NCBI RefSeq assembly: GCF_026967795.1 | Contig: NZ_JAPVBH010000002.1 | Span: 62,001-126,000 of the forward strand | Source: Modestobacter sp. VKM Ac-2986 | Lineage (GTDB): Bacteria > Actinomycetota > Actinomycetes > Mycobacteriales > Geodermatophilaceae | Length of the DNA: 64,000 nucleotides | Direction: 5' to 3' | The notes under the pieces: generated by a model | Told to the model about the DNA's origin: nothing | What the model saw: only the letters and a program-made list of their open reading frames with translations | The model's database searches: none | In this document: piece after piece, positions 1-64,000 of the stretch | Layout: every line of letters starts with the position of its first letter | Position numbering within the stretch: the first letter of the stretch is position 1 | Translations under genes and position numbers: made by a program

Positions 1-711
1 GTTGCTGCGCCACTGGTCGTGGGCCAGGGCGAGCGCCCGGTCGCCGTCGGGGTCGTAGGAGACGTGCACCTGGATGGTGAGCGAGCCCTGGCCGCCGGCG
101 TCGCGGTAGGCGTCGATCACCTCGCGCAGCTTCTCGTGCGGCTGGTTGATCGTGACCAGGCCGTCGGCCCACTCGGCGTGCCTCGCCGCGGTCTTCGCGC
201 TGACGGCGGGGGCGATGAGCGCGGGCTGCTGCTCGGGCAGCGTCCAGATCCGGGCGCGGTCGACGGTGACCAGGCCCTCGTGGCTGACCTCCTCGCCGGC
301 CAGCAGCGCACGGATGACGTCCACGCACTCGCGCAGCCGGGCGTCGCGCAGCTCCTTGTTCGGCCAGACGTGCCCGGTGACGTGCTCGTTCATCGCCTCA
401 CCCGACCCCAGCGCGACCCAGAACCGGCCCGGGAACATCGAGCCCAGGGTCGCGATCGCCTGGGCGATGATCACCGGGTGGTACCGCTGGCCGGGGGCGT
501 TGACCGCACCGAAGGGCAGGTTCGTCGTCGCCAGCGCCGCGCCCAGCCAGGACCAGGCGAACCCCGAGTGGCCCTGCCGCTCGTTCCACGGCTCGAGGTG
601 GTCGGAGCACATGGCGGCGGTGAAGCCCACCTGCTCGGCGTGCTGGACCGCGCGCAGCAGGTCCGAGGGGTGCACCTGCTCGTGGGAGTTGTGGAAGCCG
701 ATCACCGTCAT
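1..711 (-). CDS. LLM-class flavin-dependent oxidoreductase (partial, 3' end outside window)
   Basis: This is the N-terminal 237 residues of a luciferase-like monooxygenase-fold enzyme; the C-terminus lies beyond base 1. The protein opens MTVIGFHNSHEQ and carries the stretches FTAAMCSDHLEPW, NAPGQRYHP and FWVALGSGEAMNEH, typical of bacterial luciferase-fold flavin oxidoreductases. The pattern most resembles the family labelled 'probable non-F420 flavinoid oxidoreductase' (TIGR03885), assigned from memory of the motifs. These TIM-barrel enzymes bind FMN or F420; the substrate cannot be told from sequence. The ATG at 711 is chosen because the homologous N-terminus starts exactly there; another ATG a few bases upstream is in a different frame. 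It is transcribed away from the flavodoxin-fold gene at 824. Confidence 0.85.
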   Translation of the reverse strand, partial: MTVIGFHNSHEQVHPSDLLRAVQHAEQVGFTAAMCSDHLEPWNERQGHSGFAWSWLGAALATTNLPFGAVNAPGQRYHPVIIAQAIATLGSMFPGRFWVALGSGEAMNEHVTGHVWPNKELRDARLRECVDVIRALLAGEEVSHEGLVTVDRARIWTLPEQQPALIAPAVSAKTAARHAEWADGLVTINQPHEKLREVIDAYRDAGGQGSLTIQVHVSYDPDGDRALALAHDQWRSN

Positions 712-823
712 GGGGCATGCCTACCCGGCGCGGTGATCATCCGCAGACTCTGGTGCACCGCGCAACGACCAGGCCGGTGGTGCCCCGACGGACGGGACGT
801 GACGGGCGGGGCAGGATCGCGGC

Positions 824-1435
824 GTGCGCACGCTCATCGTCACCGCCCATGCCGACCCGCTCTCCCGCACCCGGTGCGCCGCCGACCGCCTGCACACGCT
901 GCTCGGCGAGGAGGTCACCGCGGTCGCCCACCTCACCGACGAGGGCTTCGACCCGCGCTTCACCCCGGCCGACCTGGACGCCTACCGGGGCCGGGGAGCG
1001 CTCGCCCCCGACGTCGTCACCGAGCAGCGGCGCATGGACGACGTCACCGACCTGGTGCTGGTGTTCCCGGTGTACTGGTGGTCGATGCCGGCCCTGCTCA
1101 AGGGCTGGGTCGACCGGGTGTTCGTCGCCGGCTGGGCCTTCGACGTGGACGACGGGGGCCGGATCGTCCCGCGGCTGCAGCGGCTGCGGGCGCACCTGGT
1201 GCCGGTCTCGGGCACGACGGCCGGCTCCTTCGCGCGGCACGGGTACACGCAGTCCTTCGACACCCAGGTGCTCAGCGGCATCGTCGACTACTGCGGGATG
1301 CGGCGCGGCGTGACCGCCTTCGTGCACGACTCCGAGACCACCGACCAGGCAGCCGCGGACCGGGCGGTGGAGGACGCGGTGTCCGCCGTCGCCGCCGCGA
1401 TCACCGCGGGGCCGGCACGTCCCTCGACCCGGTGA
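824..1435 (+). CDS. NAD(P)H-dependent oxidoreductase, flavodoxin-like fold (NQO/KefF/MdaB type)
   Basis: The 203-residue protein has the flavodoxin_2 fold. An N-terminal beta strand MRTLIVTAHADP leads to the phosphate-binding loop, followed by the FMN-contacting segment LVLVFPVYWWSMPALLKGWVDRVF (residues about 77-100) and a GWAF strand. Such proteins transfer hydride from NAD(P)H to quinones or other small acceptors using FMN or FAD and act in the cytosol against redox-cycling compounds. The start is a GTG. The length matches the family (190-210 residues). It stands alone between the divergent oxidoreductase and the GAF-ANTAR gene, so no substrate can be inferred from context. Confidence 0.88.
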   Translation: MRTLIVTAHADPLSRTRCAADRLHTLLGEEVTAVAHLTDEGFDPRFTPADLDAYRGRGALAPDVVTEQRRMDDVTDLVLVFPVYWWSMPALLKGWVDRVFVAGWAFDVDDGGRIVPRLQRLRAHLVPVSGTTAGSFARHGYTQSFDTQVLSGIVDYCGMRRGVTAFVHDSETTDQAAADRAVEDAVSAVAAAITAGPARPSTR

Positions 1436-1585
1436 CCCGTGCGGTCGAGCTGCTCCGGCTCGCCGGTCGCCGGGGCGTCGTCCACACTCGTGGTCGCAGC
1501 CCGTCGGACGACGGGCCAGGTCCCACAGCGCGGCCTCTGCACCACCGGCGCGGCCGCTCAGCGGTCGTGCCCACAGAGGACTGAC

Positions 1586-2311
1586 GTGGACATCGCCGGA
1601 CGCTTCATGGTCGAGCTGGCACAGCTGGGCCCTGGTGCGACCGACCCCGGGCTCCTGCCCGACCGGCTGGCCACGGCCACCGCCCGCGCCCTCCGTGTCG
1701 ACGCGGTCGGCCTGACCCTGGCCGCCCAGCAGCCGACGTCGATCGGGGCGAGCGACGAGACGGCCGCGCTGGCCGAGCAGCTGCAGTTCACCGTGGGCAG
1801 CGGCCCCTGCCTGGCGACGGTGGACAGCCAGGTGCCGATCTTCGCCGTCGAGTCCTACCTGCAGCGCCGGTGGCCGTTCTACCACGACCTCCTCCGCGCG
1901 CAGACCCCGTTCCGCAGCGTGGTCGCCTTCCCGCTGAGCGGTGGTCTCAGCGGGACCGGCGCGATGGTCGTCTACCTGGCCAGCCCGGCCGGACCGCTGG
2001 AGTTCGACGCCCTCGACGCCCAGTCCCTCGTCTTCCTGGTCTCCGAGGAGCTGGCTGCCTCCACCGTCTGGGCGCAACGCCACCAGCCGGGCCTGCAGCA
2101 CTGGATCGACGTCCCGGCTGCCCGGGTGCGCACCGAGGTGTGGCAGGCGGTCGGCATCGTCACCGCAGGCCTGGGCCTGTCCGGCGCCGACGCACTGGCC
2201 CTGCTCCGCGCCCGCGCCTACGGCAGCAGCCGACTGGTCGACGAGGTGGCCCACGACCTCGTCACCCGCCGCCTGTCCCTGGACGACCTGCTCGCCGACA
2301 CACCCCGCTGA
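1586..2311 (+). CDS. GAF and ANTAR domain-containing putative transcription antiterminator
   Basis: The 241-residue protein has a GAF-type sensor domain (residues about 25-150; segment FTVGSGPCLATVDS) followed by a C-terminal ANTAR RNA-binding helix bundle (about 165-235: VRTEVWQAVGIV, LALLRARAY, DEVAHDLVTRR). ANTAR proteins bind paired hairpins in nascent mRNA and prevent termination; the GAF part would sense a ligand or redox signal. This GAF-ANTAR pairing is common in actinobacteria. The GTG at 1586 is chosen because AGAGGA lies 5 nt upstream and the sensor domain begins soon after; the reading frame is open further upstream but without protein-like sequence. The ligand and the RNA target are unknown. 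Confidence 0.85.
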   Translation: MDIAGRFMVELAQLGPGATDPGLLPDRLATATARALRVDAVGLTLAAQQPTSIGASDETAALAEQLQFTVGSGPCLATVDSQVPIFAVESYLQRRWPFYHDLLRAQTPFRSVVAFPLSGGLSGTGAMVVYLASPAGPLEFDALDAQSLVFLVSEELAASTVWAQRHQPGLQHWIDVPAARVRTEVWQAVGIVTAGLGLSGADALALLRARAYGSSRLVDEVAHDLVTRRLSLDDLLADTPR

Positions 2312-2351
2312 CCGACGGCGCGTCGGTGGCCGACGAGCACGGCGGCGCCGG

Positions 2352-3035
2352 TCAGCAGGAGGACGTCGCCGCGGCGTGGTCGCCGCCCGGTCGCGGTCGC
2401 GTCGCCGTGTAGACGACGGCCGGCGGCAGGTTCGGCCACACCGTCGGGGACACGTCGACCCGGCCGAAGGCGCGCCGGAGCGCCCGGTGCTGTCGCCGAC
2501 CGGGCGGCGCCCAGCGGCTCCAGCTGTAGGTGAACTGGGTGTGGGCGCCCGCCGGGGCCAGGTGGGCGGCGATCGCCGGGACGAGGTCGGCGCCCGCCGG
2601 ACCGGCGAAGGCCTGCCACGGGAGTCCGCTGACGACCAGGTCGACCGTGCGGAGGCCGCGCTGCGCCAGGGCCCCGGGGAACCCGGAGGCCGGTCCGCGG
2701 ACCAGGTCGATGCCGGGGAACCGGGCGGCGAGGTGGTCGGCCATCACCGGGTTGGCCTCGACGCCGAGGTAGCGCATCCCGGGCACGGCCGCGTGCAGGG
2801 CCGCAGTGAACGCCCCGGTGCCCGGTCCCAGCTCCAGGACGACCGGGGCGCGCTGCGCCGGGGACCGGAGCAGGAGCGGGGCGACCATCCGCTCGGCCAG
2901 TGCCGCGGAGCTGGGCACGACCGAGGCCGTGCGCAAGGGCGCGCGCAGGAACTCCCGGACGAACACCAGTTGCTCGGCGGACCGGGCCCCCGCCGCCCGG
3001 CGCACCGCCGGCGGGGACCACTCGTGCGCGTCCAC
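2352..3035 (-). CDS. class I SAM-dependent methyltransferase
   Basis: The 227-residue protein shows a Rossmann-type methyltransferase core: SAM motif I VVLELGPGTGAFT (residues about 65-77), the acidic strand end YLGVEANPVMADHLAARFP, and a motif-IV-like DLVVSGLPWQAF. The N-terminal helix RSAEQLVFVREFLRAPLRTASVVPSS resembles phospholipid N-methyltransferase (PmtA-like) and rRNA adenine dimethylase relatives, so a lipid substrate is a reasonable guess but not established. The C-terminal 20 residues are arginine- and proline-rich and probably disordered. It is followed on the same strand, upstream of its start, by the SDR gene ending at 3062, 26 nt away, so the two may share a transcript. Confidence 0.8.
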   Translation of the reverse strand: MDAHEWSPPAVRRAAGARSAEQLVFVREFLRAPLRTASVVPSSAALAERMVAPLLLRSPAQRAPVVLELGPGTGAFTAALHAAVPGMRYLGVEANPVMADHLAARFPGIDLVRGPASGFPGALAQRGLRTVDLVVSGLPWQAFAGPAGADLVPAIAAHLAPAGAHTQFTYSWSRWAPPGRRQHRALRRAFGRVDVSPTVWPNLPPAVVYTATRPRPGGDHAAATSSC

Positions 3036-3061
3036 GGCCGCTGCCGCAGCTCTCCCGCCGC

Positions 3062-4060
3062 TCAGGCCGTCAGGCCGCGGTCACGGACGACGTCGAGGAC
3101 GGGTCGCTCCCCGGCACCCACGGCGGCGGGGAACGACACGCCCGTCAGCTGCTCGGACAGCGTCCAGATGCGCTGGGCGTCCTCGACGCTGCGCAGCGGC
3201 CGGTACAGCTCCTGCTCGGCCGGCGCACCGCTCATGTGCTGGAAGCGGCTGGGTCCGTAGAACCGCTCCCCGGCGGCGTCCGGCGAGGTCGCGGCGAGCA
3301 GTGCGGGGAGGGCGGCGGTCTCCGGCGTCCCCAGGATGCCCATCGCCGAGAGCCGCCGGATCAGACGGATCTCGCGCCCCTCCGCCGGGCGACCGATGCC
3401 GGGCTGAGCGGCGAGCAGGTTGGTCGGGGCCACCCCCGGGTGGGACACGTTGCTGGCGATCCCCCACCCGTGTGCCCGGCTGCGGCGGTCGAGCTCGAGG
3501 GCGACGAGGCCGGCGGCGATCTTGGAGGAGCTGTAGGCGCGCCCCGGGTGGTAGGAGCGCTCCCAGTCCAGGTCGTCCCAGTGGACGGCGCCGCTCCTCG
3601 CCGCGACGCTGGACTGCGAGGTGATGCGGGCCGAGCCGGCGCGCAGCAGCGGCAGCAGCTGCGCGACCAGCGCGAAGTGGCCGAGGTGGTTGGTGGCGAG
3701 CTGGAGCTCGTGGCCGTCGACGGTCGCCTGGCGCTCGGGCGGGGTCATCACCCCGGCGTTGGCGACCAGGACGTCGATCGGGCGTCCCTCGGCGAGCAGT
3801 GCCTCGGCGAAGCCGGCGACCGAGGCGAGTGAGGACAGGTCCATCGTGTGCAGGGTGACCTGCGCGCCGGGGACGCGGGCCCGGATCTCGGAGACGGCGG
3901 CCTCGCCCTTGCCGCGGTTGCGGACCGGGAGGACGAGGTCGGCGCCGGCTGCGGCCAGGCGGCGGGCGAGGACCAGGCCGATGCCGTCGCTTCCGCCGGT
4001 GAGCACGGCGCGCCTGCCCGTCAGGTCGGGGACGGTGATGTCGATCGAGGTGCGGGCCAT
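3062..4060 (-). CDS. SDR family NAD(P)-dependent oxidoreductase (retinol dehydrogenase-like)
   Basis: The 332-residue classical short-chain dehydrogenase has cofactor motif TGGSDGIG (residues about 21-28), the NAG motif in VLVANAGVM, a catalytic serine in SQSSVAAR and the active site YSSSK. It is longer than the usual 250 residues because of a C-terminal extension of the retinol dehydrogenase/WW-oxidoreductase-like type. The enzyme should oxidise or reduce an alcohol/carbonyl pair in the cytosol; the substrate is unknown. It is divergent from the XRE regulator at 4265, and the 204-bp space between them contains a perfect inverted repeat, so this gene is the likely target of that regulator. 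Confidence 0.9.
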
Positions 4061-4136
4061 GTCGGGCTCCTGTCGTCGTGACGCGCCGTTCGCGTCGTGA
4101 CCACACCGTCCCCCGTGCCGGCAGTCGGTGGCAGGG

Positions 4137-4180
4137 CCCGCCGATCCCCCCTACGCGCTGGTGAGAGGGGGATCGGCGGG
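4137..4180. promoter_or_regulatory. Perfect 14-bp inverted repeat in the SDR/XRE divergent promoter
   Basis: The arms CCCGCCGATCCCCC (4137-4150) and GGGGGATCGGCGGG (4167-4180) are exact reverse complements separated by 16 bp. They lie between divergently transcribed genes, where an operator for the XRE regulator would be expected. The half-site spacing of about three helical turns suits a dimer pair or two adjacent dimers. Seen directly; the operator role is inferred. Confidence 0.55.
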
Positions 4181-4264
4181 ACGTGGATGCGCTCGTGGAT
4201 CGCCGGTAGACACAGCGGTGCCGCCCCCCCGAGGTCGGCGCACCCCACCCTCAGGAGGACCCAC

Positions 4265-5149
4265 GTGGCCATCGATCGAGCAGGTCTGGCGGAGTTCCTC
4301 CGCGAACGCCGAGGCGCGTTGCAACCCGAGGACGTCGGGCTCCCCCGCGGCCAGCGCCGCCGCACCGCCGGCCTGCGCCGGGAGGAGGTCGCCGGCCTCT
4401 GCCACATGTCGACCGACTACTACACGCGGCTGGAACGGGAGCGCGGACCCCACCCGTCGGAGCAGATGATCGCCTCGATCGCCCAGGGGCTGCACCTGTC
4501 CCTCGACGAGCGGGACCACCTGTTCCGGCTCGCCGGCCACCAGCCACCCACCCGCGGGACGAGCAGCGAGCACCTCAGCCCCGGTCTGCTGCGGATCTTC
4601 GACCGCCTCGGGGACACCCCCGCCGAGATCGTCACCGAGGTCGGGGAGACGCTCCGGCAGACACCACTCGGGATCGCGCTCGTCGGTGACGCGACGCGGT
4701 ACACCGGCCCCGCCCGCAGTCGGGGGTACCGGTGGTTCACCGACCCGGCGGCCCGCGCGCTGTACGTGGCCGAGGACCACGCGCACATGTCCCGCATGTA
4801 CGCCGCCGGCCTCCGCGCCCTCCTCGCGATGCGCGGTCCCGGGTCACGCGCGGCGCAGCTGGCCGACCTCCTGCTGGTCGAGAGCGAGGAGTTCCGCACC
4901 CTCTGGGAGACCCACGAGGTCGGCATCCACCCCGACGAGGTCAAGCGCTACCAGCACCCCGAGGTCGGCCGGCTGGACCTGAGCTGCCAGACGCTGATCG
5001 ACCCCCACCAGGCCCACCGCCTGATGGTCTACACCGCCGCACCCGGCACGGACAGCTACGACAAGCTCGAGATGCTCGCCGTGATCGGCGCCCAGTCCCT
5101 GTCCACCACACGCTCGGGCACGGTCGGCGCAGAGCCCGGCGACCGGTGA
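4265..5149 (+). CDS. XRE family transcriptional regulator with MmyB-like ligand-binding domain
   Basis: The 294-residue regulator has an N-terminal Cro/C1-type helix-turn-helix (residues about 8-75, including RRTAGLRREEVAGLCHMSTDYYTRLERERG, given here only as the landmark region) and a C-terminal MmyB-like domain (about 105-280) with the conserved RYRWFTDPAAR-like segment GYRWFTDPAARALY. In this family the C-terminal domain binds a fatty-acid-like ligand. The start is the GTG at 4265, preceded by a strong AGGAGG at 4253-4258 with 6-nt spacing. It is divergent from an SDR gene, the standard arrangement of these regulators and their target oxidoreductases. Confidence 0.9.
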   Translation: MAIDRAGLAEFLRERRGALQPEDVGLPRGQRRRTAGLRREEVAGLCHMSTDYYTRLERERGPHPSEQMIASIAQGLHLSLDERDHLFRLAGHQPPTRGTSSEHLSPGLLRIFDRLGDTPAEIVTEVGETLRQTPLGIALVGDATRYTGPARSRGYRWFTDPAARALYVAEDHAHMSRMYAAGLRALLAMRGPGSRAAQLADLLLVESEEFRTLWETHEVGIHPDEVKRYQHPEVGRLDLSCQTLIDPHQAHRLMVYTAAPGTDSYDKLEMLAVIGAQSLSTTRSGTVGAEPGDR

Positions 5150-5491
5150 CGACCCGCTCCCTGCCCACGATCGGCGCCGGGACCGCCGACCACGAGCACG
5201 GCGACCCCCTGGCACCCGAGCCGTCTGCCACCGGTCGGCACCGCGACCAGGCGCTGGAGCCCGTACCGGGCTGACCCCGCGACCACCCCACGGTCCGAGG
5301 CCGGTGCCCCTCGCGACCGGCGCCGGACCCGGGCGGCGCCCGACCGGACGCGTCCCGTCGGGCCGACCGCCGCTCAGCCGGACGACACCACGACCCGGCG
5401 GCTGCACCCACACCACCACTTGCGATGCGCTCGGTCGCCCCGAGCTCTCGCGCGCCCTCATGCCACCACCGACCAGATCGAGGTCCGACTC
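5150..5491. other. Intergenic stretch with no recognisable gene
   Basis: These 342 bp between the XRE regulator and the MMPL transporter hold no open frame with family-like sequence. The distal part is slightly less G+C-rich and should carry the MMPL promoter, but no convincing -35/-10 pair is visible. A GAGGT ribosome binding site for the transporter ends 7 nt before its ATG. Confidence 0.5.
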
Positions 5492-7681
5492 ATGGCTCTG
5501 CTGCTGTCCCGACTCGGGGCGTTCACCCACCGCCACCGACTTCCCGTCGTACTCGCCTGGCTGGTCCTGCTCGTGGGAGGCGGCGTCGGCGCCGCCACCC
5601 TGGCCGGCACCACGACCACCACCTTCTCCATCCCCGGCCAGGAGTCCACCACCGCGCTCACCCTCATCGAGGAGGACTTCGGCGCCGGCGGCAACGGCGC
5701 CACCGCCCGAGTGGTGGTGCAGTCCCCGGACGGCTCCCCCGTGACCGCCGGCACCAACGCCACGGCCCTGTCCGGCCTGGTCGACGAGCTGGGGCAGCTG
5801 CCGGGCGTGATCTCCGCGACCGACCCGCTGGACCCGGCCGCGCCGACGGTCAACGCCGACCAGACCGTCGCCTACAGCACCGTCACCTACACCGAGCCCG
5901 TCGGCGGGGTCACCGTCGAGGAGCAGGACGCCCTCATGGCCGCAGTCGACGACGCGCGCTCCACCGGGTTGACCGTCGAGATCGACGGGGAGGCGCTCAA
6001 CGAGACCCCCGCGGTCGGCGGGCCCGGGGAGGCTGCCGGCGTGCTGTTGGCGCTGGTCATCCTGGCCATCACCTACGGCACGCTGGTGACCGCCGGGATG
6101 AACCTGCTGACCGCGGTCGTCGGGGTCGGCGTCGGGATCATGGGCATCACGATCGCCACCGGGTTCCTGGACCTGTCCTCGACCACCTCGGCACTGGCCG
6201 GCATGCTCGGCCTGGCCGTCGGCATCGACTACGGCCTGTTCATCATCAGCCGCTACCGGCAGGAGCTGCGCCGGGGGTCGGACGTCGGCACCGCGGTCTC
6301 CACCGCCGTGGGCACCGCCGGCTCGGCCGTCGTCACCGCCGGGCTCACCGTGGTGATCGCCCTGGTCGGGCTGGCCGTCGTCGGCATCCCCTTCCTCACC
6401 CAGATGGGCATCGCCGCCGCCGGCACGATCGTCGTCGCCGTCCTCGTCGCCCTCACCCTGGTCCCCGCGGTGCTCGCCTTCCTCGGCCGGCGGGCGCTGC
6501 CCCGCACGCTGCGCAACGCCCCGGCGGAGACCAGCGAGGTCCCGGCCCGCGGGCGCGGGTTCCTCGCCGGCTGGGTCACCACGATCACCCGGCACCGGGT
6601 GGTCTCCCTGCTCACCGCGGTCATCGCCCTGGGCGTCGTAGCCGTCCCGTTCTTCTCCATGCAGACCACGCTGGCGCAGGCCCTGCCCGAGGACAGCACC
6701 CAGCAGCGCGCACAACAGCTGCTCACCGATGGTTTCGGTGAGGGCTTCAACGGCCCGCTCATCGTGTTGTTCCGAGGCAGCGAAGCGGTGGAGAGCGCCA
6801 CCACCGCGAGCAGCGGCTTCGTCGATCTGCCCGGCGTCGCGGCTGTCGCCACACCGGTCCCGAACGCTGCGGACACGGCTGCCCTGGTGACCGTGATCCC
6901 GCAGTCAGGACCGTCCACCGACGCCACCGAGCAGCTGGTCGAGGACCTGCGCGCCCAGCTGACCGGCCTCACCGGCGTGGACAGCTACGTCACCGGTCAG
7001 ACAGCAGTGGGCGTGGACGTGTCGGAGTCCCTGGACGCCGCGCTGCCGGTCTACCTGCTGCTCGTCGTCGGCCTGGCACTGGTCCTGCTGGTCCTGGTGT
7101 TCCGCTCGCTGCTGGTCCCGCTGATCGGTGTGCTGGGCTTCCTGCTCACCATCGGCGCCTCGCTCGGCGCCACGGTCGCGGTGTTCCAGTGGGGCTGGCT
7201 GGCCGACACCATCGGCGCACCCAGCGCCGGCCCGCTGCCGAGCCTCAGCCCGATCCTGGTCATCGGGATCCTCTTCGGGCTGGCCATGGACTACCAGATC
7301 TTCCTGGTGTCCCGGATGCACGAGGCGCACAGCCGCGGCGCCCACGCGCTGGACGCCGTCCGCACCGGCTTCCGGCAGGCCGCCCCGGTCGTGGTCGCTG
7401 CCGCGCTGATCATGCTCGCCGTCTTCGCCGGGTTCTTCGTCGACGGCGAGCCCACCTTGAGGTCGATCGCCTTCGGACTGGCCACCGGCATCCTCTTCGA
7501 CGCCTTCGTCGTCCGGATGGTCCTGATGCCGGCCGCGCTGGCACTGCTGGGAGACCGAGCCTGGTGGCTGCCCCGCTGGCTGCACTGGCTCCCCCGCCTC
7601 GACGTCGAGGGCGCCGCTCTGAGCGAGGTCGCTGCCCCGCCGGTCCGCGATCGCGAACTGGTCGGAGCTGACGGGCGGTGA
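5492..7681 (+). CDS. MMPL family RND transporter
   Basis: The 729-residue inner-membrane protein has the duplicated MmpL/RND layout: TM1 near residues 17-38, a periplasmic domain, a TM2-6 block (about 180-350), TM7 (about 385-400), a second periplasmic domain and TM8-12 (about 530-690). Asp-Tyr pairs that form the proton relay in MmpL3 are present in both halves (GIDY, D246-Y247; AMDY, D600-Y601). It should export lipids or hydrophobic drugs by proton antiport; the cargo is unknown. ATG 5492 is preferred (GAGGT upstream, membrane topology starts at once); a longer frame upstream adds 24 unlikely residues. Confidence 0.92.
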   Translation: MALLLSRLGAFTHRHRLPVVLAWLVLLVGGGVGAATLAGTTTTTFSIPGQESTTALTLIEEDFGAGGNGATARVVVQSPDGSPVTAGTNATALSGLVDELGQLPGVISATDPLDPAAPTVNADQTVAYSTVTYTEPVGGVTVEEQDALMAAVDDARSTGLTVEIDGEALNETPAVGGPGEAAGVLLALVILAITYGTLVTAGMNLLTAVVGVGVGIMGITIATGFLDLSSTTSALAGMLGLAVGIDYGLFIISRYRQELRRGSDVGTAVSTAVGTAGSAVVTAGLTVVIALVGLAVVGIPFLTQMGIAAAGTIVVAVLVALTLVPAVLAFLGRRALPRTLRNAPAETSEVPARGRGFLAGWVTTITRHRVVSLLTAVIALGVVAVPFFSMQTTLAQALPEDSTQQRAQQLLTDGFGEGFNGPLIVLFRGSEAVESATTASSGFVDLPGVAAVATPVPNAADTAALVTVIPQSGPSTDATEQLVEDLRAQLTGLTGVDSYVTGQTAVGVDVSESLDAALPVYLLLVVGLALVLLVLVFRSLLVPLIGVLGFLLTIGASLGATVAVFQWGWLADTIGAPSAGPLPSLSPILVIGILFGLAMDYQIFLVSRMHEAHSRGAHALDAVRTGFRQAAPVVVAAALIMLAVFAGFFVDGEPTLRSIAFGLATGILFDAFVVRMVLMPAALALLGDRAWWLPRWLHWLPRLDVEGAALSEVAAPPVRDRELVGADGR

Positions 7682-8031
7682 CCAGCCCGGGAGGCGTGAC
7701 CCCGACAGCTGCACCACCGCGGCCAGCGGAGGACCTGCCACCTCCACCAGGGACTGCGCCGACCGAACAGGTGCACCCGGTGCGTCGCCGTCCCCGCCGG
7801 GGTCCCTGACGGGTTCGGCGTCCTCCCCGGTGACACCGGCTGCGGCCTGGCCGAGGCGCTCGATGGCCTCGGCCAGGTCACGGTCGCCGGGGTGCGGACA
7901 GGCGGCCACCCCGGCGACCATCTCGGCGTGGACCCCACTGCCGGTGCGGCGTCCAGGGCTCGGACGTCCACGACGGGGCGGCCCACATCGTCGTGGTGCC
8001 CCGCCAGGTGATGGGCAGAGAGGACACGGCC
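7682..8031. other. Intergenic stretch, possible decayed coding remnant
   Basis: About 350 bp separate the MMPL gene from the broken serine hydrolase. On the minus strand, roughly 7815-7935, a frame of about 40 codons (starting MVAGVAACPHPGDRDLAEA) has high GC at third positions, as real genes here do, and then loses this property. It matches no family I can name and may be the remnant of a lost gene. Confidence 0.3.
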
Positions 8032-8630
8032 ATGGAACCGACCCGCTCGTCCCCGTCCGCCCATCGCGGCCGCCCGTTGTCCCGGGGTCTGTCCCTGGGC
8101 TCGTCCTCGCCGCTGTGATGGCCGTGGTCGTGACGCCGCCGGTCCGGGAGGACGCCAGCGCTGCGGCCGACTGCGGCGTGGGCACCGGGATGCCGGCTGC
8201 AGCGGTCTCTGCCGCAGCCCGCGTCGACACCGATTCGGGACTCCGGGTCGGGGTCGCCGTCGTGGACACCGCGACCGGGGAGTGCTCGGTGTCCGGGGAC
8301 ACCGAGGGGACCCTTGCCACCGCGTCGGTGGTGAAGGTGATGATCGCAGCCCGGCTCCTGGCCGAGGGGGAGATGACCGGGCAGACCGCAGAGCTCGCCC
8401 ACTCGATGATCAGCCGCTCCGACGACGTCGCGGCGAACGTGCTGTGGCAACGAGCCGGCGGGCACGGGCTGGGACCATGGATCGAGAGGCACCACGACCT
8501 ACCGGACCTCGGTTCCCCCAACGACGTCCCCGGCCGATGGGGCAACACCCACGTCACCGCCCTCGGCCTGGCGCGGCTCTACGCAGCGCTGCGGAAGGAC
8601 GCCGTGGTCTGGCCATCTGGGGGTGTGTGA
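8032..8630 (+). pseudogene. Serine hydrolase of the beta-lactamase/transpeptidase-like fold, broken at both ends
   Basis: The readable frame ends at the TGA at 8628-8630 and contains TASVVKVMIAARLL, the SxxK catalytic motif of penicillin-recognising serine hydrolases, and SRSDDVAANVLW, the equivalent of the SDN motif. The third motif (KTG-like) and about 80-90 residues of the usual C-terminus are missing: after LYAALRKDAVVW the sequence changes and stops next to the convergent SDR gene. At the 5' end, an ATG at 8032 with AGAGAGGAC upstream opens a basic n-region that stops after 28 codons in a different frame from the hydrophobic segment VLAAVMAVVV. A frameshift near 8090-8110 would restore a normal signal peptide. 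This is most likely a decaying exported hydrolase. Confidence 0.6.
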
Positions 8631-8678
8631 GGTCGCCTTCGGTCGGCCCTCCTCGTGGGGCTGGTCGCCTGCTCGACG

Positions 8679-9422
8679 TCACCAGGGAACGGGGCCCTCG
8701 TTGCCGACGAAGGTCCCGGTCGGGCCCTCCGGGCCGCTCGTCGCCATCCGCACGAGGACCTCCGCGCCCTCCTGCACGGTGTTCACCACGACGCCGGCCG
8801 CCCGGAGCTGCTCCACCGTCGGCAAGCCCTCGCGGGCGGCGACGAAGTCGGTCGCGGTCGGCCCGGGTGACACGGAGTTGACGCGCCAGCGGGGGAAGGC
8901 CCTCGCGTACTGGATCGTCAGCATGTTGAGCGCCGCCTTCGACATCGGGTACGCGAGCATCGACCACCGCGCGTCCGGGCCTGCGTTCAGCGTCATGGAG
9001 CCGACGGCACTGGAGACGTTCACGACGACCGGAGCCCGGCTCGCCTCGAGCAGCGGCGTGAAGGCCGTCAACACCGCGGCGGCGCCGAACACGTTCGTCT
9101 CGAACACCCGGCGGAGGTCCTCGGGCGTCGCCTCGGCGGGCTGACGCTGGTCCCCGGCGATGCCGGCGTTGTTCACCAGGACGTCCAGCGCGCCGACCTC
9201 GTCCCGCAGCCGGTCCACCGCCGCGGCGATCGAGGCGCCGTCGGTGCTGTCGAGGAGGATCGGCGTCGCACCGACCTCGGCGCTCGCCTCGGTCCCTCGT
9301 CGCAGGTCCCGGGCACCCAGGTAGACGGTCTGACCGGCCTCCACGAGGCGACGGGCGACCTCGTAGCCGAGTCCGCGGGTGGCACCGGTGACGAGGGCGG
9401 TTCTTCCTGCGGGCTCCGACAT
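8679..9422 (-). CDS. SDR family NAD(P)-dependent oxidoreductase
   Basis: The 247-residue classical short-chain dehydrogenase has TGATRGLG (residues about 12-19), VLVNNAG, a catalytic serine in VNVSSAVG, the active site YPMSK and the PG motif in SVSPGPTATD. The length is standard. It likely uses NADP(H); GARD after the second strand is compatible. The ribosome binding site AGAAGGAG directly precedes the ATG by 6 nt and abuts one arm of a perfect 18-bp inverted repeat (9433-9484). A TetR regulator gene lies just upstream on the same strand, so the SDR is the probable target of that repressor. The substrate is unknown. Confidence 0.9.
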   Translation of the reverse strand: MSEPAGRTALVTGATRGLGYEVARRLVEAGQTVYLGARDLRRGTEASAEVGATPILLDSTDGASIAAAVDRLRDEVGALDVLVNNAGIAGDQRQPAEATPEDLRRVFETNVFGAAAVLTAFTPLLEASRAPVVVNVSSAVGSMTLNAGPDARWSMLAYPMSKAALNMLTIQYARAFPRWRVNSVSPGPTATDFVAAREGLPTVEQLRAAGVVVNTVQEGAEVLVRMATSGPEGPTGTFVGNEGPVPW

Positions 9423-9432
9423 GACGTGCTCC

Positions 9433-9484
9433 TTCTGGGTGGGATGACCCGATCATGACACTGGTTGGGTCATCCCACCCAGAA
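9433..9484. promoter_or_regulatory. Perfect 18-bp inverted repeat upstream of the SDR gene
   Basis: Arms TTCTGGGTGGGATGACCC (9433-9450) and GGGTCATCCCACCCAGAA (9467-9484) are exact reverse complements with a 16-bp spacer. Each arm also has internal dyad ends (GGGT-N6-ACCC). The repeat lies 11 bp before the SDR start codon and touches its ribosome binding site in the mRNA. It could be two operators for the neighbouring TetR repressor, or an RNA hairpin affecting translation. A weaker related sequence (GGGTGATCACCGACCCAG, 10228-10245) spans the tetR start itself. Confidence 0.6.
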
Positions 9485-9642
9485 AGGCAGGGGCGGGGCT
9501 GGGCTGGACATCGAGGGTCAGCGGGACGGCCCGCAGTGGACTCGACGATCGTGCGCACGCGGCGGTGCCCGGGTGTCAGGGACGACCCGGGCCGCCAGCT
9601 GTCAGAGCGGGCCTGGAAGGTGCAGGGCGGTCGGACGGATCG

Positions 9643-10236
9643 TCAGGCGGCGAAGGACTCGACATAGCGGAGAGCGGCGTTCATCGACGCTCGCATCGGC
9701 GCCGTCGACTGCATGGTCTGCCCCAGGAGCGCGCCCCCCTGGAGGGCCGTCAGCAGCGCCATCGACAGCTCGTCGACATCGGCCTCGGGACGGAGGTCGC
9801 CCCGCTCGCGCATGGCGCGGAGACCGTCGAGCAGCGGGGACTGCACGCGCGCGAAGGCGCTGCGGAGCTCCTCGCGGGTCTGCTCGTCGCCAGGACTCGT
9901 CGAACCCGCCAGCATCGCCAACGTGCAAGCGCCGTGACTGCTCCCGTGAGCGAGGTCCTCGACCGCGGCGTCGGCCCACGTCTGCAGGGCCTCGAAGCTG
10001 TCGAGCACACCCAGCATCGGGTGACCGACGGACGCCTCCGACTCGGACTGGCGAACGATGACCGCCCGCACGAGGGCCTGCTTGCCACCGAAGTAGTGCA
10101 TCAGTTGTGATCCGCTGACGCCCGCGGTCCTGCGGATGTCGTCGGCGCTGGTACCGGCGACGCCGTGCTGGCCGATGAGCGTCGCGGCCGCCTCGACGAT
10201 GTGCTCTCGGGTGGCCTGCCCCTTCCGGGTGATCAC
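9643..10236 (-). CDS. TetR/AcrR family transcriptional regulator
   Basis: The 197-residue repressor has an N-terminal TetR helix-turn-helix (residues about 10-57; TSADDIRRTAGVSGSQLMHYF contains the recognition helix) and a C-terminal helical ligand domain with ELRSAFARVQSPLLDGL. Start is GTG 10236. There is no Shine-Dalgarno sequence, but TAACCT sits 6 nt before the start, which suggests a leaderless mRNA. It is upstream of and co-oriented with the SDR at 8679; the inverted repeat before the SDR and a similar sequence over its own start suggest it represses both. The inducer is unknown. Confidence 0.88.
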   Translation of the reverse strand: MITRKGQATREHIVEAAATLIGQHGVAGTSADDIRRTAGVSGSQLMHYFGGKQALVRAVIVRQSESEASVGHPMLGVLDSFEALQTWADAAVEDLAHGSSHGACTLAMLAGSTSPGDEQTREELRSAFARVQSPLLDGLRAMRERGDLRPEADVDELSMALLTALQGGALLGQTMQSTAPMRASMNAALRYVESFAA

Positions 10237-10309
10237 CGACCCAGGTTACTGACGGCAGCGCGACCCTGCGACGAGCCGGCCGGAGCACGGCGTCGGACAG
10301 ACTGACCAG

Positions 10310-12778
10310 GTGCTGCCACCGACCGGGACGCCGGGGACCGACCTCCCCGTCCGCTCGGTCCTCCCCGACCTGGACGCCGCCCTCGACCGCGGTGGCGCCG
10401 CCGTCCTGGTTGCCCCGCCGGGCACCGGCAAGACGACGCTGGTCCCCCTCGCCCTGGCCGACCGGCTGCCCGGCCGGGTCCTGGTCGCCGAGCCGCGCCG
10501 GGTCGCCGCCCGCGCCGCCGCCCGCCGGATGGCTGCCCTGCTCGGCGAGCCGGTGGGCCGCTCGGTCGGCTACAGCGTCCGCGGGGACTCCCAGCGCAGC
10601 GCCGCCACCCGGGTCGAGGTGGTCACCACCGGCCTGCTGGTGCGCCGGCTGCAGGCCGACCCGGAGCTGCCCGGCGTCGACGCCGTCGTCCTCGACGAGT
10701 GCCACGAGCGCGCCCTGGACACCGACCTCGCGCTGGCCTTCGCCCTCGACGTCCGCGGGTCGCTGCGCCCGGAACTCGAGCTGCTGGCCATGTCCGCCAC
10801 CGCACAGGCCGACCGCCTCGCCGAGCTGATGGGGCACGCACCGGTCGTGGCGGCCACCGGCTCGCTGCACGACGTCGAGCCGGTGTGGTGCCCGCCCTCT
10901 CCCCCGGTCGCCCCGGCACACGGCCTGCACGTCGACCCGCGGCTGCTCGCCGCCGTCGCCGACACCGTCCGGCGGGCACTGGCCGAGACCACCGGCGACG
11001 TCCTCGTCTTCCTGCCCGGCGCCGCCGAGATCGGCCGGGTCGCGAACCTCCTCGGCGGCGTCGACGCCGACGTCCGGCCGCTGCACGGGCGGCTGCCCAG
11101 CGCCGAGCAGGACGCCGCGCTCACCGCTGGGCCGCGGCGGCGGGTGGTGCTGTCCACCGACGTCGCCGAGACCAGCCTGACCGTCCCCGGCGTGCGCACC
11201 GTGGTCGATGCCGGACTGGCCCGGGTCCCCCGCTACGACGTCGCCCGGGGGCTCGGCTCGCTGGTCACCGTCCGGGTGTCCCGGGCCGCGGCCACCCAGC
11301 GGGCCGGCCGCGCCGGACGCGAGGCGCCGGGCCGGGTCTACCGGCTGTGGTCGGCCGCTGAGCACGACCGGCTGCCCGCCGCGCCCGAGCCGGAGATCGC
11401 CGTCGCCGACCTCACCGGCCTGGCACTCGAGCTGGCCTGCTGGGGCGAGCCCGACGGCACCGGCCTCGCCCTGCCCGACGCCCCGCCGGACGCCGCGTTC
11501 ACCGTCGCCCGCGACACGCTGCGCCAACTTGGCGCGGTGGACGACGCAGGCCGGGTGACCCCGCGCGGCCGCTCGCTGACCGCCGTCGGCGCGCACCCGC
11601 GGCTGGCTCGGGCATTGCTGGACGGCGCGCCGCTGGTCGGCCGGCGCCGGGCGGCGGAGGTCGTGGCGCTGCTGTCGGCCGACGTCCCGTCCCGCTCCGA
11701 CGACCTGGTCGCCGACTGGCGCGAGGTCCGACGGTCCCGCGACGGGCGGTGGCGCGACGAGGTGACCCGGCTGACCCGCGCCGCCCCCGACTCCGCCGAG
11801 ACCCGGCTGCCCGACGACGTCGCCGCGGGGCTGGTGGTCGGCCTCGCCCACCCCGAGTGGCTGGCCCGCCGCCGTCCGGGCACCGAGCGCACCTACCTGC
11901 TGGCCGCCGGCACCGGCGCCGAGCTCGCCCCGGGCACCGCGCTGGCCGGCGCTCCGTGGCTGGCCGTCGCCGCGGCCGACCGCGCGCCAGGACGCCGCGA
12001 CGCCCGGGTGCGCACCGCCGTCGCGGTCGACGAGGCCACCGCGCTGGAGGCCGGGGCCGCCGCGCACACCGACGGACCGGAGGTGACCTGGCGCGACGGC
12101 GACGTGTCCGCCGCGCGGGTCGAGCGGCTGGGCGCGATCGTGCTGGCCGAGCGGCCGCTGCCCGATCCCGACCCGGCCGCCGTCACCGCCGCCCTGGCCG
12201 AGGGGCTGCGCCGGGAGGGTCTGGCGCTGCTGCGCTGGACGCCGGCGGCGACTGCGCTGCGGGAACGACTGGCCGCCGCGCACGCCGGGCTCGGCGAGCC
12301 GTGGCCGGCCGTGGATGACGAGTCGCTGCTGGCCGCCCTCGGCGAGAGCCCGGCGCTGTCCGGTGCGCGCAGCCGACGGGACCTGACCCGGGTCGACGTG
12401 GTCGCCGCGCTGCGCTCGCTGTTGCCCTGGGAGCTGGCCGGCCGGCTCGAGGAGCTGGTGCCCGAGCGCGTGCAGGTGCCCACCGGCTCGGCGATCAAGG
12501 TCGACTACGGCGACCCGGACGTGCCGACGCTGTCCGCGCGCGTGCAGGAGCTCTTCGGCTGGGCGGCTGCGCCGGTGGTCGCCGGCCGGCCGCTGCGGTT
12601 GCAGCTGCTCTCCCCCGCCTCCCGGGTGGTCGCCACCACCGCCGACCTCGCCGGCTTCTGGGTCACCGGCTACCCGGCGGTGCGCAGCGAGCTGCGCGGC
12701 CGCTACCCCCGCCACCCCTGGCCAGAGGACCCGGCCGCCGCCACCCCGACCCGGCGCGCCAAGCCCCGCGGTACCTGA
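10310..12778 (+). CDS. hrpB: ATP-dependent helicase HrpB
   Basis: The 822-residue protein is a DEAH/RHA-type superfamily 2 helicase. Visible motifs: Walker A APPGTGKTT (residues about 35-43), DECHER (about 129-134), SATAQ motif III (about 163), motif V STDVAETSLTVPG and motif VI QRAGRAGR (about 331-338). The C-terminal part (about 480-820) matches the HrpB-specific region with FGWAAAPVVAGRPLRLQLLSPA and a final GRYPRHPWPEDP. The length (about 820) is normal for HrpB. The biochemical role is poorly defined in bacteria; an RNA helicase activity is presumed. The GTG start is preceded by a weak TAnnnT-type hexamer region rather than a clear ribosome binding site. Confidence 0.95.
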   Translation: MLPPTGTPGTDLPVRSVLPDLDAALDRGGAAVLVAPPGTGKTTLVPLALADRLPGRVLVAEPRRVAARAAARRMAALLGEPVGRSVGYSVRGDSQRSAATRVEVVTTGLLVRRLQADPELPGVDAVVLDECHERALDTDLALAFALDVRGSLRPELELLAMSATAQADRLAELMGHAPVVAATGSLHDVEPVWCPPSPPVAPAHGLHVDPRLLAAVADTVRRALAETTGDVLVFLPGAAEIGRVANLLGGVDADVRPLHGRLPSAEQDAALTAGPRRRVVLSTDVAETSLTVPGVRTVVDAGLARVPRYDVARGLGSLVTVRVSRAAATQRAGRAGREAPGRVYRLWSAAEHDRLPAAPEPEIAVADLTGLALELACWGEPDGTGLALPDAPPDAAFTVARDTLRQLGAVDDAGRVTPRGRSLTAVGAHPRLARALLDGAPLVGRRRAAEVVALLSADVPSRSDDLVADWREVRRSRDGRWRDEVTRLTRAAPDSAETRLPDDVAAGLVVGLAHPEWLARRRPGTERTYLLAAGTGAELAPGTALAGAPWLAVAAADRAPGRRDARVRTAVAVDEATALEAGAAAHTDGPEVTWRDGDVSAARVERLGAIVLAERPLPDPDPAAVTAALAEGLRREGLALLRWTPAATALRERLAAAHAGLGEPWPAVDDESLLAALGESPALSGARSRRDLTRVDVVAALRSLLPWELAGRLEELVPERVQVPTGSAIKVDYGDPDVPTLSARVQELFGWAAAPVVAGRPLRLQLLSPASRVVATTADLAGFWVTGYPAVRSELRGRYPRHPWPEDPAAATPTRRAKPRGT

Positions 12779-12887
12779 GCCGCCGCGGCGACAGCCGCCA
12801 ACTGCCGGTCTTCCCTAGCGCGGCCGGCCGCGAGCGTGTTGGGGATAACGGTGATCCGAGGACCGGCGCGACGTGCCGGCCCGTCGG

Positions 12888-12927
12888 GTGTACATGCGTA
12901 CGCATCGTTGTGTACGGTCGTACGCAT
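12888..12927. promoter_or_regulatory. Tandem 18-bp operator-like repeats over the acetyltransferase start
   Basis: GTGTACATGCGTACGCAT (12888-12905) and GTGTACGGTCGTACGCAT (12910-12927) are direct repeats, 15 of 18 identical and 22 bp apart. The second contains the dyad GTACG-GT-CGTAC; the first overlaps the perfect palindrome ATGCGTACGCAT (12894-12905). TACGGT (12913-12918) lies 7 nt before the ATG and would be the -10 of a leaderless promoter, so a protein bound here would block it. The TetR gene two genes along is the likely binder. Confidence 0.6.
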
Positions 12928-13495
12928 GGCTTCGGACGAGCGCTCGATGCGCGACCGCATGCTGGCCGGCGACCTCTACATCGCCGACGACCCGGACATC
13001 GCCCGGGACAGCACCCGCGCCCAGGCCCTCGCCCACCGCTACAACACGATGGACCCCACGGACGGCGCCCAGCGGCGGGCCGTGCTCGAGGAGCTGCTCG
13101 GCGCCTTCGGGCCGGGCAGCGAGATCCGCGCCCCGTTCCACTGCGACTACGGCTACCAGACCACGGTCGGGGCCCGGACCTTCGCCAACTTCGGGCTGGT
13201 CTGCCTCGACGTCGCCCGGGTGACCATCGGCGACGACGTCCAGATGGGCCCCGGCGTCCAGCTGCTCACCGCCACCCACCCCGTCGAGCCCGGCCCGCGC
13301 CGGGACAAGTGGGAGTCCGCCGAGCCGATCACCATCTCCGACAACGTCTGGCTGGGCGGCGGCGTCATCGTCTGCCCCGGCGTGACGATCGGTGCCAACA
13401 CGGTGGTCGGCGCCGGCTCGGTCGTGACCCGCGACCTGCCCGCGGACGTCGTGGCGGTCGGCAGCCCGGCCCGCGTCGTCCGGTCGATCGGGTGA
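12926..13495 (+). CDS. Sugar O-acetyltransferase (maltose/galactoside acetyltransferase family)
   Basis: The 189-residue protein belongs to the left-handed beta-helix hexapeptide acyltransferases. It has the N-terminal Mac helical domain (SMRDRMLAGDLYIADDPDI, residues about 6-24), the catalytic region with FHCDYGYQTTVG and THPV histidine, and hexapeptide turns IGDDVQMGPGV, ISDNVWLGGGVIV and IGANTVVGAGSVVT. It transfers acetyl from acetyl-CoA to a sugar hydroxyl in the cytosol; in this family a detoxifying role is assumed. ATG 12926 matches the family N-terminus and probably heads a leaderless message. Its stop overlaps the next start (GTGA), making it the first gene of a three-gene operon with TetR and MFS genes. 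Confidence 0.93.
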   Translation: MASDERSMRDRMLAGDLYIADDPDIARDSTRAQALAHRYNTMDPTDGAQRRAVLEELLGAFGPGSEIRAPFHCDYGYQTTVGARTFANFGLVCLDVARVTIGDDVQMGPGVQLLTATHPVEPGPRRDKWESAEPITISDNVWLGGGVIVCPGVTIGANTVVGAGSVVTRDLPADVVAVGSPARVVRSIG

Positions 13496-14088
13496 CCGCC
13501 GAGCCCACCGCCGAGCCGCTGGACCGCCCGGTGCGCCGGCACGACCCCGACCGCCGGCAGCGCATCGTCGAGGCCGCCATCGGGGTGATCGCCGAGCACG
13601 GCGTCGCCGGCACCACCCACCGGCTGGTGGCCGCCGCCGCCGACGTCCCGCTGGGCTCGATGACCTACCACTTCACCGGCCTGGACGACCTGCTGGCCCA
13701 GGCCCTCACCGTGCACGCCGAGCGGATGGCGGTGAAGTACCAGGCGCACTTCGCCCACGTGCGCACCACCGAGGACCTCGTCGAGGCGGTCACCGACCTG
13801 GTGCACGGCCACGCCGGTGCCGACGAGCGCGATTGGGCGGTGTCCTACGAGCTGTACCTGGCCGCCCTGCGCGACCCGGCGCTGCGCACGGTCACCGAGA
13901 CCTGGATGCGCCGCAGCCGTGGCGTGCTCGAGCAGTTCGTCGACGCCGCCACCGCCCGCGGCGTCGACGGGCTCATCGAGGGCCTGGTCATGCACGAGGT
14001 CCTCTCCACCGGCCCGGTGTCCCGGACCGAGACGCACGAGATCATCGCCCGGGCCGTCCGGCCCACCACCGAGGGAGCAGCACAGTGA
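13492..14088 (+). CDS. TetR family transcriptional regulator
   Basis: The 198-residue protein has a TetR DNA-binding domain (residues about 17-65; GVAGTTHRLVAAAADVPLGSMTYHF covers helix-turn-helix positions) and a TetR_C-type all-helical ligand domain with WAVSYELYLAALRDPALR. The GTG start overlaps the acetyltransferase stop by 4 nt and its own stop overlaps the MFS start, so the three genes are translationally coupled. It presumably represses this operon through the tandem repeats at 12888-12927. The inducer is probably a substrate of the downstream transporter; this is inferred from context only. Confidence 0.9.
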   Translation: MTAEPTAEPLDRPVRRHDPDRRQRIVEAAIGVIAEHGVAGTTHRLVAAAADVPLGSMTYHFTGLDDLLAQALTVHAERMAVKYQAHFAHVRTTEDLVEAVTDLVHGHAGADERDWAVSYELYLAALRDPALRTVTETWMRRSRGVLEQFVDAATARGVDGLIEGLVMHEVLSTGPVSRTETHEIIARAVRPTTEGAAQ

Positions 14089-15293
14089 CCAGCACCGACG
14101 CCCGCCGAGCACCCGGCCCGGCGCAGGTCGAGGCGGCCAAGCGCGGGGTCTACACCGCCTTCGTCGGCGCCGGGTTCGCCTTCGCCAGCTGGGCCTCCCG
14201 CATCCCGGCGGTGCGCGACCGGCTCGACCTCGACCCCGCCGCCCTGGGCCTGGTGCTGCTCGCGCTCGCCGCGGGGTCGGTGGTGGGCCTGCCGCTGGCC
14301 GGCACCGTCATCGCCCGGCTCGGCTCCCGCCGCACCGTCGTCGTCATGTCGCTGGTGCTGGCCGCGGCCCTGGGCGTCATCGCCGTCGGCTCGGTCACCA
14401 CCGTCGCCGTCCTGGCGGTGGGCCTGTTCGTGATGGGCCTGGCCAACGGCGCCTGGGACGTCGCGATGAACGTGCAGGGCGCCGTGGTCGAGCGGCGCCT
14501 GGGCCGCGCCACCATGTCCCGCTTCCACGCCGGCTTCAGCTTCGGCACGGTCGCCGGTGCGCTGCTGGGCGCGGCGATGGTGCACCTGGGCGTGGGGGTG
14601 CCGGCGCACCTGGCCGCCGTCGCCGTGCTGATCGTCGCCGTCGTGCCGGTCTCGGTGCGCGGGTTCGTCAGCGACGTCCACGTCGACGCCGACGGCGAAC
14701 CGGCCGCGAAGGGCAGCGCGCTCTCCGCCTGGCGCGAGCCGCGCACCTGGCTCATCGGCGTGGTCGTGCTCGCCTTCTCCTTCGCCGAGGGCACCGCCAA
14801 CGACTGGCTGGGCGTCGCGCTCATCGACGACCACGGCACGTCGGAGACCGCCGGCACGCTGGGCTTCGCGCTGTTCCTCACCGCGATGACCGTGGCGCGC
14901 TGGTTCGGCGGACCGGTGCTGGACCGGTACGGCCGGGTGCAGGTCATACGCCTGCTCGCCGGGCTCGCCGTGGTCGGGCTGCTGCTGTTCGTCTTCGGCT
15001 CCCCCGAGCTCGCCTTCGTCGGCGCCCTGCTCTGGGGCGCCGGGGCCTCACTGGGCTTCCCGACCGGCATGAGCGCCGCCGCCGACGAGCCGGCCGCGGC
15101 CGCCGCCCGGGTCAGCGTCGTGGCCTCGATCGGCTACTGCGCCTTCCTGGCCGGCCCGCCGCTGATCGGCCTGCTCGGCCAGCAGGTCACCGTGCTGCGG
15201 GCGCTCACCGTGGTCGCCGTCCTGCTGGGCATCGCCGCCCTCGTCGCCGGCGCCCTCAAGCCGCCGGCGGGCACGACGGCTCCCGAGGCCTGA
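14085..15293 (+). CDS. MFS transporter (YbjJ-like)
   Basis: The 402-residue membrane protein has about 12 predicted helices. It carries the segment LANGAWDVAMNVQG near TM4-5 and the following ERRLGRATMSRFHAGFSFG, a signature of the YbjJ/FucP-like group of major facilitator transporters, with the expected loop arginine motif GSRR between TM2 and TM3. It should be a proton-driven carrier or exporter of unknown cargo. The GTG at 14085 overlaps the TetR stop codon (GTGA) and has GAGGGAG 8 nt upstream. Its place behind an acetyltransferase and a TetR repressor suggests export of a sugar-like or antibiotic-like compound. Confidence 0.9.
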   Translation: MTSTDARRAPGPAQVEAAKRGVYTAFVGAGFAFASWASRIPAVRDRLDLDPAALGLVLLALAAGSVVGLPLAGTVIARLGSRRTVVVMSLVLAAALGVIAVGSVTTVAVLAVGLFVMGLANGAWDVAMNVQGAVVERRLGRATMSRFHAGFSFGTVAGALLGAAMVHLGVGVPAHLAAVAVLIVAVVPVSVRGFVSDVHVDADGEPAAKGSALSAWREPRTWLIGVVVLAFSFAEGTANDWLGVALIDDHGTSETAGTLGFALFLTAMTVARWFGGPVLDRYGRVQVIRLLAGLAVVGLLLFVFGSPELAFVGALLWGAGASLGFPTGMSAAADEPAAAAARVSVVASIGYCAFLAGPPLIGLLGQQVTVLRALTVVAVLLGIAALVAGALKPPAGTTAPEA

Positions 15294-15332
15294 GGCAGCC
15301 CGCGACCACCGGGGCGCCGCTACGGTCGATGC

Positions 15333-16178
15333 GTGTCCGACCGCGTCCAGCGCTGGGAGCTGTCCGCCCTCGGCCGACGACACCGCGTGGAGACGACGGG
15401 CTCGGTCCTCAGGACGGTCACCTGGCACGTCGACGACCGGCTCGTCGCCACCACGCGGTCGTCCGACGACACGATCCGGCTCACCCCGGGCGACCGGCTG
15501 GAGAAGAGCCAGGAGGAGGGGGCCGGGGAGCCACCGCCGGACGTCGGCGCCCTCTCCGTCACCTTCACCGCGCTGGGGCGGCCGAAGCGGGCCACCTGGT
15601 ACCGGCCCGACGGCGACGTGGCCGCTCCCGCCCGTGCCCTGCTCGGGGTCGGCGGGGTCGACCTGGCACCCGAGCCGGGCTCGCCCGCCGCGCTCCGTGA
15701 GGAGCGGATCGAACGGCACCCCCGGCGGCACACGGCACTGGCCGTCGCCGGGGGCGTCGCGACGGTCGTGCTGCCCCTGCTCCTCGGCCTCCTGGTCGTG
15801 CGGCTGGCGATCGCGATCCCCTGGCCGGACTGGGACCTCCCGGACATCCCGTGGCCGGACCTCGACCTGCCGTCGATCCCCTGGCCCGACGTCGACCTGC
15901 CCGACGTCGACCTGCCCGACTGGCCGCTGCCGGGCTGGGTGACCTGGCTGCTGGACCGGGCCGGGTACGTCTGGCCCGTCGTCGTGGCCTGGTTCCTCGC
16001 CCGCCGGGAGGTCCGGCGCCGCCGGGAGCAGTCGAGGCTGCGGGCCGAGCTGGCGGCCGACGCACGCGCCGGTGCACCGGACCGGGCTGATCCCGACCCG
16101 GGTCCTGGGACGTCGCCGCCGCCTCCGGCCGAAGACGGCCCCCGGACGCACGACAGGTCACCCGAGGAGCCGGTGTGA
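15333..16178 (+). CDS. Hypothetical two-TM membrane protein with proline-tryptophan-aspartate repeats
   Basis: The 281-residue protein is of unknown function. Residues 1-130 are soluble and probably a beta-rich cytoplasmic domain (WELSALGRRHRVE, VTWHVDDRLVATT, LSVTFTALGRPKRATWYR). TM1 is about 134-160. Residues 162-201 consist of three decapeptides of the form IPWPDxDLP[DS] plus a half repeat VDLPDWPLPG. TM2 is about 202-222, followed by a basic and then acidic-proline tail. The repeat is matched by 30-bp DNA repeats at 15816-15935. With both ends cytosolic, the repeat would form a rigid acidic loop outside the membrane. The start is GTG 15333 with TACGGT 6 nt upstream. I know no named family. 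Confidence 0.7.
   Translation: MSDRVQRWELSALGRRHRVETTGSVLRTVTWHVDDRLVATTRSSDDTIRLTPGDRLEKSQEEGAGEPPPDVGALSVTFTALGRPKRATWYRPDGDVAAPARALLGVGGVDLAPEPGSPAALREERIERHPRRHTALAVAGGVATVVLPLLLGLLVVRLAIAIPWPDWDLPDIPWPDLDLPSIPWPDVDLPDVDLPDWPLPGWVTWLLDRAGYVWPVVVAWFLARREVRRRREQSRLRAELAADARAGAPDRADPDPGPGTSPPPPAEDGPRTHDRSPEEPV
15816..15935 (+). repeat. Three and a half tandem 30-bp repeats inside the PW-repeat gene
   Basis: Three 30-bp units, each beginning ATCCCCTGGC or a one-base variant and encoding IPWPDxDLP[DS], are followed by a 15-bp partial unit and a diverged end. The repeats are in frame. Third-base differences between units show they are not a recent duplication. Confidence 0.85.
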
Positions 16179-16235
16179 CGGTCTGCGCAGCCGTTCCACC
16201 GGGCAGAACGCGCCACGACCGGTGAGGATCGGGAC

Positions 16236-18164
16236 GTGACGAGCACCGCCGACCAGCCGACGCCCACCATCGACGCCTCGACCACGGACGCATGGGGCAT
16301 CGACGCCCGCTGGCTCGACGTCTCCGACACCGAGCACCTGATCGCCGAGTCGACGATCGAGAAGCTGCGCGAGGTCATCGGCGACCCGCCGGCAGACCTG
16401 ATCGACCGCGTGCCGATCGTCGCCCGCCCCGGGGACGCCCTGGAGGTCGAGGCCGCCGAGGTCGAGTGCGAGGACGGGACGGCGCGCACCGTCGACGGCG
16501 TCCTGCCCGAGGACTTCCCGCTGGGCTACCACCGGCTGCGCACCGCCGACGGCCGCGAGCGCCGGCTGATCGTCTCCCCCGGCCGCTGCTGGCTGCCCGA
16601 GGGCTGGCGCGGCTGGGGCTGGGCCGTGCAGCTCTACGCCACCCGCGGCCGGGGCAGCTGGGGCATCGGCGACCTCGGTGACCTGCGCACCGTCACGCAG
16701 TTCGCCAAGGAGCAGGGCGCCGGGTTCGTGCTGGTCAACCCGCTGCACGCGGTCGCCCCCACGCCGGAGCAGGAGGCCAGCCCCTACCTGCCGGCCACCC
16801 GCCGTTTCCGCAACCCGGTCTACCTGCGCATCGCCGACGTCCCCGGCGCCGACGCGGTCGACACCGAGGCCGAGGCCGGCTCCGCGCTGGGCGACGCCGA
16901 GCTCATCGACCGCGACGCCATCTGGACGCTCAAGCGCCGAGTGCTGCAGCGGGTCTTCGACGCCGGCATCGACGAAGGTGCCCTGCGCGACTGGTGGTGG
17001 CACCAGGGGCAGCCGCTGATGGACTGGGCCACCTGGTGCGCGGTCGCTGACGAGCACGGCCCCGACTGGCACGCCTGGCCCGCCGAGCTGGTCGACCCGC
17101 GCGGTACCGGCGTGGCCGACTTCGCCGCTTCGCACGAGCGCGAGATCGCCTTCCACGCCTGGCTGCAGTGGCAGCTGGACCGCCAGCTGCGCGCGGCCAC
17201 CGAGGGCATCACCGTCATCCAGGACCTGCCGATCGGCGTCGCCGGCGGCGGCGCCGACGCGTGGGCCTGGCAGGACGTGCTCGCCCAGGGCGTGAGCGTG
17301 GGCGCCCCGCCGGACGCCTTCAACGCCCGCGGACAGGACTGGGGCTCCCCGCCGTTGGTGCCCTGGCGCCTGCAGGCCGCCGACTACGAGCCGTTCATCC
17401 AGTCCATCCGGGCCACCATGGCCGGCGCCGGCGGGCTGCGCGTCGACCACGTCATGGGCCTGTTCCGGCTGTGGTGGGTGCCGTCCGAGGGCGGGCCGGA
17501 CGCCGGCGCCTACGTGCGCTACCCCTACGAGGACATGCTCGACATCGTCGCGCTGGAGAGCCACCGCGCCCAGGCGATCGTGGTCGGCGAGGACCTCGGA
17601 GTCGTCGAGGACGGCGTGCGCGAGGCCATGGCCGAGCACGGGATCCTGTCCTACAAGCTGCTGTGGTTCGAGGACGACGAGCCCGCCGCGTGGCCGGCGG
17701 AGTCCATGGCCGCGGTGACCACCCACGACCTGCCCACCATCCCCGGTCTGGTCACCGGGTCCGACGTGGCCGAGCAGCTCGAGCACGAGACGGGCACCGC
17801 CGAGGAGCTGGAGAGCGGCCGCACATCGCTGCTGGAGCACCTCGGCGGCGTCCCGGACGGCACCACGCCGGACGAGGCCGTGCTCGCGGCCTACCGGCGA
17901 CTGGCCACCGCGCCCTCGACGCTGCTGTCGGCGACGCTGGACGACGCCCTGGGCGTCGAGCGCCGGCCCAACATCCCCGGTGCGAACGAGCGGCCCAACT
18001 GGTGCCTGCCGCTGCCGGTGGCCACCGAGGACCTCGCCGCCCACGCCGGCGTGCAGGCGGTGGCCCACGTGCTCGCCGAGGGGCTGCAGCCCGCGCCGCC
18101 GGTCAGCAAGCACAAGGGCAGGGCCAAGCAGGCCAAGAGCGGCGGGAAGAGCCGCAAGAAGTGA
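16236..18164 (+). CDS. malQ: 4-alpha-glucanotransferase
   Basis: The 642-residue GH77 amylomaltase disproportionates maltodextrins in the cytosol during maltose and glycogen metabolism. Family landmarks are QLYATRGRGSWGIGDLGDL (residues about 133-151), QDLPIGVAGGGADAWAWQDV, the catalytic nucleophile aspartate in GGLRVDHVMGLFRLWWVP (about residue 402), the acid/base glutamate in VVGEDLGVVEDGVR (about 451) and THDLPT (about 496-501). The actinobacterial form carries a short N-terminal extension and a lysine-rich tail (KHKGRAKQAKSGGKSRKK), as here. The GTG start has no strong ribosome binding site. It ends at a clear terminator shared with the convergent hydrolase. Confidence 0.95.
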   Translation: MTSTADQPTPTIDASTTDAWGIDARWLDVSDTEHLIAESTIEKLREVIGDPPADLIDRVPIVARPGDALEVEAAEVECEDGTARTVDGVLPEDFPLGYHRLRTADGRERRLIVSPGRCWLPEGWRGWGWAVQLYATRGRGSWGIGDLGDLRTVTQFAKEQGAGFVLVNPLHAVAPTPEQEASPYLPATRRFRNPVYLRIADVPGADAVDTEAEAGSALGDAELIDRDAIWTLKRRVLQRVFDAGIDEGALRDWWWHQGQPLMDWATWCAVADEHGPDWHAWPAELVDPRGTGVADFAASHEREIAFHAWLQWQLDRQLRAATEGITVIQDLPIGVAGGGADAWAWQDVLAQGVSVGAPPDAFNARGQDWGSPPLVPWRLQAADYEPFIQSIRATMAGAGGLRVDHVMGLFRLWWVPSEGGPDAGAYVRYPYEDMLDIVALESHRAQAIVVGEDLGVVEDGVREAMAEHGILSYKLLWFEDDEPAAWPAESMAAVTTHDLPTIPGLVTGSDVAEQLEHETGTAEELESGRTSLLEHLGGVPDGTTPDEAVLAAYRRLATAPSTLLSATLDDALGVERRPNIPGANERPNWCLPLPVATEDLAAHAGVQAVAHVLAEGLQPAPPVSKHKGRAKQAKSGGKSRKK

Positions 18165-18168
18165 CGTC

Positions 18169-18201
18169 GACGCCGTCCCCTCGCGCTGAGGGGACGGCGT
18201 C
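18169..18201. terminator. Bidirectional intrinsic terminator between malQ and the hydrolase gene
   Basis: GACGCCGTCCCCTC (18169-18182) and GAGGGGACGGCGTC (18188-18201) form a perfect 14-bp stem with a 5-nt loop between two convergent genes. There is no U-tract, which is usual in high-GC actinobacteria. Confidence 0.85.
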
Positions 18202-18207
18202 GGCGGG

Positions 18208-19032
18208 TCAGCTCTGCAGGAAGGCCAGCAGGTCGGCGTTGATCGTGGCGGCCTCGGTGGTCGGCATGCCGTGCGGGAAGCCGGCGTAGGTCTTCAGCGT
18301 CCCGTTCGGCAGCAGCTCGGCCGACAGCGGCGCGGAGTCGGCGTAGGGCACGACCTGGTCGTCGTCACCGTGCATGACCAGCACCGGCACGGTGATCTTC
18401 TTCAGGTCGTCGGTGAAGTCGGTCTGGGAGAACGCGACGACGCCGTCGTAGTGGGCCTTGGCGCCGCCCATCATCCCCTGGCGCCACCAGTTCTGGATCA
18501 CCGCTTCTTGCGGCTCGACGCCGTCCCGGTTGAAGCCGTAGAACGCCGTCGCGGGCAGCTCGCGGTAGAAGTTGGACCGGTTGGTGGCCACCTGCTCCTG
18601 GATGCCGTCGAAGACGCTCTTCGGCAGCCCGCCCGGGTTGGCGTCGGTCTGCACCATGAGCGGCGGCACCGCGCTGATCAGCACCGCCTTGGCGACGCGG
18701 TCCGCACCGTGCCGGGCGATGTAGTGCGCGACCTCGCCGCCGCCGGTGGAGTGGCCGACGTGCACGGCGTCGTGCAGGTCCAGGTGGGTGACCAGCGCGG
18801 CCAGGTCGTCGGCGTAGTGGTCCATGTCGTGGCCGTCGGCGACCTGGGTCGACCGGCCGTGGCCACGGCGGTCGTGGGCGATGACGCGGTAGCCGTGGGC
18901 GAGGAAGAACATGAGCTGGGCGTCCCAGTCGTCGCTGGACAGCGGCCAGCCGTGGCTGAACACGATCGGCTGACCGGTGCCCCAGTCCTTGTAGAAGATC
19001 TCGACGCCGTCGGGGGTGGTGACGAAGGGCAT
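18208..19032 (-). CDS. Alpha/beta hydrolase (non-heme chloroperoxidase/arylesterase type)
   Basis: The 274-residue protein is an alpha/beta hydrolase of the cofactor-free haloperoxidase group. The oxyanion HGWP is at residues 27-30, the nucleophile elbow GHSTGG gives Ser95, the acid is Asp in HGDDDQVVP (about 223-225) and the base is His254 in GFPHGMP. These enzymes are esterases that can make peracids in vitro; the true substrate is unknown. ATG 19032 is preceded by GGAG with suitable spacing and matches the family start ([17 protein letters not shown]). It is divergent from an AraC regulator 252 bp away, which may control it. Confidence 0.93.
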
Positions 19033-19284
19033 GGCAGGTGCTCCTGTGCTCGGTGCGGGTGCGGCGACGTGCGCCGCGCTGGACGTGGCCCGGCCCGCTG
19101 CCCTGGGCCGGACCGCCTGGACCGTAGGACGACGGCGCCCGCCCCGGGTGTGCCCTGCGTGCCCGACCCCGGACCCTGCCTGCCGATCCGGTCCCCGCCA
19201 CCCGCTCCTTGCCACGCGGCGGCTCGACCGGCCAGGATCGGCCCGGTCAGGGCAGCGTCGCCGCGGACCCCTCCGGAGGGACCC

Positions 19285-20274
19285 ATGGTCACCCTGGTCG
19301 ACACCGACCTGCTCCCACCGTCCGAGCGCCGCCCGGCCCAGGTCGGCGGCATGCTCGAGGCGGCGATCGGCGCCCGCGTCCGCTTCCCGGGCCGTCGTCC
19401 ACCCGCGCACGCCCGGATGGACACGTGGGACCTCGGCGGGCTGACGGTCACGCGCGCCGACCTCACCGGCGAGCTCGAGCTCACCCAGTCCGTCCGCCAG
19501 GCCCGGCAGGACGTCGAGCCGCTGGTGTCCTTCGCCGTCCAAGAGGTGGGCGAGGCGCTGCAGGACCACCTCGGCGGCCGCCGGGTCGTGCCCGTCGGCG
19601 GGCTCACGCTGACCGACGTCACCTCGCCCTACGAGTACCGGTGGTCCGGTCGCGGGGTGTGCCGGTCGCTGCAGATCCCGGTGGCGCGGCTGGGCCTGCC
19701 GGTCGACGTCGTGCGCCGAGCTCTCCCGCTGGCCCGGCGGAGCCCGCTGCACGGTCTGGTGAGCGCCCACCTGGAGCAGGTGACGCTGAACGCCGAGGAG
19801 CTGGTGGGCGAGCCGATGGTGCAGGCGCTCGCGTCGGCGACGGTCGACCTGACCCGGGCGCTGCTGGCCTCGGCCGACGACGCCGGCCGGACGGCGCAGG
19901 ACGCGGCGGCCGAGACGCTGCTCAGCCAGGTGCGGGCGTACGTGCGCCAGCACCTCACCGACCCCGGGCTGGACGCCGGACGGGTCGCCGCGGCGCTGGC
20001 CGTCTCGGTGCGCCAGCTGTACCGGGTGTGCGCCGCGGCCGGGTTCAGCCTCGAGCAGTGGGTGATCGAGCAGCGGCTGGAGGGTGCCCGCGCCGAGCTG
20101 GCCGACCCCGGCAGCCGGAGCCGGCCGATCGCGGTGGTGGCGCGGCGGTGGGGCTTCACCGACGCGTCCTACTTCAGCCGTCGCTTCCGCGCGGCGTACG
20201 GAGTCGCACCCCGTGAGTGGCGACAGGCCGGAGCCGGGGTCTGGAGCCCGCCCGTCCCGCGACGAGGCGGCTGA
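19285..20274 (+). CDS. AraC family transcriptional regulator
   Basis: The 329-residue protein has an AraC_binding_2-type N-terminal sensor domain (residues about 35-190) and a C-terminal AraC DNA-binding domain with two helix-turn-helix units (about 215-315: [20 protein letters not shown], and [21 protein letters not shown] with the signature [16 protein letters not shown]). ATG 19285 is preceded by CGGAGGG with 5-nt spacing. The divergent alpha/beta hydrolase is the likely target. The ligand is unknown. Confidence 0.9.
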
Positions 20275-20286
20275 CGCCGCCCACAT

Positions 20287-20308
20287 CGGTCGAACACGTG
20301 TTCGACCG
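20287..20308. promoter_or_regulatory. LexA-type SOS box
   Basis: A 22-bp perfect palindrome is centred on TCGAACACGTGTTCGA (20290-20305), which matches the actinobacterial LexA consensus TCGAAC-N4-GTTCGA exactly. It ends 18 bp before the GTG start of the small gene at 20327, overlapping its expected promoter, so that gene should be repressed by LexA and induced by DNA damage. Confidence 0.85.
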
Positions 20309-20326
20309 TCGTGAGAACATCTGCCG

Positions 20327-20638
20327 GTGGCCGGGGGCATGCAGCGCGGACAGCACGGCGTCTCGCTGGCCGACCGCGCCGCCCGCTCCGGCGTGCCCGC
20401 CTTGCCGTCCGGGCCCGAGCCGCGGCCGGCGCCGCGCCGCCCCGCCGGCGACGGGTCGGGGCGGCACTGCTGGGTGCACGACCCACCCGACGCGCCCGGC
20501 ACGTGGCCCGGCCTGCTCGTCGAGTGGCGCCAGCAGGAGGACGGCTGGCACGGGCGGGTTGCCTACGCCGTCCCCGGGGTGCACGGACCGGTGCTGGTGG
20601 AGGCGTGGTTGCCCGCCGACCAGCTGAAACAGGGCTGA
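20327..20638 (+). CDS. Small protein of unknown function under an SOS box
   Basis: The 103-residue protein has a proline-rich, probably disordered N-terminus and a C-terminal folded part (about 45-100) with [28 protein letters not shown] and [12 protein letters not shown]. From memory, similar small proteins sit next to imuB and dnaE2 in actinobacterial mutasome loci; that association needs checking. A perfect LexA box (20287-20308) makes damage induction very likely. The GTG at 20327 is used; an ATG at 20339 is an alternative start. The last 76 bp overlap the 3' end of the convergent hydrolase gene. Confidence 0.72.
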
Positions 20639-21360
20639 CCGCCGACGGGTCCCCCGACCGTCCCGCGCGCGGCGAGCAGGCGCGCCACGACCTCGTCGAG
20701 GGCACGGACGACGGCCGCCCGGCCGACCTCGGTGTCGGGACCGGTGTCGAACCCGTGCTGGGCCCCCGGCACCTCGACGGTCGTCAGACCGGCGGGCCGC
20801 ACCTCCAGCAGCGCGTGCTGCCCCGGTACGAACGCGGGCAGCTCGTGCTCGACGAGGGTGAGCACCACCGGGGTGTCCCCCAGCCCGCGCAGGGCGTCGG
20901 TCAGCGAGGGCCAGCCGGGGACGTCCTCGGTCGGCAGCAGCGGGTAGGTCAGCGCGACGCACCGCAGCCAGCCGGGGCCGGCGGCGAGCAGCGGGAGGGC
21001 GAGCGGGCCGCCGCCGGAGAAGAACCAGACGGCCACCCGGTCACCGTCGACCGCACCGCCGTCGCGCACCGCGGACAGCACCCGGTCGAGCGTGGCGGCG
21101 GCCTCCGGGTAGCGCCTGCCGCCGGTCAGCTCGTGGTCGAGCACGACCGCGGCCACGCCCCGCCGCGCGAGCTGGGCGGCGTAGGCGCGGAAGAACGGCG
21201 TCCGGCGGGGGGCCACCGGCGGGGGCTGCTGGAACAGCCCGTGCACCAGGACGACGACGGGTGGCCGCCCACCCTGCTCGGGCAGGTACAGGTCGAAGCC
21301 GCCGTGGTCGACCGGCTCGACCGGGTCGGTGGGGAGGATGAGGTCGGGCACCTGGATCAC
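20563..21360 (-). CDS. Dienelactone hydrolase-like alpha/beta hydrolase
   Basis: The 265-residue protein has an alpha/beta hydrolase fold: VVVLVHGLFQQPPP carries the oxyanion HG, VAVWFFSGGGPLALPLL carries the nucleophile region (WFFSGGG, serine), and GAQHGFDTG supplies the catalytic histidine. It looks like the dienelactone hydrolase or acyl-peptidase-like group. The nucleophile elbow lacks the first glycine of GxSxG, so activity is uncertain. Its GTG start overlaps the MarR stop (GTGA), so the two are coupled and the MarR protein probably regulates it. The final 25-30 residues are encoded antisense to the SOS-box gene and may be of little structural value. Confidence 0.75.
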   Translation of the reverse strand: MIQVPDLILPTDPVEPVDHGGFDLYLPEQGGRPPVVVLVHGLFQQPPPVAPRRTPFFRAYAAQLARRGVAAVVLDHELTGGRRYPEAAATLDRVLSAVRDGGAVDGDRVAVWFFSGGGPLALPLLAAGPGWLRCVALTYPLLPTEDVPGWPSLTDALRGLGDTPVVLTLVEHELPAFVPGQHALLEVRPAGLTTVEVPGAQHGFDTGPDTEVGRAAVVRALDEVVARLLAARGTVGGPVGGQPCFSWSAGNHASTSTGPCTPGTA

Positions 21361-21854
21361 GTGGGCTCCTCGTCGGAGAGCTGGCGGATGCGGTCGGTGA
21401 GCAGGGTCAGCACGCGGGCGCAGCTCACGAGGTCCTCGGCGTCGAGGTCGGCGGTGACCCGGTCGAGGGCGGCGAGCTCGCGCCCGTGCACCTCGTCGAA
21501 GGTCCGGCGGCCGGACCCGGTCGCTGCGACCAACCGGGACCGCCGGTGCTGCGGGTTGTCCGCGAGGTCGAGCAGCCCGCGCGCCGCACCGGTGTCGACG
21601 AGCGCCTGGACGCTCTGCCGGGTGACCCCGAACTCCCGGGCGAGCTGCGGGACGGTCATCGGCCCCCGGTCGAGCACGAGCTCCAGCACCGCGCGCAGCG
21701 GCACGGTCAGGTCGGTGCCGCGCAGCGCCTGGTCCACGGCACGCCCGGCGGCCTGGTACAGCGGGCGCACCTGCGCGAGCACCTGGTACGCCGCGGGCAC
21801 GGCACCGGGCGCCTGGGCGCCCGCACCGTCCCGCGTCTCGACGTCCTCTGTCAT
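21357..21854 (-). CDS. MarR family transcriptional regulator
   Basis: The 165-residue protein has the winged helix fold of MarR repressors: recognition region PMTVPQLAREFGVTRQSVQALVDTG (residues about 65-89) and wing DNPQHRRSRLVAATGSGRR. The dimerisation helices lie at both ends. The ATG start sits directly at a pair of dyads (21855-21890), so autoregulation is likely. The downstream hydrolase gene starts within its stop codon and would be co-regulated. The phenolic or other ligand typical of MarR proteins is not identifiable. Confidence 0.9.
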   Translation of the reverse strand: MTEDVETRDGAGAQAPGAVPAAYQVLAQVRPLYQAAGRAVDQALRGTDLTVPLRAVLELVLDRGPMTVPQLAREFGVTRQSVQALVDTGAARGLLDLADNPQHRRSRLVAATGSGRRTFDEVHGRELAALDRVTADLDAEDLVSCARVLTLLTDRIRQLSDEEPT

Positions 21855-21890
21855 GACAGTCAGCCTGTCGTAATGACAGGCTACCTGTCA
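21855..21890. promoter_or_regulatory. Paired TGACAG/CTGTC dyads, probable MarR operators
   Basis: TGACAGG-CTA-CCTGTCA (21874-21890) is a perfect 7-bp dyad, and GACAG-TCAGC-CTGTC (21855-21869) is a 5-bp dyad 20 bp nearer the gene, on the same helix face. A TTGACA hexamer on the minus strand (21886-21891) overlaps the distal dyad and would be the -35 of the marR promoter. Confidence 0.65.
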
Positions 21891-21949
21891 ACCCCGTGGT
21901 GCGCTCAGGCCAGCCCCGGCCGGCTGCCCCGCGTCCTACGCTCCGCGGC

Positions 21950-22354
21950 ATGACCGAGCAGCCGTCGGCGCCGGCCCGACGTCGTCCGCTCTCGGTGCCG
22001 GAGGTCGCCGCGATCGCCGGCGGCGTCTTCGCCGTCGTGGTCATCGGGCTCCCCGGGCTGGTCCCCGTCCTCTGGCCACCCCTCACGTGGTCGGCCGTCG
22101 GGGCGCTGGCGCTCCCGCTCGGTCTCGCGCAGGTCGCCGGGGCCCTCCGGCACCGGTCCGGCGGACGGACGCGCCTGCTGGTGGTCCCGCCCCTGGGGAT
22201 CGTGGTCACGGCGGTGACTGCCGCGTTCGCGGACGAGGAGCTGGCCGGCGACGGCCGGGCGGGTCAGGTGCTCGTCGCCGTCCTGGTCTCGGCGCCGGCC
22301 GTGGCGGCGCTCCTCACCGCGACGTCGCGGGCACGGTCGGCTCCCCGGCCGTGA
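21950..22354 (+). CDS. Hypothetical small membrane protein
   Basis: The 134-residue protein has about four predicted transmembrane helices (residues about 18-40, 42-62, 75-92 and 105-125), separated by short arginine-rich turns such as RHRSGGRTR. No family is recognised. ATG 21950 is chosen because TACGCT lies exactly 7 nt upstream, the leaderless promoter pattern seen repeatedly in this window; an earlier GTG frame has no membrane-like sequence. It is divergent from marR, so it may share its control region. Confidence 0.7.
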   Translation: MTEQPSAPARRRPLSVPEVAAIAGGVFAVVVIGLPGLVPVLWPPLTWSAVGALALPLGLAQVAGALRHRSGGRTRLLVVPPLGIVVTAVTAAFADEELAGDGRAGQVLVAVLVSAPAVAALLTATSRARSAPRP

Positions 22355-22384
22355 CGCCGCGCCCGGCGCCCGGCGCCGTCGTCG

Positions 22385-22410
22385 GTTTGCGCAGGCACCG
22401 TCCCGGGATA
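22385..22410 (+). promoter_or_regulatory. Candidate SigB/SigF-type stress promoter
   Basis: GTTT (22385-22388) and GGGATA (22405-22410), separated by 16 bp, match the general-stress sigma consensus of actinobacteria (GTTT-N14-16-GGGTAT) with one mismatch. It lies 56 bp before the start of a small acidic protein. Confidence 0.45.
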
Positions 22411-22465
22411 CGGAGGAGGGGACGCAGTCCGGGACATCCCCGGACACCGAGAGCGGAGGCGAGAG

Positions 22466-22669
22466 ATGACCAGCCCGCACGACGAACCGACGCTCGACGA
22501 CGTGATCCTCCCCGAGGAGTCCGTGACCCAGGACCGCACCCAGCACGCCAAGGACCCGCACCCCTCCGACGAGGTCCTCGAGCACCGCACCGAGCTGGAG
22601 CGCCAGGCCGTCGGCTCCGACGACGCCGCCCCGGGCGGGGCCTACGAGCACGACGCGACCGAGGCCTGA
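22466..22669 (+). CDS. Small acidic hydrophilic protein of unknown function
   Basis: The 67-residue protein is strongly acidic and without hydrophobic stretches (TLDDVILPEESVTQDRTQ, ELERQAVGSDDAAPG). It is probably intrinsically disordered. The ATG follows a purine-rich GGAGGCGAGAG ribosome binding site. A candidate general-stress promoter lies upstream, and a strong bidirectional terminator follows it. I recognise no family; it could be a stress-induced small protein. Confidence 0.65.
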   Translation: MTSPHDEPTLDDVILPEESVTQDRTQHAKDPHPSDEVLEHRTELERQAVGSDDAAPGGAYEHDATEA

Positions 22670-22685
22670 GCCCACCGGTCGCCTC

Positions 22686-22726
22686 CCAGGGGCGGCGTCC
22701 CGGCACCGCCGGGGCGCCGCCCCTGG
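22686..22726. terminator. Bidirectional intrinsic terminator
   Basis: CCAGGGGCGGCG (22686-22697) pairs with CGCCGCCCCTGG (22715-22726), and an inner CCCGG/CCGGG extends the stem. It lies between the convergent small acidic protein gene and the MFS gene. Confidence 0.8.
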
Positions 22727-22730
22727 CGCG

Positions 22731-23942
22731 TCAGGGGGTCAGTGCGCGGGTCCGCCCGAGGACGACGCTGAGCACGCCGGCCGCGGCGGTGCACCCGCCG
22801 GCCAACAGCACGACACCGCTCCACCCGGCGCCCTGCCAGGCCCGGCCGGCCAGCGTGCCGGCCACCGACGAGCCGACGTAGTACCAGAACGAGTACAGCG
22901 ACGCGGCCTGCCCGACGGCGCGACCACCCAGCTGCGCCCGCACCGCCACCCAGCTGCTGGCCACCCCGTGCGCGGCGAAGAAGCCCGTGGACAGCACGCA
23001 GAGGCCCAGCACGACGCACCACAGCGGGTCGAGCAGGGTCAGCGCGATCCCCCCGCCCATGACCACGACGGTCGCGGGCACCACCAGCCGCCGGCCGAAC
23101 CGGTCGGCGAGCGCCCCGGCGACCGGGGAGCTGGCCGAGCCGGGGAGGTAGGCCAGGAACACCAGCCCGGCCAGCGCCGGGGTGAGCAGGTACGGGGTGT
23201 CCTCCAGCCGGAAGGTGACCGCGTTGTAGACCGCCACCGACCCGCCCATCAGCAGCGCGGCGATCCCGTACAGCGCGAGCAGTGCCGGGTCGGTGAAGGC
23301 CCGCGCCAGCTGGCGCAGCAGCCGGCCCTGCCGCACCACCGGGGCGAACAGCCGGGAGCCGGGCAACAGCAGCCGGACGGCGACCGCGCAGGCCACCGCC
23401 AGCACGGCGGTCCCGCCCAGCGCCGTCCGCCAGCCGCCGAGCTCGGTGAGGAACCCGGTGACCAGCCGCCCGGACAGCCCCCCGATCGCCGTGCCGCTGA
23501 CGTAGAGCCCGATGGCCCGGGAGCTGACGCCGGGGTGCAGCTCCTCGCGCAGGTAGGCCACCGCCACCGCCGGCAGCCCGGCCAGTGCGAAGCCCTGCAG
23601 CCCGCGCAGCACCAGCAGCACCGGCCAGGCCGGGGCCAGCGCGATCAGCAGCCCCAGCACCGCGTTGGCGGCCAGGCTGGCGTGCAGGATGCCGGTGCGG
23701 CCGCGGCGGTCCGACAGCGGCCCGAGCACCAGCAGGCCCACGGCCAGCGCGGCGGTGCTCACCGAGATCGACAGCGTCGAGCCGGCCGGGGTCACGCCGA
23801 AGGAGCGGGTCAGCTCCGGCAGCAGGGCTTGCGGGGCGTACAGGCTGGAGAACACCGCGACGCCGGCGAGGAACACCGCCACCGAGGCGCGCCGGAACCC
23901 GGGCTCCCCGGTGCGGTGCCCGGCCCACTCCCCCGTGCTCAT
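22731..23942 (-). CDS. MFS transporter (YnfM-like)
   Basis: The protein of about 403 residues has 12 predicted membrane helices and the major facilitator loop motif GPLSDRRGRTG between TM2 and TM3 (residues about 75-85), repeated as GALADRFGRR in the second half. The opening FRRASVAVFLAGVAVFSSLYAPQALLPEL is typical of YnfM/arabinose-efflux-like exporters. ATG 23942 is preferred because homologues start MS...PGFRR; a GTG at 23975 would add 11 residues. It follows the MurE-like ligase gene by a few tens of bases on the same strand and may be co-expressed. The cargo is unknown. Confidence 0.88.
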   Translation of the reverse strand: MSTGEWAGHRTGEPGFRRASVAVFLAGVAVFSSLYAPQALLPELTRSFGVTPAGSTLSISVSTAALAVGLLVLGPLSDRRGRTGILHASLAANAVLGLLIALAPAWPVLLVLRGLQGFALAGLPAVAVAYLREELHPGVSSRAIGLYVSGTAIGGLSGRLVTGFLTELGGWRTALGGTAVLAVACAVAVRLLLPGSRLFAPVVRQGRLLRQLARAFTDPALLALYGIAALLMGGSVAVYNAVTFRLEDTPYLLTPALAGLVFLAYLPGSASSPVAGALADRFGRRLVVPATVVVMGGGIALTLLDPLWCVVLGLCVLSTGFFAAHGVASSWVAVRAQLGGRAVGQAASLYSFWYYVGSSVAGTLAGRAWQGAGWSGVVLLAGGCTAAAGVLSVVLGRTRALTP

Positions 23943-23999
23943 CGGGGCCAGCCTGCCCGGGTGCGCCCCGGTCACCGGCGCGGGGGTCAGGAGGTGGGG

Positions 24000-25577
24000 T
24001 CAGGAGGCGCGTTCGGCCACCAGGTCCGCGGCCGTCACCCCGGTCATGGTCCGGACGACGTTGGGTGCCGACTCCCGGGCGGCCCGGGCCGCGAGCACCT
24101 CGCGAGCCACGACCGCGTCGTCGAAGGCGACCGGCGCACCGTCGTCGGTCATCGTCGTCTCGTGACCGCGGCCCACCACGATCACCACGTCGGCGGCGCC
24201 GCCGGCCTGCACCGCGGCGGCGATCGCCGCCCGGCGGTCGAGCACGGTGTGCACCTCGGCGGTGCCGCCGAGCAGCCCGACCCGCAGCTCCTCGACGATC
24301 GACTCCGGCCGCTCACCGTGGCTGCCCTCGTTGGTGAGCCAGACGGTGTCCGCGGCGCGGGCGGAGACGCCGAGGCCCTGCCGCTTGTAGCGGTCGCGCC
24401 GGCCGCGGGCGCCCAGCACCAGGTGCACCCGGCCGCCGGGCCCGGTCAGCTCGTGGGCGGTCTGCAGCGCCGCGGCCAGGGCGCGCGGGGTGTGCGCGTA
24501 GTCGACGACGACCAGCGGGCCGGCGTCCGCGCGCAGCAGGGTGTTGCGCCCGGCCGGCGGCGCGGTGGTGGCCAGCCCCGCGGCCACGGTCTGCGGGGAG
24601 ATGCCCATCGCCCGGCCGGTGGCCCAGGCGGCGGCGAGGTTGCCCACGTGCACCCGGCCGACCAGCGGCGAGGACAGCCAGTGCCGGCCGTCGGCGTCCT
24701 CGACCACCAGGTTCGTGCCCGCCGCGCCGGTCTGCCAGCTCACCACCCGCACGTCGGCCGTCGGGTCGTCGGTGGCCGACACCCGGGTCACCGGCACCCG
24801 GGCCTGGTCGGCCAGCCGGCGTCCCCACGGCTCGTCGACCACGACCACCGCGCTGTCGGTGCGCTCGGGGGTGAACAGCCGCGCCTTGCTGGCCCAGTAC
24901 TGCTCGATGGTGCCGTGGTGGTCGAGGTGGTCCTCCTCGAAGCCGGTGAAGATCGCCACGGACACGTGCACGCCGTCGACCCGGCCGACGTCCAGGGCGA
25001 TCGAGGAGGCCTCGACCACCGCGCTGGTGGCGCCGGCGTCGAGCATCCAGGCCAGCAGGCCGTGCAGCTCGGGGGCCTCGGGCGTGGTCAGCCGGGTGCT
25101 GCGGGTCTGGTCACCGACCCGCGCACCGAGGGTGGTGACCACCCCGGCGCACTCCCCCGCGGCCTGCAGCACGCCGCGCACCAGGGTGCTGGTCGTCGTC
25201 TTGCCGTTGCTGCCGGTGACCCCGACCAGCCGCAGCCGGTCGGCCGGGTCGCCGGCCAGCAGGGCGCCCAGCGGCCCGAGCTGGGCGCGCACCGAGGGCA
25301 CCAGCAGCTGCGGGACGTCGACGTCGACCGGCCGGTCGACCAGGAGGGCGGCGGCACCGGCGGCGACCGCGGTGGCGGCGAACCGGTGACCGTCGCTGCG
25401 CCCGCCCCGCACGCAGGCGAACAGGCAGCCCGGGGTCACCGCACGGGAGTCGGTGACCAGGCCGTGCAGCACCAGCCCGTCGGTCGCACCGGAGGCCACG
25501 ACCGGGCCGGTCGCAGCAGTGCGGGCACGCCGTTCGACCGCTGACCAGACCACCCCGGGGAACGACACCGTTCTCAT
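24000..25577 (-). CDS. Mur ligase family protein (MurE-like, altered specificity loops)
   Basis: The 525-residue protein has the three Mur ligase domains: N-terminal UDP-binding-like domain (residues 1-115; VTDSRAVTPGCLFACVRG), central ATPase with P-loop TGSNGKTTT (121-129), carbamylated-lysine region YWASKARLF, and DYAHTP. In the C-terminal domain the usual GAGGDRD is GARGRRD, and the DNPR motif that binds diaminopimelate in true MurE is absent; NEGSHGERP stands there instead (416-424). The terminal GRGHET is kept. The gene is outside any cell-wall cluster. It probably ligates an amino acid to a carboxylated substrate, but perhaps not UDP-MurNAc-dipeptide. ATG 25577 is chosen over an upstream frame extension. 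Confidence 0.85.
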   Translation of the reverse strand: MRTVSFPGVVWSAVERRARTAATGPVVASGATDGLVLHGLVTDSRAVTPGCLFACVRGGRSDGHRFAATAVAAGAAALLVDRPVDVDVPQLLVPSVRAQLGPLGALLAGDPADRLRLVGVTGSNGKTTTSTLVRGVLQAAGECAGVVTTLGARVGDQTRSTRLTTPEAPELHGLLAWMLDAGATSAVVEASSIALDVGRVDGVHVSVAIFTGFEEDHLDHHGTIEQYWASKARLFTPERTDSAVVVVDEPWGRRLADQARVPVTRVSATDDPTADVRVVSWQTGAAGTNLVVEDADGRHWLSSPLVGRVHVGNLAAAWATGRAMGISPQTVAAGLATTAPPAGRNTLLRADAGPLVVVDYAHTPRALAAALQTAHELTGPGGRVHLVLGARGRRDRYKRQGLGVSARAADTVWLTNEGSHGERPESIVEELRVGLLGGTAEVHTVLDRRAAIAAAVQAGGAADVVIVVGRGHETTMTDDGAPVAFDDAVVAREVLAARAARESAPNVVRTMTGVTAADLVAERAS

Positions 25578-25654
25578 GCTAGAGGGAGCCGCAGGAGTCC
25601 GGCAGCCCGAGACCGGACGGTGCACGACCGATCCGGGACTGGTTGGCTGCGGGC

Positions 25655-26065
25655 ATGGCCCGACTGACCACCGAGGACGTCGCCTGCTGGGTGATCAAGA
25701 GCGCCCGACCACCCGACGCCGTCCTGCCCGGCTGGCTGCCCGGGAGCGCCGCCGAGCTCGACCGCTGCGTGCGCCCCTCCTACCGGCTGGAGCTGATGGG
25801 CGCCGGGCAGCCGGTGCTGCTGTGGGTCAGTGGCCGAGACCGCCCCGGCGTGCACGCCCTCGGCGTCCTCACCGGTCCGGTCACCGCGACCGACGGCGGC
25901 CCCGCGGTCCCGCTGCGCCTGACCCGGCTGGCCGAGCCGGTGGACCGGGCCGAGCTGCTGGCCGACCCGGTCGCGCGGGACGCCGAGGTGCTGCGGATGC
26001 CGGCGGGCAGCAACCCGTCGTGGCTGTCGGCGGAGCAGTACGCCGCCGTGCTCGCGCTGACCTGA
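25655..26065 (+). CDS. EVE domain-containing protein
   Basis: The 136-residue protein has the EVE/PUA-like fold pattern: an opening CWVIKSARP, the central SYRLELMGAGQPVLLWVSGRDRPGVHALG, given as a region, and a basic LRLTRL strand. EVE domains resemble YTH domains and are thought to bind modified bases in DNA or RNA. The ATG at 25655 fits the domain start. It is divergent from the MurE-like gene and convergent, one base away, with the YnfA gene. Nothing in the neighbourhood assigns a partner. Confidence 0.75.
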   Translation: MARLTTEDVACWVIKSARPPDAVLPGWLPGSAAELDRCVRPSYRLELMGAGQPVLLWVSGRDRPGVHALGVLTGPVTATDGGPAVPLRLTRLAEPVDRAELLADPVARDAEVLRMPAGSNPSWLSAEQYAAVLALT

Positions 26066-26066
26066 G

Positions 26067-26399
26067 TCAGCCGGCGCGCGGGGCGTACATGATCATCGAC
26101 ACCCCGGCCAGGCAGACGGCCGCGCCCAGGAGGTCCCACCGGTCGGGGCGGAAGCCGTCGGCGACCACCGCCCACAGCAGCGACCCGGCGACGAACACCC
26201 CGCCGTAGGCGGCCAGCACCCGGCCGAACGCCGCCTCGGGCTGCAGGGTGGCGACCATCCCGTACAGCGCGAGCGACACCATCCCGACGCCCACCCAGAG
26301 CCAGCCGCGGTGCTCGCGCAGCCCCTGCCACACCAGCCAGGCGCCGCCGATCTCCAGCAGCGCGGCGAGGACGAACAGGGCGATGGAGCGGATGGTCAC
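26067..26399 (-). CDS. YnfA family membrane protein
   Basis: The 110-residue protein matches the YnfA/UPF0060 family in length and layout: four helices, with [26 protein letters not shown] at the start, [50 protein letters not shown] in the middle (given as regions) and [10 protein letters not shown] at the end. The family is distantly related to small multidrug resistance (EmrE-like) transporters; transport is not firmly shown. The GTG at 26399 gives the family length; a run of G-rich sequence provides only a weak ribosome binding site. Confidence 0.9.
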
Positions 26400-26458
26400 A
26401 CCCCCACTCTGCCGCCCCGGGCCTCGCGGTCGCCTCCGGGCTGGGACCATGGGTCCTC

Positions 26459-27262
26459 GTGACGGACAGCCGGTACCGCCTGGGCGGACTCGCATGGGTG
26501 CTGACTCTTCAGTTCTTCGTCGTGGAGGCGATCGCGGCCTCCCGGTTCGGGGGCTACTCCTACACCCGGGACACGATCAGCGACCTGGGGACGGCGGGGT
26601 CCTCGGCCCGGCTGCTGATGAACGGCTCGTTCATCGCCCAGGGCCTGCTCATCATCGCCGGCGCGCTGCTGCTGGGACCGGGCCTGGCCGGCACCGGCGG
26701 GCGGCTGTCCCGGGTGCTGCTGACCGTCTCCGGCATCGGCGTGCTGCTGGTCGGGGTCTTCCCCTCCGACGGGGACGGCACCGTGCACGCGATCGCCGCG
26801 GGCGCGCACCTGCTGGGCGGCGGCATCGGGCTGACCGCGCTGGCCTACGGCGTCCGCCCGCGCTCGGAGGGGCTGGGCACCACGCTGGCCGTGCTGGGCC
26901 TGCTGGGCATCATCGCGACGATCTTCTTCGGCGCGGCGGTGTTCCTGTTCCTCGGCGAGGGCGGCACCGAGCGGGTCGCCGCCTACGTGCTGCCGATCGG
27001 GCTGGTCGCCGCCGGTGTCGCGCTGTGGCGCCAGAAGGACGACTGGCTGGCGCTGACCAACCCCGACGGGACGCCGAGCCGCCGCCAGCTGCGCGAGGAC
27101 GCCCGGCTGCAGCGCGCCCAGCAGGCCGCCGCCCGCGACGCCGCCCTGGAGGCCGCCGCCACGCGCCGCCCCGAGCCCCGGCCGGCCGCGCCCGTCCAGC
27201 AGGCCACCGCCGAGGACGACGACTTCGACCCCGACGACCCCTGGGCCCCCCGCCGCCGCTGA
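26459..27262 (+). CDS. DUF998 domain-containing membrane protein
   Basis: The 267-residue protein has six predicted transmembrane helices in residues 1-195 with the DUF998 landmarks [12 protein letters not shown] (residues about 33-44) and [20 protein letters not shown] (about 97-116). A long charged, alanine-rich C-terminal tail (about 200-267) is probably a cytoplasmic coil or disordered. The function of DUF998 proteins is unknown. The start is GTG 26459. It converges on the arsenic operon, and the space after it is filled by paired inverted repeats. Confidence 0.85.
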
Positions 27263-27279
27263 CGCCACCCGGGCGGTGC

Positions 27280-27457
27280 GGGACGCCGAGTGTGCGCTCA
27301 CCGGGCTCACTCGGCCGGACCGAGCCCGCTGCGCGCACCCTCGGCGTCCGACCGCGGGATCCGGGGCGCGTCACGGGAGTGCCCACCTGCGCCGAGAGTG
27401 CGCTGAGCGGGGTCCTGGCGCTCCTCCGGGCCCGGTGAGCGCACACTCGACGTCCGG
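27280..27457. repeat. Two REP-like inverted repeat pairs (four copies of a 27-nt unit)
   Basis: A unit of the form GACGCCGAGTGTGCGCTCAC occurs four times with alternating orientation: plus at 27280-27308, minus at 27322-27349, plus at 27388-27414, minus at 27428-27457. Units 1 and 4 are nearly identical over 27 nt. Neighbouring units form two imperfect hairpins of about 70 nt, 108 bp apart. They fill the space between two convergent genes and could also act as a terminator. The arrangement resembles BIME-type repetitive extragenic palindromes. Confidence 0.75.
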
Positions 27458-27466
27458 CAGCAGCGG

Positions 27467-28027
27467 TCAGCCGGTGAGCCAGGCCTCGCGGGTGAGGGCG
27501 TACTCGACCTCGCCGTGCTCGGCCCCGGGCAGCGCGGTCTCCCACTGCAGGTGGAACGTGCGCACGTGCTGGAGGCCCACGGCGGCCAGCACCGCCCGGG
27601 ACCCGGCGTTGACCGCCATCGTCTCGGCGGACACCCGCTGCAGCCCGAGGTCGGCGAAGGCGTGCCGCACCAGCTCGCGCGCCCCCTCGGTGGCCAGCCC
27701 GCGCCGCCACCACCGGGGCAGCAGCCGGTAGCCGAGCTCGGCCTGCCCCTCGGCGGGCCCCTGGTCAGGGCGCTCCGGGACGTCGAGCAGCCACCAGCCG
27801 ACCGGCTCGCCGTCCACGGAGCCCACCCAGAACCCCAGCCCGGGCGCCCGCTCGGCCACCGCGAGCCGCTGCACGTGCCGGGCGAGCACCTCGGCGCGGG
27901 TGCGCGGCCGGGGCTCCAGGTACCGCATCACCGCCGCGTCGCCGTCCAGCTCCACCTCGAACTCGCGGTGGGCGTCGGCCAGCGGCTCCAGCAGCAGCCG
28001 GTCGGTGCGCAGGGCCGCCTGGGTCAC
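27467..28027 (-). CDS. GNAT family N-acetyltransferase (RimJ/RimL type) at the end of the ars operon
   Basis: The 186-residue protein has the Acetyltransf_3 pattern: MTQAALRTDRLLLEPL at the start, GYRLLPRWWRRGLATEGARELVRHAF with the acetyl-CoA pyrophosphate loop RRGLATEG (residues about 108-115), and NAGSRAVLAAVGLQHV. It would acetylate a protein terminus or a small amine. The GTG start overlaps the arsC stop (GTGA), so it is the fourth gene of the arsenic operon. Acetyltransferases that inactivate organoarsenicals (ArsN) exist, but they are of the phosphinothricin acetyltransferase type, so this role is only a possibility. Confidence 0.85.
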   Translation of the reverse strand: MTQAALRTDRLLLEPLADAHREFEVELDGDAAVMRYLEPRPRTRAEVLARHVQRLAVAERAPGLGFWVGSVDGEPVGWWLLDVPERPDQGPAEGQAELGYRLLPRWWRRGLATEGARELVRHAFADLGLQRVSAETMAVNAGSRAVLAAVGLQHVRTFHLQWETALPGAEHGEVEYALTREAWLTG

Positions 28028-28431
28028 CGGGCGGCGACGTCCAGCTCGCTGAGCAGGCCGCGGATGCGGGTCTCGATCTCGTCGCGGATCGGCCGCACCG
28101 CCTCCACCCCCTTGCCGGCCGGGTCGGTGAGCGCCCAGTCCAGGTACCGCTTGCCGGGGAAGACCGGGCAGGCATCGCCGCAGCCCATGGTGATGACCAC
28201 GTCGGAGGCCTCGACGGCGTCGGTGGTGAGCACCTTCGGACGCTGGTCGGAGATGTCGATGCCGACCTCGGCCATCGCGGCGACCGCGGCGGGGTTGACC
28301 TGGTCGCCGGGCACGGAGCCCGCGGAGCGGACCTCGACGGCGTCGCCGGCCAGGTGCCGCAGCCAGCCGGCGGCCATCTGGGAGCGGCCGGCGTTGTGCA
28401 CGCAGACGAACAGGATGCTGGGGGTGCTCAC
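28024..28431 (-). CDS. arsC: Arsenate reductase (low-molecular-weight phosphatase type)
   Basis: The 135-residue protein carries the P-loop CVHNAGRS near the N-terminus (Cys10 as nucleophile, CX5R-S) and further cysteines in TMGCGDACPVFPG, as in thioredoxin- or mycothiol-coupled arsenate reductases. It reduces arsenate to arsenite, the form handled by Acr3 and ArsM. GTG 28431 follows an AGGAGGAACCC ribosome binding site and overlaps the acr3 stop codon. The gene is third in arsM-acr3-arsC-GNAT. Actinobacterial enzymes of this class often use mycothiol/mycoredoxin; which electron donor applies here is not shown. Confidence 0.93.
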   Translation of the reverse strand: MSTPSILFVCVHNAGRSQMAAGWLRHLAGDAVEVRSAGSVPGDQVNPAAVAAMAEVGIDISDQRPKVLTTDAVEASDVVITMGCGDACPVFPGKRYLDWALTDPAGKGVEAVRPIRDEIETRIRGLLSELDVAAR

Positions 28432-29540
28432 GGGTTCCTCCTGAGGGGGACGGTCGGGTCGTCGGGCAGCCAGCGGCGGCCTGCCCACAGCGAGACGTAC
28501 ACGAGCGCGACGAGCACCGGCACCTCGATCAGCGGGCCGACCACGCCGGCCAGCGCCTGACCGGAGGTGACGCCGAAGGTGCCGATGGCCACCGCGATGG
28601 CCAGCTCGAAGTTGTTGCCGGTGGCGGTGAAGGCCAGGGTCGCCGTCTTCGCGTACCCCAGCCGCAGCCGCAGGCCGAGGGCGAACGAGCCGCCGAACAT
28701 CAGCGCGAAGTAGGCCAGCAGCGGCAGCGCGATGCGGACGACGTCCCAGGGTGCTGCGGTGATGGCCTCCCCCTGCAGCGCGAAGAGCATCACGATGGTG
28801 AACAGCAGGCCGTAGAGCGCGACCGGGCCGATCCGCGGCAGGAACCGGGACTCGTACCAGTCCCGGCCCTTCGTGCGCTCCCCGATCGTGCGGGTGAGGA
28901 AGCCGGCGACCAGCGGGATGCCCAGGAACACCAGCACGCTGACCACGATGGCCCCGACGCTGAACTCCGCCGAGGTGGTCGACAGGCCCAGCCAGCCGGG
29001 CAGCACCTGCAAGTAGAACCAGCCGAGCGCGGCGAAGGCGACGATCTGGAACACCGAGTTGATCGCCACCAGCACCGCGGCGGCCTCGCGGTCACCGCAG
29101 GACAGGTCGTTCCAGATCAGCACCATCGCGATGCAGCGGGCCAGGCCCACGATCACCAGTCCGGTGCGGTACTCGGGCAGGTCGGGCAGCAGCAGCCAGG
29201 CCAGGGCGAACATCAGCGCTGGGCCGAGGAGCCAGTTGAGCACCAGCGAGGCGCCGAGCAGCCGGCGGTCACCGGTCACCCGGTCCAGCTCGGAGTACCG
29301 GACCTTGGCCAGCACCGGGTACATCATCAGCAGCAGCCCGAGCGCGATCGGCAGGCTGACCTCGCCCACCCGGACGGCGTCCAGCGCGTCGTCCAGGCCG
29401 GGGACGAACCGGCCCAGCAGCAGCCCGGCGGCCATCGCGGCGAGGATCCACACCGGCAGGAAGCGGTCCAGCCGCGAGAGCCGGGCCAGGACCGGGGCGT
29501 CGGGAGCGGGGCGGGCGAGGTCGCCGACGACGTCGCTCAC
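28428..29540 (-). CDS. acr3: Arsenite efflux transporter Acr3
   Basis: The 370-residue protein has the ten-helix layout of the Acr3/BASS fold. The conserved membrane cysteine is Cys136 in VGLARCIAMV, followed by IWNDLSCGD, and the conserved glutamate of helix 9 is Glu312 in TATGNNFELAIAVAIG. It exports arsenite, driven by the proton gradient, across the cytoplasmic membrane. The GTG start overlaps the arsM stop and its stop overlaps the arsC start, so production of the three proteins is coupled. Confidence 0.95.
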   Translation of the reverse strand: MSDVVGDLARPAPDAPVLARLSRLDRFLPVWILAAMAAGLLLGRFVPGLDDALDAVRVGEVSLPIALGLLLMMYPVLAKVRYSELDRVTGDRRLLGASLVLNWLLGPALMFALAWLLLPDLPEYRTGLVIVGLARCIAMVLIWNDLSCGDREAAAVLVAINSVFQIVAFAALGWFYLQVLPGWLGLSTTSAEFSVGAIVVSVLVFLGIPLVAGFLTRTIGERTKGRDWYESRFLPRIGPVALYGLLFTIVMLFALQGEAITAAPWDVVRIALPLLAYFALMFGGSFALGLRLRLGYAKTATLAFTATGNNFELAIAVAIGTFGVTSGQALAGVVGPLIEVPVLVALVYVSLWAGRRWLPDDPTVPLRRNP

Positions 29541-30280
29541 GTGGGCTTGCCCGCCCGCACGACCGCACCGTGCATGCCGTCGGCGACCGGGTGGGTGAGC
29601 ACGACCTCCGGGTCGGTGAAGCCGGCGGCCAGCAGTCCCTCGGTGTACTCGCTGATCGACAGTGCACCGGCGATGCAGCCGACGTGGCTGCCGCGCGCGG
29701 CCCGCTCGGCCGGGGTCAGGACGTCGTCGGCGACGACGTCGGAGATGCCGAGGCGCCCGCCGGGGGCGAGCACCCGGAACGCCTCGGCGAGGACGGCGGC
29801 CTTGTCGGTGGACAGGTTGACCACGCAGTTGCTGATGACCACGTCGACGCTGGCGTCGGGGAAGGGCAGCGCCTCGATCTCCCCGCGGCGGAACTCGACG
29901 TTGGTGGCGCCGGCCGCCTCGGCGTTCTGCCGGGCCAGGGCGAGCATCTCCTCGGTCATGTCCACGCCGTAGGCGAAGCCGGTCGGCCCGACCCGGCGGG
30001 CGGACAGCAGGACGTCGATCCCGCCGCCGGAGCCGAGGTCCAGCACCCGCTCGCCGGGCCGCAGGTCGGCCACGACCATCGGGTTGCCGCAGCCCAGGCT
30101 GGCCGCCACCGCCTCCGCCGGGAGGCCGTCGGTCTCACCGTCGTCGTACAGCCCGGCGCCGAAGCGCTCGTCGACCTCGACCGGCCGGGGACCCGCCTGG
30201 GTCTCACAGCACCCGGCGTCGGTGACCTCGCGGGCCATCGCGGCGTACCGCTCCCGAACCTGCTCACGCAGCTCGCTCAT
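29537..30280 (-). CDS. arsM: Arsenite S-adenosylmethionine methyltransferase ArsM
   Basis: The 247-residue enzyme has SAM motif I VLDLGSGGGIDVLLSARRVG (residues 79-98) and the conserved cysteines that bind arsenite: Cys24/25 (AGCCET), Cys64 (LGCGNP), Cys152 (SNCVVNLS) and Cys202 (VGCIAG). It methylates arsenite to methylarsenicals. The ATG at 30280 is preceded by AGGAGGAGCG. It is the first gene of a minus-strand operon divergent from arsR, with two ArsR-type operators in the 94-bp space between them. Confidence 0.95.
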   Translation of the reverse strand: MSELREQVRERYAAMAREVTDAGCCETQAGPRPVEVDERFGAGLYDDGETDGLPAEAVAASLGCGNPMVVADLRPGERVLDLGSGGGIDVLLSARRVGPTGFAYGVDMTEEMLALARQNAEAAGATNVEFRRGEIEALPFPDASVDVVISNCVVNLSTDKAAVLAEAFRVLAPGGRLGISDVVADDVLTPAERAARGSHVGCIAGALSISEYTEGLLAAGFTDPEVVLTHPVADGMHGAVVRAGKPT

Positions 30281-30291
30281 CGCTCCTCCTC

Positions 30292-30309
30292 CATCGACGT
30301 CCGTCGATG
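30292..30309. promoter_or_regulatory. ArsR operator near the arsM start
   Basis: CATCGACG-TC-CGTCGATG is a perfect 8-bp dyad 12 bp before arsM. The minus strand reads ATCGACGGACGTCGAT, matching the second site at 30339-30354 in 14 of 16 positions. Confidence 0.75.
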
Positions 30310-30338
30310 CCTCGTCGGGGGCAACTGTGACCGAGGGG

Positions 30339-30354
30339 ATCGACGGATGTCAAT
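30339..30354. promoter_or_regulatory. ArsR operator near the arsR start
   Basis: ATCGACGGATGTCAAT on the plus strand lies 20 bp before arsR and matches the arsM-proximal site in 14 of 16 positions. It probably overlaps the arsR -10 region, giving autoregulation. Confidence 0.7.
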
Positions 30355-30374
30355 GTCTGCGGCACGATGGGCGC

Positions 30375-30695
30375 ATGACCGCTGTCGCCTGCTGCTCGCC
30401 CCTGCAGGGCGCCCCCCTGTCGGCGGAGGACGCCCAGACGCTGGCCCGCACGGTCAAGGCACTGGCCGACCCGACCCGGCTGCGGCTGGTGTCGCTGGTC
30501 GCCGCGCACGGCGGCGAGGCGTGCGTCTGCGACCTCACCGAGCCGGTCGGGCTCTCCCAGCCCACGGTCTCCCACCACCTCAAGGTGCTCGTCGACGCCG
30601 GGCTGATGACCCGGGACAAGCGCGGGGTGTGGGCCTACTACGCCCTGGTGCCCGGCGCACTGGCCGACCTCGCCCGGGTGCTCTCCACGCCCTGA
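30375..30695 (+). CDS. arsR: ArsR family metalloregulator
   Basis: The 106-residue winged-helix repressor carries the metal-binding motif ACVCDL (Cys50, Cys52) in the helix before the recognition helix SQPTVSHHLKVL (residues about 61-72), plus an N-terminal Cys-Cys pair (Cys6, Cys7) that may supply a further arsenite ligand, as in some actinobacterial ArsR proteins. It should leave its operators when arsenite binds, releasing arsM-acr3-arsC-GNAT and its own gene. ATG 30375 matches the family start; there is no clear ribosome binding site. Confidence 0.93.
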   Translation: MTAVACCSPLQGAPLSAEDAQTLARTVKALADPTRLRLVSLVAAHGGEACVCDLTEPVGLSQPTVSHHLKVLVDAGLMTRDKRGVWAYYALVPGALADLARVLSTP

Positions 30696-30714
30696 CCGTC
30701 CACGCCCTGACCGC

Positions 30715-31620
30715 TCACGCGGTCGCCTCGGCGGGCACCGGCACCGGCGGGCGCACCCGCCGCCGGGACACCGCCACCCCCAGCAGGCAGACCGCGCCAC
30801 CGACGAAGGCCAGACCCGGCGGCACCTCGTCCAGCAGCGCCCAGCCCAGCAGCACCACGATCGGCGGGACCAGGTACGTGGTGACCGCCAGCCGGCCGGC
30901 GTCCATCCGGCCCAGCGCGTAGGCCCAGGTGCTGAACGCCAGCGCCGTCGGCACCACCCCCAGGTAGACCATGCCGAGCACCGACGACGCCGGCGCCGCA
31001 CCCAGGTCGGCGGCCAGCGCCCCGGCCCAGGGCAGGCAGCACAGCGCGCCGATGGCACAGGCGGTGAAGGTGACCTGCAGCGCGGGCAGCCGGCGCAGCA
31101 GCGGCTTCTGCGACACCACGCCGATCGCGTAGGTCAGCGCGGCCACCAGGCACAGGACGACGCCGAGCAGGTCCGCCCCCGCCTCGCGGGTGGCGAACCC
31201 GATGAGCAGGACGCCGCAGAAGGCGATCGCCAGCCCGATCACCAGCCAGCGCGGGAACCCCTCACCCAGCAGCAGCCCGGCGAAGACGGCGATGAGCACC
31301 GGGCCGATGTTGACCAGCATCGCGGTGGTGCCGGCGTCCAGGTGCTGCTCGGCGGCGTTGAGGGCCACGTTGTAGACGCCGAACCAACCCACCCCGCAGA
31401 CGGCCAGCAGCCGCCACTCCCCCGCGGTCGGCCGCACCCAGCCACGCGGGGCCAGCAGCAGGCCGAGCACGAGGGTGCCGACCGCCAGCCGGCCCAGCGC
31501 CAGCGCGCCGGGCGAGAGGTCCGCACCGACCGCGCGGATGCCGATGAACGCCGAGGCCCAGGCCAGCACCGTCACCGAGACGGCGAGCAGGACCAGTGGG
31601 ACGCGCGGGGTGGAGGGCAC
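30715..31620 (-). CDS. EamA/DMT family transporter
   Basis: The 301-residue protein has ten predicted helices in two EamA repeats. Typical landmarks are LAWASAFIGIRAVG in TM1, LNAAEQHLDAGTTAMLVNIGPVL at the end of the first half and YLGVVPTALAFSTWAYAL and YLVPPIVVLLGWALLDE in the second. It probably exports an amino acid or other metabolite. The GTG at 31620 is preceded by TAGGGT exactly 7 nt upstream, the leaderless promoter pattern; longer frames upstream are not membrane-like. It converges on arsR. Confidence 0.9.
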   Translation of the reverse strand: MPSTPRVPLVLLAVSVTVLAWASAFIGIRAVGADLSPGALALGRLAVGTLVLGLLLAPRGWVRPTAGEWRLLAVCGVGWFGVYNVALNAAEQHLDAGTTAMLVNIGPVLIAVFAGLLLGEGFPRWLVIGLAIAFCGVLLIGFATREAGADLLGVVLCLVAALTYAIGVVSQKPLLRRLPALQVTFTACAIGALCCLPWAGALAADLGAAPASSVLGMVYLGVVPTALAFSTWAYALGRMDAGRLAVTTYLVPPIVVLLGWALLDEVPPGLAFVGGAVCLLGVAVSRRRVRPPVPVPAEATA

Positions 31621-31726
31621 GTCGCCGACCCTAGGTGGCGCCGGCGACGTCCTCTGGCGGGATCCGGCCACCGCACCCGGGACTGGCCGTCCCGTTGCGA
31701 CCGGAGGCAGTCCCGACGCGGTCGGG

Positions 31727-32010
31727 TCAGCGCGCCGGTGCGGCCAGCAGGTCGCGCACGGTGCGCGGCTCACGGCCCAGCAGCTCCCCGAGCAGCGGGT
31801 CGACGCCGGCGAAGAAGCCCTGCTCGGCGGCGGAGTACATGCCCAGCATGAAGCGGGCCACGAACTCCGGCGTCCCGCCGGCGACCTGGCCGGCGACCCA
31901 CTCCTCGGGGTCGACCAGCACGCGCTCGACCGGGCGCCCGGCCACCTCGGCGGCGGTCGCAGCGACGTCGGCGAAGGTCGGTGCGGCGCCCGCGGTCAGG
32001 GTCACCGGCC
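31727..32010 (-). pseudogene. C-terminal remnant of an NmrA-like NAD(P)-binding oxidoreductase
   Basis: About 94 codons remain, from GPVTLTAGAAPTFADVAATA to REPRTVRDLLAAPAR. The pattern, including FADVAATAAEVAGRPVERV, EEWVAGQVAGGTPEFVARF and GVDPLLGELLGREPRTVRDLL (regions), is that of the C-terminal third of NmrA/QorB-like NAD(P)H-binding proteins. The N-terminal Rossmann fold and start are gone; upstream of 32010 the frame reads antisense to another gene fragment. It is a truncated, probably non-functional gene. Confidence 0.65.
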
Positions 32011-32188
32011 CGTGCTGCGCGAGGTCCTCACCGACGCCCCGGCCGTGGCGGGGTCCGGGCCGATGGCCGCCACCGTCGCCTTCCACGCGGTCGCACCGCA
32101 GCTGGACGTGCTGACCCCGGGCGAGCAGCACCTGCTGGGTGAGCTGCTCGACCGGGCCGTCGACGCCCTGGCCGCCGGGCAGCCGTAG
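32006..32188 (+). pseudogene. C-terminal remnant of a TetR-like regulator
   Basis: The last 60 codons of a plus-strand gene run from RPVLREVLTDAPAVAGSGPM to LLGELLDRAVDALAAGQP and stop at TAG 32188. Codon third positions are almost all G or C, as in real genes here. The helical pattern resembles the dimerisation end of a TetR repressor. No start and no DNA-binding domain remain; the sequence switches at about 32006 into the NmrA remnant on the other strand. The TetR identity is tentative. Confidence 0.45.
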
Positions 32189-32225
32189 GCCCCGACCGGC
32201 GGTGCCCCGGGCCAGGATGGCCGGC

Positions 32226-32624
32226 ATGAGCGAGTCCCTGCACCTGGCCGTGTCGGTCGACCGGCCCGCCACCGAGGTCTACGACTACGCCCGCGACCCC
32301 GCCCACCTGCCCGCGTGGGCGGCCGGGCTGGCCGGCGGCATCGCCGAGGTCGACGGCGAGTGGGTGGCGGACTCCCCGATGGGGCGGGTCGTCGTCCGCT
32401 TCGCCGAGCGCAACCCGTTCGGCGTCCTGGACCACGACGTGACGCTGCCCGACGGCACCACGGTGACCAACCCGCTGCGCGTGCTGCCCCACGGGGCGGG
32501 CTGCGAGGTCGTGTTCACGCTGCGCCGCGCGCCGGCGATGACCGACGCGGAGTTCGCCGCCGACGCCGCGGCGGTCACCGCCGACCTCGCCACCCTCAAG
32601 CGGGCGGTCGAGGCCGGCGGGTGA
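32226..32624 (+). CDS. SRPBCC family protein
   Basis: The 132-residue protein has the START/Bet v1-like pattern: an opening LHLAVSVDRPATEVYDYARDPAHLPAWAAG, a central strand-rich region (VVVRFAERNPFGVLDHDVTL) and a long C-terminal helix (ADLATLKRAVEAGG). Such domains hold hydrophobic ligands in a cavity. ATG 32226 suits the fold. It ends 3 bp from the convergent SDR gene. Confidence 0.82.
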   Translation: MSESLHLAVSVDRPATEVYDYARDPAHLPAWAAGLAGGIAEVDGEWVADSPMGRVVVRFAERNPFGVLDHDVTLPDGTTVTNPLRVLPHGAGCEVVFTLRRAPAMTDAEFAADAAAVTADLATLKRAVEAGG

Positions 32625-32627
32625 GGC

Positions 32628-33386
32628 TCAGCGCTGCTGCGCGGTGGGGCGCACCAGCACCTCGTTGACCGCTACGTGCGGCGGCTGGGTGACCACGTAG
32701 GTGATCGCCCGGGCGATGTCCTCGGCCTGCAGCGGCGTCATCTCGGTCGACATCTTCTTCGCCGCCTCCTTCGCCTCGGCCTGGGTGATGTGGTCGGTCA
32801 GCTCGGTGGCCACGGCGCCGGGCTCGACCAGCGAGATCCGCACCCCGCGCTCGGTCACCTCCTGGCGCAGCGACTCGCTGAACGCGTTGACCGCCCACTT
32901 GCTGGCGTTGTAGACACCGGCGCCGAGGCGGGCCGTCCGGCCGGCGACGCTGGAGATGTTCACGACGTCCCCGGACCCCTGCGCGACCATGCCCTCGATC
33001 GCGGCGTGGGTCATGTACATCAGGCCCAGGACGTTGGTCTGGATCATCCGGCGCCAGTCCTCGGGGTCGGCCCCGACGACGGTGCCCAGCAGCATGACGC
33101 CGGCGTTGTTGACCAGGACGTCGAGGCCGCCGAGCTCCTCGCGGGTGCGGGCGACCGCCGCCGTGCACTGCGCCTCGTCGGTGACGTCGAGGTCCAGCTG
33201 GAGCACCCGGGCGCCACCGTCGCGCAGCCGGGTGGCCAGGGCGTCGAGCCGGTCCCTGCGGCGGGCGCCGATCGCCACGGCGGCGCCGGCCTCGGCCAGG
33301 GCGACCGCGGTCGCCTCGCCGATGCCCGACGACGCCCCGGTGACCAGGGCGACCTTGCCCTCGAGCGGGCGGGTGTTCTCGGTCAT
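32628..33386 (-). CDS. SDR family oxidoreductase
   Basis: The 252-residue classical short-chain dehydrogenase has TGASSGIG (residues about 16-23), LVNNAG, catalytic serine in VNISSVAGR, active site YNASK and PGAVATEL. The GARRRDRLDAL segment after the second strand suggests NADP(H). It looks like the YdfG/serine 3-dehydrogenase-like group. ATG 33386 follows GGAGGAGGCGCATCCG. The pucR gene lies upstream on the same strand, separated by a stem-loop element. The substrate is unknown. Confidence 0.92.
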   Translation of the reverse strand: MTENTRPLEGKVALVTGASSGIGEATAVALAEAGAAVAIGARRRDRLDALATRLRDGGARVLQLDLDVTDEAQCTAAVARTREELGGLDVLVNNAGVMLLGTVVGADPEDWRRMIQTNVLGLMYMTHAAIEGMVAQGSGDVVNISSVAGRTARLGAGVYNASKWAVNAFSESLRQEVTERGVRISLVEPGAVATELTDHITQAEAKEAAKKMSTEMTPLQAEDIARAITYVVTQPPHVAVNEVLVRPTAQQR

Positions 33387-33518
33387 GCGGATGCGCCTCC
33401 TCCGGGCCGCCGGACGCGGCCCCCGGGCCCCCGGTGCCCGTCCGGCGCCCCCGGCACGCACGAACTGGTTGCGCAGCGCATCACCCCGTGCGGACGGCGT
33501 CCGCAGCGGTCATCGACC

Positions 33519-33574
33519 GGCCCCTTCCCTCCCCGCCGCGAGCTCGCTCGTGGCAGGGAGGGAGGGGTCCTCGA
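33519..33574 (-). terminator. Post-stop stem-loop element, copy A (after pucR)
   Basis: The element starts 1 nt after the pucR TGA with CGAGGACCCC. The outer stem pairs GGCCCC-TTCCCTCCC with GGGAGGGA-GGGG-T-CC, with a single unpaired base (A in the RNA) in the 5' arm. The inner part CGCCGCGAGCTCGCTCGTGG forms a second hairpin. It shares this plan with copies at 38530, 52978 and 55684, with compensatory differences in the outer stem. Confidence 0.7.
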
Positions 33575-35551
33575 TCAGACGAGCGACTCGAGCCCGTCGT
33601 CCAGGACGGCGGCGGCGACGCTCTCCACCGGCGGGCGGTGCGGCTGGTCCAGGCCGCGGATCCGGGCGGCGTGCAGCGCGAGCAGCAGGTTCAACCGCAG
33701 CGTCGGGTCGGTGGTGAAGGGCCCGAGCATCCGCTCCAGCTTGCCGATCCGGTAGCGCATCGTGTTGTAGTGGAAGTGCAGCCGGCGCGCGGACTCCGCG
33801 ACGTTGAGGTTGGTCTCCAGCAGCACGCGCAGCGTGTCGCGCAGGTCGACGGAGTCCGGGTCGGTCGAGTCGGCCAGCGAGCCGAGCACCTCGTCGACGT
33901 AGGAGCGCAGCTCGGAGCTGTCCGGGATCAGCGACAGCAACCGGAAGACGCCCAGCTGGTCGAAGTGGGTGACCGCGTGCCCGCCGTGGATCTCCTGGCC
34001 GACGACCAGGGCGCGCTGGGCCTGCTGGTAGGCGTCGCCCAGCACCTGCAGCGACTCCGCCGGGCGGCCGATGCCGGTGCCCAGCAGCCGGCCGACCCGG
34101 CGCAACCGCGCGTTGACCCGGGCGGTGACCGCCGCTACCAGCCCGGAGAGCTCCTCGGGGGTGCGCCCGTCCAGCGGCAGCACGGTGACGATCTCGGTGG
34201 CCAGGCCCGCGACGGCGGCACCGGCGACCTCGCTGTCGACCGCGGACCGCCAGCCGTCGGCGAGCCGGTCGAGGACGTCGAGCGCGCGGGTCGGGTCCGC
34301 CCCGGCGTCGGCGACGGTCTCGGTGGCGGTCACCAGGACGACGACCGGGCCGTCCAGCCGCCAGCCGAAGGACCGCGCGTAGGCCAGCGCCCGCTCGGTG
34401 TGGGCGAAGGAGCCACCGACGAGCCGGCGCACCATGTCGCCCTGGAACCGCAGCTCCACGGAGTGGACCGCCTGCAGCCGGATCTCCGACAGTGCCGCGA
34501 TGACGGCGGCCTGCTCGAGCACCGCACCGGCGCCGAGCAGCATCGGCCCGTGCCGGTTCACCGCGACCAGCCAGCCGTGCCGCTGCTCGCCGGCCATGAT
34601 CGGGGCGACGGCGTACTCCCCCACCCCGCCGGGCAGCTCGTGGTGACCGGGCACCAGCAGGATGCCGTCGGCCGGGGACAGGTCGGCGTCGGCCAGGACG
34701 TCGGCGGGGGTGACCACGCTCTGGTCGGCGCGGTTGCCCGACAGCCTGCGGGCCGGGGTCAGGTCACCGAAGGCGTCGTCGGCGGCGGCGTCGAGCAGCC
34801 ACAGCCAGTCGCGGATCTCGGTGACCTCCTCCTGCGGGCCGGCGTCGGTGGCCACCTCGCGGTCCGGCCCGAGCCCCAGCACCGCCGCACCGGCCAGGAA
34901 GGTCGACACCTGGGTGGTCACCTCGGCCAGCCCACCGCCGGACAGCGCGACGTCGATGAACTGGTTGTGCATCCGGTTGGCGAGGCTGAGCGCCTGGGTC
35001 TGCTTGTCGATGATCGCGCCGAGCACCTCGGCGACGACCTCGTCCAGCCGGGTGGACGACGGCAGCGCGAGCACCGGGAACCCGCGCCGGTCGGCCTCGG
35101 CCAGCACCTCGGCGGGCACCTCGCCGGCGGCGTTGCCCTGCCCGCCCTCGGACCGGAAGGCCAGCGCGCCGCTGCCGGCGCGGTGCAGGCGCTCGATCAC
35201 CGCGCGGCTCTGCACGGCGTCACGGGAGCCCAGCCGGCCGGCGAGCACCACGAGCACGTCGGGGCCGGCGCTGCCGAGGGGGTCGTTGGGCTCCTCGACG
35301 ACGACGTGCCGCACGATGCGCCGAGTGCCGGTGGCACCGCCGACGACGATCGTCCCGGTGAGGCCCGGGAGGTCCAGGAGCTGGTCGACGGTGAGCCCCA
35401 TGCTGTCCTGCAGGGCGGTGCGGTCGGCCGGGGGCAGCTGCGAGAGCACCGGTTCCGCGGACGGCGGGACGCTGCTGAACGTAGCCGCCCGGTCGCTGTG
35501 TGCAACGTAAGTCACGGACGTCTCACGATCAGTCACTGTACGTACCCCCAA
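33575..35551 (-). CDS. PucR family transcriptional regulator
   Basis: The 658-residue regulator has an N-terminal PucR purine-catabolism-type domain (residues about 50-195; MGLTVDQLLDLPGLTGTIVV region), a central GGDEF-like CdaR region (about 360-520) and a C-terminal PucR helix-turn-helix (about 590-640, containing LNVAESARRLHFHYNTMRYRIG). Members control purine and allantoin use or related pathways in response to metabolites. Several starts are possible (ATG 35551, GTG 35536, GTG 35515). It is divergent from a DUF2877 gene across a 250-bp space that is the least GC-rich in the window and contains a palindrome. Confidence 0.88.
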   Translation of the reverse strand: MGVRTVTDRETSVTYVAHSDRAATFSSVPPSAEPVLSQLPPADRTALQDSMGLTVDQLLDLPGLTGTIVVGGATGTRRIVRHVVVEEPNDPLGSAGPDVLVVLAGRLGSRDAVQSRAVIERLHRAGSGALAFRSEGGQGNAAGEVPAEVLAEADRRGFPVLALPSSTRLDEVVAEVLGAIIDKQTQALSLANRMHNQFIDVALSGGGLAEVTTQVSTFLAGAAVLGLGPDREVATDAGPQEEVTEIRDWLWLLDAAADDAFGDLTPARRLSGNRADQSVVTPADVLADADLSPADGILLVPGHHELPGGVGEYAVAPIMAGEQRHGWLVAVNRHGPMLLGAGAVLEQAAVIAALSEIRLQAVHSVELRFQGDMVRRLVGGSFAHTERALAYARSFGWRLDGPVVVLVTATETVADAGADPTRALDVLDRLADGWRSAVDSEVAGAAVAGLATEIVTVLPLDGRTPEELSGLVAAVTARVNARLRRVGRLLGTGIGRPAESLQVLGDAYQQAQRALVVGQEIHGGHAVTHFDQLGVFRLLSLIPDSSELRSYVDEVLGSLADSTDPDSVDLRDTLRVLLETNLNVAESARRLHFHYNTMRYRIGKLERMLGPFTTDPTLRLNLLLALHAARIRGLDQPHRPPVESVAAAVLDDGLESLV

Positions 35552-35616
35552 AACGCCGTGTCACGAAGAACTCGGCGAGATTCTGTCAGACGTCTCTGGA
35601 CGCGCGAACCCACACT

Positions 35617-35631
35617 TGGCGAGAATCGCCA
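35617..35631. promoter_or_regulatory. Palindrome in the pucR/DUF2877 divergent region
   Basis: TGGCGA-GAA-TCGCCA is a perfect 6-bp dyad, and a half-match (GGCGAGATTCTG) lies at 35574-35585. Both lie in the relatively AT-rich space (about 35520-35690) between two divergent genes. A PucR binding site is plausible but unproven. Confidence 0.45.
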
Positions 35632-35801
35632 TACAGGTCTGAGGGACGCGCCACATACGTTCGTCCTTCCGACCTGTGTCCCGACCGGATGGTAGGCGGC
35701 CCCGCGCTCGAGGGGGTCGGTGCCGGCCGCCCGGGAGCACAGACCGGGACGGCAGTCGGCACATCGACCGCTGCCGGCGACCGCACGGGGGTGGAGGTCA
35801 G

Positions 35802-36905
35802 ATGCGCACGATCGACGAGAGCACCGGCGGGCAGGGCGACGCCGCGACCAGCGAGGACAGGGCCGGTACCGGCCCACGCCGTACCGCCGCACCACGATCG
35901 ACCGCGACGCGGGGCCTCGCCCCGTCCGAGGCCGGGCGTTCGGCGCCGGCGCCGGCGCCGCGCTCGGGACGCCCGGGCCGGGCTGCCCGTGCCGGCATGC
36001 CGACGCTGCACCTGTCCGGGGGTGCGTCGTCGGGTCTCGTGCCCGCGCCGCGTCCGTCGGTGCCGGCCCAGGCGAGCACCGGGGTGGCCGAGCTGCTCCG
36101 TGGCCCGCTGCGCCAGGGCACGGTGCTGCTGTCGGCGCCCACGGCGCTGTACGTCACCGTGCCGACGCCCTCCGGGCCCGAGGTGGTCGGCGTGCTGACC
36201 TCCGACGCCGCCCGGCTGCCGCTGGGCTGCATCCTGTTCCGCCCGTCCAACGGCCGCCCGCTGGTCTCCGCGCCCAGCGGCGCCCCGGCCGTCGTCGGTG
36301 GTGGCCGGCTCGTCGTCGGTGACCTCACGGTGAGCGCGGCCGCGTGGTGGGACCCGCGCCCCAAGCTGCCCACCGCCCGCCCGGCGCTGCTGCCCGAGGG
36401 CGTCCGTGAGCTGCGGGCCGCGCTCTACGGCGAGGGCGTCCCGCACAGCGCCTTCGTGCTGCCCGGGCTGGCCGGTGGCCCCAGCGGCCCGCTCGCCGCG
36501 CTGCGCGGAGCGGTCCGCCGCGCCGACCTGGACGCGGCGCTGCGCACCGCGACCCGGCTGATCGGCGAGGGCCCGGGCCTCACCCCGGTGGGCGACGACG
36601 TGCTGGCCGGCACCACCGCCGGCCTGGTGCTGCTGGGCCACCCGGCCGCCGAGCGTTTCGCCAGCGGGGTCACCGGCCTGGCCGCCGGGCGCACCACCGA
36701 GCTGTCCCGCGCCCTGCTGCGGCACGCCGCGGCCGGGCGGGTCACCGGGGAGTACGCCGCCGTGCTGCGCGCGATGGTCGGCGACGGTCCCCTGGTCCCG
36801 GCGATCCGGGCCCTGCTGAGCAGCGGCTCGACCAGTGGCCGGGCGCTGGCCCTGGGGCTGTGCACCGCGATCGACCTGGTCGAGCGGACCGGCCGGCCCC
36901 GCTGA
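35802..36905 (+). CDS. DUF2877 (AllH-like) domain-containing protein
   Basis: The 367-residue protein has a disordered, charged N-terminus (residues 1-75) and a DUF2877 domain (about 90-360) with the landmark GPGLTPVGDDVLAGTTAGLVLLG (about 260-282, given as region). DUF2877 corresponds to AllH, a subunit of the oxamate carbamoyltransferase of allantoin degradation in enteric bacteria. Here the partner genes allF and allG are not in view, so the role may differ. ATG 35802 has GGAGG upstream with 5-6 nt spacing. A divergent PucR regulator supports a link to purine or ureide metabolism. Confidence 0.82.
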   Translation: MRTIDESTGGQGDAATSEDRAGTGPRRTAAPRSTATRGLAPSEAGRSAPAPAPRSGRPGRAARAGMPTLHLSGGASSGLVPAPRPSVPAQASTGVAELLRGPLRQGTVLLSAPTALYVTVPTPSGPEVVGVLTSDAARLPLGCILFRPSNGRPLVSAPSGAPAVVGGGRLVVGDLTVSAAAWWDPRPKLPTARPALLPEGVRELRAALYGEGVPHSAFVLPGLAGGPSGPLAALRGAVRRADLDAALRTATRLIGEGPGLTPVGDDVLAGTTAGLVLLGHPAAERFASGVTGLAAGRTTELSRALLRHAAAGRVTGEYAAVLRAMVGDGPLVPAIRALLSSGSTSGRALALGLCTAIDLVERTGRPR

Positions 36906-36926
36906 GCCTCCCCGGTCCGGTCGGCG

Positions 36927-37391
36927 TCAGCCGGTCGGACCGGGCAGCAGCGCGCCGAGCCGGTCCCACTGGGCGATCCGGCACCCGTCGGTGCGGGAGA
37001 GCGCCAGGTCCACCGGCTCCCCCGCCCAGCGGCCGGTGACGCGTGCGGTCTGCGGGCCGCCGAACAGCTGGGTGCACATGGTGTCGGCCGGGAGTTCTGC
37101 GAAAGGGTCGGGCTGGCCGGTCAGCTGGGCGCAGGCCGCGGCCGGGTCGGGCAGGTCCCCGGTGGGCTGGTCGGCGCAGGACAGCCGGTAGGTCTGCGCG
37201 GCCTCGCCCTGTTCGGGCACCAGTTCGACGACCAGCTCGCCGTCGGCGGGCTCGCCGGAGGCGGCCGGGTCGCTCGGCACGGCCGCGGAGCTGGACGCCT
37301 GCGCGGACGCGGCTCCCGTCGTCGACGACCCGCCACAGGCGGTGAGCAGGACGGACGACAGCAGCAGGACCGGGACGGCGATGCGGCGCAT
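36927..37391 (-). CDS. Subtilisin inhibitor-like (SSI family) lipoprotein
   Basis: The 154-residue protein starts with a lipoprotein signal (VLLLSSVLLTAC, lipobox LTAC, lipidated Cys at about residue 19), then a serine-rich linker, then an SSI-like domain (about 48-154) with YRLSC, DPAAACAQL, ADTMCTQLFGGPQTARVTG and SRTDGCRIAQW. The four cysteines fit the two disulfides of Streptomyces subtilisin inhibitor. It would be anchored outside the cell and could restrain subtilases, for example the secreted S8 protease at 43760. ATG 37391 places the signal peptide at the N-terminus. Confidence 0.82.
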   Translation of the reverse strand: MRRIAVPVLLLSSVLLTACGGSSTTGAASAQASSSAAVPSDPAASGEPADGELVVELVPEQGEAAQTYRLSCADQPTGDLPDPAAACAQLTGQPDPFAELPADTMCTQLFGGPQTARVTGRWAGEPVDLALSRTDGCRIAQWDRLGALLPGPTG

Positions 37392-37552
37392 CCCCCCAGC
37401 ATGCCGCGTCCGGCACGCGGTCGGCCGAGACACGACCCGCACCGGGACGGCGCCGCCCCGAGGGAGGCACCGACGACGCCCCGCCGCCCGGTGGGCGGAG
37501 AGCTCCCCGTCGACGGGCTCACGACCGGCGCCAGGACCACGTGCGGAGACAG

Positions 37553-37586
37553 TCGAGCCCTGCCCCCAGGTGGGGGCAGGGCTCGA
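37553..37586. terminator. Intrinsic terminator downstream of hisG
   Basis: TCGAGCCCTGCCCCC (37553-37567) and GGGGGCAGGGCTCGA (37572-37586) form a perfect 15-bp stem with loop AGGT. It lies 56 bp past the hisG stop and closes the rib-his operon. The 160 bp between it and the SSI-type gene show no gene. Confidence 0.85.
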
Positions 37587-37641
37587 TGTCGCGGCGGACC
37601 ACCCGTGACGGTCGTCGGGACGACCGCAGCGGGCAGCGGCC

Positions 37642-38508
37642 TCAGATGCGGGAGGCGGCGATGCTGGTGACGAGGATGGCGCGGGCGCCGAGCTCGTAGA
37701 GGTCGTCCATGACCCGGTTGGTGTCGTCCTTGCCGACCATCGCGCGCACCGCCGACCAGCCGGGCGTGTGCAGCGGGCTGACCGTGGGGCCCTCGAGCCC
37801 GGGGGTGATCGCGGTGGCCCGGGCGAGCAGGTCGTTGGGGCAGTCGTAGTCGAGCATCACATACCGCCGGGCGACCAGCACACCCTGCAGCCGCCGGCGC
37901 AGCTGGGCCACGGCCGGGATCTCGTCGGCGCCCTCGCGGCGCACCAGCACGGCCTCGCTGGACAGCACCGGCTCGCCGATGATCCGCAGTCCGGCCGCCC
38001 GCAGCGTCGTCCCGGTCTCCACGACGTCGCAGACGGCGTCGGCGACACCGAGCCGGCAGGCGGTCTCGACCGCGCCGTCGAGCTTGACGACCTCGGCCTT
38101 CATGCCGGTGGAGTCCAGGAACCGCTGCAGCAGCCCCGGGTAGGCGGTGGCGATCCGCTTGCCCTCGAGCTGGGCCACCTCGTCGATGGCGGAGTCCGCG
38201 GGGCTGGCGAACCGGAAGGAGGACCGCCCGAAGCCCAGCGGCATGACCTCGGCCGCGACCGCCCCGGCGCCGTCGGTCGGGGTGGTCTCCAGCAGCATGT
38301 CGCGGCCGGTGATGCCGACGTCCAGCGTGCCGGCGGCGACGTAGATCGCGATGTCCCGCGGGCGCAGGTAGAAGAACTCGGTGTCGTTCTCCGGGTCGTA
38401 GACCGCGAGGTCCTTGAGGCTGCGCCGCTGCCGGTAGCCGCTCTCGGCGAGCATCGTCTGAGCGGGTTCGCTCAGGACGCCCTTGTTCGGGACGGCGACG
38501 CGCAGCAC
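37642..38508 (-). CDS. hisG: ATP phosphoribosyltransferase (long form)
   Basis: The 288-residue enzyme catalyses the first step of histidine synthesis, joining ATP and PRPP. Landmarks are LRVAVPNKGVLSEPA at the start, AAGTLDVGITGRDML, RIATAYPGL, the PRPP loop VCDVVETGTTLRAAGL (residues about 153-168) and the C-terminal HisG_C regulatory domain (about 205-285). The long form, without HisZ, is normal in actinobacteria and is feedback-inhibited by histidine. It follows hisE by 81 nt, a space filled by stem-loop copy B. Confidence 0.97.
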   Translation of the reverse strand: MLRVAVPNKGVLSEPAQTMLAESGYRQRRSLKDLAVYDPENDTEFFYLRPRDIAIYVAAGTLDVGITGRDMLLETTPTDGAGAVAAEVMPLGFGRSSFRFASPADSAIDEVAQLEGKRIATAYPGLLQRFLDSTGMKAEVVKLDGAVETACRLGVADAVCDVVETGTTLRAAGLRIIGEPVLSSEAVLVRREGADEIPAVAQLRRRLQGVLVARRYVMLDYDCPNDLLARATAITPGLEGPTVSPLHTPGWSAVRAMVGKDDTNRVMDDLYELGARAILVTSIAASRI

Positions 38509-38529
38509 AGCAGACTCCTCAGGTCGTTC

Positions 38530-38589
38530 GGCCCCGCTGCAGGGACCCGCCGCGAGCTTGCTCGTTGCGGGGGGCAGCGGGGTCCTCGT
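38530..38589 (-). terminator. Post-stop stem-loop element, copy B (between hisE and hisG)
   Basis: It starts 1 nt after the hisE TGA with CGAGGACCCC. The outer stem pairs GGCCCCGCTGC (38530-38540) with GCAGCGGGG-T-CC (38574-38585), with one unpaired base; the inner hairpin uses CGCCGCGAGCTTGCTCGTTGCGG. Because hisG continues the operon, this copy may tune read-through or protect the hisE end rather than end transcription. Confidence 0.7.
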
Positions 38590-40706
<2,117 letters not shown>

Positions 40707-40710
<4 letters not shown>

Positions 40711-41324
40711 CGACGTGCCCCCAGCAGCCGCTCGACGTACTTGGCGATGACGTCCACCTCCAGGTTGACCGGGCTGCCCGGGGTGCGGGCGCCCAGCGTG
40801 GTCTCGCGCAGCGTGGTGGGGATCAGGCTGACCTCGAACCACGGCTCGGGCTCGTCGGCCAGCGCGCTGACCGTCAGCGAGACCCCGTCGACGGTGATCG
40901 AGCCCTTCTCCACCACGTAGCGGGCCAGCTCCACCGGGACGGCGATGCGCACGACCTCCCACTGGTCGCCGGGCGTGCGCGACACGACGGTGCCGACGCC
41001 GTCGACGTGGCCCTGCACGATGTGCCCGCCCAGGCGGGTCTCGGCGGTGACGGCGCGCTCGAGGTTCACCGCGTCGCCGACGCCGGTGGCGCCCAGGCTG
41101 GACCGCCGCAGCGTCTCGGCCATGACGTCGGTGCTCCACACGCTGGTGCCGTCGGCGTCGCCCTGGACGCCGGTCACGGTCAGGCACACGCCGTTGACCG
41201 AGATCGAGTCGCCGAGGGCGACGCCGTCCAGGGTCTTGCGGGCCCGGATGCGCAGCACGGCGCTGTCCGCGCCGTCCTCACGCACCTCCAGGGTGCCGAG
41301 CTCTTCCACGATGCCGGTGAACAC
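40707..41324 (-). CDS. ribE: Riboflavin synthase, alpha chain
   Basis: The 205-residue protein has the two lumazine-binding barrels of riboflavin synthase: FTGIVEELG at the start, [16 protein letters not shown] in barrel 1, [12 protein letters not shown] at the junction and [15 protein letters not shown] in barrel 2. It dismutates two 6,7-dimethyl-8-ribityllumazine molecules. GTG 41324 is preferred because the family starts MFTGIVEE and GGAGGGAG precedes it. It starts 1 nt after the ribD stop. Confidence 0.96.
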
Positions 41325-41325
41325 G

Positions 41326-42378
41326 TCAGCTCCCTCCGCCGGTCGTCGGCCCACCAGTGTGCCGGGTGGGCCGCAGCCGGATCTGCACGTCCCCGCCCAG
41401 GCGGGTGACGTCGGTGATCGTCAGGTGCAGCGCACCGGTGATCGTGGCGATTCCCAGGCCGCCGACCATGGGTGCACCGTCACCCAGCAGCAGCGGCGCC
41501 TGGTGCAGCACCACCTCGTCGACGAGGCCCGCGGCGAGGAACGCCGCGGCCAGGGTGGGGCCGCCCTCCAGCAGCAGCCGGCGGACGCCGCGGTCGAACA
41601 GCTCGGCCAGCAGGGCAGCCGGGTCGGCGGCGCGGCTGACCACCGTGGCGGCCGCGTCGTCGTGCACCCGGGCGGTGGCCGGCACCCGGCCGCGCCGGTC
41701 CAGCACCACGCGCAGCGGCTGCCGGTCGGCGTTGCGGCCGTCGGCGTCGCGGACGGTGAGCTGGGGGTCGTCGGCCAGCACGGTGCCCGACCCGACCAGG
41801 ACCGCGTCGCAGGTGGCGCGCAGCCGGTGCACCTCGGCGCGGGCGGCCGGTCCGGTGATCCAGCGGCTGGTGGTGTCGGCGGCGGCGACCCGGCCGTCGA
41901 GGGTGGTGGCGACCTTCCACACGACCTGCGGGCGGTGCTCGCGCACCCCGGTCAGCCAGCCGGCCAGCGCGCCGTCCTCGGCGGCCTGCTGCTCGGCGCC
42001 CAGCTCGACGTCGACCCCGGCGGCGCGCAGCCGGGCGGCCCCGCCGACGGCCAGCGCGGTGGGCTCGGGGACGGCGACGACGACCCGGGCGATGCCGGCG
42101 GCGAGCAGCGCGTCGGCGCACGGCCCGGTGCGGCCGGTGTGCGCGCAGGGCTCGAGGGTGACCACCGCGGTGCCGCCGCGGGCGCGCTCGCCGGCCTGGG
42201 CGAGGGCGTGCACCTCGGCGTGCGGGCCGCCGACCGGTGAGGTGGCGCCCTCCCCGGCGACCGCGCCGTCGGCGTCGAGCACGACCGCGCCGACCGGCGG
42301 GTTCGGGCTGGTGGTGCCCAGCACCCGCTCCCCCAGCTCGCGGGCGCGGGCCATCGCCGCCTGCTCGACGGCGTTCAC
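41326..42378 (-). CDS. ribD: Bifunctional diaminohydroxyphosphoribosylaminopyrimidine deaminase / uracil reductase
   Basis: The 350-residue protein joins a deaminase (residues 1-145; [13 protein letters not shown], zinc ligands in [10 protein letters not shown] and [11 protein letters not shown]) to a reductase (about 150-345; [36 protein letters not shown]). It performs steps two and three of riboflavin synthesis. GTG 42378 overlaps the rpe stop (GTGA). No FMN riboswitch fits here, because there is no untranslated space. Confidence 0.96.
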
Positions 42379-43040
42379 CGGGCCGCGGCGGCCTTGGCCC
42401 GCAGCGCCCGGATCGCCGCGGCCGGGTCGTCGGCGCCGTAGACGGCCGAACCGGCGACGAAGACGTCGGCGCCGGCCGCTGCGGCCTGCTCGATGGTGTC
42501 GGCGTTGATCCCGCCGTCGACCTCGACGAAGAGCTGCAGGTGCCCGGTGTCGACGAGCCGGCGGGCCTCCTTCACCTTGCTCATCGTCTCGGCCATGAAC
42601 GACTGCCCACCGAAGCCGGGCTCGACGGTCATCACCAGCAGGGTGTCGAAGTCCGGCAGCACGTCGAGGTAGGCCTCCAGCGGCGTCCCCGGCTTGATCG
42701 CCAGCCCGGCCAGCGCACCGGCGGCCCGCAGGTCGCGGGCGACGGCGCGCGGGTCGGTGCAGGCCTCGGCGTGCACCGTGACGTTGCGGGCACCGGCCTC
42801 GGCGTACCCGGGGGCCCAGCGCTCGGGGTCGGTGATCATCAGGTGGCAGTCCAGCGGCACCGGGCTCACCGCCTGGATGGCCTGCACGACCGGCAGGCCC
42901 AGGGTCAGGTTGGGCACGAAGTGGGCGTCCATGACGTCGACGTGCACCCAGTCGGCGTCGGTGATCCGCTGCACCTCGTCGGCGAGCCGGGCGAAGTCGG
43001 CGGACAGCAGACTGGGCGCGATCATCGGTTCCTGTGCCAC
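42375..43040 (-). CDS. rpe: Ribulose-phosphate 3-epimerase
   Basis: The 221-residue TIM-barrel enzyme interconverts ribulose 5-phosphate, the riboflavin precursor, and xylulose 5-phosphate. Landmarks are [27 protein letters not shown] (metal ligands), [24 protein letters not shown] and [15 protein letters not shown] 43040 is chosen: TACGAT lies 6 nt upstream, suggesting a leaderless start and the head of the rib-his operon. ATG 43025 is an alternative. Confidence 0.95.
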
Positions 43041-43667
43041 GCGGTGATCGTAGGTGCCTGGTCCGCCGCGCCCGATCGGGCGACTCCCGGCCGCTCCTGC
43101 CCCCGGCGGTGACGGGGAGAGCAGCACGGACGCGGACCTGCTCAGCTCCGTGGAGGTCGTGTGACCTGCACCGACGTCGGGCCCACGTGCACCTGTCCCC
43201 GGCGCCCCGGTGGCTGCTCTGCGTGCTGACCGCGGACGCGTCCGACGTCGGGACCGTCGTCGGGCTCGCCCCCGTGATGCCGATGACCGTCACGCCGGGC
43301 AGCACCCGGTGCAGACGCACCGGACGCCGCAGACGTGCCATGAGCGCCACCCCGGACCGGGCGCCGACTGGTGCGGCGGTCACGGCCATCGCCCGGGTCA
43401 CCGGACCGCGACCGGCGCGGGCAGCTGAGACGGCGAGCCCACCGACCCGGTGACGAGCCGCCGACAGCGGCCACCGGGCCGCTGCGCCGGCGGTGCGCCG
43501 CGGTCACCGAGCACCCCGCCTGGGCACGGGGCCCGCGACGCGGCCGACGCCCTGGCGCCGTGCCACCCTCGATCCCGATCGGGTGTGAGCCAGGTCACCC
43601 ACCCGGCGTGGCGGACCGGTCCTCCCTCGCGTGGCGAGGCGCTGGCCAGGCACTTCCTGTGACCAGG
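43041..43667. other. Intergenic stretch between rpe and the S8 peptidase, no confident gene
   Basis: About 630 bp separate the divergent genes. Frames with coding-like third positions exist on both strands (for example minus 43215-43401, plus 43187-43453) but neither matches a known family, and they overlap each other. The rpe promoter lies at the left end. I see no riboswitch, tRNA or terminator. In other actinobacteria rpe directly follows rsmB, so this is where the conserved order was opened. Confidence 0.5.
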
Positions 43668-43696
43668 TTGTGACGTTGCGTTGTGCGACCTAGCGT
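43668..43696 (+). promoter_or_regulatory. Promoter of the S8 peptidase gene
   Basis: TTGTGA (43668-43673) and TAGCGT (43691-43696) are separated by 17 bp and resemble housekeeping -35 and -10 elements. They lie 64 bp before the ATG, leaving a leader of about 57 nt with a good ribosome binding site. Confidence 0.6.
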
Positions 43697-43759
43697 CCTC
43701 CGGCACCGGGACCCGCTCCGTGGAGCACCCGGCCCCTGCCCCGCTGGACGAGGAGCCTC

Positions 43760-45244
43760 ATGCCCCGCACCACCCGCCGGACCGCCACGCACACCGTGGC
43801 CACCGGCCTGGCCCTGGCCACCGCACTGGGCCTGGCCGCCCTCACCCCGTCCGCCGCCTCCGCCGCACCCCCGGCGGCCAGCCCGGCCCCCGGCTACGTC
43901 CAGGGCGCGCTGCAGAACTACGCGGTCAACATCAGCACCGCCAACCGCGGTCAGACGCTGAAGGTCGAGCGGGCCGTCGCGGCGGCCGGCGGCACCGTCG
44001 TGGAGTCCTATGCCGAGATCGGCGTGGTCATCGCCCAGTCCGACAACGCGGACTTCGCCGCGGCGCTGCGCCGGGACAAGACCGTGGAGTCCGTCGGCGC
44101 CACCCGCACCGCCGCCGTGGCCGTCACCGACCCGACCTACGGCGTCAGCGACCCGCTGGCCAAGGGCGAGTCCGGCAAGGGCAAGCCCGGCGCACGGGTG
44201 ACCCGGACGCCGAGCATCGAGGACACCACGACCGCCGCGGCCGACCCGCGCGAGGCCGAGCAGTGGGACATGCAGGCCATCGGCGCCGACCAGGCACACC
44301 TGGTCACCGACGGCAGCCGGGACGTGCTGGTCGCCGTCCTGGACTCCGGGATCCAGGGCGACCACCCCGACCTCGCGGCCAACATCGACACCGCCGCCTC
44401 GGCCAGCTGCCTCAGCGGGTCCCCGGACTCCAGCTACGCCTCCTGGCAGCCCACCACCAGCGACCACGGCACCCACGTGGCGGGCACCATCGCCGCGGCC
44501 CGCAACGGGGTCGGCATCGTCGGGGTGGCGCCGGGTGTGCGGATGTCGTCGGTCAAGGTCGTCAACGACGACGGCTTCATCTTCGCCGAGGCGGCGATCT
44601 GCGGTTTCATGCACGCGGTGGCCACCGGCGCCGACGTCACGAACAACAGCTACTACATCGACCCGTGGCAGTTCTGGTGCGACGACGACGCCGACCAGCG
44701 CGCCGTCAAGACCGCCGTCGACCGGGCGGTGCAGTACTCGCAGGACGGCGGTGTCGTGAACGTGGCGGCGGCCGGCAACTCCAACGTCGACCTGGCCCAC
44801 AAGACCACCGACAGCTCCAGCCCGAACGACACCACCCCGGTCACCCGGACGATCGACGCCGGCTGCGAGGACATCCCGGCCGAGCTGGACGGCGTCGTCA
44901 CCGTCTCCTCGACCACCTCGACGGGGGCGCGGTCGTCCTTCTCCAACTACGGCGAGGGCGTCATCGACGTCGCCGCCCCGGGCTCGCGGATCCTGTCCAC
45001 CGTCACCGGCAGCGGTTACGGCCTGAAGTCGGGCACCTCGATGGCCTCCCCCCACGTGGCCGGCGTGGTCGCGCTGCTGAAGTCCGCGCACCCGGAGCTG
45101 TCCGGCACCGCGCTGACCGACCTGCTGTACGCCCAGGCCGACGACGTCCCCTGCCCGACCGGGACGACGACCTGCACCGGCCCCGCGGCCGACAACGGGT
45201 ACTTCGGCGAGGGCCTGGTCGACGCACTGGAGGCCGTGCGCTGA
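43760..45244 (+). CDS. Secreted S8 family serine peptidase (subtilase)
   Basis: The 494-residue preproprotein has an Arg-rich signal peptide with hydrophobic core and ASA cleavage motif (residues about 1-36), an I9-type propeptide (about 50-120), and a subtilisin catalytic domain with Asp195 (VAVLDSGIQ), His236 (DHGTHVAGTI), oxyanion Asn340 (AAAGNS) and Ser427 (GTSMASPHVAG). Four cysteines in the catalytic domain suggest disulfides. It should be an extracellular protease matured by autocleavage. ATG 43760 follows GAGGAGCC. An SSI-type inhibitor lipoprotein gene 6 kb away could restrain it. Confidence 0.95.
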   Translation: MPRTTRRTATHTVATGLALATALGLAALTPSAASAAPPAASPAPGYVQGALQNYAVNISTANRGQTLKVERAVAAAGGTVVESYAEIGVVIAQSDNADFAAALRRDKTVESVGATRTAAVAVTDPTYGVSDPLAKGESGKGKPGARVTRTPSIEDTTTAAADPREAEQWDMQAIGADQAHLVTDGSRDVLVAVLDSGIQGDHPDLAANIDTAASASCLSGSPDSSYASWQPTTSDHGTHVAGTIAAARNGVGIVGVAPGVRMSSVKVVNDDGFIFAEAAICGFMHAVATGADVTNNSYYIDPWQFWCDDDADQRAVKTAVDRAVQYSQDGGVVNVAAAGNSNVDLAHKTTDSSSPNDTTPVTRTIDAGCEDIPAELDGVVTVSSTTSTGARSSFSNYGEGVIDVAAPGSRILSTVTGSGYGLKSGTSMASPHVAGVVALLKSAHPELSGTALTDLLYAQADDVPCPTGTTTCTGPAADNGYFGEGLVDALEAVR

Positions 45245-45264
45245 CCGGTTGAACGACCTGCACG

Positions 45265-45302
45265 GGACGGGGCGCACCGCAGACCGGCGGTGCGCCCCGT
45301 CC
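45265..45302. terminator. Bidirectional intrinsic terminator
   Basis: GGACGGGGCGCACCGC (45265-45280) and GCGGTGCGCCCCGTCC (45287-45302) form a perfect 16-bp stem with a 6-nt loop between the convergent S8 peptidase and VOC genes. Confidence 0.9.
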
Positions 45303-45307
45303 TGCGT

Positions 45308-45700
45308 TCAGCCGACCGCGGCCCGCTCGGCCTCGCTCGTCAGCAGGCAGAACTCGTTGCCCTCCGGGTCGGCGAGCACGAACCATCCGCCACCGCCGGG
45401 CCGGCGCCGGTCCTCGACCACCACCGCGCCCAGTTCCAGCAGCCGCAGCAGCTCGGCGTCCCGGGTGCCGGAGGCCGGCCGCAGGTCCAGGTGCAGCCGG
45501 TTCTTGCCCACCTTCGCGTCGGGCACGTCGATGAACAGCAGCCGCTGGTGCCCGTCGGGCGAGAAGAGCATGCACTCGGCGTCCCCGTGCTCGTTCGGGT
45601 CGTCGGGGTCCTCGGCCCAGCCGAGCACGGCGGCCCAGAACAGCGACTGGGCGTGGGCGTCGCGGCTGTCGACGGTGACGTGGGAGAGCAGCGCGGTCAT
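45308..45700 (-). CDS. VOC family protein (glyoxalase-like domain)
   Basis: The 130-residue protein has the paired beta-alpha-beta-beta-beta modules of the vicinal oxygen chelate fold: LSHVTVDSRDAHAQSLFWAAVLGWAED at the start, NRLHLDLRPA in the middle and WFVLADPEGNEFCLL at the end, where the glutamate is a usual metal ligand. Members include dioxygenases, glyoxalases and antibiotic-binding proteins; this glyoxalase_6-type form has no assigned substrate. ATG 45700 begins the domain exactly. It is divergent from the cyclase gene. Confidence 0.88.
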   Translation of the reverse strand: MTALLSHVTVDSRDAHAQSLFWAAVLGWAEDPDDPNEHGDAECMLFSPDGHQRLLFIDVPDAKVGKNRLHLDLRPASGTRDAELLRLLELGAVVVEDRRRPGGGGWFVLADPEGNEFCLLTSEAERAAVG

Positions 45701-45764
45701 GACGGGCAGGGTCCCCAACGGCCGTGCCCACGTCCAGCGCGATCGGACCTGCCAGGATCCGCGC

Positions 45765-46421
45765 ATGCGCCTGATCGACCTGAGCCACGTCGTCGAGCAC
45801 GGGATGACCACCTACCCCGGCCTGCCCGCCCCCGAGATCGGCGTCCACCTGGGCTTCGAGGAGTCCCACGGCGCCTACGCCGCGGGCACCGAGTTCCAGA
45901 TCGGCCGCATCGCCATGGTCGCCAACACCGGCACCTACCTCGACACCCCCGCGCACCGGTACCGCGACGGGCACGACCTGGCCGGCCTGCCGCTGGAGCG
46001 CTGCGCCGGGCTGCCGGCCGTCGTCGTCCGGGCCGCCGGGCTCGGGCACGCCCTGGACACCGCGGCGTTCACCGGGCTGGACGTCGCCGGCTGCGCGGTG
46101 CTGGTGCACACCGGCTGGGACGCCCACTGGGGCACCGAGGCCTACCTCGACCGCGACCACCCGCACCTGACCGAGGACGGCGCCCGCGCGCTGGTGGACG
46201 CCGGGGCGACGCTGGTCGGCATCGACTCGGTGAACATCGACGACACGCTCGGCACTGCCCGCCCGGCACACAGCACGCTGCTGGCCGCCGACATCCCGGT
46301 GGTCGAGCACCTCACCGGGCTCGGCGGCCTGCCCGACACCGGCGCGGTGTTCACCGCCGTCCCGGTCGCCGTCCGCGGGCTGGCCACCTTCCCGGTGCGC
46401 GCCTTCGCCTCGCTCGGCTGA
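45765..46421 (+). CDS. Cyclase family protein (kynurenine formamidase-like fold)
   Basis: The 218-residue protein opens MRLIDLSHVVEHGMTTYPGLP, the hallmark of the cyclase/KynB family. The usual metal-binding HxGTHxDxPxH is NTGTYLDTPAH here (residues about 54-64): two of the three histidines are replaced while Asp and the last His remain. The region GIDSVNIDDTL and VVEHLTGLGGLP is otherwise conserved. This variant occurs in a recognisable subfamily, from memory, so it may be a metal-independent or altered hydrolase. ATG 45765 fits the family start. Confidence 0.85.
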   Translation: MRLIDLSHVVEHGMTTYPGLPAPEIGVHLGFEESHGAYAAGTEFQIGRIAMVANTGTYLDTPAHRYRDGHDLAGLPLERCAGLPAVVVRAAGLGHALDTAAFTGLDVAGCAVLVHTGWDAHWGTEAYLDRDHPHLTEDGARALVDAGATLVGIDSVNIDDTLGTARPAHSTLLAADIPVVEHLTGLGGLPDTGAVFTAVPVAVRGLATFPVRAFASLG

Positions 46422-46439
46422 GCCCCGCACGGCCGGCGC

Positions 46440-46500
46440 CGCGAGATCCGCGTCCTCGTGGCCTCACGGGCCGGGAGGCCACGAGGACGCAGATCTCGCG
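46440..46500. repeat. Near-perfect 26-bp inverted repeat (REP-like)
   Basis: The arms at 46440-46465 and 46475-46500 pair in 25 of 26 positions around a 9-nt loop; the core is GCGTCCTCGTGGCCTC and its complement. It lies 19 bp after the cyclase gene stop and can also act as a terminator. The right arm is also the start of the tandem repeat that follows. Confidence 0.85.
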
Positions 46501-46631
46501 GGCGGGCACGGTCCCGCGGGACCGTCCCCGGGCTCAGCAGGCGGGACGGCGTGCACGCGAGGACGCGGATCTCGCGGGCGAGACGGTCCCGCGGGACCGT
46601 CCCGCCGGGCTCAGCAGGCGGGACGGCGTGC
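46481..46631. repeat. Tandem duplication of a 74-77-bp unit containing a perfect palindrome
   Basis: Unit 1 (46481-46554) and unit 2 (46555-46631) are nearly identical from ACG(C)GAGGACGC to GGGACGGCGTGC. Each contains the perfect 18-bp palindrome ACGGTCCCGCGGGACCGT (46508-46525 and 46583-46600). The units end about 70 bp from the rsmB stop. No coding sense is seen. Confidence 0.85.
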
Positions 46632-46699
46632 CGCGTGTGCCCGGTCCGCGGCGGACACGGGCACCCGCAACAGGCTGACCGGCCGGGCGCCGGGTGCCC

Positions 46700-48115
46700 T
46701 CAGCGGGTGCGGCGGAGCAGGGCCAGGAACATCGCGTCGGTGCCGTGCCGGTGCGGCCACAGCTGCCCGTAGTCGCCCCGGGCGATGCCCGGCACCTCGG
46801 GGAACAGCGGCGCGATCGGCAGCACCTCGACGTCGTCGCGCCCGGCCACCGCGTCGACGATGGCGACCGTCTCCGCGGTGTGCGGCGAGCAGGTCACGTA
46901 GGCGACCACTCCCCCGGGCCGGACCGAGGCCAGCGCGCTGTCCAGCAGCCGGGTCTGCAGCTCGGCCAGCGGTGCGACGTCCTCCGCGGTGCGGCGCCAG
47001 CGCACCTCGGGACGGCGGCGCAGCGCCCCCAGCCCGGTGCAGGGTGCGTCGAGCAGCACCCGGTCGAAGGAGCCGGCCGGCCAGTCGGGCGCGGTGGCGT
47101 CGGTGACCCGCACGTCGACGTCGTCCTCCCCGGCCAGCGCGCCGCGCACCAGCTCGGCCCGGTGCTCGGCGCGGTCGGCGGCGGTCAGGTGCACCCCGGC
47201 CGGGCGGACGGCGGCCAGCAGCCCGGCCTTGCCGCCAGGGCCGGCGCACATGTCCAGCCAGGCGGCGTCCGGGCCCTCGAGCGGGGCGCGGGTCAGGGCG
47301 AGCGCGGCCAGCTGGCTGCCCTCGTCCTGCACCGCGGCCGCACCGGACCGCACACTGCGCACCTTGCCGGGGTCTCCCCCGCCCAGCCGGACGGCGTAGG
47401 GCGACCACGGGCCGGCCTCACCGCCGGACTCGGCGACCAGCGCGTCGCGGTCGACGTGCCGGGCCACCAGGTGCACCTCCGGCGCCAGGTCGTCGGCCAG
47501 CAGCGCGGCCTCGACCTCGGTGTCCTCGCCCAGGGCGTCGCGCCAGGCGTCGACGATCCAGCGCGGGTGGTCGGTGCTCAGCGCGAGCCGGTCGGCGTCC
47601 TCGGCGGGGGCCAGTGCGGCCACCCACGCCGCCCGGTCACCGCCGGCCGCGACCTTGCGCAGCACCGCGTTGACCAGGCCGGAGGCCCCGGTGCCCACGA
47701 TCGCCCGGGTGAGCGCGACGGTGGTGTCGACGGCCGCGTGCGCGGGGACCCGCAGGTCGACGATCTGGTACGTGCCCAGCCGCAGCAGGTCGAGCACCTT
47801 GCGGTCCAGCTCGGCCAGCGGCCGGGAGACCAGCGTGGTCAGGACCGCGTCCAGCGTGCCGGTCGCGCGCAGCGTGCCGTAGGCCAGCTGGGTGGCGAAG
47901 GCGGCGTCGCGCGGTTCGAGCTGGCGCTCGCGCAGCAGCTGGGGCAGCAGCAGGTTGGCGTAGGCGTCGCGGCTGGAGACGCCGTCGAGCACGTCGTAGG
48001 CGGTCAGCCGGGCGCCGTCCAGCACCGGCCGGTGCCGCCGGGACTGCGGGCGCTGGTTGCCGGTGCCCGGGTCGTTGCGCCGCTTGTGACCGGCCCGCCG
48101 GTCGGGGGCGGTCAT
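46700..48115 (-). CDS. rsmB: 16S rRNA (cytosine967-C5)-methyltransferase RsmB
   Basis: The 471-residue protein has an N-terminal NusB-like domain (residues about 35-170; [15 protein letters not shown]) and a Fmu methyltransferase domain with SAM motif [13 protein letters not shown], the RNA m5C motif [15 protein letters not shown], and the catalytic cysteine in YVTCSPH (Cys409). It methylates helix 31 region C967 (E. coli numbering) of 16S rRNA. ATG 48115 overlaps the fmt stop. A lysine/arginine-rich N-terminal 30 residues is usual in actinobacteria. Confidence 0.96.
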
Positions 48116-49053
48116 GCTCCCCCCTGCTCGCCGAGGCGCTCGCCGGCTACGAGCCGGGCGCCGCGCGCCCAGTCCGCCGCGGGGAGCACCTTCTTGCCGG
48201 CCGGCTGCACCTCGGTGAGCCGGACGGCGCCGCGCGCGGTGCCCACCAGCACGCCGGTGGGACCGACCGACAGCTCACCGGCCTCCAGGGCCAGCGAGGA
48301 CTGCAGCGGCTCGACCGGGGCCAGCCGCAGCCGGTTGCCCCGGAAGGTGGTCCAGGCGCCCGGCGCCGGGGTGACCCCGCGGACCCGCCGGTCGACCACG
48401 TGCGCCGGCAGCGCCCAGTCGACCCGGGCGTCCTCGGTCTGGATCCGCGGCGCCAGGCTGATGCCCTCGGCCGGCTGCGGCTCGGCCCGGAGCGAGCCGT
48501 CGGCGATGCCGTCGAGGGTCGCCACGAGCAGCCCGGCGCCGTTCACGGCCAGCCGGCCGAGCAGGTCCCCGGCGGTGTCGCGGGGACCGATCGGCTCGGT
48601 CACCACGCCGAACACCGGGCCGGTGTCCAGGCCCGCCTCCAGCTGGAAGGTGGCCGCACCGGTGACCTCGTCACCGGCCATGAGCGCGTGCTGCACGGGG
48701 GCGGCACCGCGCCAGGCCGGCAGCAGGGAGAAGTGCAGGTTGACCCAGCCGTGCACCGGGACGTCGAGGGCCGCGGGCGGCACGAGCGCGCCGTAGGCGA
48801 CCACCGGCGCGCAGTCGACGGCCAGCTCGCGCAGGGTGTCCAGGAACTCCGGCTCGCGGGGCGAGCGGGGCTGCAGCACCGGGATGCCGGCGGCGTCGGC
48901 CCGCTCGGCGACCGGGGACCGGCTGGTGCGCCGTCCCCGCCCGGCCGGGGCGTCGGGGCGGGTGAGGACGGCGACGACCTCGTGCGTGGAGCCCAGCAGC
49001 GCCTCCAGGGAGGTGACCGCCGGGGCCGGGGTGCCGGCGAACAAGAGCCTCAG
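48112..49053 (-). CDS. fmt: Methionyl-tRNA formyltransferase, apparent CTG start
   Basis: The 313-residue enzyme formylates initiator Met-tRNA. Landmarks are [19 protein letters not shown] at the N-terminus, [31 protein letters not shown] (residues about 103-121) and [13 protein letters not shown]. The family begins MRLLFAGTP; the matching codons are CTG AGG CTC, and no ATG, GTG or nearer upstream start lies in frame within the short space. The CTG at 49051-49053 overlaps the def TGA (CTGA), the same 4-nt coupling seen throughout this operon. A TTG three codons further in is a poor alternative. Confidence 0.93.
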
Positions 49054-49607
49054 TGGGGGCTCACCTTCACGACGGGGACCGGCAGCGGCGAGCCCTCGGG
49101 CAGCCAGGACGGGTGCCCCTGCCACTCGGCGGCCTGCAGGACGTCCAGGGCGGCGGCGCGCGCCTCGGTGTCGAGCCGGTCGACGAACAGGACGCCGTCG
49201 AGGTGGTCGGTCTCGTGCTGGATGGCCCGGGCCAGCTTGTGCGAGCCCTCCACGCGCAGCGGCTCGCCGTACATGTCCCAGCCGGTGGCCGCGACGGTCA
49301 GGTAGCGGTCGCAGTCGAACCGGTACCCGGGGATCGACAGGCAGCCCTCGGCGTCCCGCTCGACGTCCTCGCCCACGGGGACGACGTCGGGGTTGACGAT
49401 GTGGCCGACCTCGCCGTCGACATACCAGGTGAAGACCCGCAGGCCGACGCCGATCTGGGGCGCGGCGAGGCCGGCGCCACCGGCGGCGTGCATGGTGTCG
49501 GTCAGGTCGGCGACGAGCTGCTGCAGCTCCTTGTCGAAGTCGACGACGGGGGCGGCCGGGGTGCGCAGCACCGGGTCGCCCATGATCCGGATCGGGGTGA
49601 CGCTCAC
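49050..49607 (-). CDS. def: Peptide deformylase
   Basis: The 185-residue metalloenzyme removes the N-formyl group from nascent proteins. All three motifs are present: [11 protein letters not shown] (residues about 44-54), EGCLSIPG (about 87-94, metal Cys) and QHETDHLDG (about 129-137, metal His pair and catalytic Glu). The C-terminal extension ([13 protein letters not shown]) is usual in actinobacteria. GTG 49607 has TAGACT 6 nt upstream and no ribosome binding site, so it probably starts a leaderless def-fmt-rsmB message. Confidence 0.97.
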
Positions 49608-49669
49608 CGGGTGAGTCTAGGCGGCGCCCAGGACGCCGGGAGCGCGGTTCCCTCGCTACCGTGCTGAGG

Positions 49670-50167
49670 ATGACCCCGGTGACCTCCCACCACGCCCGCG
49701 CCGTCGTCGGCAGCGCCGCCGACGGACTGGTCCTCGCCCTCTGCGGCGCCCTGCTGGACCACCCCGCCCGCTCGGCGGCCCGCCGCCGGCTGTACCTCGC
49801 CATGGCCGGGGTCGCCGCCGTCGACGTCGGCGTCGCCGAGCTGCCGGCGCTGCGGGCGGCGCTGGTCGACGGCGTGCCCCCGGAGCAGATGTCGTCGGAG
49901 GAGCTGGCGGTGCGGCTGCGGCAGGGAGTCGTCGTCGGCGCGTGGGGGCTGGTCCTGACGGTGGTCGACGGCCCGCTGGCCCGCGCGCTGCGCGCCCGCG
50001 GGGTCGACCGTCCGCACCTGCTGCTGGGTGCCGTGGCCGGGCTGGGCGCGGCACTGAGCACGCTGCCCAGCTGGTGGCGCCAGGCCGACGAGCTCGCCGC
50101 GGTCGACCGGGCCACCGCCCGGCTGGACGAGGAGCTCGCGGAGCTGCTCGACCAGCCGGCCGGCTGA
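49670..50167 (+). CDS. Hypothetical protein
   Basis: The 165-residue protein is alanine-, leucine- and arginine-rich, with two or three moderately hydrophobic segments (about 12-30, 38-55 and 80-98) and an acidic helical end ([19 protein letters not shown]). I recognise no family. ATG 49670 is preferred because TACCGT lies exactly 7 nt upstream (leaderless pattern). It is divergent from def and convergent with the next gene, 8 bp apart. Confidence 0.65.
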
Positions 50168-50175
50168 CCTGCCGG

Positions 50176-50859
50176 TCAGCTGCTGAGCTGCACCGTGCTG
50201 CGGTCGGCCTCGACGTGCTGGGCCTGCGTGGCCAGCTGGGCCGCGCCCTCGGCGTCGTCCACGCCGACCGTGGCCGGGAACTGGCCGTCGTGGGCGGTGA
50301 CGGTGCCGGTGAAGTCGACCCGGTCACCCTGACGCACCTGGTACGGCGACTCACCGGCGGCACCGGCGAGCTGGACCCACACGCGCTGGGCGTCGGAGCT
50401 GCCGACCCAGAAGCCCTCGTCGGCGGGGACGGAGAGCACCTGCACGGCGGTTGCGGTGACCTGCTGGCCGGCGACCTGCCCCAGCACCGGGGCCGGGTCC
50501 GCCGGGGCCGCGGGGTCCAGGACGGCGGTGCCGTCGGCGGCGACGAGGCTGCTCGGCTGCCCGGCCGCGGCCCCACCGGCCGCACCGCCACCGGCCGAGC
50601 TGGTGGCGCTGGGTGAGGAGCTGGCACTGGACGACGGGCTGGCCGAGGCCGAGGACGACGAGCTGCTGGGGCTGCTGGACGCGCCGGCGGCACCCGGCTG
50701 GGGGTCGTCGTCGCCACCGCACTGGCTGAGCAGCAGCAACAGCGCGATCACCGCGGCGGCGAGGGCCAGGGCGAGCCACAGGCCCTTCCGCTTCTTCTGC
50801 GGGCCGACGCTGGTGGCGCCGCGGGTGGTGCCGGCGGCGGGCTGACGGGGGTCGGTCAT
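50176..50859 (-). CDS. Hypothetical membrane-anchored protein with serine-rich linker
   Basis: The 227-residue protein has a basic N-terminus (QKKRKG), one transmembrane helix (about 27-45, LWLALALAAAVIALLLLLSQC), a long Ser/Ala/Pro linker (about 52-100) and an extracellular beta-rich domain (about 105-225) with VSVPADEGFWVGSSDAQRVWVQL-like strands (region 143-165) and GDRVDFTGTVTAHDGQF. The last part recalls an OB-like fold. No signal cleavage site is evident, so it is probably anchored. ATG 50859 follows AGGAGC. Confidence 0.72.
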   Translation of the reverse strand: MTDPRQPAAGTTRGATSVGPQKKRKGLWLALALAAAVIALLLLLSQCGGDDDPQPGAAGASSSPSSSSSSASASPSSSASSSPSATSSAGGGAAGGAAAGQPSSLVAADGTAVLDPAAPADPAPVLGQVAGQQVTATAVQVLSVPADEGFWVGSSDAQRVWVQLAGAAGESPYQVRQGDRVDFTGTVTAHDGQFPATVGVDDAEGAAQLATQAQHVEADRSTVQLSS

Positions 50860-50994
50860 GGGTGCTCCTGACGTGAGGACGCCGCCCGGCAGTGGACCGG
50901 GCGGCGCGAGGGGACCCGGCGGTCCGGAGCCCAGACCGCCAGCCGTCCCCCGCTACCCGGCGCGTTCACGACGTGAACTGCGCAGGTCGGCGGC

Positions 50995-53025
50995 TCAGGC
51001 CAGCTCGAGCGGGTCCAGCTGCACGCGCACGTGCTCGGGCACCTTCCGCGCGCTGCGCACCCCCTGCACGTCGTGCAGCGCCCGGGCCAGCGCGACGCCC
51101 TCGCTGCGCCGGATCCGCACCAGGTACCGCTCCCGCTCGCCCTCCTGCCCCGGCCGCGGCGGCTCCGGGACCGGCCCCAGGACGTCGGCGCCCTCGGGCA
51201 GCCGCAGGGCGGCCAGGAACTCCGCCAGCGCGGCCGGGGACGCCGACAGCGAGGCCATCCGGGTGACCGGCGGGAAGCCGAGCTCGCGGCGGTCGGCGAG
51301 CTCACGGGTGGCCAGCCCGGCCGGGTCCCAGCGCACCAGCGCCTGTACGACCGGGTGCGCGGCGTCGGCGGACACCACGACCCGCCCGCCGGCCTGCACG
51401 AGCGCCGCGGCGTTCATCCAGCGCCGCATCGTCTCCTCCCCCGCCCGCAGGTCCGCCCGGCCCAGCAGCGCCCAGGAGTCCAGCAGCAGGGCGGCGCCGT
51501 AGCCGCCCTCGGCGACCGGCTCGGCCCCGGGGGTGGCGACGACGATCGCCGGGTCGCCGGGGACGGTGGCCAGCACGCCGGAGCTGCGGCCGGACACCCG
51601 CACCGCCGCCCCGGGGAACGCCCGGCCCAGCTCCTCGGCCGTGCGGGAGGCCCCGATGACGGCGGCGCGCAGCTTGGTGCCGTGGCAGTGCGGGCAGTCG
51701 AACGTGGCCGCCGGCCGCGCGCACCACCGGCAGGCGGCGATGCGGACCCCGTTCGGCCCGGGCGAGGGGGCGATGCCCAGCGGCCCGGCACAGTGCGCGC
51801 ACCGCGCCGGGGCGCGGCAGCGGTCGCAGACCAGCGAGGGCACGTAGCCCGAGCGGGGCACCTGGATCAGCACCGGCCGGCCGGCCTGCAGGGCCTTGCG
51901 GGCGACGTCGAAGCCGAGGGTGGGCAGCCGGGCGGAGCGTGCCGCGGGGTCGCGGGCCAGCTCGAAGTCGCTGCCCAGCGCCTCGACCCGCGGCGCGGCC
52001 GTGCGCAGCGTGGCGCGGTCGGCGACCAGCTCGTGCGCCCAGCCGGACTCCACCAGCAGCGCGGCCTCGGCGGTGCGCGCGGTGGCGGCGACGACCGCGG
52101 CGCAGGAGGCCAGGTGCGCCCGGTGCACCAGCACGTCGCGGGCGTGCGGGTAGGGGGCGCGGGGCTCGGCGTGCAGGTCGTCACCGTCGTCCCAGATGAC
52201 CACCAGGCCCAGGTCGCGCACCGGGGCGAACACCGCCCCGCGGGTGCCCAGCACCACCTGGGCGGTGCCGCGGGAGGCGGTGAGGAACCGGCCGTAGCGG
52301 GTGTCGGGCGTGGAGTCGGCGCGCAGCACGGCGACCGAGCCGGCCGGCAGCAGCCGCTCGGCCGCGGCGGCCAGCCGGTCGAGGTCCTTGCCGTCGGGGA
52401 CCACGACGAGGGCACCCCGCCCGCCGGACAGCGCCGCCTGGCACAGCTCGACCAGCCGGGTCGGCCAGTCCTCCCCCGGCAGCGCCGTCCACACCGCGCG
52501 GGCCGGGTGCCCCTGGGCGACGGCCTCCAGCAGCAGCGGCCCGGTCGGGTAGCGGGCGAACCCGGCCGGGTCCGGCGCCGACGGGGGCGGCGGCGGGTCC
52601 TGCCGGGGCCGCTTCTCCGGCGCGCCCCGGCGGGGCGGCAGCGCCAGCCGCAGGACGTCGGTCATGGAGCCTGCGTAGCGGTCGGCGACCGAGCGGGTCA
52701 GCTCGGCGACCTCGGGGGTGAGCACCGGCTCGGGCGAGACGACCTTGGCCAGCGGGGCCAGCTTGCCGGTGTGGTCGGTGCTCCCGGCGAGCTCGACGAC
52801 CACGCCGTCGACGAGCTTGCCGGCGAACCGCACGCGCACCCGGCAGCCGGCCACGACCTGCTCGGCCAGCTCCTCGGGCACCGCGTAGTCGAAGGGCCGG
52901 TCCAGGTGGGCCAGCGGCACATCGACGACGACCCGGGCCACCCGCTGTGCGCGGGTGCCCGGGTCACCGACTGTCTCGGCCCCCTTGGAGGGGCCCGCCA
53001 CGAGCGTGCGAGTGGTGGGGGGCAA
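50995..53025 (-). CDS. priA: Primosomal protein N' (PriA), actinobacterial type
   Basis: The protein of up to 676 residues has the PriA N-terminal DNA-binding domain (VARVVVDVPLAHLDRPFDYAVPE), two zinc-binding clusters (CDRCRAPARCAHC and CRWCARPAATFDCPHC) and the C-terminal SPEPPRPGQ-like region. The helicase lobe is degenerate: no Walker A GxGKT is visible, as is known for actinobacterial PriA, so it likely acts in replication restart without helicase activity. The start is uncertain. TTG 53025 has GAAGGA 6 nt upstream but lies inside a stem-loop element. GTG 53001 or GTG 52941 (next to VARVVVDVP) are alternatives. Confidence 0.9.
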   Translation of the reverse strand: MPPTTRTLVAGPSKGAETVGDPGTRAQRVARVVVDVPLAHLDRPFDYAVPEELAEQVVAGCRVRVRFAGKLVDGVVVELAGSTDHTGKLAPLAKVVSPEPVLTPEVAELTRSVADRYAGSMTDVLRLALPPRRGAPEKRPRQDPPPPPSAPDPAGFARYPTGPLLLEAVAQGHPARAVWTALPGEDWPTRLVELCQAALSGGRGALVVVPDGKDLDRLAAAAERLLPAGSVAVLRADSTPDTRYGRFLTASRGTAQVVLGTRGAVFAPVRDLGLVVIWDDGDDLHAEPRAPYPHARDVLVHRAHLASCAAVVAATARTAEAALLVESGWAHELVADRATLRTAAPRVEALGSDFELARDPAARSARLPTLGFDVARKALQAGRPVLIQVPRSGYVPSLVCDRCRAPARCAHCAGPLGIAPSPGPNGVRIAACRWCARPAATFDCPHCHGTKLRAAVIGASRTAEELGRAFPGAAVRVSGRSSGVLATVPGDPAIVVATPGAEPVAEGGYGAALLLDSWALLGRADLRAGEETMRRWMNAAALVQAGGRVVVSADAAHPVVQALVRWDPAGLATRELADRRELGFPPVTRMASLSASPAALAEFLAALRLPEGADVLGPVPEPPRPGQEGERERYLVRIRRSEGVALARALHDVQGVRSARKVPEHVRVQLDPLELA

Positions 53026-53037
53026 GTGGGTCCTTCG
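52978..53037 (-). terminator. Post-stop stem-loop element, copy C (between metK and priA)
   Basis: It begins directly after the metK TGA with CGAAGGACCC. The outer stem pairs GG-CCCCCTTG (52978-52987) with CAAGTGGG-T-CC (53023-53033); the inner hairpin includes CGCCACGAGCGTGCGAGTGG. It overlaps the region where priA translation could start, so folding here might affect priA expression. Confidence 0.7.
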
Positions 53038-54261
53038 TCAGACGCCCGTGGCCGCGCGGAGGGCGTCGACGCGGTCCAGCCGCTCCCAGGGCAGCTCGAT
53101 GTCGGTGCGCCCGAAGTGGCCGTAGGCGGCGGTGGGGCCGTAGATCGGGCGGAGCAGGTCCAGGTCGCGGACGATCGCGCCCGGGCGCAGGTCGAACACC
53201 GAGGTGATCGCCTTCTCCAGCACGTCCTCCGGGACGGCGTTGGTGCCGAAGGTCTCCACGAACAGGCCGACCGGGTGCGCGGCGCCGATCGCGTAGGCCA
53301 CCTGCACCTCGCAGCGTCGCGCCAGGCCCGCGGCGACGACGTTCTTGGCCACCCAGCGCATCGCGTAGGCACCGGAGCGGTCGACCTTCGACGGGTCCTT
53401 GCCGGAGAAGGCGCCGCCACCGTGCCGGGCCATGCCGCCGTAGGTGTCGACGATGATCTTGCGGCCGGTGAGCCCGGCGTCGCCCATCGGGCCGCCGATG
53501 ACGAACTTGCCGGTGGGGTTGACCAGCAGCCGGTGGCCGGTGGTGGGCAGCCCGAGCTCGGCGAGCGCGGGGACGACCACCAGCTCCTCGATGTCGGGGG
53601 CCAGCAGCGTGTCGATGGAGATGTCCTCGGCGTGCTGGGAGGACACGACCACGGTGTCCACGGCGACCGGGCGGTCGTCCTCGTAGACGACGGTGACCTG
53701 GGTCTTGCCGTCGGGCCGCAGGTAGGGCACCGAGCCGTCCTTGCGCACCGCGGACAGCCGGCGGGACAACCGGTGCGCCAGCGCGATGGGCAGCGGCATC
53801 AGCTCGGGGGTCTCGTCGCTGGCGTAGCCGAACATCAGGCCCTGGTCGCCGGCGCCCTGGCGCTCGATCATGTCGTCGGCCACCGCGGCGCGGTGCTCGG
53901 CGCCGCTGAGCTCGGCCCGGCGGGCCTCGTAGGCGGTGTCCACGCCCTGGGCGATGTCCGGGGACTGCGCGCCGATGGAGACGCTGACCCCGCACGAGGC
54001 GCCGTCGAAGCCCTTGCGCGAGGAGTCGTAACCGATCCGCAGGATCGTCCTGCGGACGATCTCGGCGATGTCGACGTAGCCGGAGGTGGTCACCTCACCG
54101 GCGATGTGCACCTGACCGGTGGTGATCATCGTCTCGACGGCCACCCGGCTACGGGGGTCCTGGGCGAGCATCTCGTCGAGGATCGCGTCGCTGATCTGGT
54201 CGGCGATCTTGTCCGGGTGGCCCTCGGTCACCGACTCGGACGTGAAGAGGCGGCGTGACAC
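53038..54261 (-). CDS. metK: S-adenosylmethionine synthetase
   Basis: The 407-residue enzyme makes SAM from methionine and ATP. Landmarks are [17 protein letters not shown] (residues about 6-22), [12 protein letters not shown] (about 136-147), [16 protein letters not shown] (about 280-295) and [11 protein letters not shown]. The GTG start is preceded by AGGGAG. The 126-bp upstream space shows no recognisable SAM riboswitch. It is followed by stem-loop copy C and priA. Confidence 0.97.
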
Positions 54262-54387
54262 TGGGTTCTCCCTGCAGTCGGCTGCCGAGCGCGTGCATCG
54301 CGGTCGGGAGGGCCTCCGGCGATGGTCGGGACCCTGGCGGTGCGAGGGTACCGGCGGGTGCCGACAGCCGTCGTCGGCGGCAGTCGG

Positions 54388-55608
54388 TCAGCCCCGCGGA
54401 GGGAGCCCGGCCACCACCCGGTCCCAGATGGCGGCGGCCACGACGTCCTTGCCCGCGGCGGGGACGGCGGTGGCCGTGCCGTCGGCGTCCAGCAGCGTCA
54501 CCTCGTTGTCCGCGCGGCCGAACACCCGCCCGGCGGAGACGTCGTTGACCACCAGCAGGTCGACGCCCTTGCGGGCCAGCTTCGCGCGGGCGTGGGTGAG
54601 CACGTCGCCCTCGTCGTCCCCGGTCTCGGCGGCGAAGCCGACCACCCGCTGACCGGCCGGGCGGGCGGCGACCAGCTCGACCAGGACGTCGGGGTTGCGC
54701 ACCAGCTGGACGGAGTCCGGTTCGCCGGCGCTGCCCTTCTTCAGCTTGGTGCCGGCGACGGTGACCGGCCGGAAGTCCGCGACGGCGGCGGCCATCACCA
54801 CGACGTCGGCGCCGGCGGCCTCGGCGTGCACGGCGGTGCGCAGCTGCTCGGTCGACTCCACCGGGACGACGCGGACGCCGAAGGGCGCCGGGGCCTCGAC
54901 GTTGGCCGCGACCAGGACGACGTCGGCACCCCGGGCGGCGGCGACCCGGGCCAGCGCCCAGCCCTGCTTCCCCGAGGACCGGTTGCCCAGGAAGCGGACC
55001 GGGTCCAGCGCCTCGCGGGTGCCCCCGGCGCTGATCACGACCCGGCGGCCGGTGAGGTCCTGGGCCAGCGCACCCGGGCCGGCGGCGAGCACCAGCTCGG
55101 CGAGGGCGGCGACGTCGGCGGGCTCGGGCAGCCGCCCGGGCCCGGAGTCCGGGCCGGTGAGCCGGCCGACGGCCGGGGGCAGCACGACCGACCCGCGCCG
55201 GCGCAGCGTGGCCACGTTGTCCTGGGTGGCCGGGTGCAGCCACATCTCGGTGTGCATGGCCGGCACGAACACGACGGGTGCGTGCGCGGCGAGCAGCGTG
55301 GCGGTGAGCAGGTCGTCGGCCCGGCCGGCGGCGGCGCGGGCGAGCAGGTCGGCGGTGGCCGGGTTGACCAGCACCAGGTCCGCGGTCTGCCCGATGCGCA
55401 CGTGGGCGACCTCGGGGACGTCGTCCCACACCTCGGTGGAGACCGGGTTGCCGCTGAGCGCCTCGAAGGTCGCGGCGCCGACGAACCGCAGCGCCGAGGC
55501 GGTCGGGACGACGCGCACGTCGTGGCCGCGCTCGGTGAGGGCCCGCAGCAGCAGGGCGGACTTGTAGGCCGCGACGCCGCCACCGACGCCCAGCACGATC
55601 CGGCTCAT
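54388..55608 (-). CDS. coaBC: Bifunctional phosphopantothenoylcysteine decarboxylase / phosphopantothenate-cysteine ligase
   Basis: The 406-residue fusion has a flavoprotein CoaC domain (residues 1-180; VGGGVAAYKSALLLRAL, ADLVLVNPATADLLAR, VPAMHTEMW) and a CoaB ligase domain (about 185-400; VISAGGTREALDPVRFLGNRSSGKQG as region, VAAAVADFRP, VNDVSAG). It carries out two steps of coenzyme A synthesis. ATG 55608 follows GAGGATGAGGGC. It lies downstream of rpoZ, separated by two stem-loops. Confidence 0.97.
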   Translation of the reverse strand: MSRIVLGVGGGVAAYKSALLLRALTERGHDVRVVPTASALRFVGAATFEALSGNPVSTEVWDDVPEVAHVRIGQTADLVLVNPATADLLARAAAGRADDLLTATLLAAHAPVVFVPAMHTEMWLHPATQDNVATLRRRGSVVLPPAVGRLTGPDSGPGRLPEPADVAALAELVLAAGPGALAQDLTGRRVVISAGGTREALDPVRFLGNRSSGKQGWALARVAAARGADVVLVAANVEAPAPFGVRVVPVESTEQLRTAVHAEAAGADVVVMAAAVADFRPVTVAGTKLKKGSAGEPDSVQLVRNPDVLVELVAARPAGQRVVGFAAETGDDEGDVLTHARAKLARKGVDLLVVNDVSAGRVFGRADNEVTLLDADGTATAVPAAGKDVVAAAIWDRVVAGLPPRG

Positions 55609-55633
55609 GCCCTCATCCTCCGCCAGACACGAC

Positions 55634-55664
55634 GAAGTCCCCGGCACCAGGTGCCGGGGACTTC
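55634..55664. terminator. Perfect hairpin upstream of coaBC
   Basis: GAAGTCCCCGGCACC (55634-55648) and GGTGCCGGGGACTTC (55650-55664) are exact complements around one base, giving a 13-bp stem with a small loop. It lies between rpoZ and coaBC, after stem-loop copy D, and probably ends the gmk-rpoZ message or attenuates read-through. Confidence 0.8.
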
Positions 55665-55683
55665 ATCTGTGCGAGTGACGTTC

Positions 55684-55743
55684 GGCCCCCTCGCAGGGGC
55701 CCGCCGCGAGCGTGCGAGCGGTGGGGGGCGAGGGGGTCCTTCG
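55684..55743 (-). terminator. Post-stop stem-loop element, copy D (after rpoZ)
   Basis: It starts directly after the rpoZ TGA with CGAAGGACCCCC. The outer stem pairs GGCCCCCTCGC (55684-55694) with GCGAGGGGG-T-CC (55728-55739), again with a single unpaired base; the inner hairpin uses CGCCGCGAGCGTGCGAGCGG. The pairs differ from copies A-C while the structure is preserved. Confidence 0.75.
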
Positions 55744-56007
55744 TCAGTTCTCGCCGGCGGTGTGGGTGAGCAGGCCCTCGTTGATCTCGCGCAGCGCGAT
55801 CGACAGCGGCTTCTCCTGGGGAGCGGTGTCGACCAGCGGGCCGACGTACTCCAGCAGGCCCTCGGAGAGCTGGCTGTAGTAGGCGTTGATCTGACGCGCG
55901 CGCTTGGCGGCGTAGATGACCAGGCCGTACTTGCTGCTGGTGCGCTCGAGCAGCTCGTCGATCGGCGGGTTGGTGATGCCCTCAGGGGCGGGTGCGACTC
56001 CGGACAC
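55744..56007 (-). CDS. rpoZ: DNA-directed RNA polymerase omega subunit
   Basis: The 87-residue protein matches actinobacterial omega: [35 protein letters not shown] (region, residues about 10-44) with the conserved KRARQIN, and a C-terminal [14 protein letters not shown]. It supports assembly of RNA polymerase via beta'. GTG 56007 has GAGGAG upstream at wide spacing. It lies 83 bp after gmk. Confidence 0.96.
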
Positions 56008-56090
56008 GGGCGGGCGTGCTCCTCAACTCGGTGTGCGGGCGGGCGGCGGATGTGCTCCGCACGGTCGCCTCGGGTGCGTCCCCGCTGCGG

Positions 56091-56669
56091 TCAGGGACCA
56101 GCGGGCGGAGGCGCAGTCAGCAAGCCTACCAACTCGTCCGCCGCTCTGGCCACGTCGTCGTTGACGACCACCACGTCGAACTCGCCTGAGGCGTCCAGCT
56201 CGGCCTGCGCGAGGGCCAGCCGGCGCTCCTGCACCTCGGGGTGCTCGGTGCCCCGGCCGGCCAGCCGGCTGACCAGCGCCGCCCACGACGGCGGGGCCAG
56301 GAAGACCAGCTGGGCCTCCGGCGCGCGCTCACGCACCTGCCGGGCGCCCTGCAGCTCGATCTCCAGCAGCGCCGGCGACCCGGCACGCAGCTGCTCCTCG
56401 ACGGGGGCGCGGGGCGTGCCGTAGCGGTTGCCGGCGTACTCCGCCCACTCCAGCAGCCCGTCGGTGGCGACCAGGTTGTCGAAGAAGTCCCCGTCGACGA
56501 ACCAGTAGTGCTCACCGTCGACCTCACCAGGACGCGGGGCACGGGTGGTGACCGACACCGACACCCAGACCTCGGGGTGCCGGCGCCGGACCTCTGCGAC
56601 GACCGTGCCCTTGCCGACCCCGGAGGGGCCGGAGAGCACGGTCAGCCGCGCACGGTTCAGGTCAGCCAC
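56091..56669 (-). CDS. gmk: Guanylate kinase
   Basis: The 192-residue kinase phosphorylates GMP. Landmarks are the P-loop [12 protein letters not shown] (residues about 13-24), the GMP-binding [21 protein letters not shown], and [22 protein letters not shown] 56669 is chosen to match the family N-terminus ([10 protein letters not shown]). It lies 46 bp after mihF on the same strand. Confidence 0.96.
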
Positions 56670-56715
56670 TCGTCGTCCTGGGTCCGGGGCGGCCGGAGGC
56701 CACCGCGGGGTCCGC

Positions 56716-57072
56716 TCAGAGTGCGCCCTCGGCCGGGATCTGGTCGGGCTGGACCTGCTCGCCGGCGAACTCGGCCTCCAGCGCCTTGCGCTGGTTGGCA
56801 CCCAGGCCACGCACGCGGCGGGTCGGGGAGATCTCCAGCCGCTCCATGATCTTGGCGGCGCGGGCCTTGCCGACGCCCGGGAGGGACTCCAGGACGGCGG
56901 AGACGCGCATCTTGCCGATGACCTCGTCGGTCTCGCCCTGCTTGAGGACGTCACCGACCGTGGTGCCCTTGGCCTTGAGCTTCTCGCGGAGCTCGGCGCG
57001 GGCCTTGCGGGCCGCGGCGGCCTTCTCCAGGGCAGCGGCGCGCTGTTCGGGGGACAACTCGGGAAGGGGCAC
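56716..57072 (-). CDS. mihF: Integration host factor, actinobacterial type (mIHF)
   Basis: The 118-residue nucleoid protein has a basic helical N-terminus ([23 protein letters not shown]) and the mIHF core with [23 protein letters not shown] (helix-two-turn-helix-like DNA contact region, residues about 63-86) followed by [18 protein letters not shown]. It bends DNA and is restricted to actinobacteria. GTG 57072 matches the family start [11 protein letters not shown]; no ribosome binding site is seen. It sits between the pyrimidine genes and gmk, its conserved place. Confidence 0.95.
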
Positions 57073-57288
57073 GGAGCAACCCAATCGTGTTCGTGCCGGC
57101 CCTGCGACCGGCGGGGTGTTCGAGGTCTGGGTCAGCCTGCAGGCGGCCCTGCTGATGAGCCTGGGCGCCAACCTAGTCACCCTGAACCGGCTGGTCACGC
57201 TGGACCCCGTGCGCATCCGGGCAGGACCGTGTGCTTCACCGGACGCGCGGCGGACCGATCGGTCCGGTGACCGTCCCGTCACCCCTGG

Positions 57289-57792
57289 TCAGCGCACCGG
57301 TCGCCGCCCGGCCACCTGCCGGACACCGGTGCCCAGCAGGGCGCCCCCGGCCAGCACGAGGGCCAGGCCGGCCCACTGCCCGGCTCCGGCCAGCGGGACC
57401 GGGGCGGCGCCCTCGACGGCGCCGCCGGCCGCGCGGGCCGCCCCGAGCAGGGCGGCACCGAGGACGGCGAGGCCCGCGCCCGCGCCGAGGGCCGCACCGG
57501 CCGCCCACCGGCCCCGTGCCGCGCGGCCGGGGCCCAGGAGCCACGGGGCGGTCCCCGCGACCAGCAGGGCGCCCACGGCGACGAGGAGCCGGCCGGCGTC
57601 GGCGAGCCAGCCCGCGGTGACGAGCTGGTCGTACTGCTCCGGGGACAGGAACACCAGCTCCGGGGCGACCGCGGGTGGGCGCGTGGCCAGCACCAGGCCC
57701 GCCGCGGCCAGCAGCGCCCCCGCCACCACGGCTGCGACGGCCACCACCCGCCCCGGTCGGGGCGCACCCGGACGGGCAGGGGCGCCGGTCAC
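57289..57792 (-). CDS. Hypothetical four-TM membrane protein B in the pyrimidine operon
   Basis: The 167-residue protein has four predicted helices (about residues 14-36, 64-82, 90-113 and 137-155). An extracytoplasmic loop after TM1 contains LVFLSPEQYDQLVTAGWLADAG. The GTG start overlaps the stop of the preceding membrane protein gene. It has the same topology as that protein (TM, long loop, TM-TM, loop, TM), so the two may be diverged duplicates that work as a pair. I know no family. It lies 217 bp before mihF. Confidence 0.7.
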   Translation of the reverse strand: MTGAPARPGAPRPGRVVAVAAVVAGALLAAAGLVLATRPPAVAPELVFLSPEQYDQLVTAGWLADAGRLLVAVGALLVAGTAPWLLGPGRAARGRWAAGAALGAGAGLAVLGAALLGAARAAGGAVEGAAPVPLAGAGQWAGLALVLAGGALLGTGVRQVAGRRPVR

Positions 57793-58367
57793 CGCCGCGA
57801 CCCTCCCGTCGCGGCCCCCACCGCGGCCGCCAGCACCGCCCCGAGCACGGCGGTGCCGAGCCCGGCCAGCTGCGCGGCCCCCAGCTGCACCTGCCTCAGC
57901 CCGGTGCGGCAGCCCAGCAGCTCGGCGCACGCCAGCGGCTCGTAGCTGCCGCCGTAGCTGACCACGGGCACCGCGGCCCGGGTCACCACGAGGACGACGC
58001 CGGCGACCACGAGCAGCCCCGCCAGGACCCCGAGGGACGGCAGGGCGCGCCGGACACCGTGCCGGCGGCCCAGCCACCGACCGGCCCAGCCGCTGAGCAC
58101 CAGCAGCCCGAGGACCGTCAGCGCGACGCCCACCAGGTGCCCGGGGGTCCAGAGCAACGACCAGGGGGCGTCGTCGAAGGCGATCGACAGCTCACTCCGG
58201 TACGCACCGTCGATCGGCGGCAGGTCCACCCCGAGCGGGGCGTAGGCGAACCAGCCGGCGGCGTCGACCGCGGAGGAGGAGACGTTCGTCCTCCAGAAGA
58301 CCGCCACGCCGGTCAGGCACAGCACCGCACCGAGGCCCGGTACCAGCCACCGCGCGGCGCGGCTCAT
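57789..58367 (-). CDS. Hypothetical four-TM membrane protein A in the pyrimidine operon
   Basis: The 192-residue protein has four predicted helices (about residues 7-24, 70-90, 100-125 and 165-185), a first outer loop with GWFAYAPLGVDLPPIDGAYRS (region) and a second loop with two cysteines (CAELLGC) that could form a disulfide. The ATG overlaps the pyrF stop (ATGA), and the stop overlaps the next start, so it is translationally coupled to pyrimidine synthesis genes. Function unknown. Confidence 0.72.
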   Translation of the reverse strand: MSRAARWLVPGLGAVLCLTGVAVFWRTNVSSSAVDAAGWFAYAPLGVDLPPIDGAYRSELSIAFDDAPWSLLWTPGHLVGVALTVLGLLVLSGWAGRWLGRRHGVRRALPSLGVLAGLLVVAGVVLVVTRAAVPVVSYGGSYEPLACAELLGCRTGLRQVQLGAAQLAGLGTAVLGAVLAAAVGAATGGSRR

Positions 58368-59239
58368 GCGGCGAGCTCGGCCGTCCAGCGGTCGGCGGCC
58401 GTGCGCAGGGCGGCGACGTCCGGTCCGGCCCGCAGCACGTCCCGGGAGACCGACGGGACGACGGCCCGGTCGCCGAACAACCGGCGCAGGTCGGCCGCCG
58501 ACCCGCCCTGGGCACCGAGCCCGGGGGCGAGCACCGGGCCGCGGAGGCCGGACAGGTCGACGTCCAGTTCGGGCAGCGTGGCGCCGACGACGACGCCGTG
58601 CGAGCCGGTGAACGCCCCCCACCGGCCCTGCTGGTCGGCGAACGCGGCCGGGTCCGGCGCCGGGTCGCCCACGAGCCAGCCCGGGGCGTTCCACCGGCCG
58701 ACGGTGTCGACCACGGTCTGGGCCACGCTGCGCTCCCCCACCATCGCGGACTGGAAGGTCGCCGCATCGGCGTTGGACGTGCGGGCGAGCACGAACAGCC
58801 CGCCACCGTGCGACTCGGCTGTCCGGCGGGCCGGCTCCAGGGAGTCGGGGCCGAGGTAGGGACTGACGGTGAGCGCGTCGGCCGCGAGCGGGTGGTCCGG
58901 GCGCAGGTAGTCGGCGTAGCCGGCCATCGTCGAGCCGATGTCGCCGCGCTTGGCGTCCAGCAGCACGAGCGCACCGGCCGTCCGGGCCCACGCGACGGCG
59001 TCCTCGAGCACGGCCAGGCCGCGCGACCCGTGCCGCTCGTAGAAGGCCAGCTGCGGCTTGAGCACGGCGACGTGCCCGGCCAGGGCCTCGACCACGAGGT
59101 CGGTGAACCGGCGCAGGCCGTCGACGTCGTCGCTCAGGCCCCACTCCAGCAGCAGCTCCCGGTGCGGGTCGATGCCGACGCACAGCGGGCCCCGGGCGGC
59201 CACGGCGGCGGCCAGGCGCGTGCCGAAGGGGTCGGTCAT
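58364..59239 (-). CDS. pyrF: Orotidine-5'-phosphate decarboxylase (type 2)
   Basis: The 291-residue enzyme makes UMP, the last step of de novo pyrimidine synthesis. The catalytic region LLDAKRGDIGSTMAGYA (Lys97) and LCVGIDPHRELL at the start identify the longer type 2 form used by actinobacteria. VSPYLGPDSLEP and LAPGLGAQGG are further landmarks. Its ATG overlaps the pyrD stop (ATGA). Confidence 0.97.
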   Translation of the reverse strand: MTDPFGTRLAAAVAARGPLCVGIDPHRELLLEWGLSDDVDGLRRFTDLVVEALAGHVAVLKPQLAFYERHGSRGLAVLEDAVAWARTAGALVLLDAKRGDIGSTMAGYADYLRPDHPLAADALTVSPYLGPDSLEPARRTAESHGGGLFVLARTSNADAATFQSAMVGERSVAQTVVDTVGRWNAPGWLVGDPAPDPAAFADQQGRWGAFTGSHGVVVGATLPELDVDLSGLRGPVLAPGLGAQGGSAADLRRLFGDRAVVPSVSRDVLRAGPDVAALRTAADRWTAELAA

Positions 59240-60617
59240 GCCAGCTCCTCGACGCAGGCCCGGGCGAGGTAGGGGTCGGCCCAGGCGCCGGTGGCGCTCT
59301 GCACGCCGGCCGCGCCCAGCTCCAGCAGCGCCGCGGCACTCGCCGGGTCGGTCACCCCGCCCATCGCCAGGACGTCGAAGCGGTGGCCGCCGGCCGCACG
59401 CAGCTCCAGCAGCCGGGCGGTGAACTCCAGCGCCAGGTCGCGCACCGCCCGGCCGGACACCCCGGCGAGCGGGCGGCCGGGGAAGGTGGGCGTCCCGTCG
59501 GCGCGCTGCACCGCGCACTGCACGGTGTTGATCGCCGCCACCCCGTCCAGGTGCGGCGCGATCCGCGGCAGCAGGCCGGCCAGCGCCGGGCCGTCGAGCC
59601 AGGACAGCTTGGCGACCAGGCCGGTACTGGACGACAGCGCCCGCCGGGTGGTCTCGACGATGGCGGTGGTCAGCTCGGCGTCCCGGCAGATCGGCGGCCG
59701 CACGCCGCCGCCGGAGCCCAGGGTGTTCGGGCAGGACAGGTTCAGCTCCACGACCGGGGCGCCGGCGGCCTCGGCCAGCACCGCGGTGCGGGCGAAGTCG
59801 TCGGCGACCGCCTGCAGCTGCGCCGGCCCCTCGCCGTCGTCCTCCCCCATGACGCTGACCAGCAGCAACTGGTCCTCGGCCAGGCAGCGGACGGCGGCGG
59901 CGACGTCCTCGGTCCACACCCCGGGGTCCGGTGAGGGCACGCCGAAGGAGTTGGTGCTGGTCACCGCCGGGTCGCCGGGCGTCACCCAGTCCGAGGGGTC
60001 GGCGCGCACCACCGGCGGCGCACCGGGCCCGAACGGCTCCCGCACCCCGGGCACGAACGCCCAGTTGGGGAAGGCGTTGGCGGCGTGCGCGCGGCTGCGG
60101 ACGGTCTTGTAGGTGAGCACGTTGAAGCCGTTCCCGGCCAGGTACTGCACCCACGCCGCGGTGCCGGTCATCGGGCAGGCCGGCACCCCGATCGGGAAGC
60201 CGACCCGCCGGCCCAGCACCTCCCAGCTGCCGGTGGCCCGCGGGCGGACCGGCAGCCGGGGGCCGGGCGGGCCGACGCGCGCGGCGGCCACGTCGTCGGT
60301 GAGCGCGTAGGCCGGGAAGCGCACGCCGGTGCGGGCCAGCAGCCGGTGCTGGCCCGTGGTGGCCAGCAGCCGCACCAGCGCGGGCAGGTCGCCGTCGTCC
60401 AGCGCGCCGGAGTCCAGCCGGGTGGTCACCTCGTCCGCCCAGGACGGCGGAGCCGGCTCGACCGCGCCGTCCAGCCGGGCGACGGCGGCAGCGGCCAGAC
60501 CGCGGAGCACCGAGCCGGTCAGCCCGGCGGCCCGCAGCTCCCGCTGCAGCTCCGCCACCACCGCCGTCCTCTCGGGGACGGGAGTGGCCACTCCCGCCCC
60601 CGAGGCGGAGGGATCGG

Positions 60618-60621
<4 letters not shown>
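59236..60621 (-). CDS. pyrD: Dihydroorotate dehydrogenase-like protein, unusually long N-terminus
   Basis: The 461-residue protein has a TIM-barrel dihydroorotate dehydrogenase domain from about residue 130: [16 protein letters not shown] lysine in LTYKTVRSR (Lys172), [13 protein letters not shown] (about 222-234) and ELNLSCPNT with the class 1 catalytic Cys297; the end [19 protein letters not shown] binds FMN phosphate. About 120 extra residues precede the domain, making it 100-150 longer than usual. It lies between carB and pyrF with ATGA overlaps at both ends, so a pyrimidine role is likely, though the electron acceptor is unknown. Confidence 0.82.
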
Positions 60622-63928
<3,307 letters not shown>

Positions 63929-63929
<1 letters not shown>

Positions 63930-64000
63930 CAGGCCTTCTCCCCCGTGCTCGACTCGACGACGGGTGCAGGCGTCACCGCGCTGCCCTCCTTGTTGGCTTC
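63929..64000 (-). CDS. carA: Carbamoyl-phosphate synthase small subunit, C-terminal fragment
   Basis: Only the last 23 codons and the stop are in the window ([18 protein letters not shown] then TGEKA). The tail is not conserved, so identity rests on position: it runs directly into carB with a TGATG overlap, the place of carA in actinobacteria. The first residues (EAN) fit the usual 'LMEAN' end of the glutaminase domain. Confidence 0.7.

Follow-up and report, generated by a model that had tools for sequence, protein, structure and literature searches.

Results

Four hairpins directly behind stop codons

The window analysed here, a 64-kb stretch of the genome of the soil bacterium Modestobacter sp. 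VKM Ac-2986, carries four minus-strand hairpins placed 0-1 nt past the stop codons of pucR, hisE, metK and rpoZ, and the positions given in the original prediction were verified. They are listed below with their covariance-model scores, together with the genes upstream (Pfam domains) and one neighbouring structure.

33517..33573, minus strand: copy A, hairpin behind pucR, beginning 1 nt past the stop TGA (33575-33577); 64.6 bits
33575..35449, minus strand: pucR-type regulator gene, its stop 5′ of copy A; HTH_30, PucR, GGDEF_2
38528..38588, minus strand: copy B, hairpin between hisE and hisG; 83.2 bits
38590..38853, minus strand: hisE, its stop 5′ of copy B; PRA-PH
52976..53037, minus strand: copy C, hairpin between metK and priA; 80.9 bits
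53038..54261, minus strand: metK, its stop 5′ of copy C; S-AdoMet synthetase domains
55629..55670, minus strand: distinct terminator-like hairpin located between copy D and coaBC, read from sequence
55682..55743, minus strand: copy D, hairpin immediately 3′ of the rpoZ stop; 81.7 bits
55744..56007, minus strand: rpoZ, its stop 5′ of copy D; RNA_pol_Rpb6

The four hairpins are real and lie far beyond chance expectation. The called start of hisG is 19 nt past the end of copy B, while that of priA (53001) falls within copy C. An unpaired A in the 5′ arm was found in 4/4 copies, as first noted. The outer stems are likewise paired overall, with the reservation that the metK copy pairs imperfectly (A.G and C.C mismatches). 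Comparison with the Rfam covariance models placed no known family above its gathering threshold in the window; matches around copy D scored far below gathering scores and none was centred on the element. We found no description of the element in the open-licence PMC literature.

A high-copy family with covarying stems

The genome contains at least 165 copies of the family that these hairpins represent, each about 60 nt long. The head CGARGGACCCC occurs 50 times as compared to 6 for the reversed control, and a genome search with a covariance model built from the four copies, proposed as a check at the outset, gave at least 150 matches (E 5.4e-13 to 2.6e-3). The inner hairpin, the loop, the inner stem and the unpaired A or bulge are conserved across copies, the outer stem is free in sequence but paired, and the conserved palindrome foot reads GA-N-GAAGG-A-CC. 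Partial units occur in tandem with a period of 54 among the covariance-model matches. All 144 cores compared differ from one another, the closest pairs by 1 of about 56 nt, which argues against a very recent burst.

Over 143 matches 94.4% of the cells are paired, with a covariation of 0.299 versus 0.109 +/- 0.005 in shuffles and at most 0.092 in slid-pairing controls, so that the paired outer-stem changes originally noted by eye hold over the whole set. Covariation is also present in the matches from other species. Between our strain and M. muralis the rpoZ core differs solely by one C-G to G-C swap, and such clean paired changes between orthologous copies suggest upkeep of the pairing. Between copies the outer arms differ in both halves with the remainder of the copy constant, and some remnants retain the outer stem only. 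Covariation by itself cannot tell whether an RNA is under selection or a DNA palindrome is being maintained.

Register relative to the stop codon

The predicted fixed placement past stops is borne out genome-wide, as 133/165 copies have their start at -6 to +9 nt relative to a stop on the same strand, in coding orientation and with most stems beginning 0-5 nt past it. In the close relative G020, 18 of the 21 copies lie no more than 15 nt from a stop. After TGA the stem starts exactly 4 nt on in 81/107 copies; after TAG it starts at 5 or 2 nt in 18/20 and at 4 nt in 0/20 (p 6e-11 for offset 4), a count that omits 5 of the 133 stop-adjacent copies in which the GG position was unreadable. A register that follows TGA versus TAG suits a DNA junction within the codon better than a selected distance from the ribosome.

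A C precedes TGA in 103/112 copies versus 216/313 in the background, while TAG is preceded by 9 C and 10 G at 20 element sites and by 13 C and 16 G at 29 background sites. A DNA target motif 5′ of the stop was rejected because the C excess before TGA is in line with ATGA/GTGA overlaps being depleted, and no such bias is seen at TAG. Stop-type switching was seen at 3/16 element sites versus 3/64 (p 0.09), sites with a moved stop (1 and 2) being excluded. A constant target-site duplication was not found and was likewise rejected, a TGA 3′ of the element being present in 16 copies, 10 of which continue into a second unit.

Occupancy, turnover and distribution

Of the 20 sites that can be compared with G020, only 5 are occupied there and 15 are without a full copy, some with remnants; three of 23 sites were dropped for want of an ortholog in the G020 stretch, and two of the 20 (48787, 305097) are poorly anchored. 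The copy A site is empty in 5/5 relatives compared, the hisE-hisG site is filled in 18/30 family genomes examined and the metK site in 17/58. At rpoZ, 29 of 58 genomes have a direct copy, 24 are empty and 5, each from a different species, carry an inverted copy 3′ of the stop, in four cases directly at it. On the 58-tip tree this amounts to at least 15 state changes at rpoZ and at least 16 at metK. An element that appears and disappears between close species resembles a small mobile repeat. Occupancy of the rpoZ and metK sites is 29-50% versus 5/863 for other stops of the same loci, which had been picked around filled sites; such very uneven occupancy is more in keeping with selection or hot spots than with insertion at random. 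At one gene junction a TGATG overlap without insert is found in 12/20 congeners, and the element together with a new start in three (1/21 loci was left out since the upstream gene is absent). Overlapping pairs are mostly avoided and 2/344 codirectional gaps below 10 nt are filled.

Family matches were obtained in 32/35 Geodermatophilaceae genomes versus 0/24 genomes from other families of the order; two of the three without any match are at least 94% complete. G020, with 21 copies in 464 kb, should have about 190 per genome by scaling. When the best 13 candidates per genome were scored in a phylum-wide scan of 396 genomes, the element's own genome was the sole match, and the family has so far been seen only in Geodermatophilaceae. 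Viral contigs (pattern search), plasmids and phages had no match to the element, and carriage by phage or plasmid was rejected. A pattern for a second, MIRU-like repeat, probably too strict, gave one match in six genomes.

Discussion

The original prediction of a structured element with true covariation, lying also between tightly spaced co-directional genes, is upheld; a lack of further copies, random positions or a lack of covariation, the outcomes named against it, were not encountered. Several findings weaken its claim that the element is something other than a plain mobile repeat: the fast changes in occupancy between species, the dependence of the register on TGA versus TAG, the copy interrupting a TGATG-overlapping pair and the inverted rpoZ copies.

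The best explanation, to which we assign a probability of roughly 55%, is a REP/MIRU-like family of mobile palindromes that uses the stop codon as its address and is moved by a putative mobiliser. The dispersed copies with homologous cores, most of them at stops, speak for mobility, as do the turnover of sites, the polarity of the TGATG junction, the inverted rpoZ copies and the tandem partial units. Against it stand the RAYT that was not found, the lack of identical cores and of a constant target duplication, the uneven occupancy and the paired changes between orthologous copies. We infer that a putative enzyme mobilises the element, possibly in the form of a folded single strand. The 5′ end of the element, GA(NGA)AGG, would be joined to the first base (T) of TGA or the first two (TA) of TAG, which would restore a functional stop. 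Gaps past stops may simply be the least harmful landing places.

Like MIRU, a repeat of the same order whose units are tandem, the element is short and has tandem units, MIRU being taken here by its description. Insertion at the stop/start junction of a gene pair, a MIRU trait, was seen at the one TGATG junction, while overlapping pairs are mostly avoided by the element. According to PMC12548453, MIRUs are considered mobile and contain a small ORF that is coupled to the gene downstream, whereas the element is a stable hairpin with copies that have a separate new start. As in enterobacterial REPs, it is a high-copy, dispersed, extragenic GC palindrome behind genes. It differs from them by its length, its conserved inner hairpin and the lack of a RAYT/Y1 transposase (PF01797), with 0 hits in its own genome and in 0/54 family genomes at E 0.001; this search was positive in 5-6/14 control genomes, and a strongly diverged Y1 could escape it. 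A RAYT-driven REP was rejected on these grounds. The foot of the palindrome lacks the GTAG or CGTC tags that mark the foot of REPs, GTAG REPs often providing the TAG stop of flanking ORFs (PMC3733652). About 80% of the copies are locked to stops, whereas for E. coli REPs the RepRanger paper (PMC12306157) gives a share of about 11% lying no more than 15 nt from one. Citing earlier work, that paper also reports that E. coli REPs this close to a stop lower translation.

A less probable alternative is that we are dealing mainly with a selected 3′-UTR RNA hairpin which forms as the ribosome departs from the stop. Having spread somehow, it would be retained for its function, namely to define mRNA 3′ ends, to protect the stop against 3′ exonucleases or to release the downstream gene from coupling. 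The strong covariation in this genome and in other species, the conserved loop, inner stem and unpaired A, the coding orientation, the repeated occupation of the same sites across the family and the single compensated swap relative to M. muralis would all be expected. However, this is difficult to reconcile with the sites left without a full copy in G020, a register that tracks stop type rather than distance, inverted copies at the same stop and the family genomes devoid of any match.

It is very unlikely that the element acts as a U-tract-less transcription terminator or attenuator. Actinobacterial intrinsic terminators without a U-tract are GC hairpins near gene ends, and the element is indeed a GC-rich hairpin immediately 3′ of genes, with 60/133 stop-adjacent copies between convergent genes. 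That share is close to the window background (24/63), and the element departs from such terminators by its conserved primary sequence, its positions in tight gene pairs and its patchy occupancy. No U-tract follows the hairpin, T making up 128/1220 positions (10.5%) in the first 10 nt past 122 copies. The distance from the end of the element to the called start of the next gene is -26 to 32 nt at metK-priA, folP-folB, ftsZ-pgeF, cofD-cofE, hisE-hisG, mdh-icd, ilvB-ilvN and nusG-rplK, and copies within tight pairs such as folP-folB, ilvB-ilvN, nusG-rplK and hisE-hisG argue against a terminator. One copy stops 1 nt short of a tRNA-Val gene, and rpoZ has the other terminator-like hairpin downstream, which recurs in relatives with a readable gap whether or not the element is present. 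Intrinsic termination as the main role was rejected, and the attenuation first envisaged found no support. The element may, however, take part in re-initiation or in forming mRNA ends.

Equally improbable is inert palindrome debris without function or transposase, its pairing kept by template-switch correction of DNA palindromes, which would account for outer arms that change in both halves and for outer-stem remnants but leaves the stop-codon position and the conserved unpaired loop and bulge unexplained; the correction itself is compatible with the mobile-element explanation as an add-on.

Returning to the mobile palindrome, a hairpin at this distance would be located beneath the terminating ribosome or immediately in front of it. 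There it should delay termination, weaken the coupling to the gene that follows and protect the mRNA 3′ end, a side effect on which selection may act at rpoZ, hisE, metK and other hot sites. We propose more tentatively, at somewhat below even odds, a mobile family without RAYT that inserts at the stop itself, TGA as well as TAG, mostly in coding orientation and with a junction in the codon that restores the stop, and that has remodelled the 3′ ends of mRNAs and the coupling of genes across the whole bacterial family. Since RAYT, the best-known mover of such palindromes, was not found, this raises the question of which enzyme finds stop codons in DNA. If true, about 4% of stops would have a stable RNA structure only a few bases away (in the 464 kb of G020, 18 direct copies against 412 called genes), and the empty and filled sites of close species would constitute a natural experiment on how a stop-adjacent hairpin affects termination, coupling and mRNA ends.

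Results

The window carries four copies of a palindromic hairpin of about 60 nt, found where the original prediction had placed them:

33519–33574, minus strand: copy A, behind pucR
38530–38589, minus strand: copy B, between hisE and hisG
52978–53037, minus strand: copy C, between metK and priA
55684–55743, minus strand: copy D, behind rpoZ and before coaBC

The minus-strand order in each is a stop codon, a spacing of 0–1 nt, CGA[AG]GGACC, a long GC stem, an inner hairpin and GGCC. By Pfam the adjoining genes encode PucR, HisE, HisG, MetK, PriA, RpoZ and CoaBC. The CoaBC protein is a 96% match to that of Modestobacter muralis, and the organism is assigned to Modestobacter on this basis. The element consensus is GA-N-GAAGG-A-CCCC-[variable arm]-GCCCCCCACCNCTCGCRNGCTCGNGGCGGGNCCCTGC-[variable arm']-GGGGCC; loop, inner stem and the one unpaired A that every window copy has in its long GC stem are conserved, and the outer arm is free in sequence yet paired. 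The priA start is called at window 53001, inside copy C, while the close relative G020 lacks the element there; insertion of copy C may have altered the PriA N-terminus. In other genera many copies behind rpoZ, hisE or metK (e.g. loci L168, L170, L246, L250) carry a 3′ tail GGCCGTTCCA(G/T)C...TCAC, so a longer form of the element may exist.

A covariance model built on the four copies (R1) gave at least 150 matches in the 4.19 Mb genome, and a new search of 100 loci taken around the matches gave 143. Merging all matches leaves at least 165 unique copies, among which partial tandem units are counted. A 464 kb stretch of G020, picked by synteny and not by presence of copies, holds 21 matches, or about 190 per genome by scaling. 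Partial units (model positions 9–55), each without the GGACC head, follow a full copy in tandem at C1:577135-577352 (L021), where the period is 54, and also at L119, L026 and L096.

The paired changes predicted for the outer stem hold well beyond the window. Of the cells in the 143 matches, 94.4% are paired; the covariation score reaches 0.299, where shuffles give 0.109 ± 0.005 and slid pairings no more than 0.092. A second model built from these matches (R2) found 70 copies in other species that had no part in its building (94.7% paired, covariation 0.350; shuffles 0.112 ± 0.007, slid pairings at most 0.075). Alignment to R2 biases these copies in favour of its structure; even so, slid pairings fail to give the same signal.

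R2 matched 32 of 35 genomes of Geodermatophilaceae but none of the 24 taken from other families of the order, under stricter filters and with no more than 92 matches counted per genome. Of the 80 named loci surrounding coaBC, 58 belong by CoaBC identity to Geodermatophilaceae or close kin; these hold all 70 matches, and the other 22 hold none. A scan of 396 genomes of the phylum at reduced depth matched this genome only.

Placement at stop codons is genome-wide. With genes called by a codon-usage caller trained on the window, the model start lies −6 to +9 nt from a same-strand stop in 133 of 165 copies. Eight have their midpoint inside a called gene, five of them being also −3 to 7 nt downstream of a called stop, and among the other 24 are partial tandem units and odd copies. 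Direct copies within 15 nt of a stop make up 18/21 in G020 and 49/70 in the named family loci, where six more are only inverted against the stop. The copies follow 112 TGA, 20 TAG and 1 TAA stops, a usage close to the background of 313, 29 and 1. The register was readable in 128 copies (107 after TGA, 20 after TAG, 1 after TAA): offset 4 occurs in 81 of the 107 TGA copies and in none of the TAG copies (p 6e-11), which have offset 5 in 10, 2 in 8, and −1 and 1 in one each. Five readable TAG copies in other species also have offsets 5 or 2. The simplest reading is that a conserved 5′ GA(NGA)AGG is joined to T, giving TGA, or to TA, giving TAG. Dependence of register on stop type speaks against a selected ribosome distance. 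The stop residue is unchanged between filled and empty orthologs of rpoZ and hisE, so the element brings no new gene end. Inverted copies follow the rpoZ stop in L189, L195, L209, L217 and L198, four abutting it and one at 16 nt; in L195 and L209 the rpoZ TAG consists of TA and the first G of GGCC, as if the junction rule also held for the other end.

Other repeats were also seen. One with core GCTCCGCTGGGG..CCGG occupies the same stop codons at L322 and L327 (DAHP synthase–GntG aldolase) and behind rpoZ at L173 and L179; in L322 it begins with TGATGGACACA and contains a small ORF, and thus looks MIRU-like. A strict pattern for it gave one match in six genomes. A further repeat, GCCGCAGGCTCCGG..ACACACCGGAGGTGCG, has two copies in the rpoZ–coaBC gap of L176 and one in that of L179.

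Turnover is fast. Of 20 copies with an orthologous site in G020, whose adjoining genes are 80–98% identical in DNA (mostly >90%), 5 are filled there; at least three of the other 15 sites hold remnants (448078, 305097, 257784), one (360342) has an inverted copy next to the convergent gene, and others are plain. On a quick tree of 58 coaBC sequences, with 17 of 55 inner branches weak, the rpoZ site (29 direct, 5 inverted, 24 empty) requires at least 15 changes and the metK site (17 filled) at least 16. Of the 51 genomes that matched at hisE–hisG, the best 30 were examined, and 18 of them have the element within 9 nt behind the hisE stop, one degenerate; filled hisE–hisG gaps measure 81–113 nt and empty ones 11–43 nt, except for a 79-nt gap (L262) in which three near-copies of ACCTGCA[AG]GACC replace the hairpin. 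Polarity is clearest between DAHP synthase and GntG aldolase. Both genes could be seen in 20 Modestobacter genomes; 12 of these have a TGATG overlap, and in three the same TGA is followed by the element and a later start. To judge from these sequences, the element was likely gained into a coupled pair. Of the rest, two have another repeat, two differ otherwise and G020 has GTGA, a state that may have arisen later, by deletion between TGAC repeats.

Discussion

We favour the view that the element is a mobile palindrome addressed to stop codons (probability roughly 0.55), a view that overlaps with that of a mainly selected RNA element, which we regard as possible but less likely. Selection would fit two signs of upkeep. 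Orthologous copies show paired changes, as in the rpoZ core, where a single C-G to G-C swap separates this genome from M. muralis; stems could also stay paired through correction of palindromes during replication. Occupancy is uneven, at 29/58 direct for rpoZ and 17/58 for metK against 5/863 for other stops of the same loci and 2/344 for codirectional gaps below 10 nt; in part this is ascertainment, as the loci were picked around filled sites. Signs of a passenger are instead the speed of turnover, the remnants, and the occurrence of inverted copies and tandem units, and with so few sites filled in G020 the original exclusion of a plain mobile repeat is not upheld. All 144 cores differ from one another; the family has therefore had no very recent burst.

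Membership among REPs is rejected: the foot is neither GTAG nor CGTC, and RAYT, the Y1 transposase of REP elements, was not found in 54 genomes of the family. Several results speak against a terminator: T is not enriched behind the hairpin (128 of 1220 positions), a separate terminator-like hairpin follows the element in the rpoZ–coaBC gap, one copy (L110:1023-1157), with a stop codon on one side and a tRNA-Val gene on the other, ends 1 nt before the tRNA, and the next co-directional start, as called, lies within 40 nt for 22 copies (genes named for 17). Among these, the distances from element end to called start are −26 nt for metK–priA, −2 for folP–folB, 0 for ftsZ–pgeF, 13 for DAHP synthase–aldolase, 14 for cofD–cofE, 19 for hisE–hisG, 20 for mdh–icd, 27 for ilvB–ilvN and 32 for nusG–rplK.

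We found no description of this element in the open-licence PMC literature. The MIRUs, known from the same bacterial order as Modestobacter, offer a precedent for repeats at gene junctions (PMC12548453). For E. coli, a lowering of translation by REPs fewer than 16 nt from a stop has been reported, with reference to earlier work (PMC12306157). By analogy, it is a fair inference that the present element, mostly 0–5 nt from the stop, would act as a similar brake on termination.
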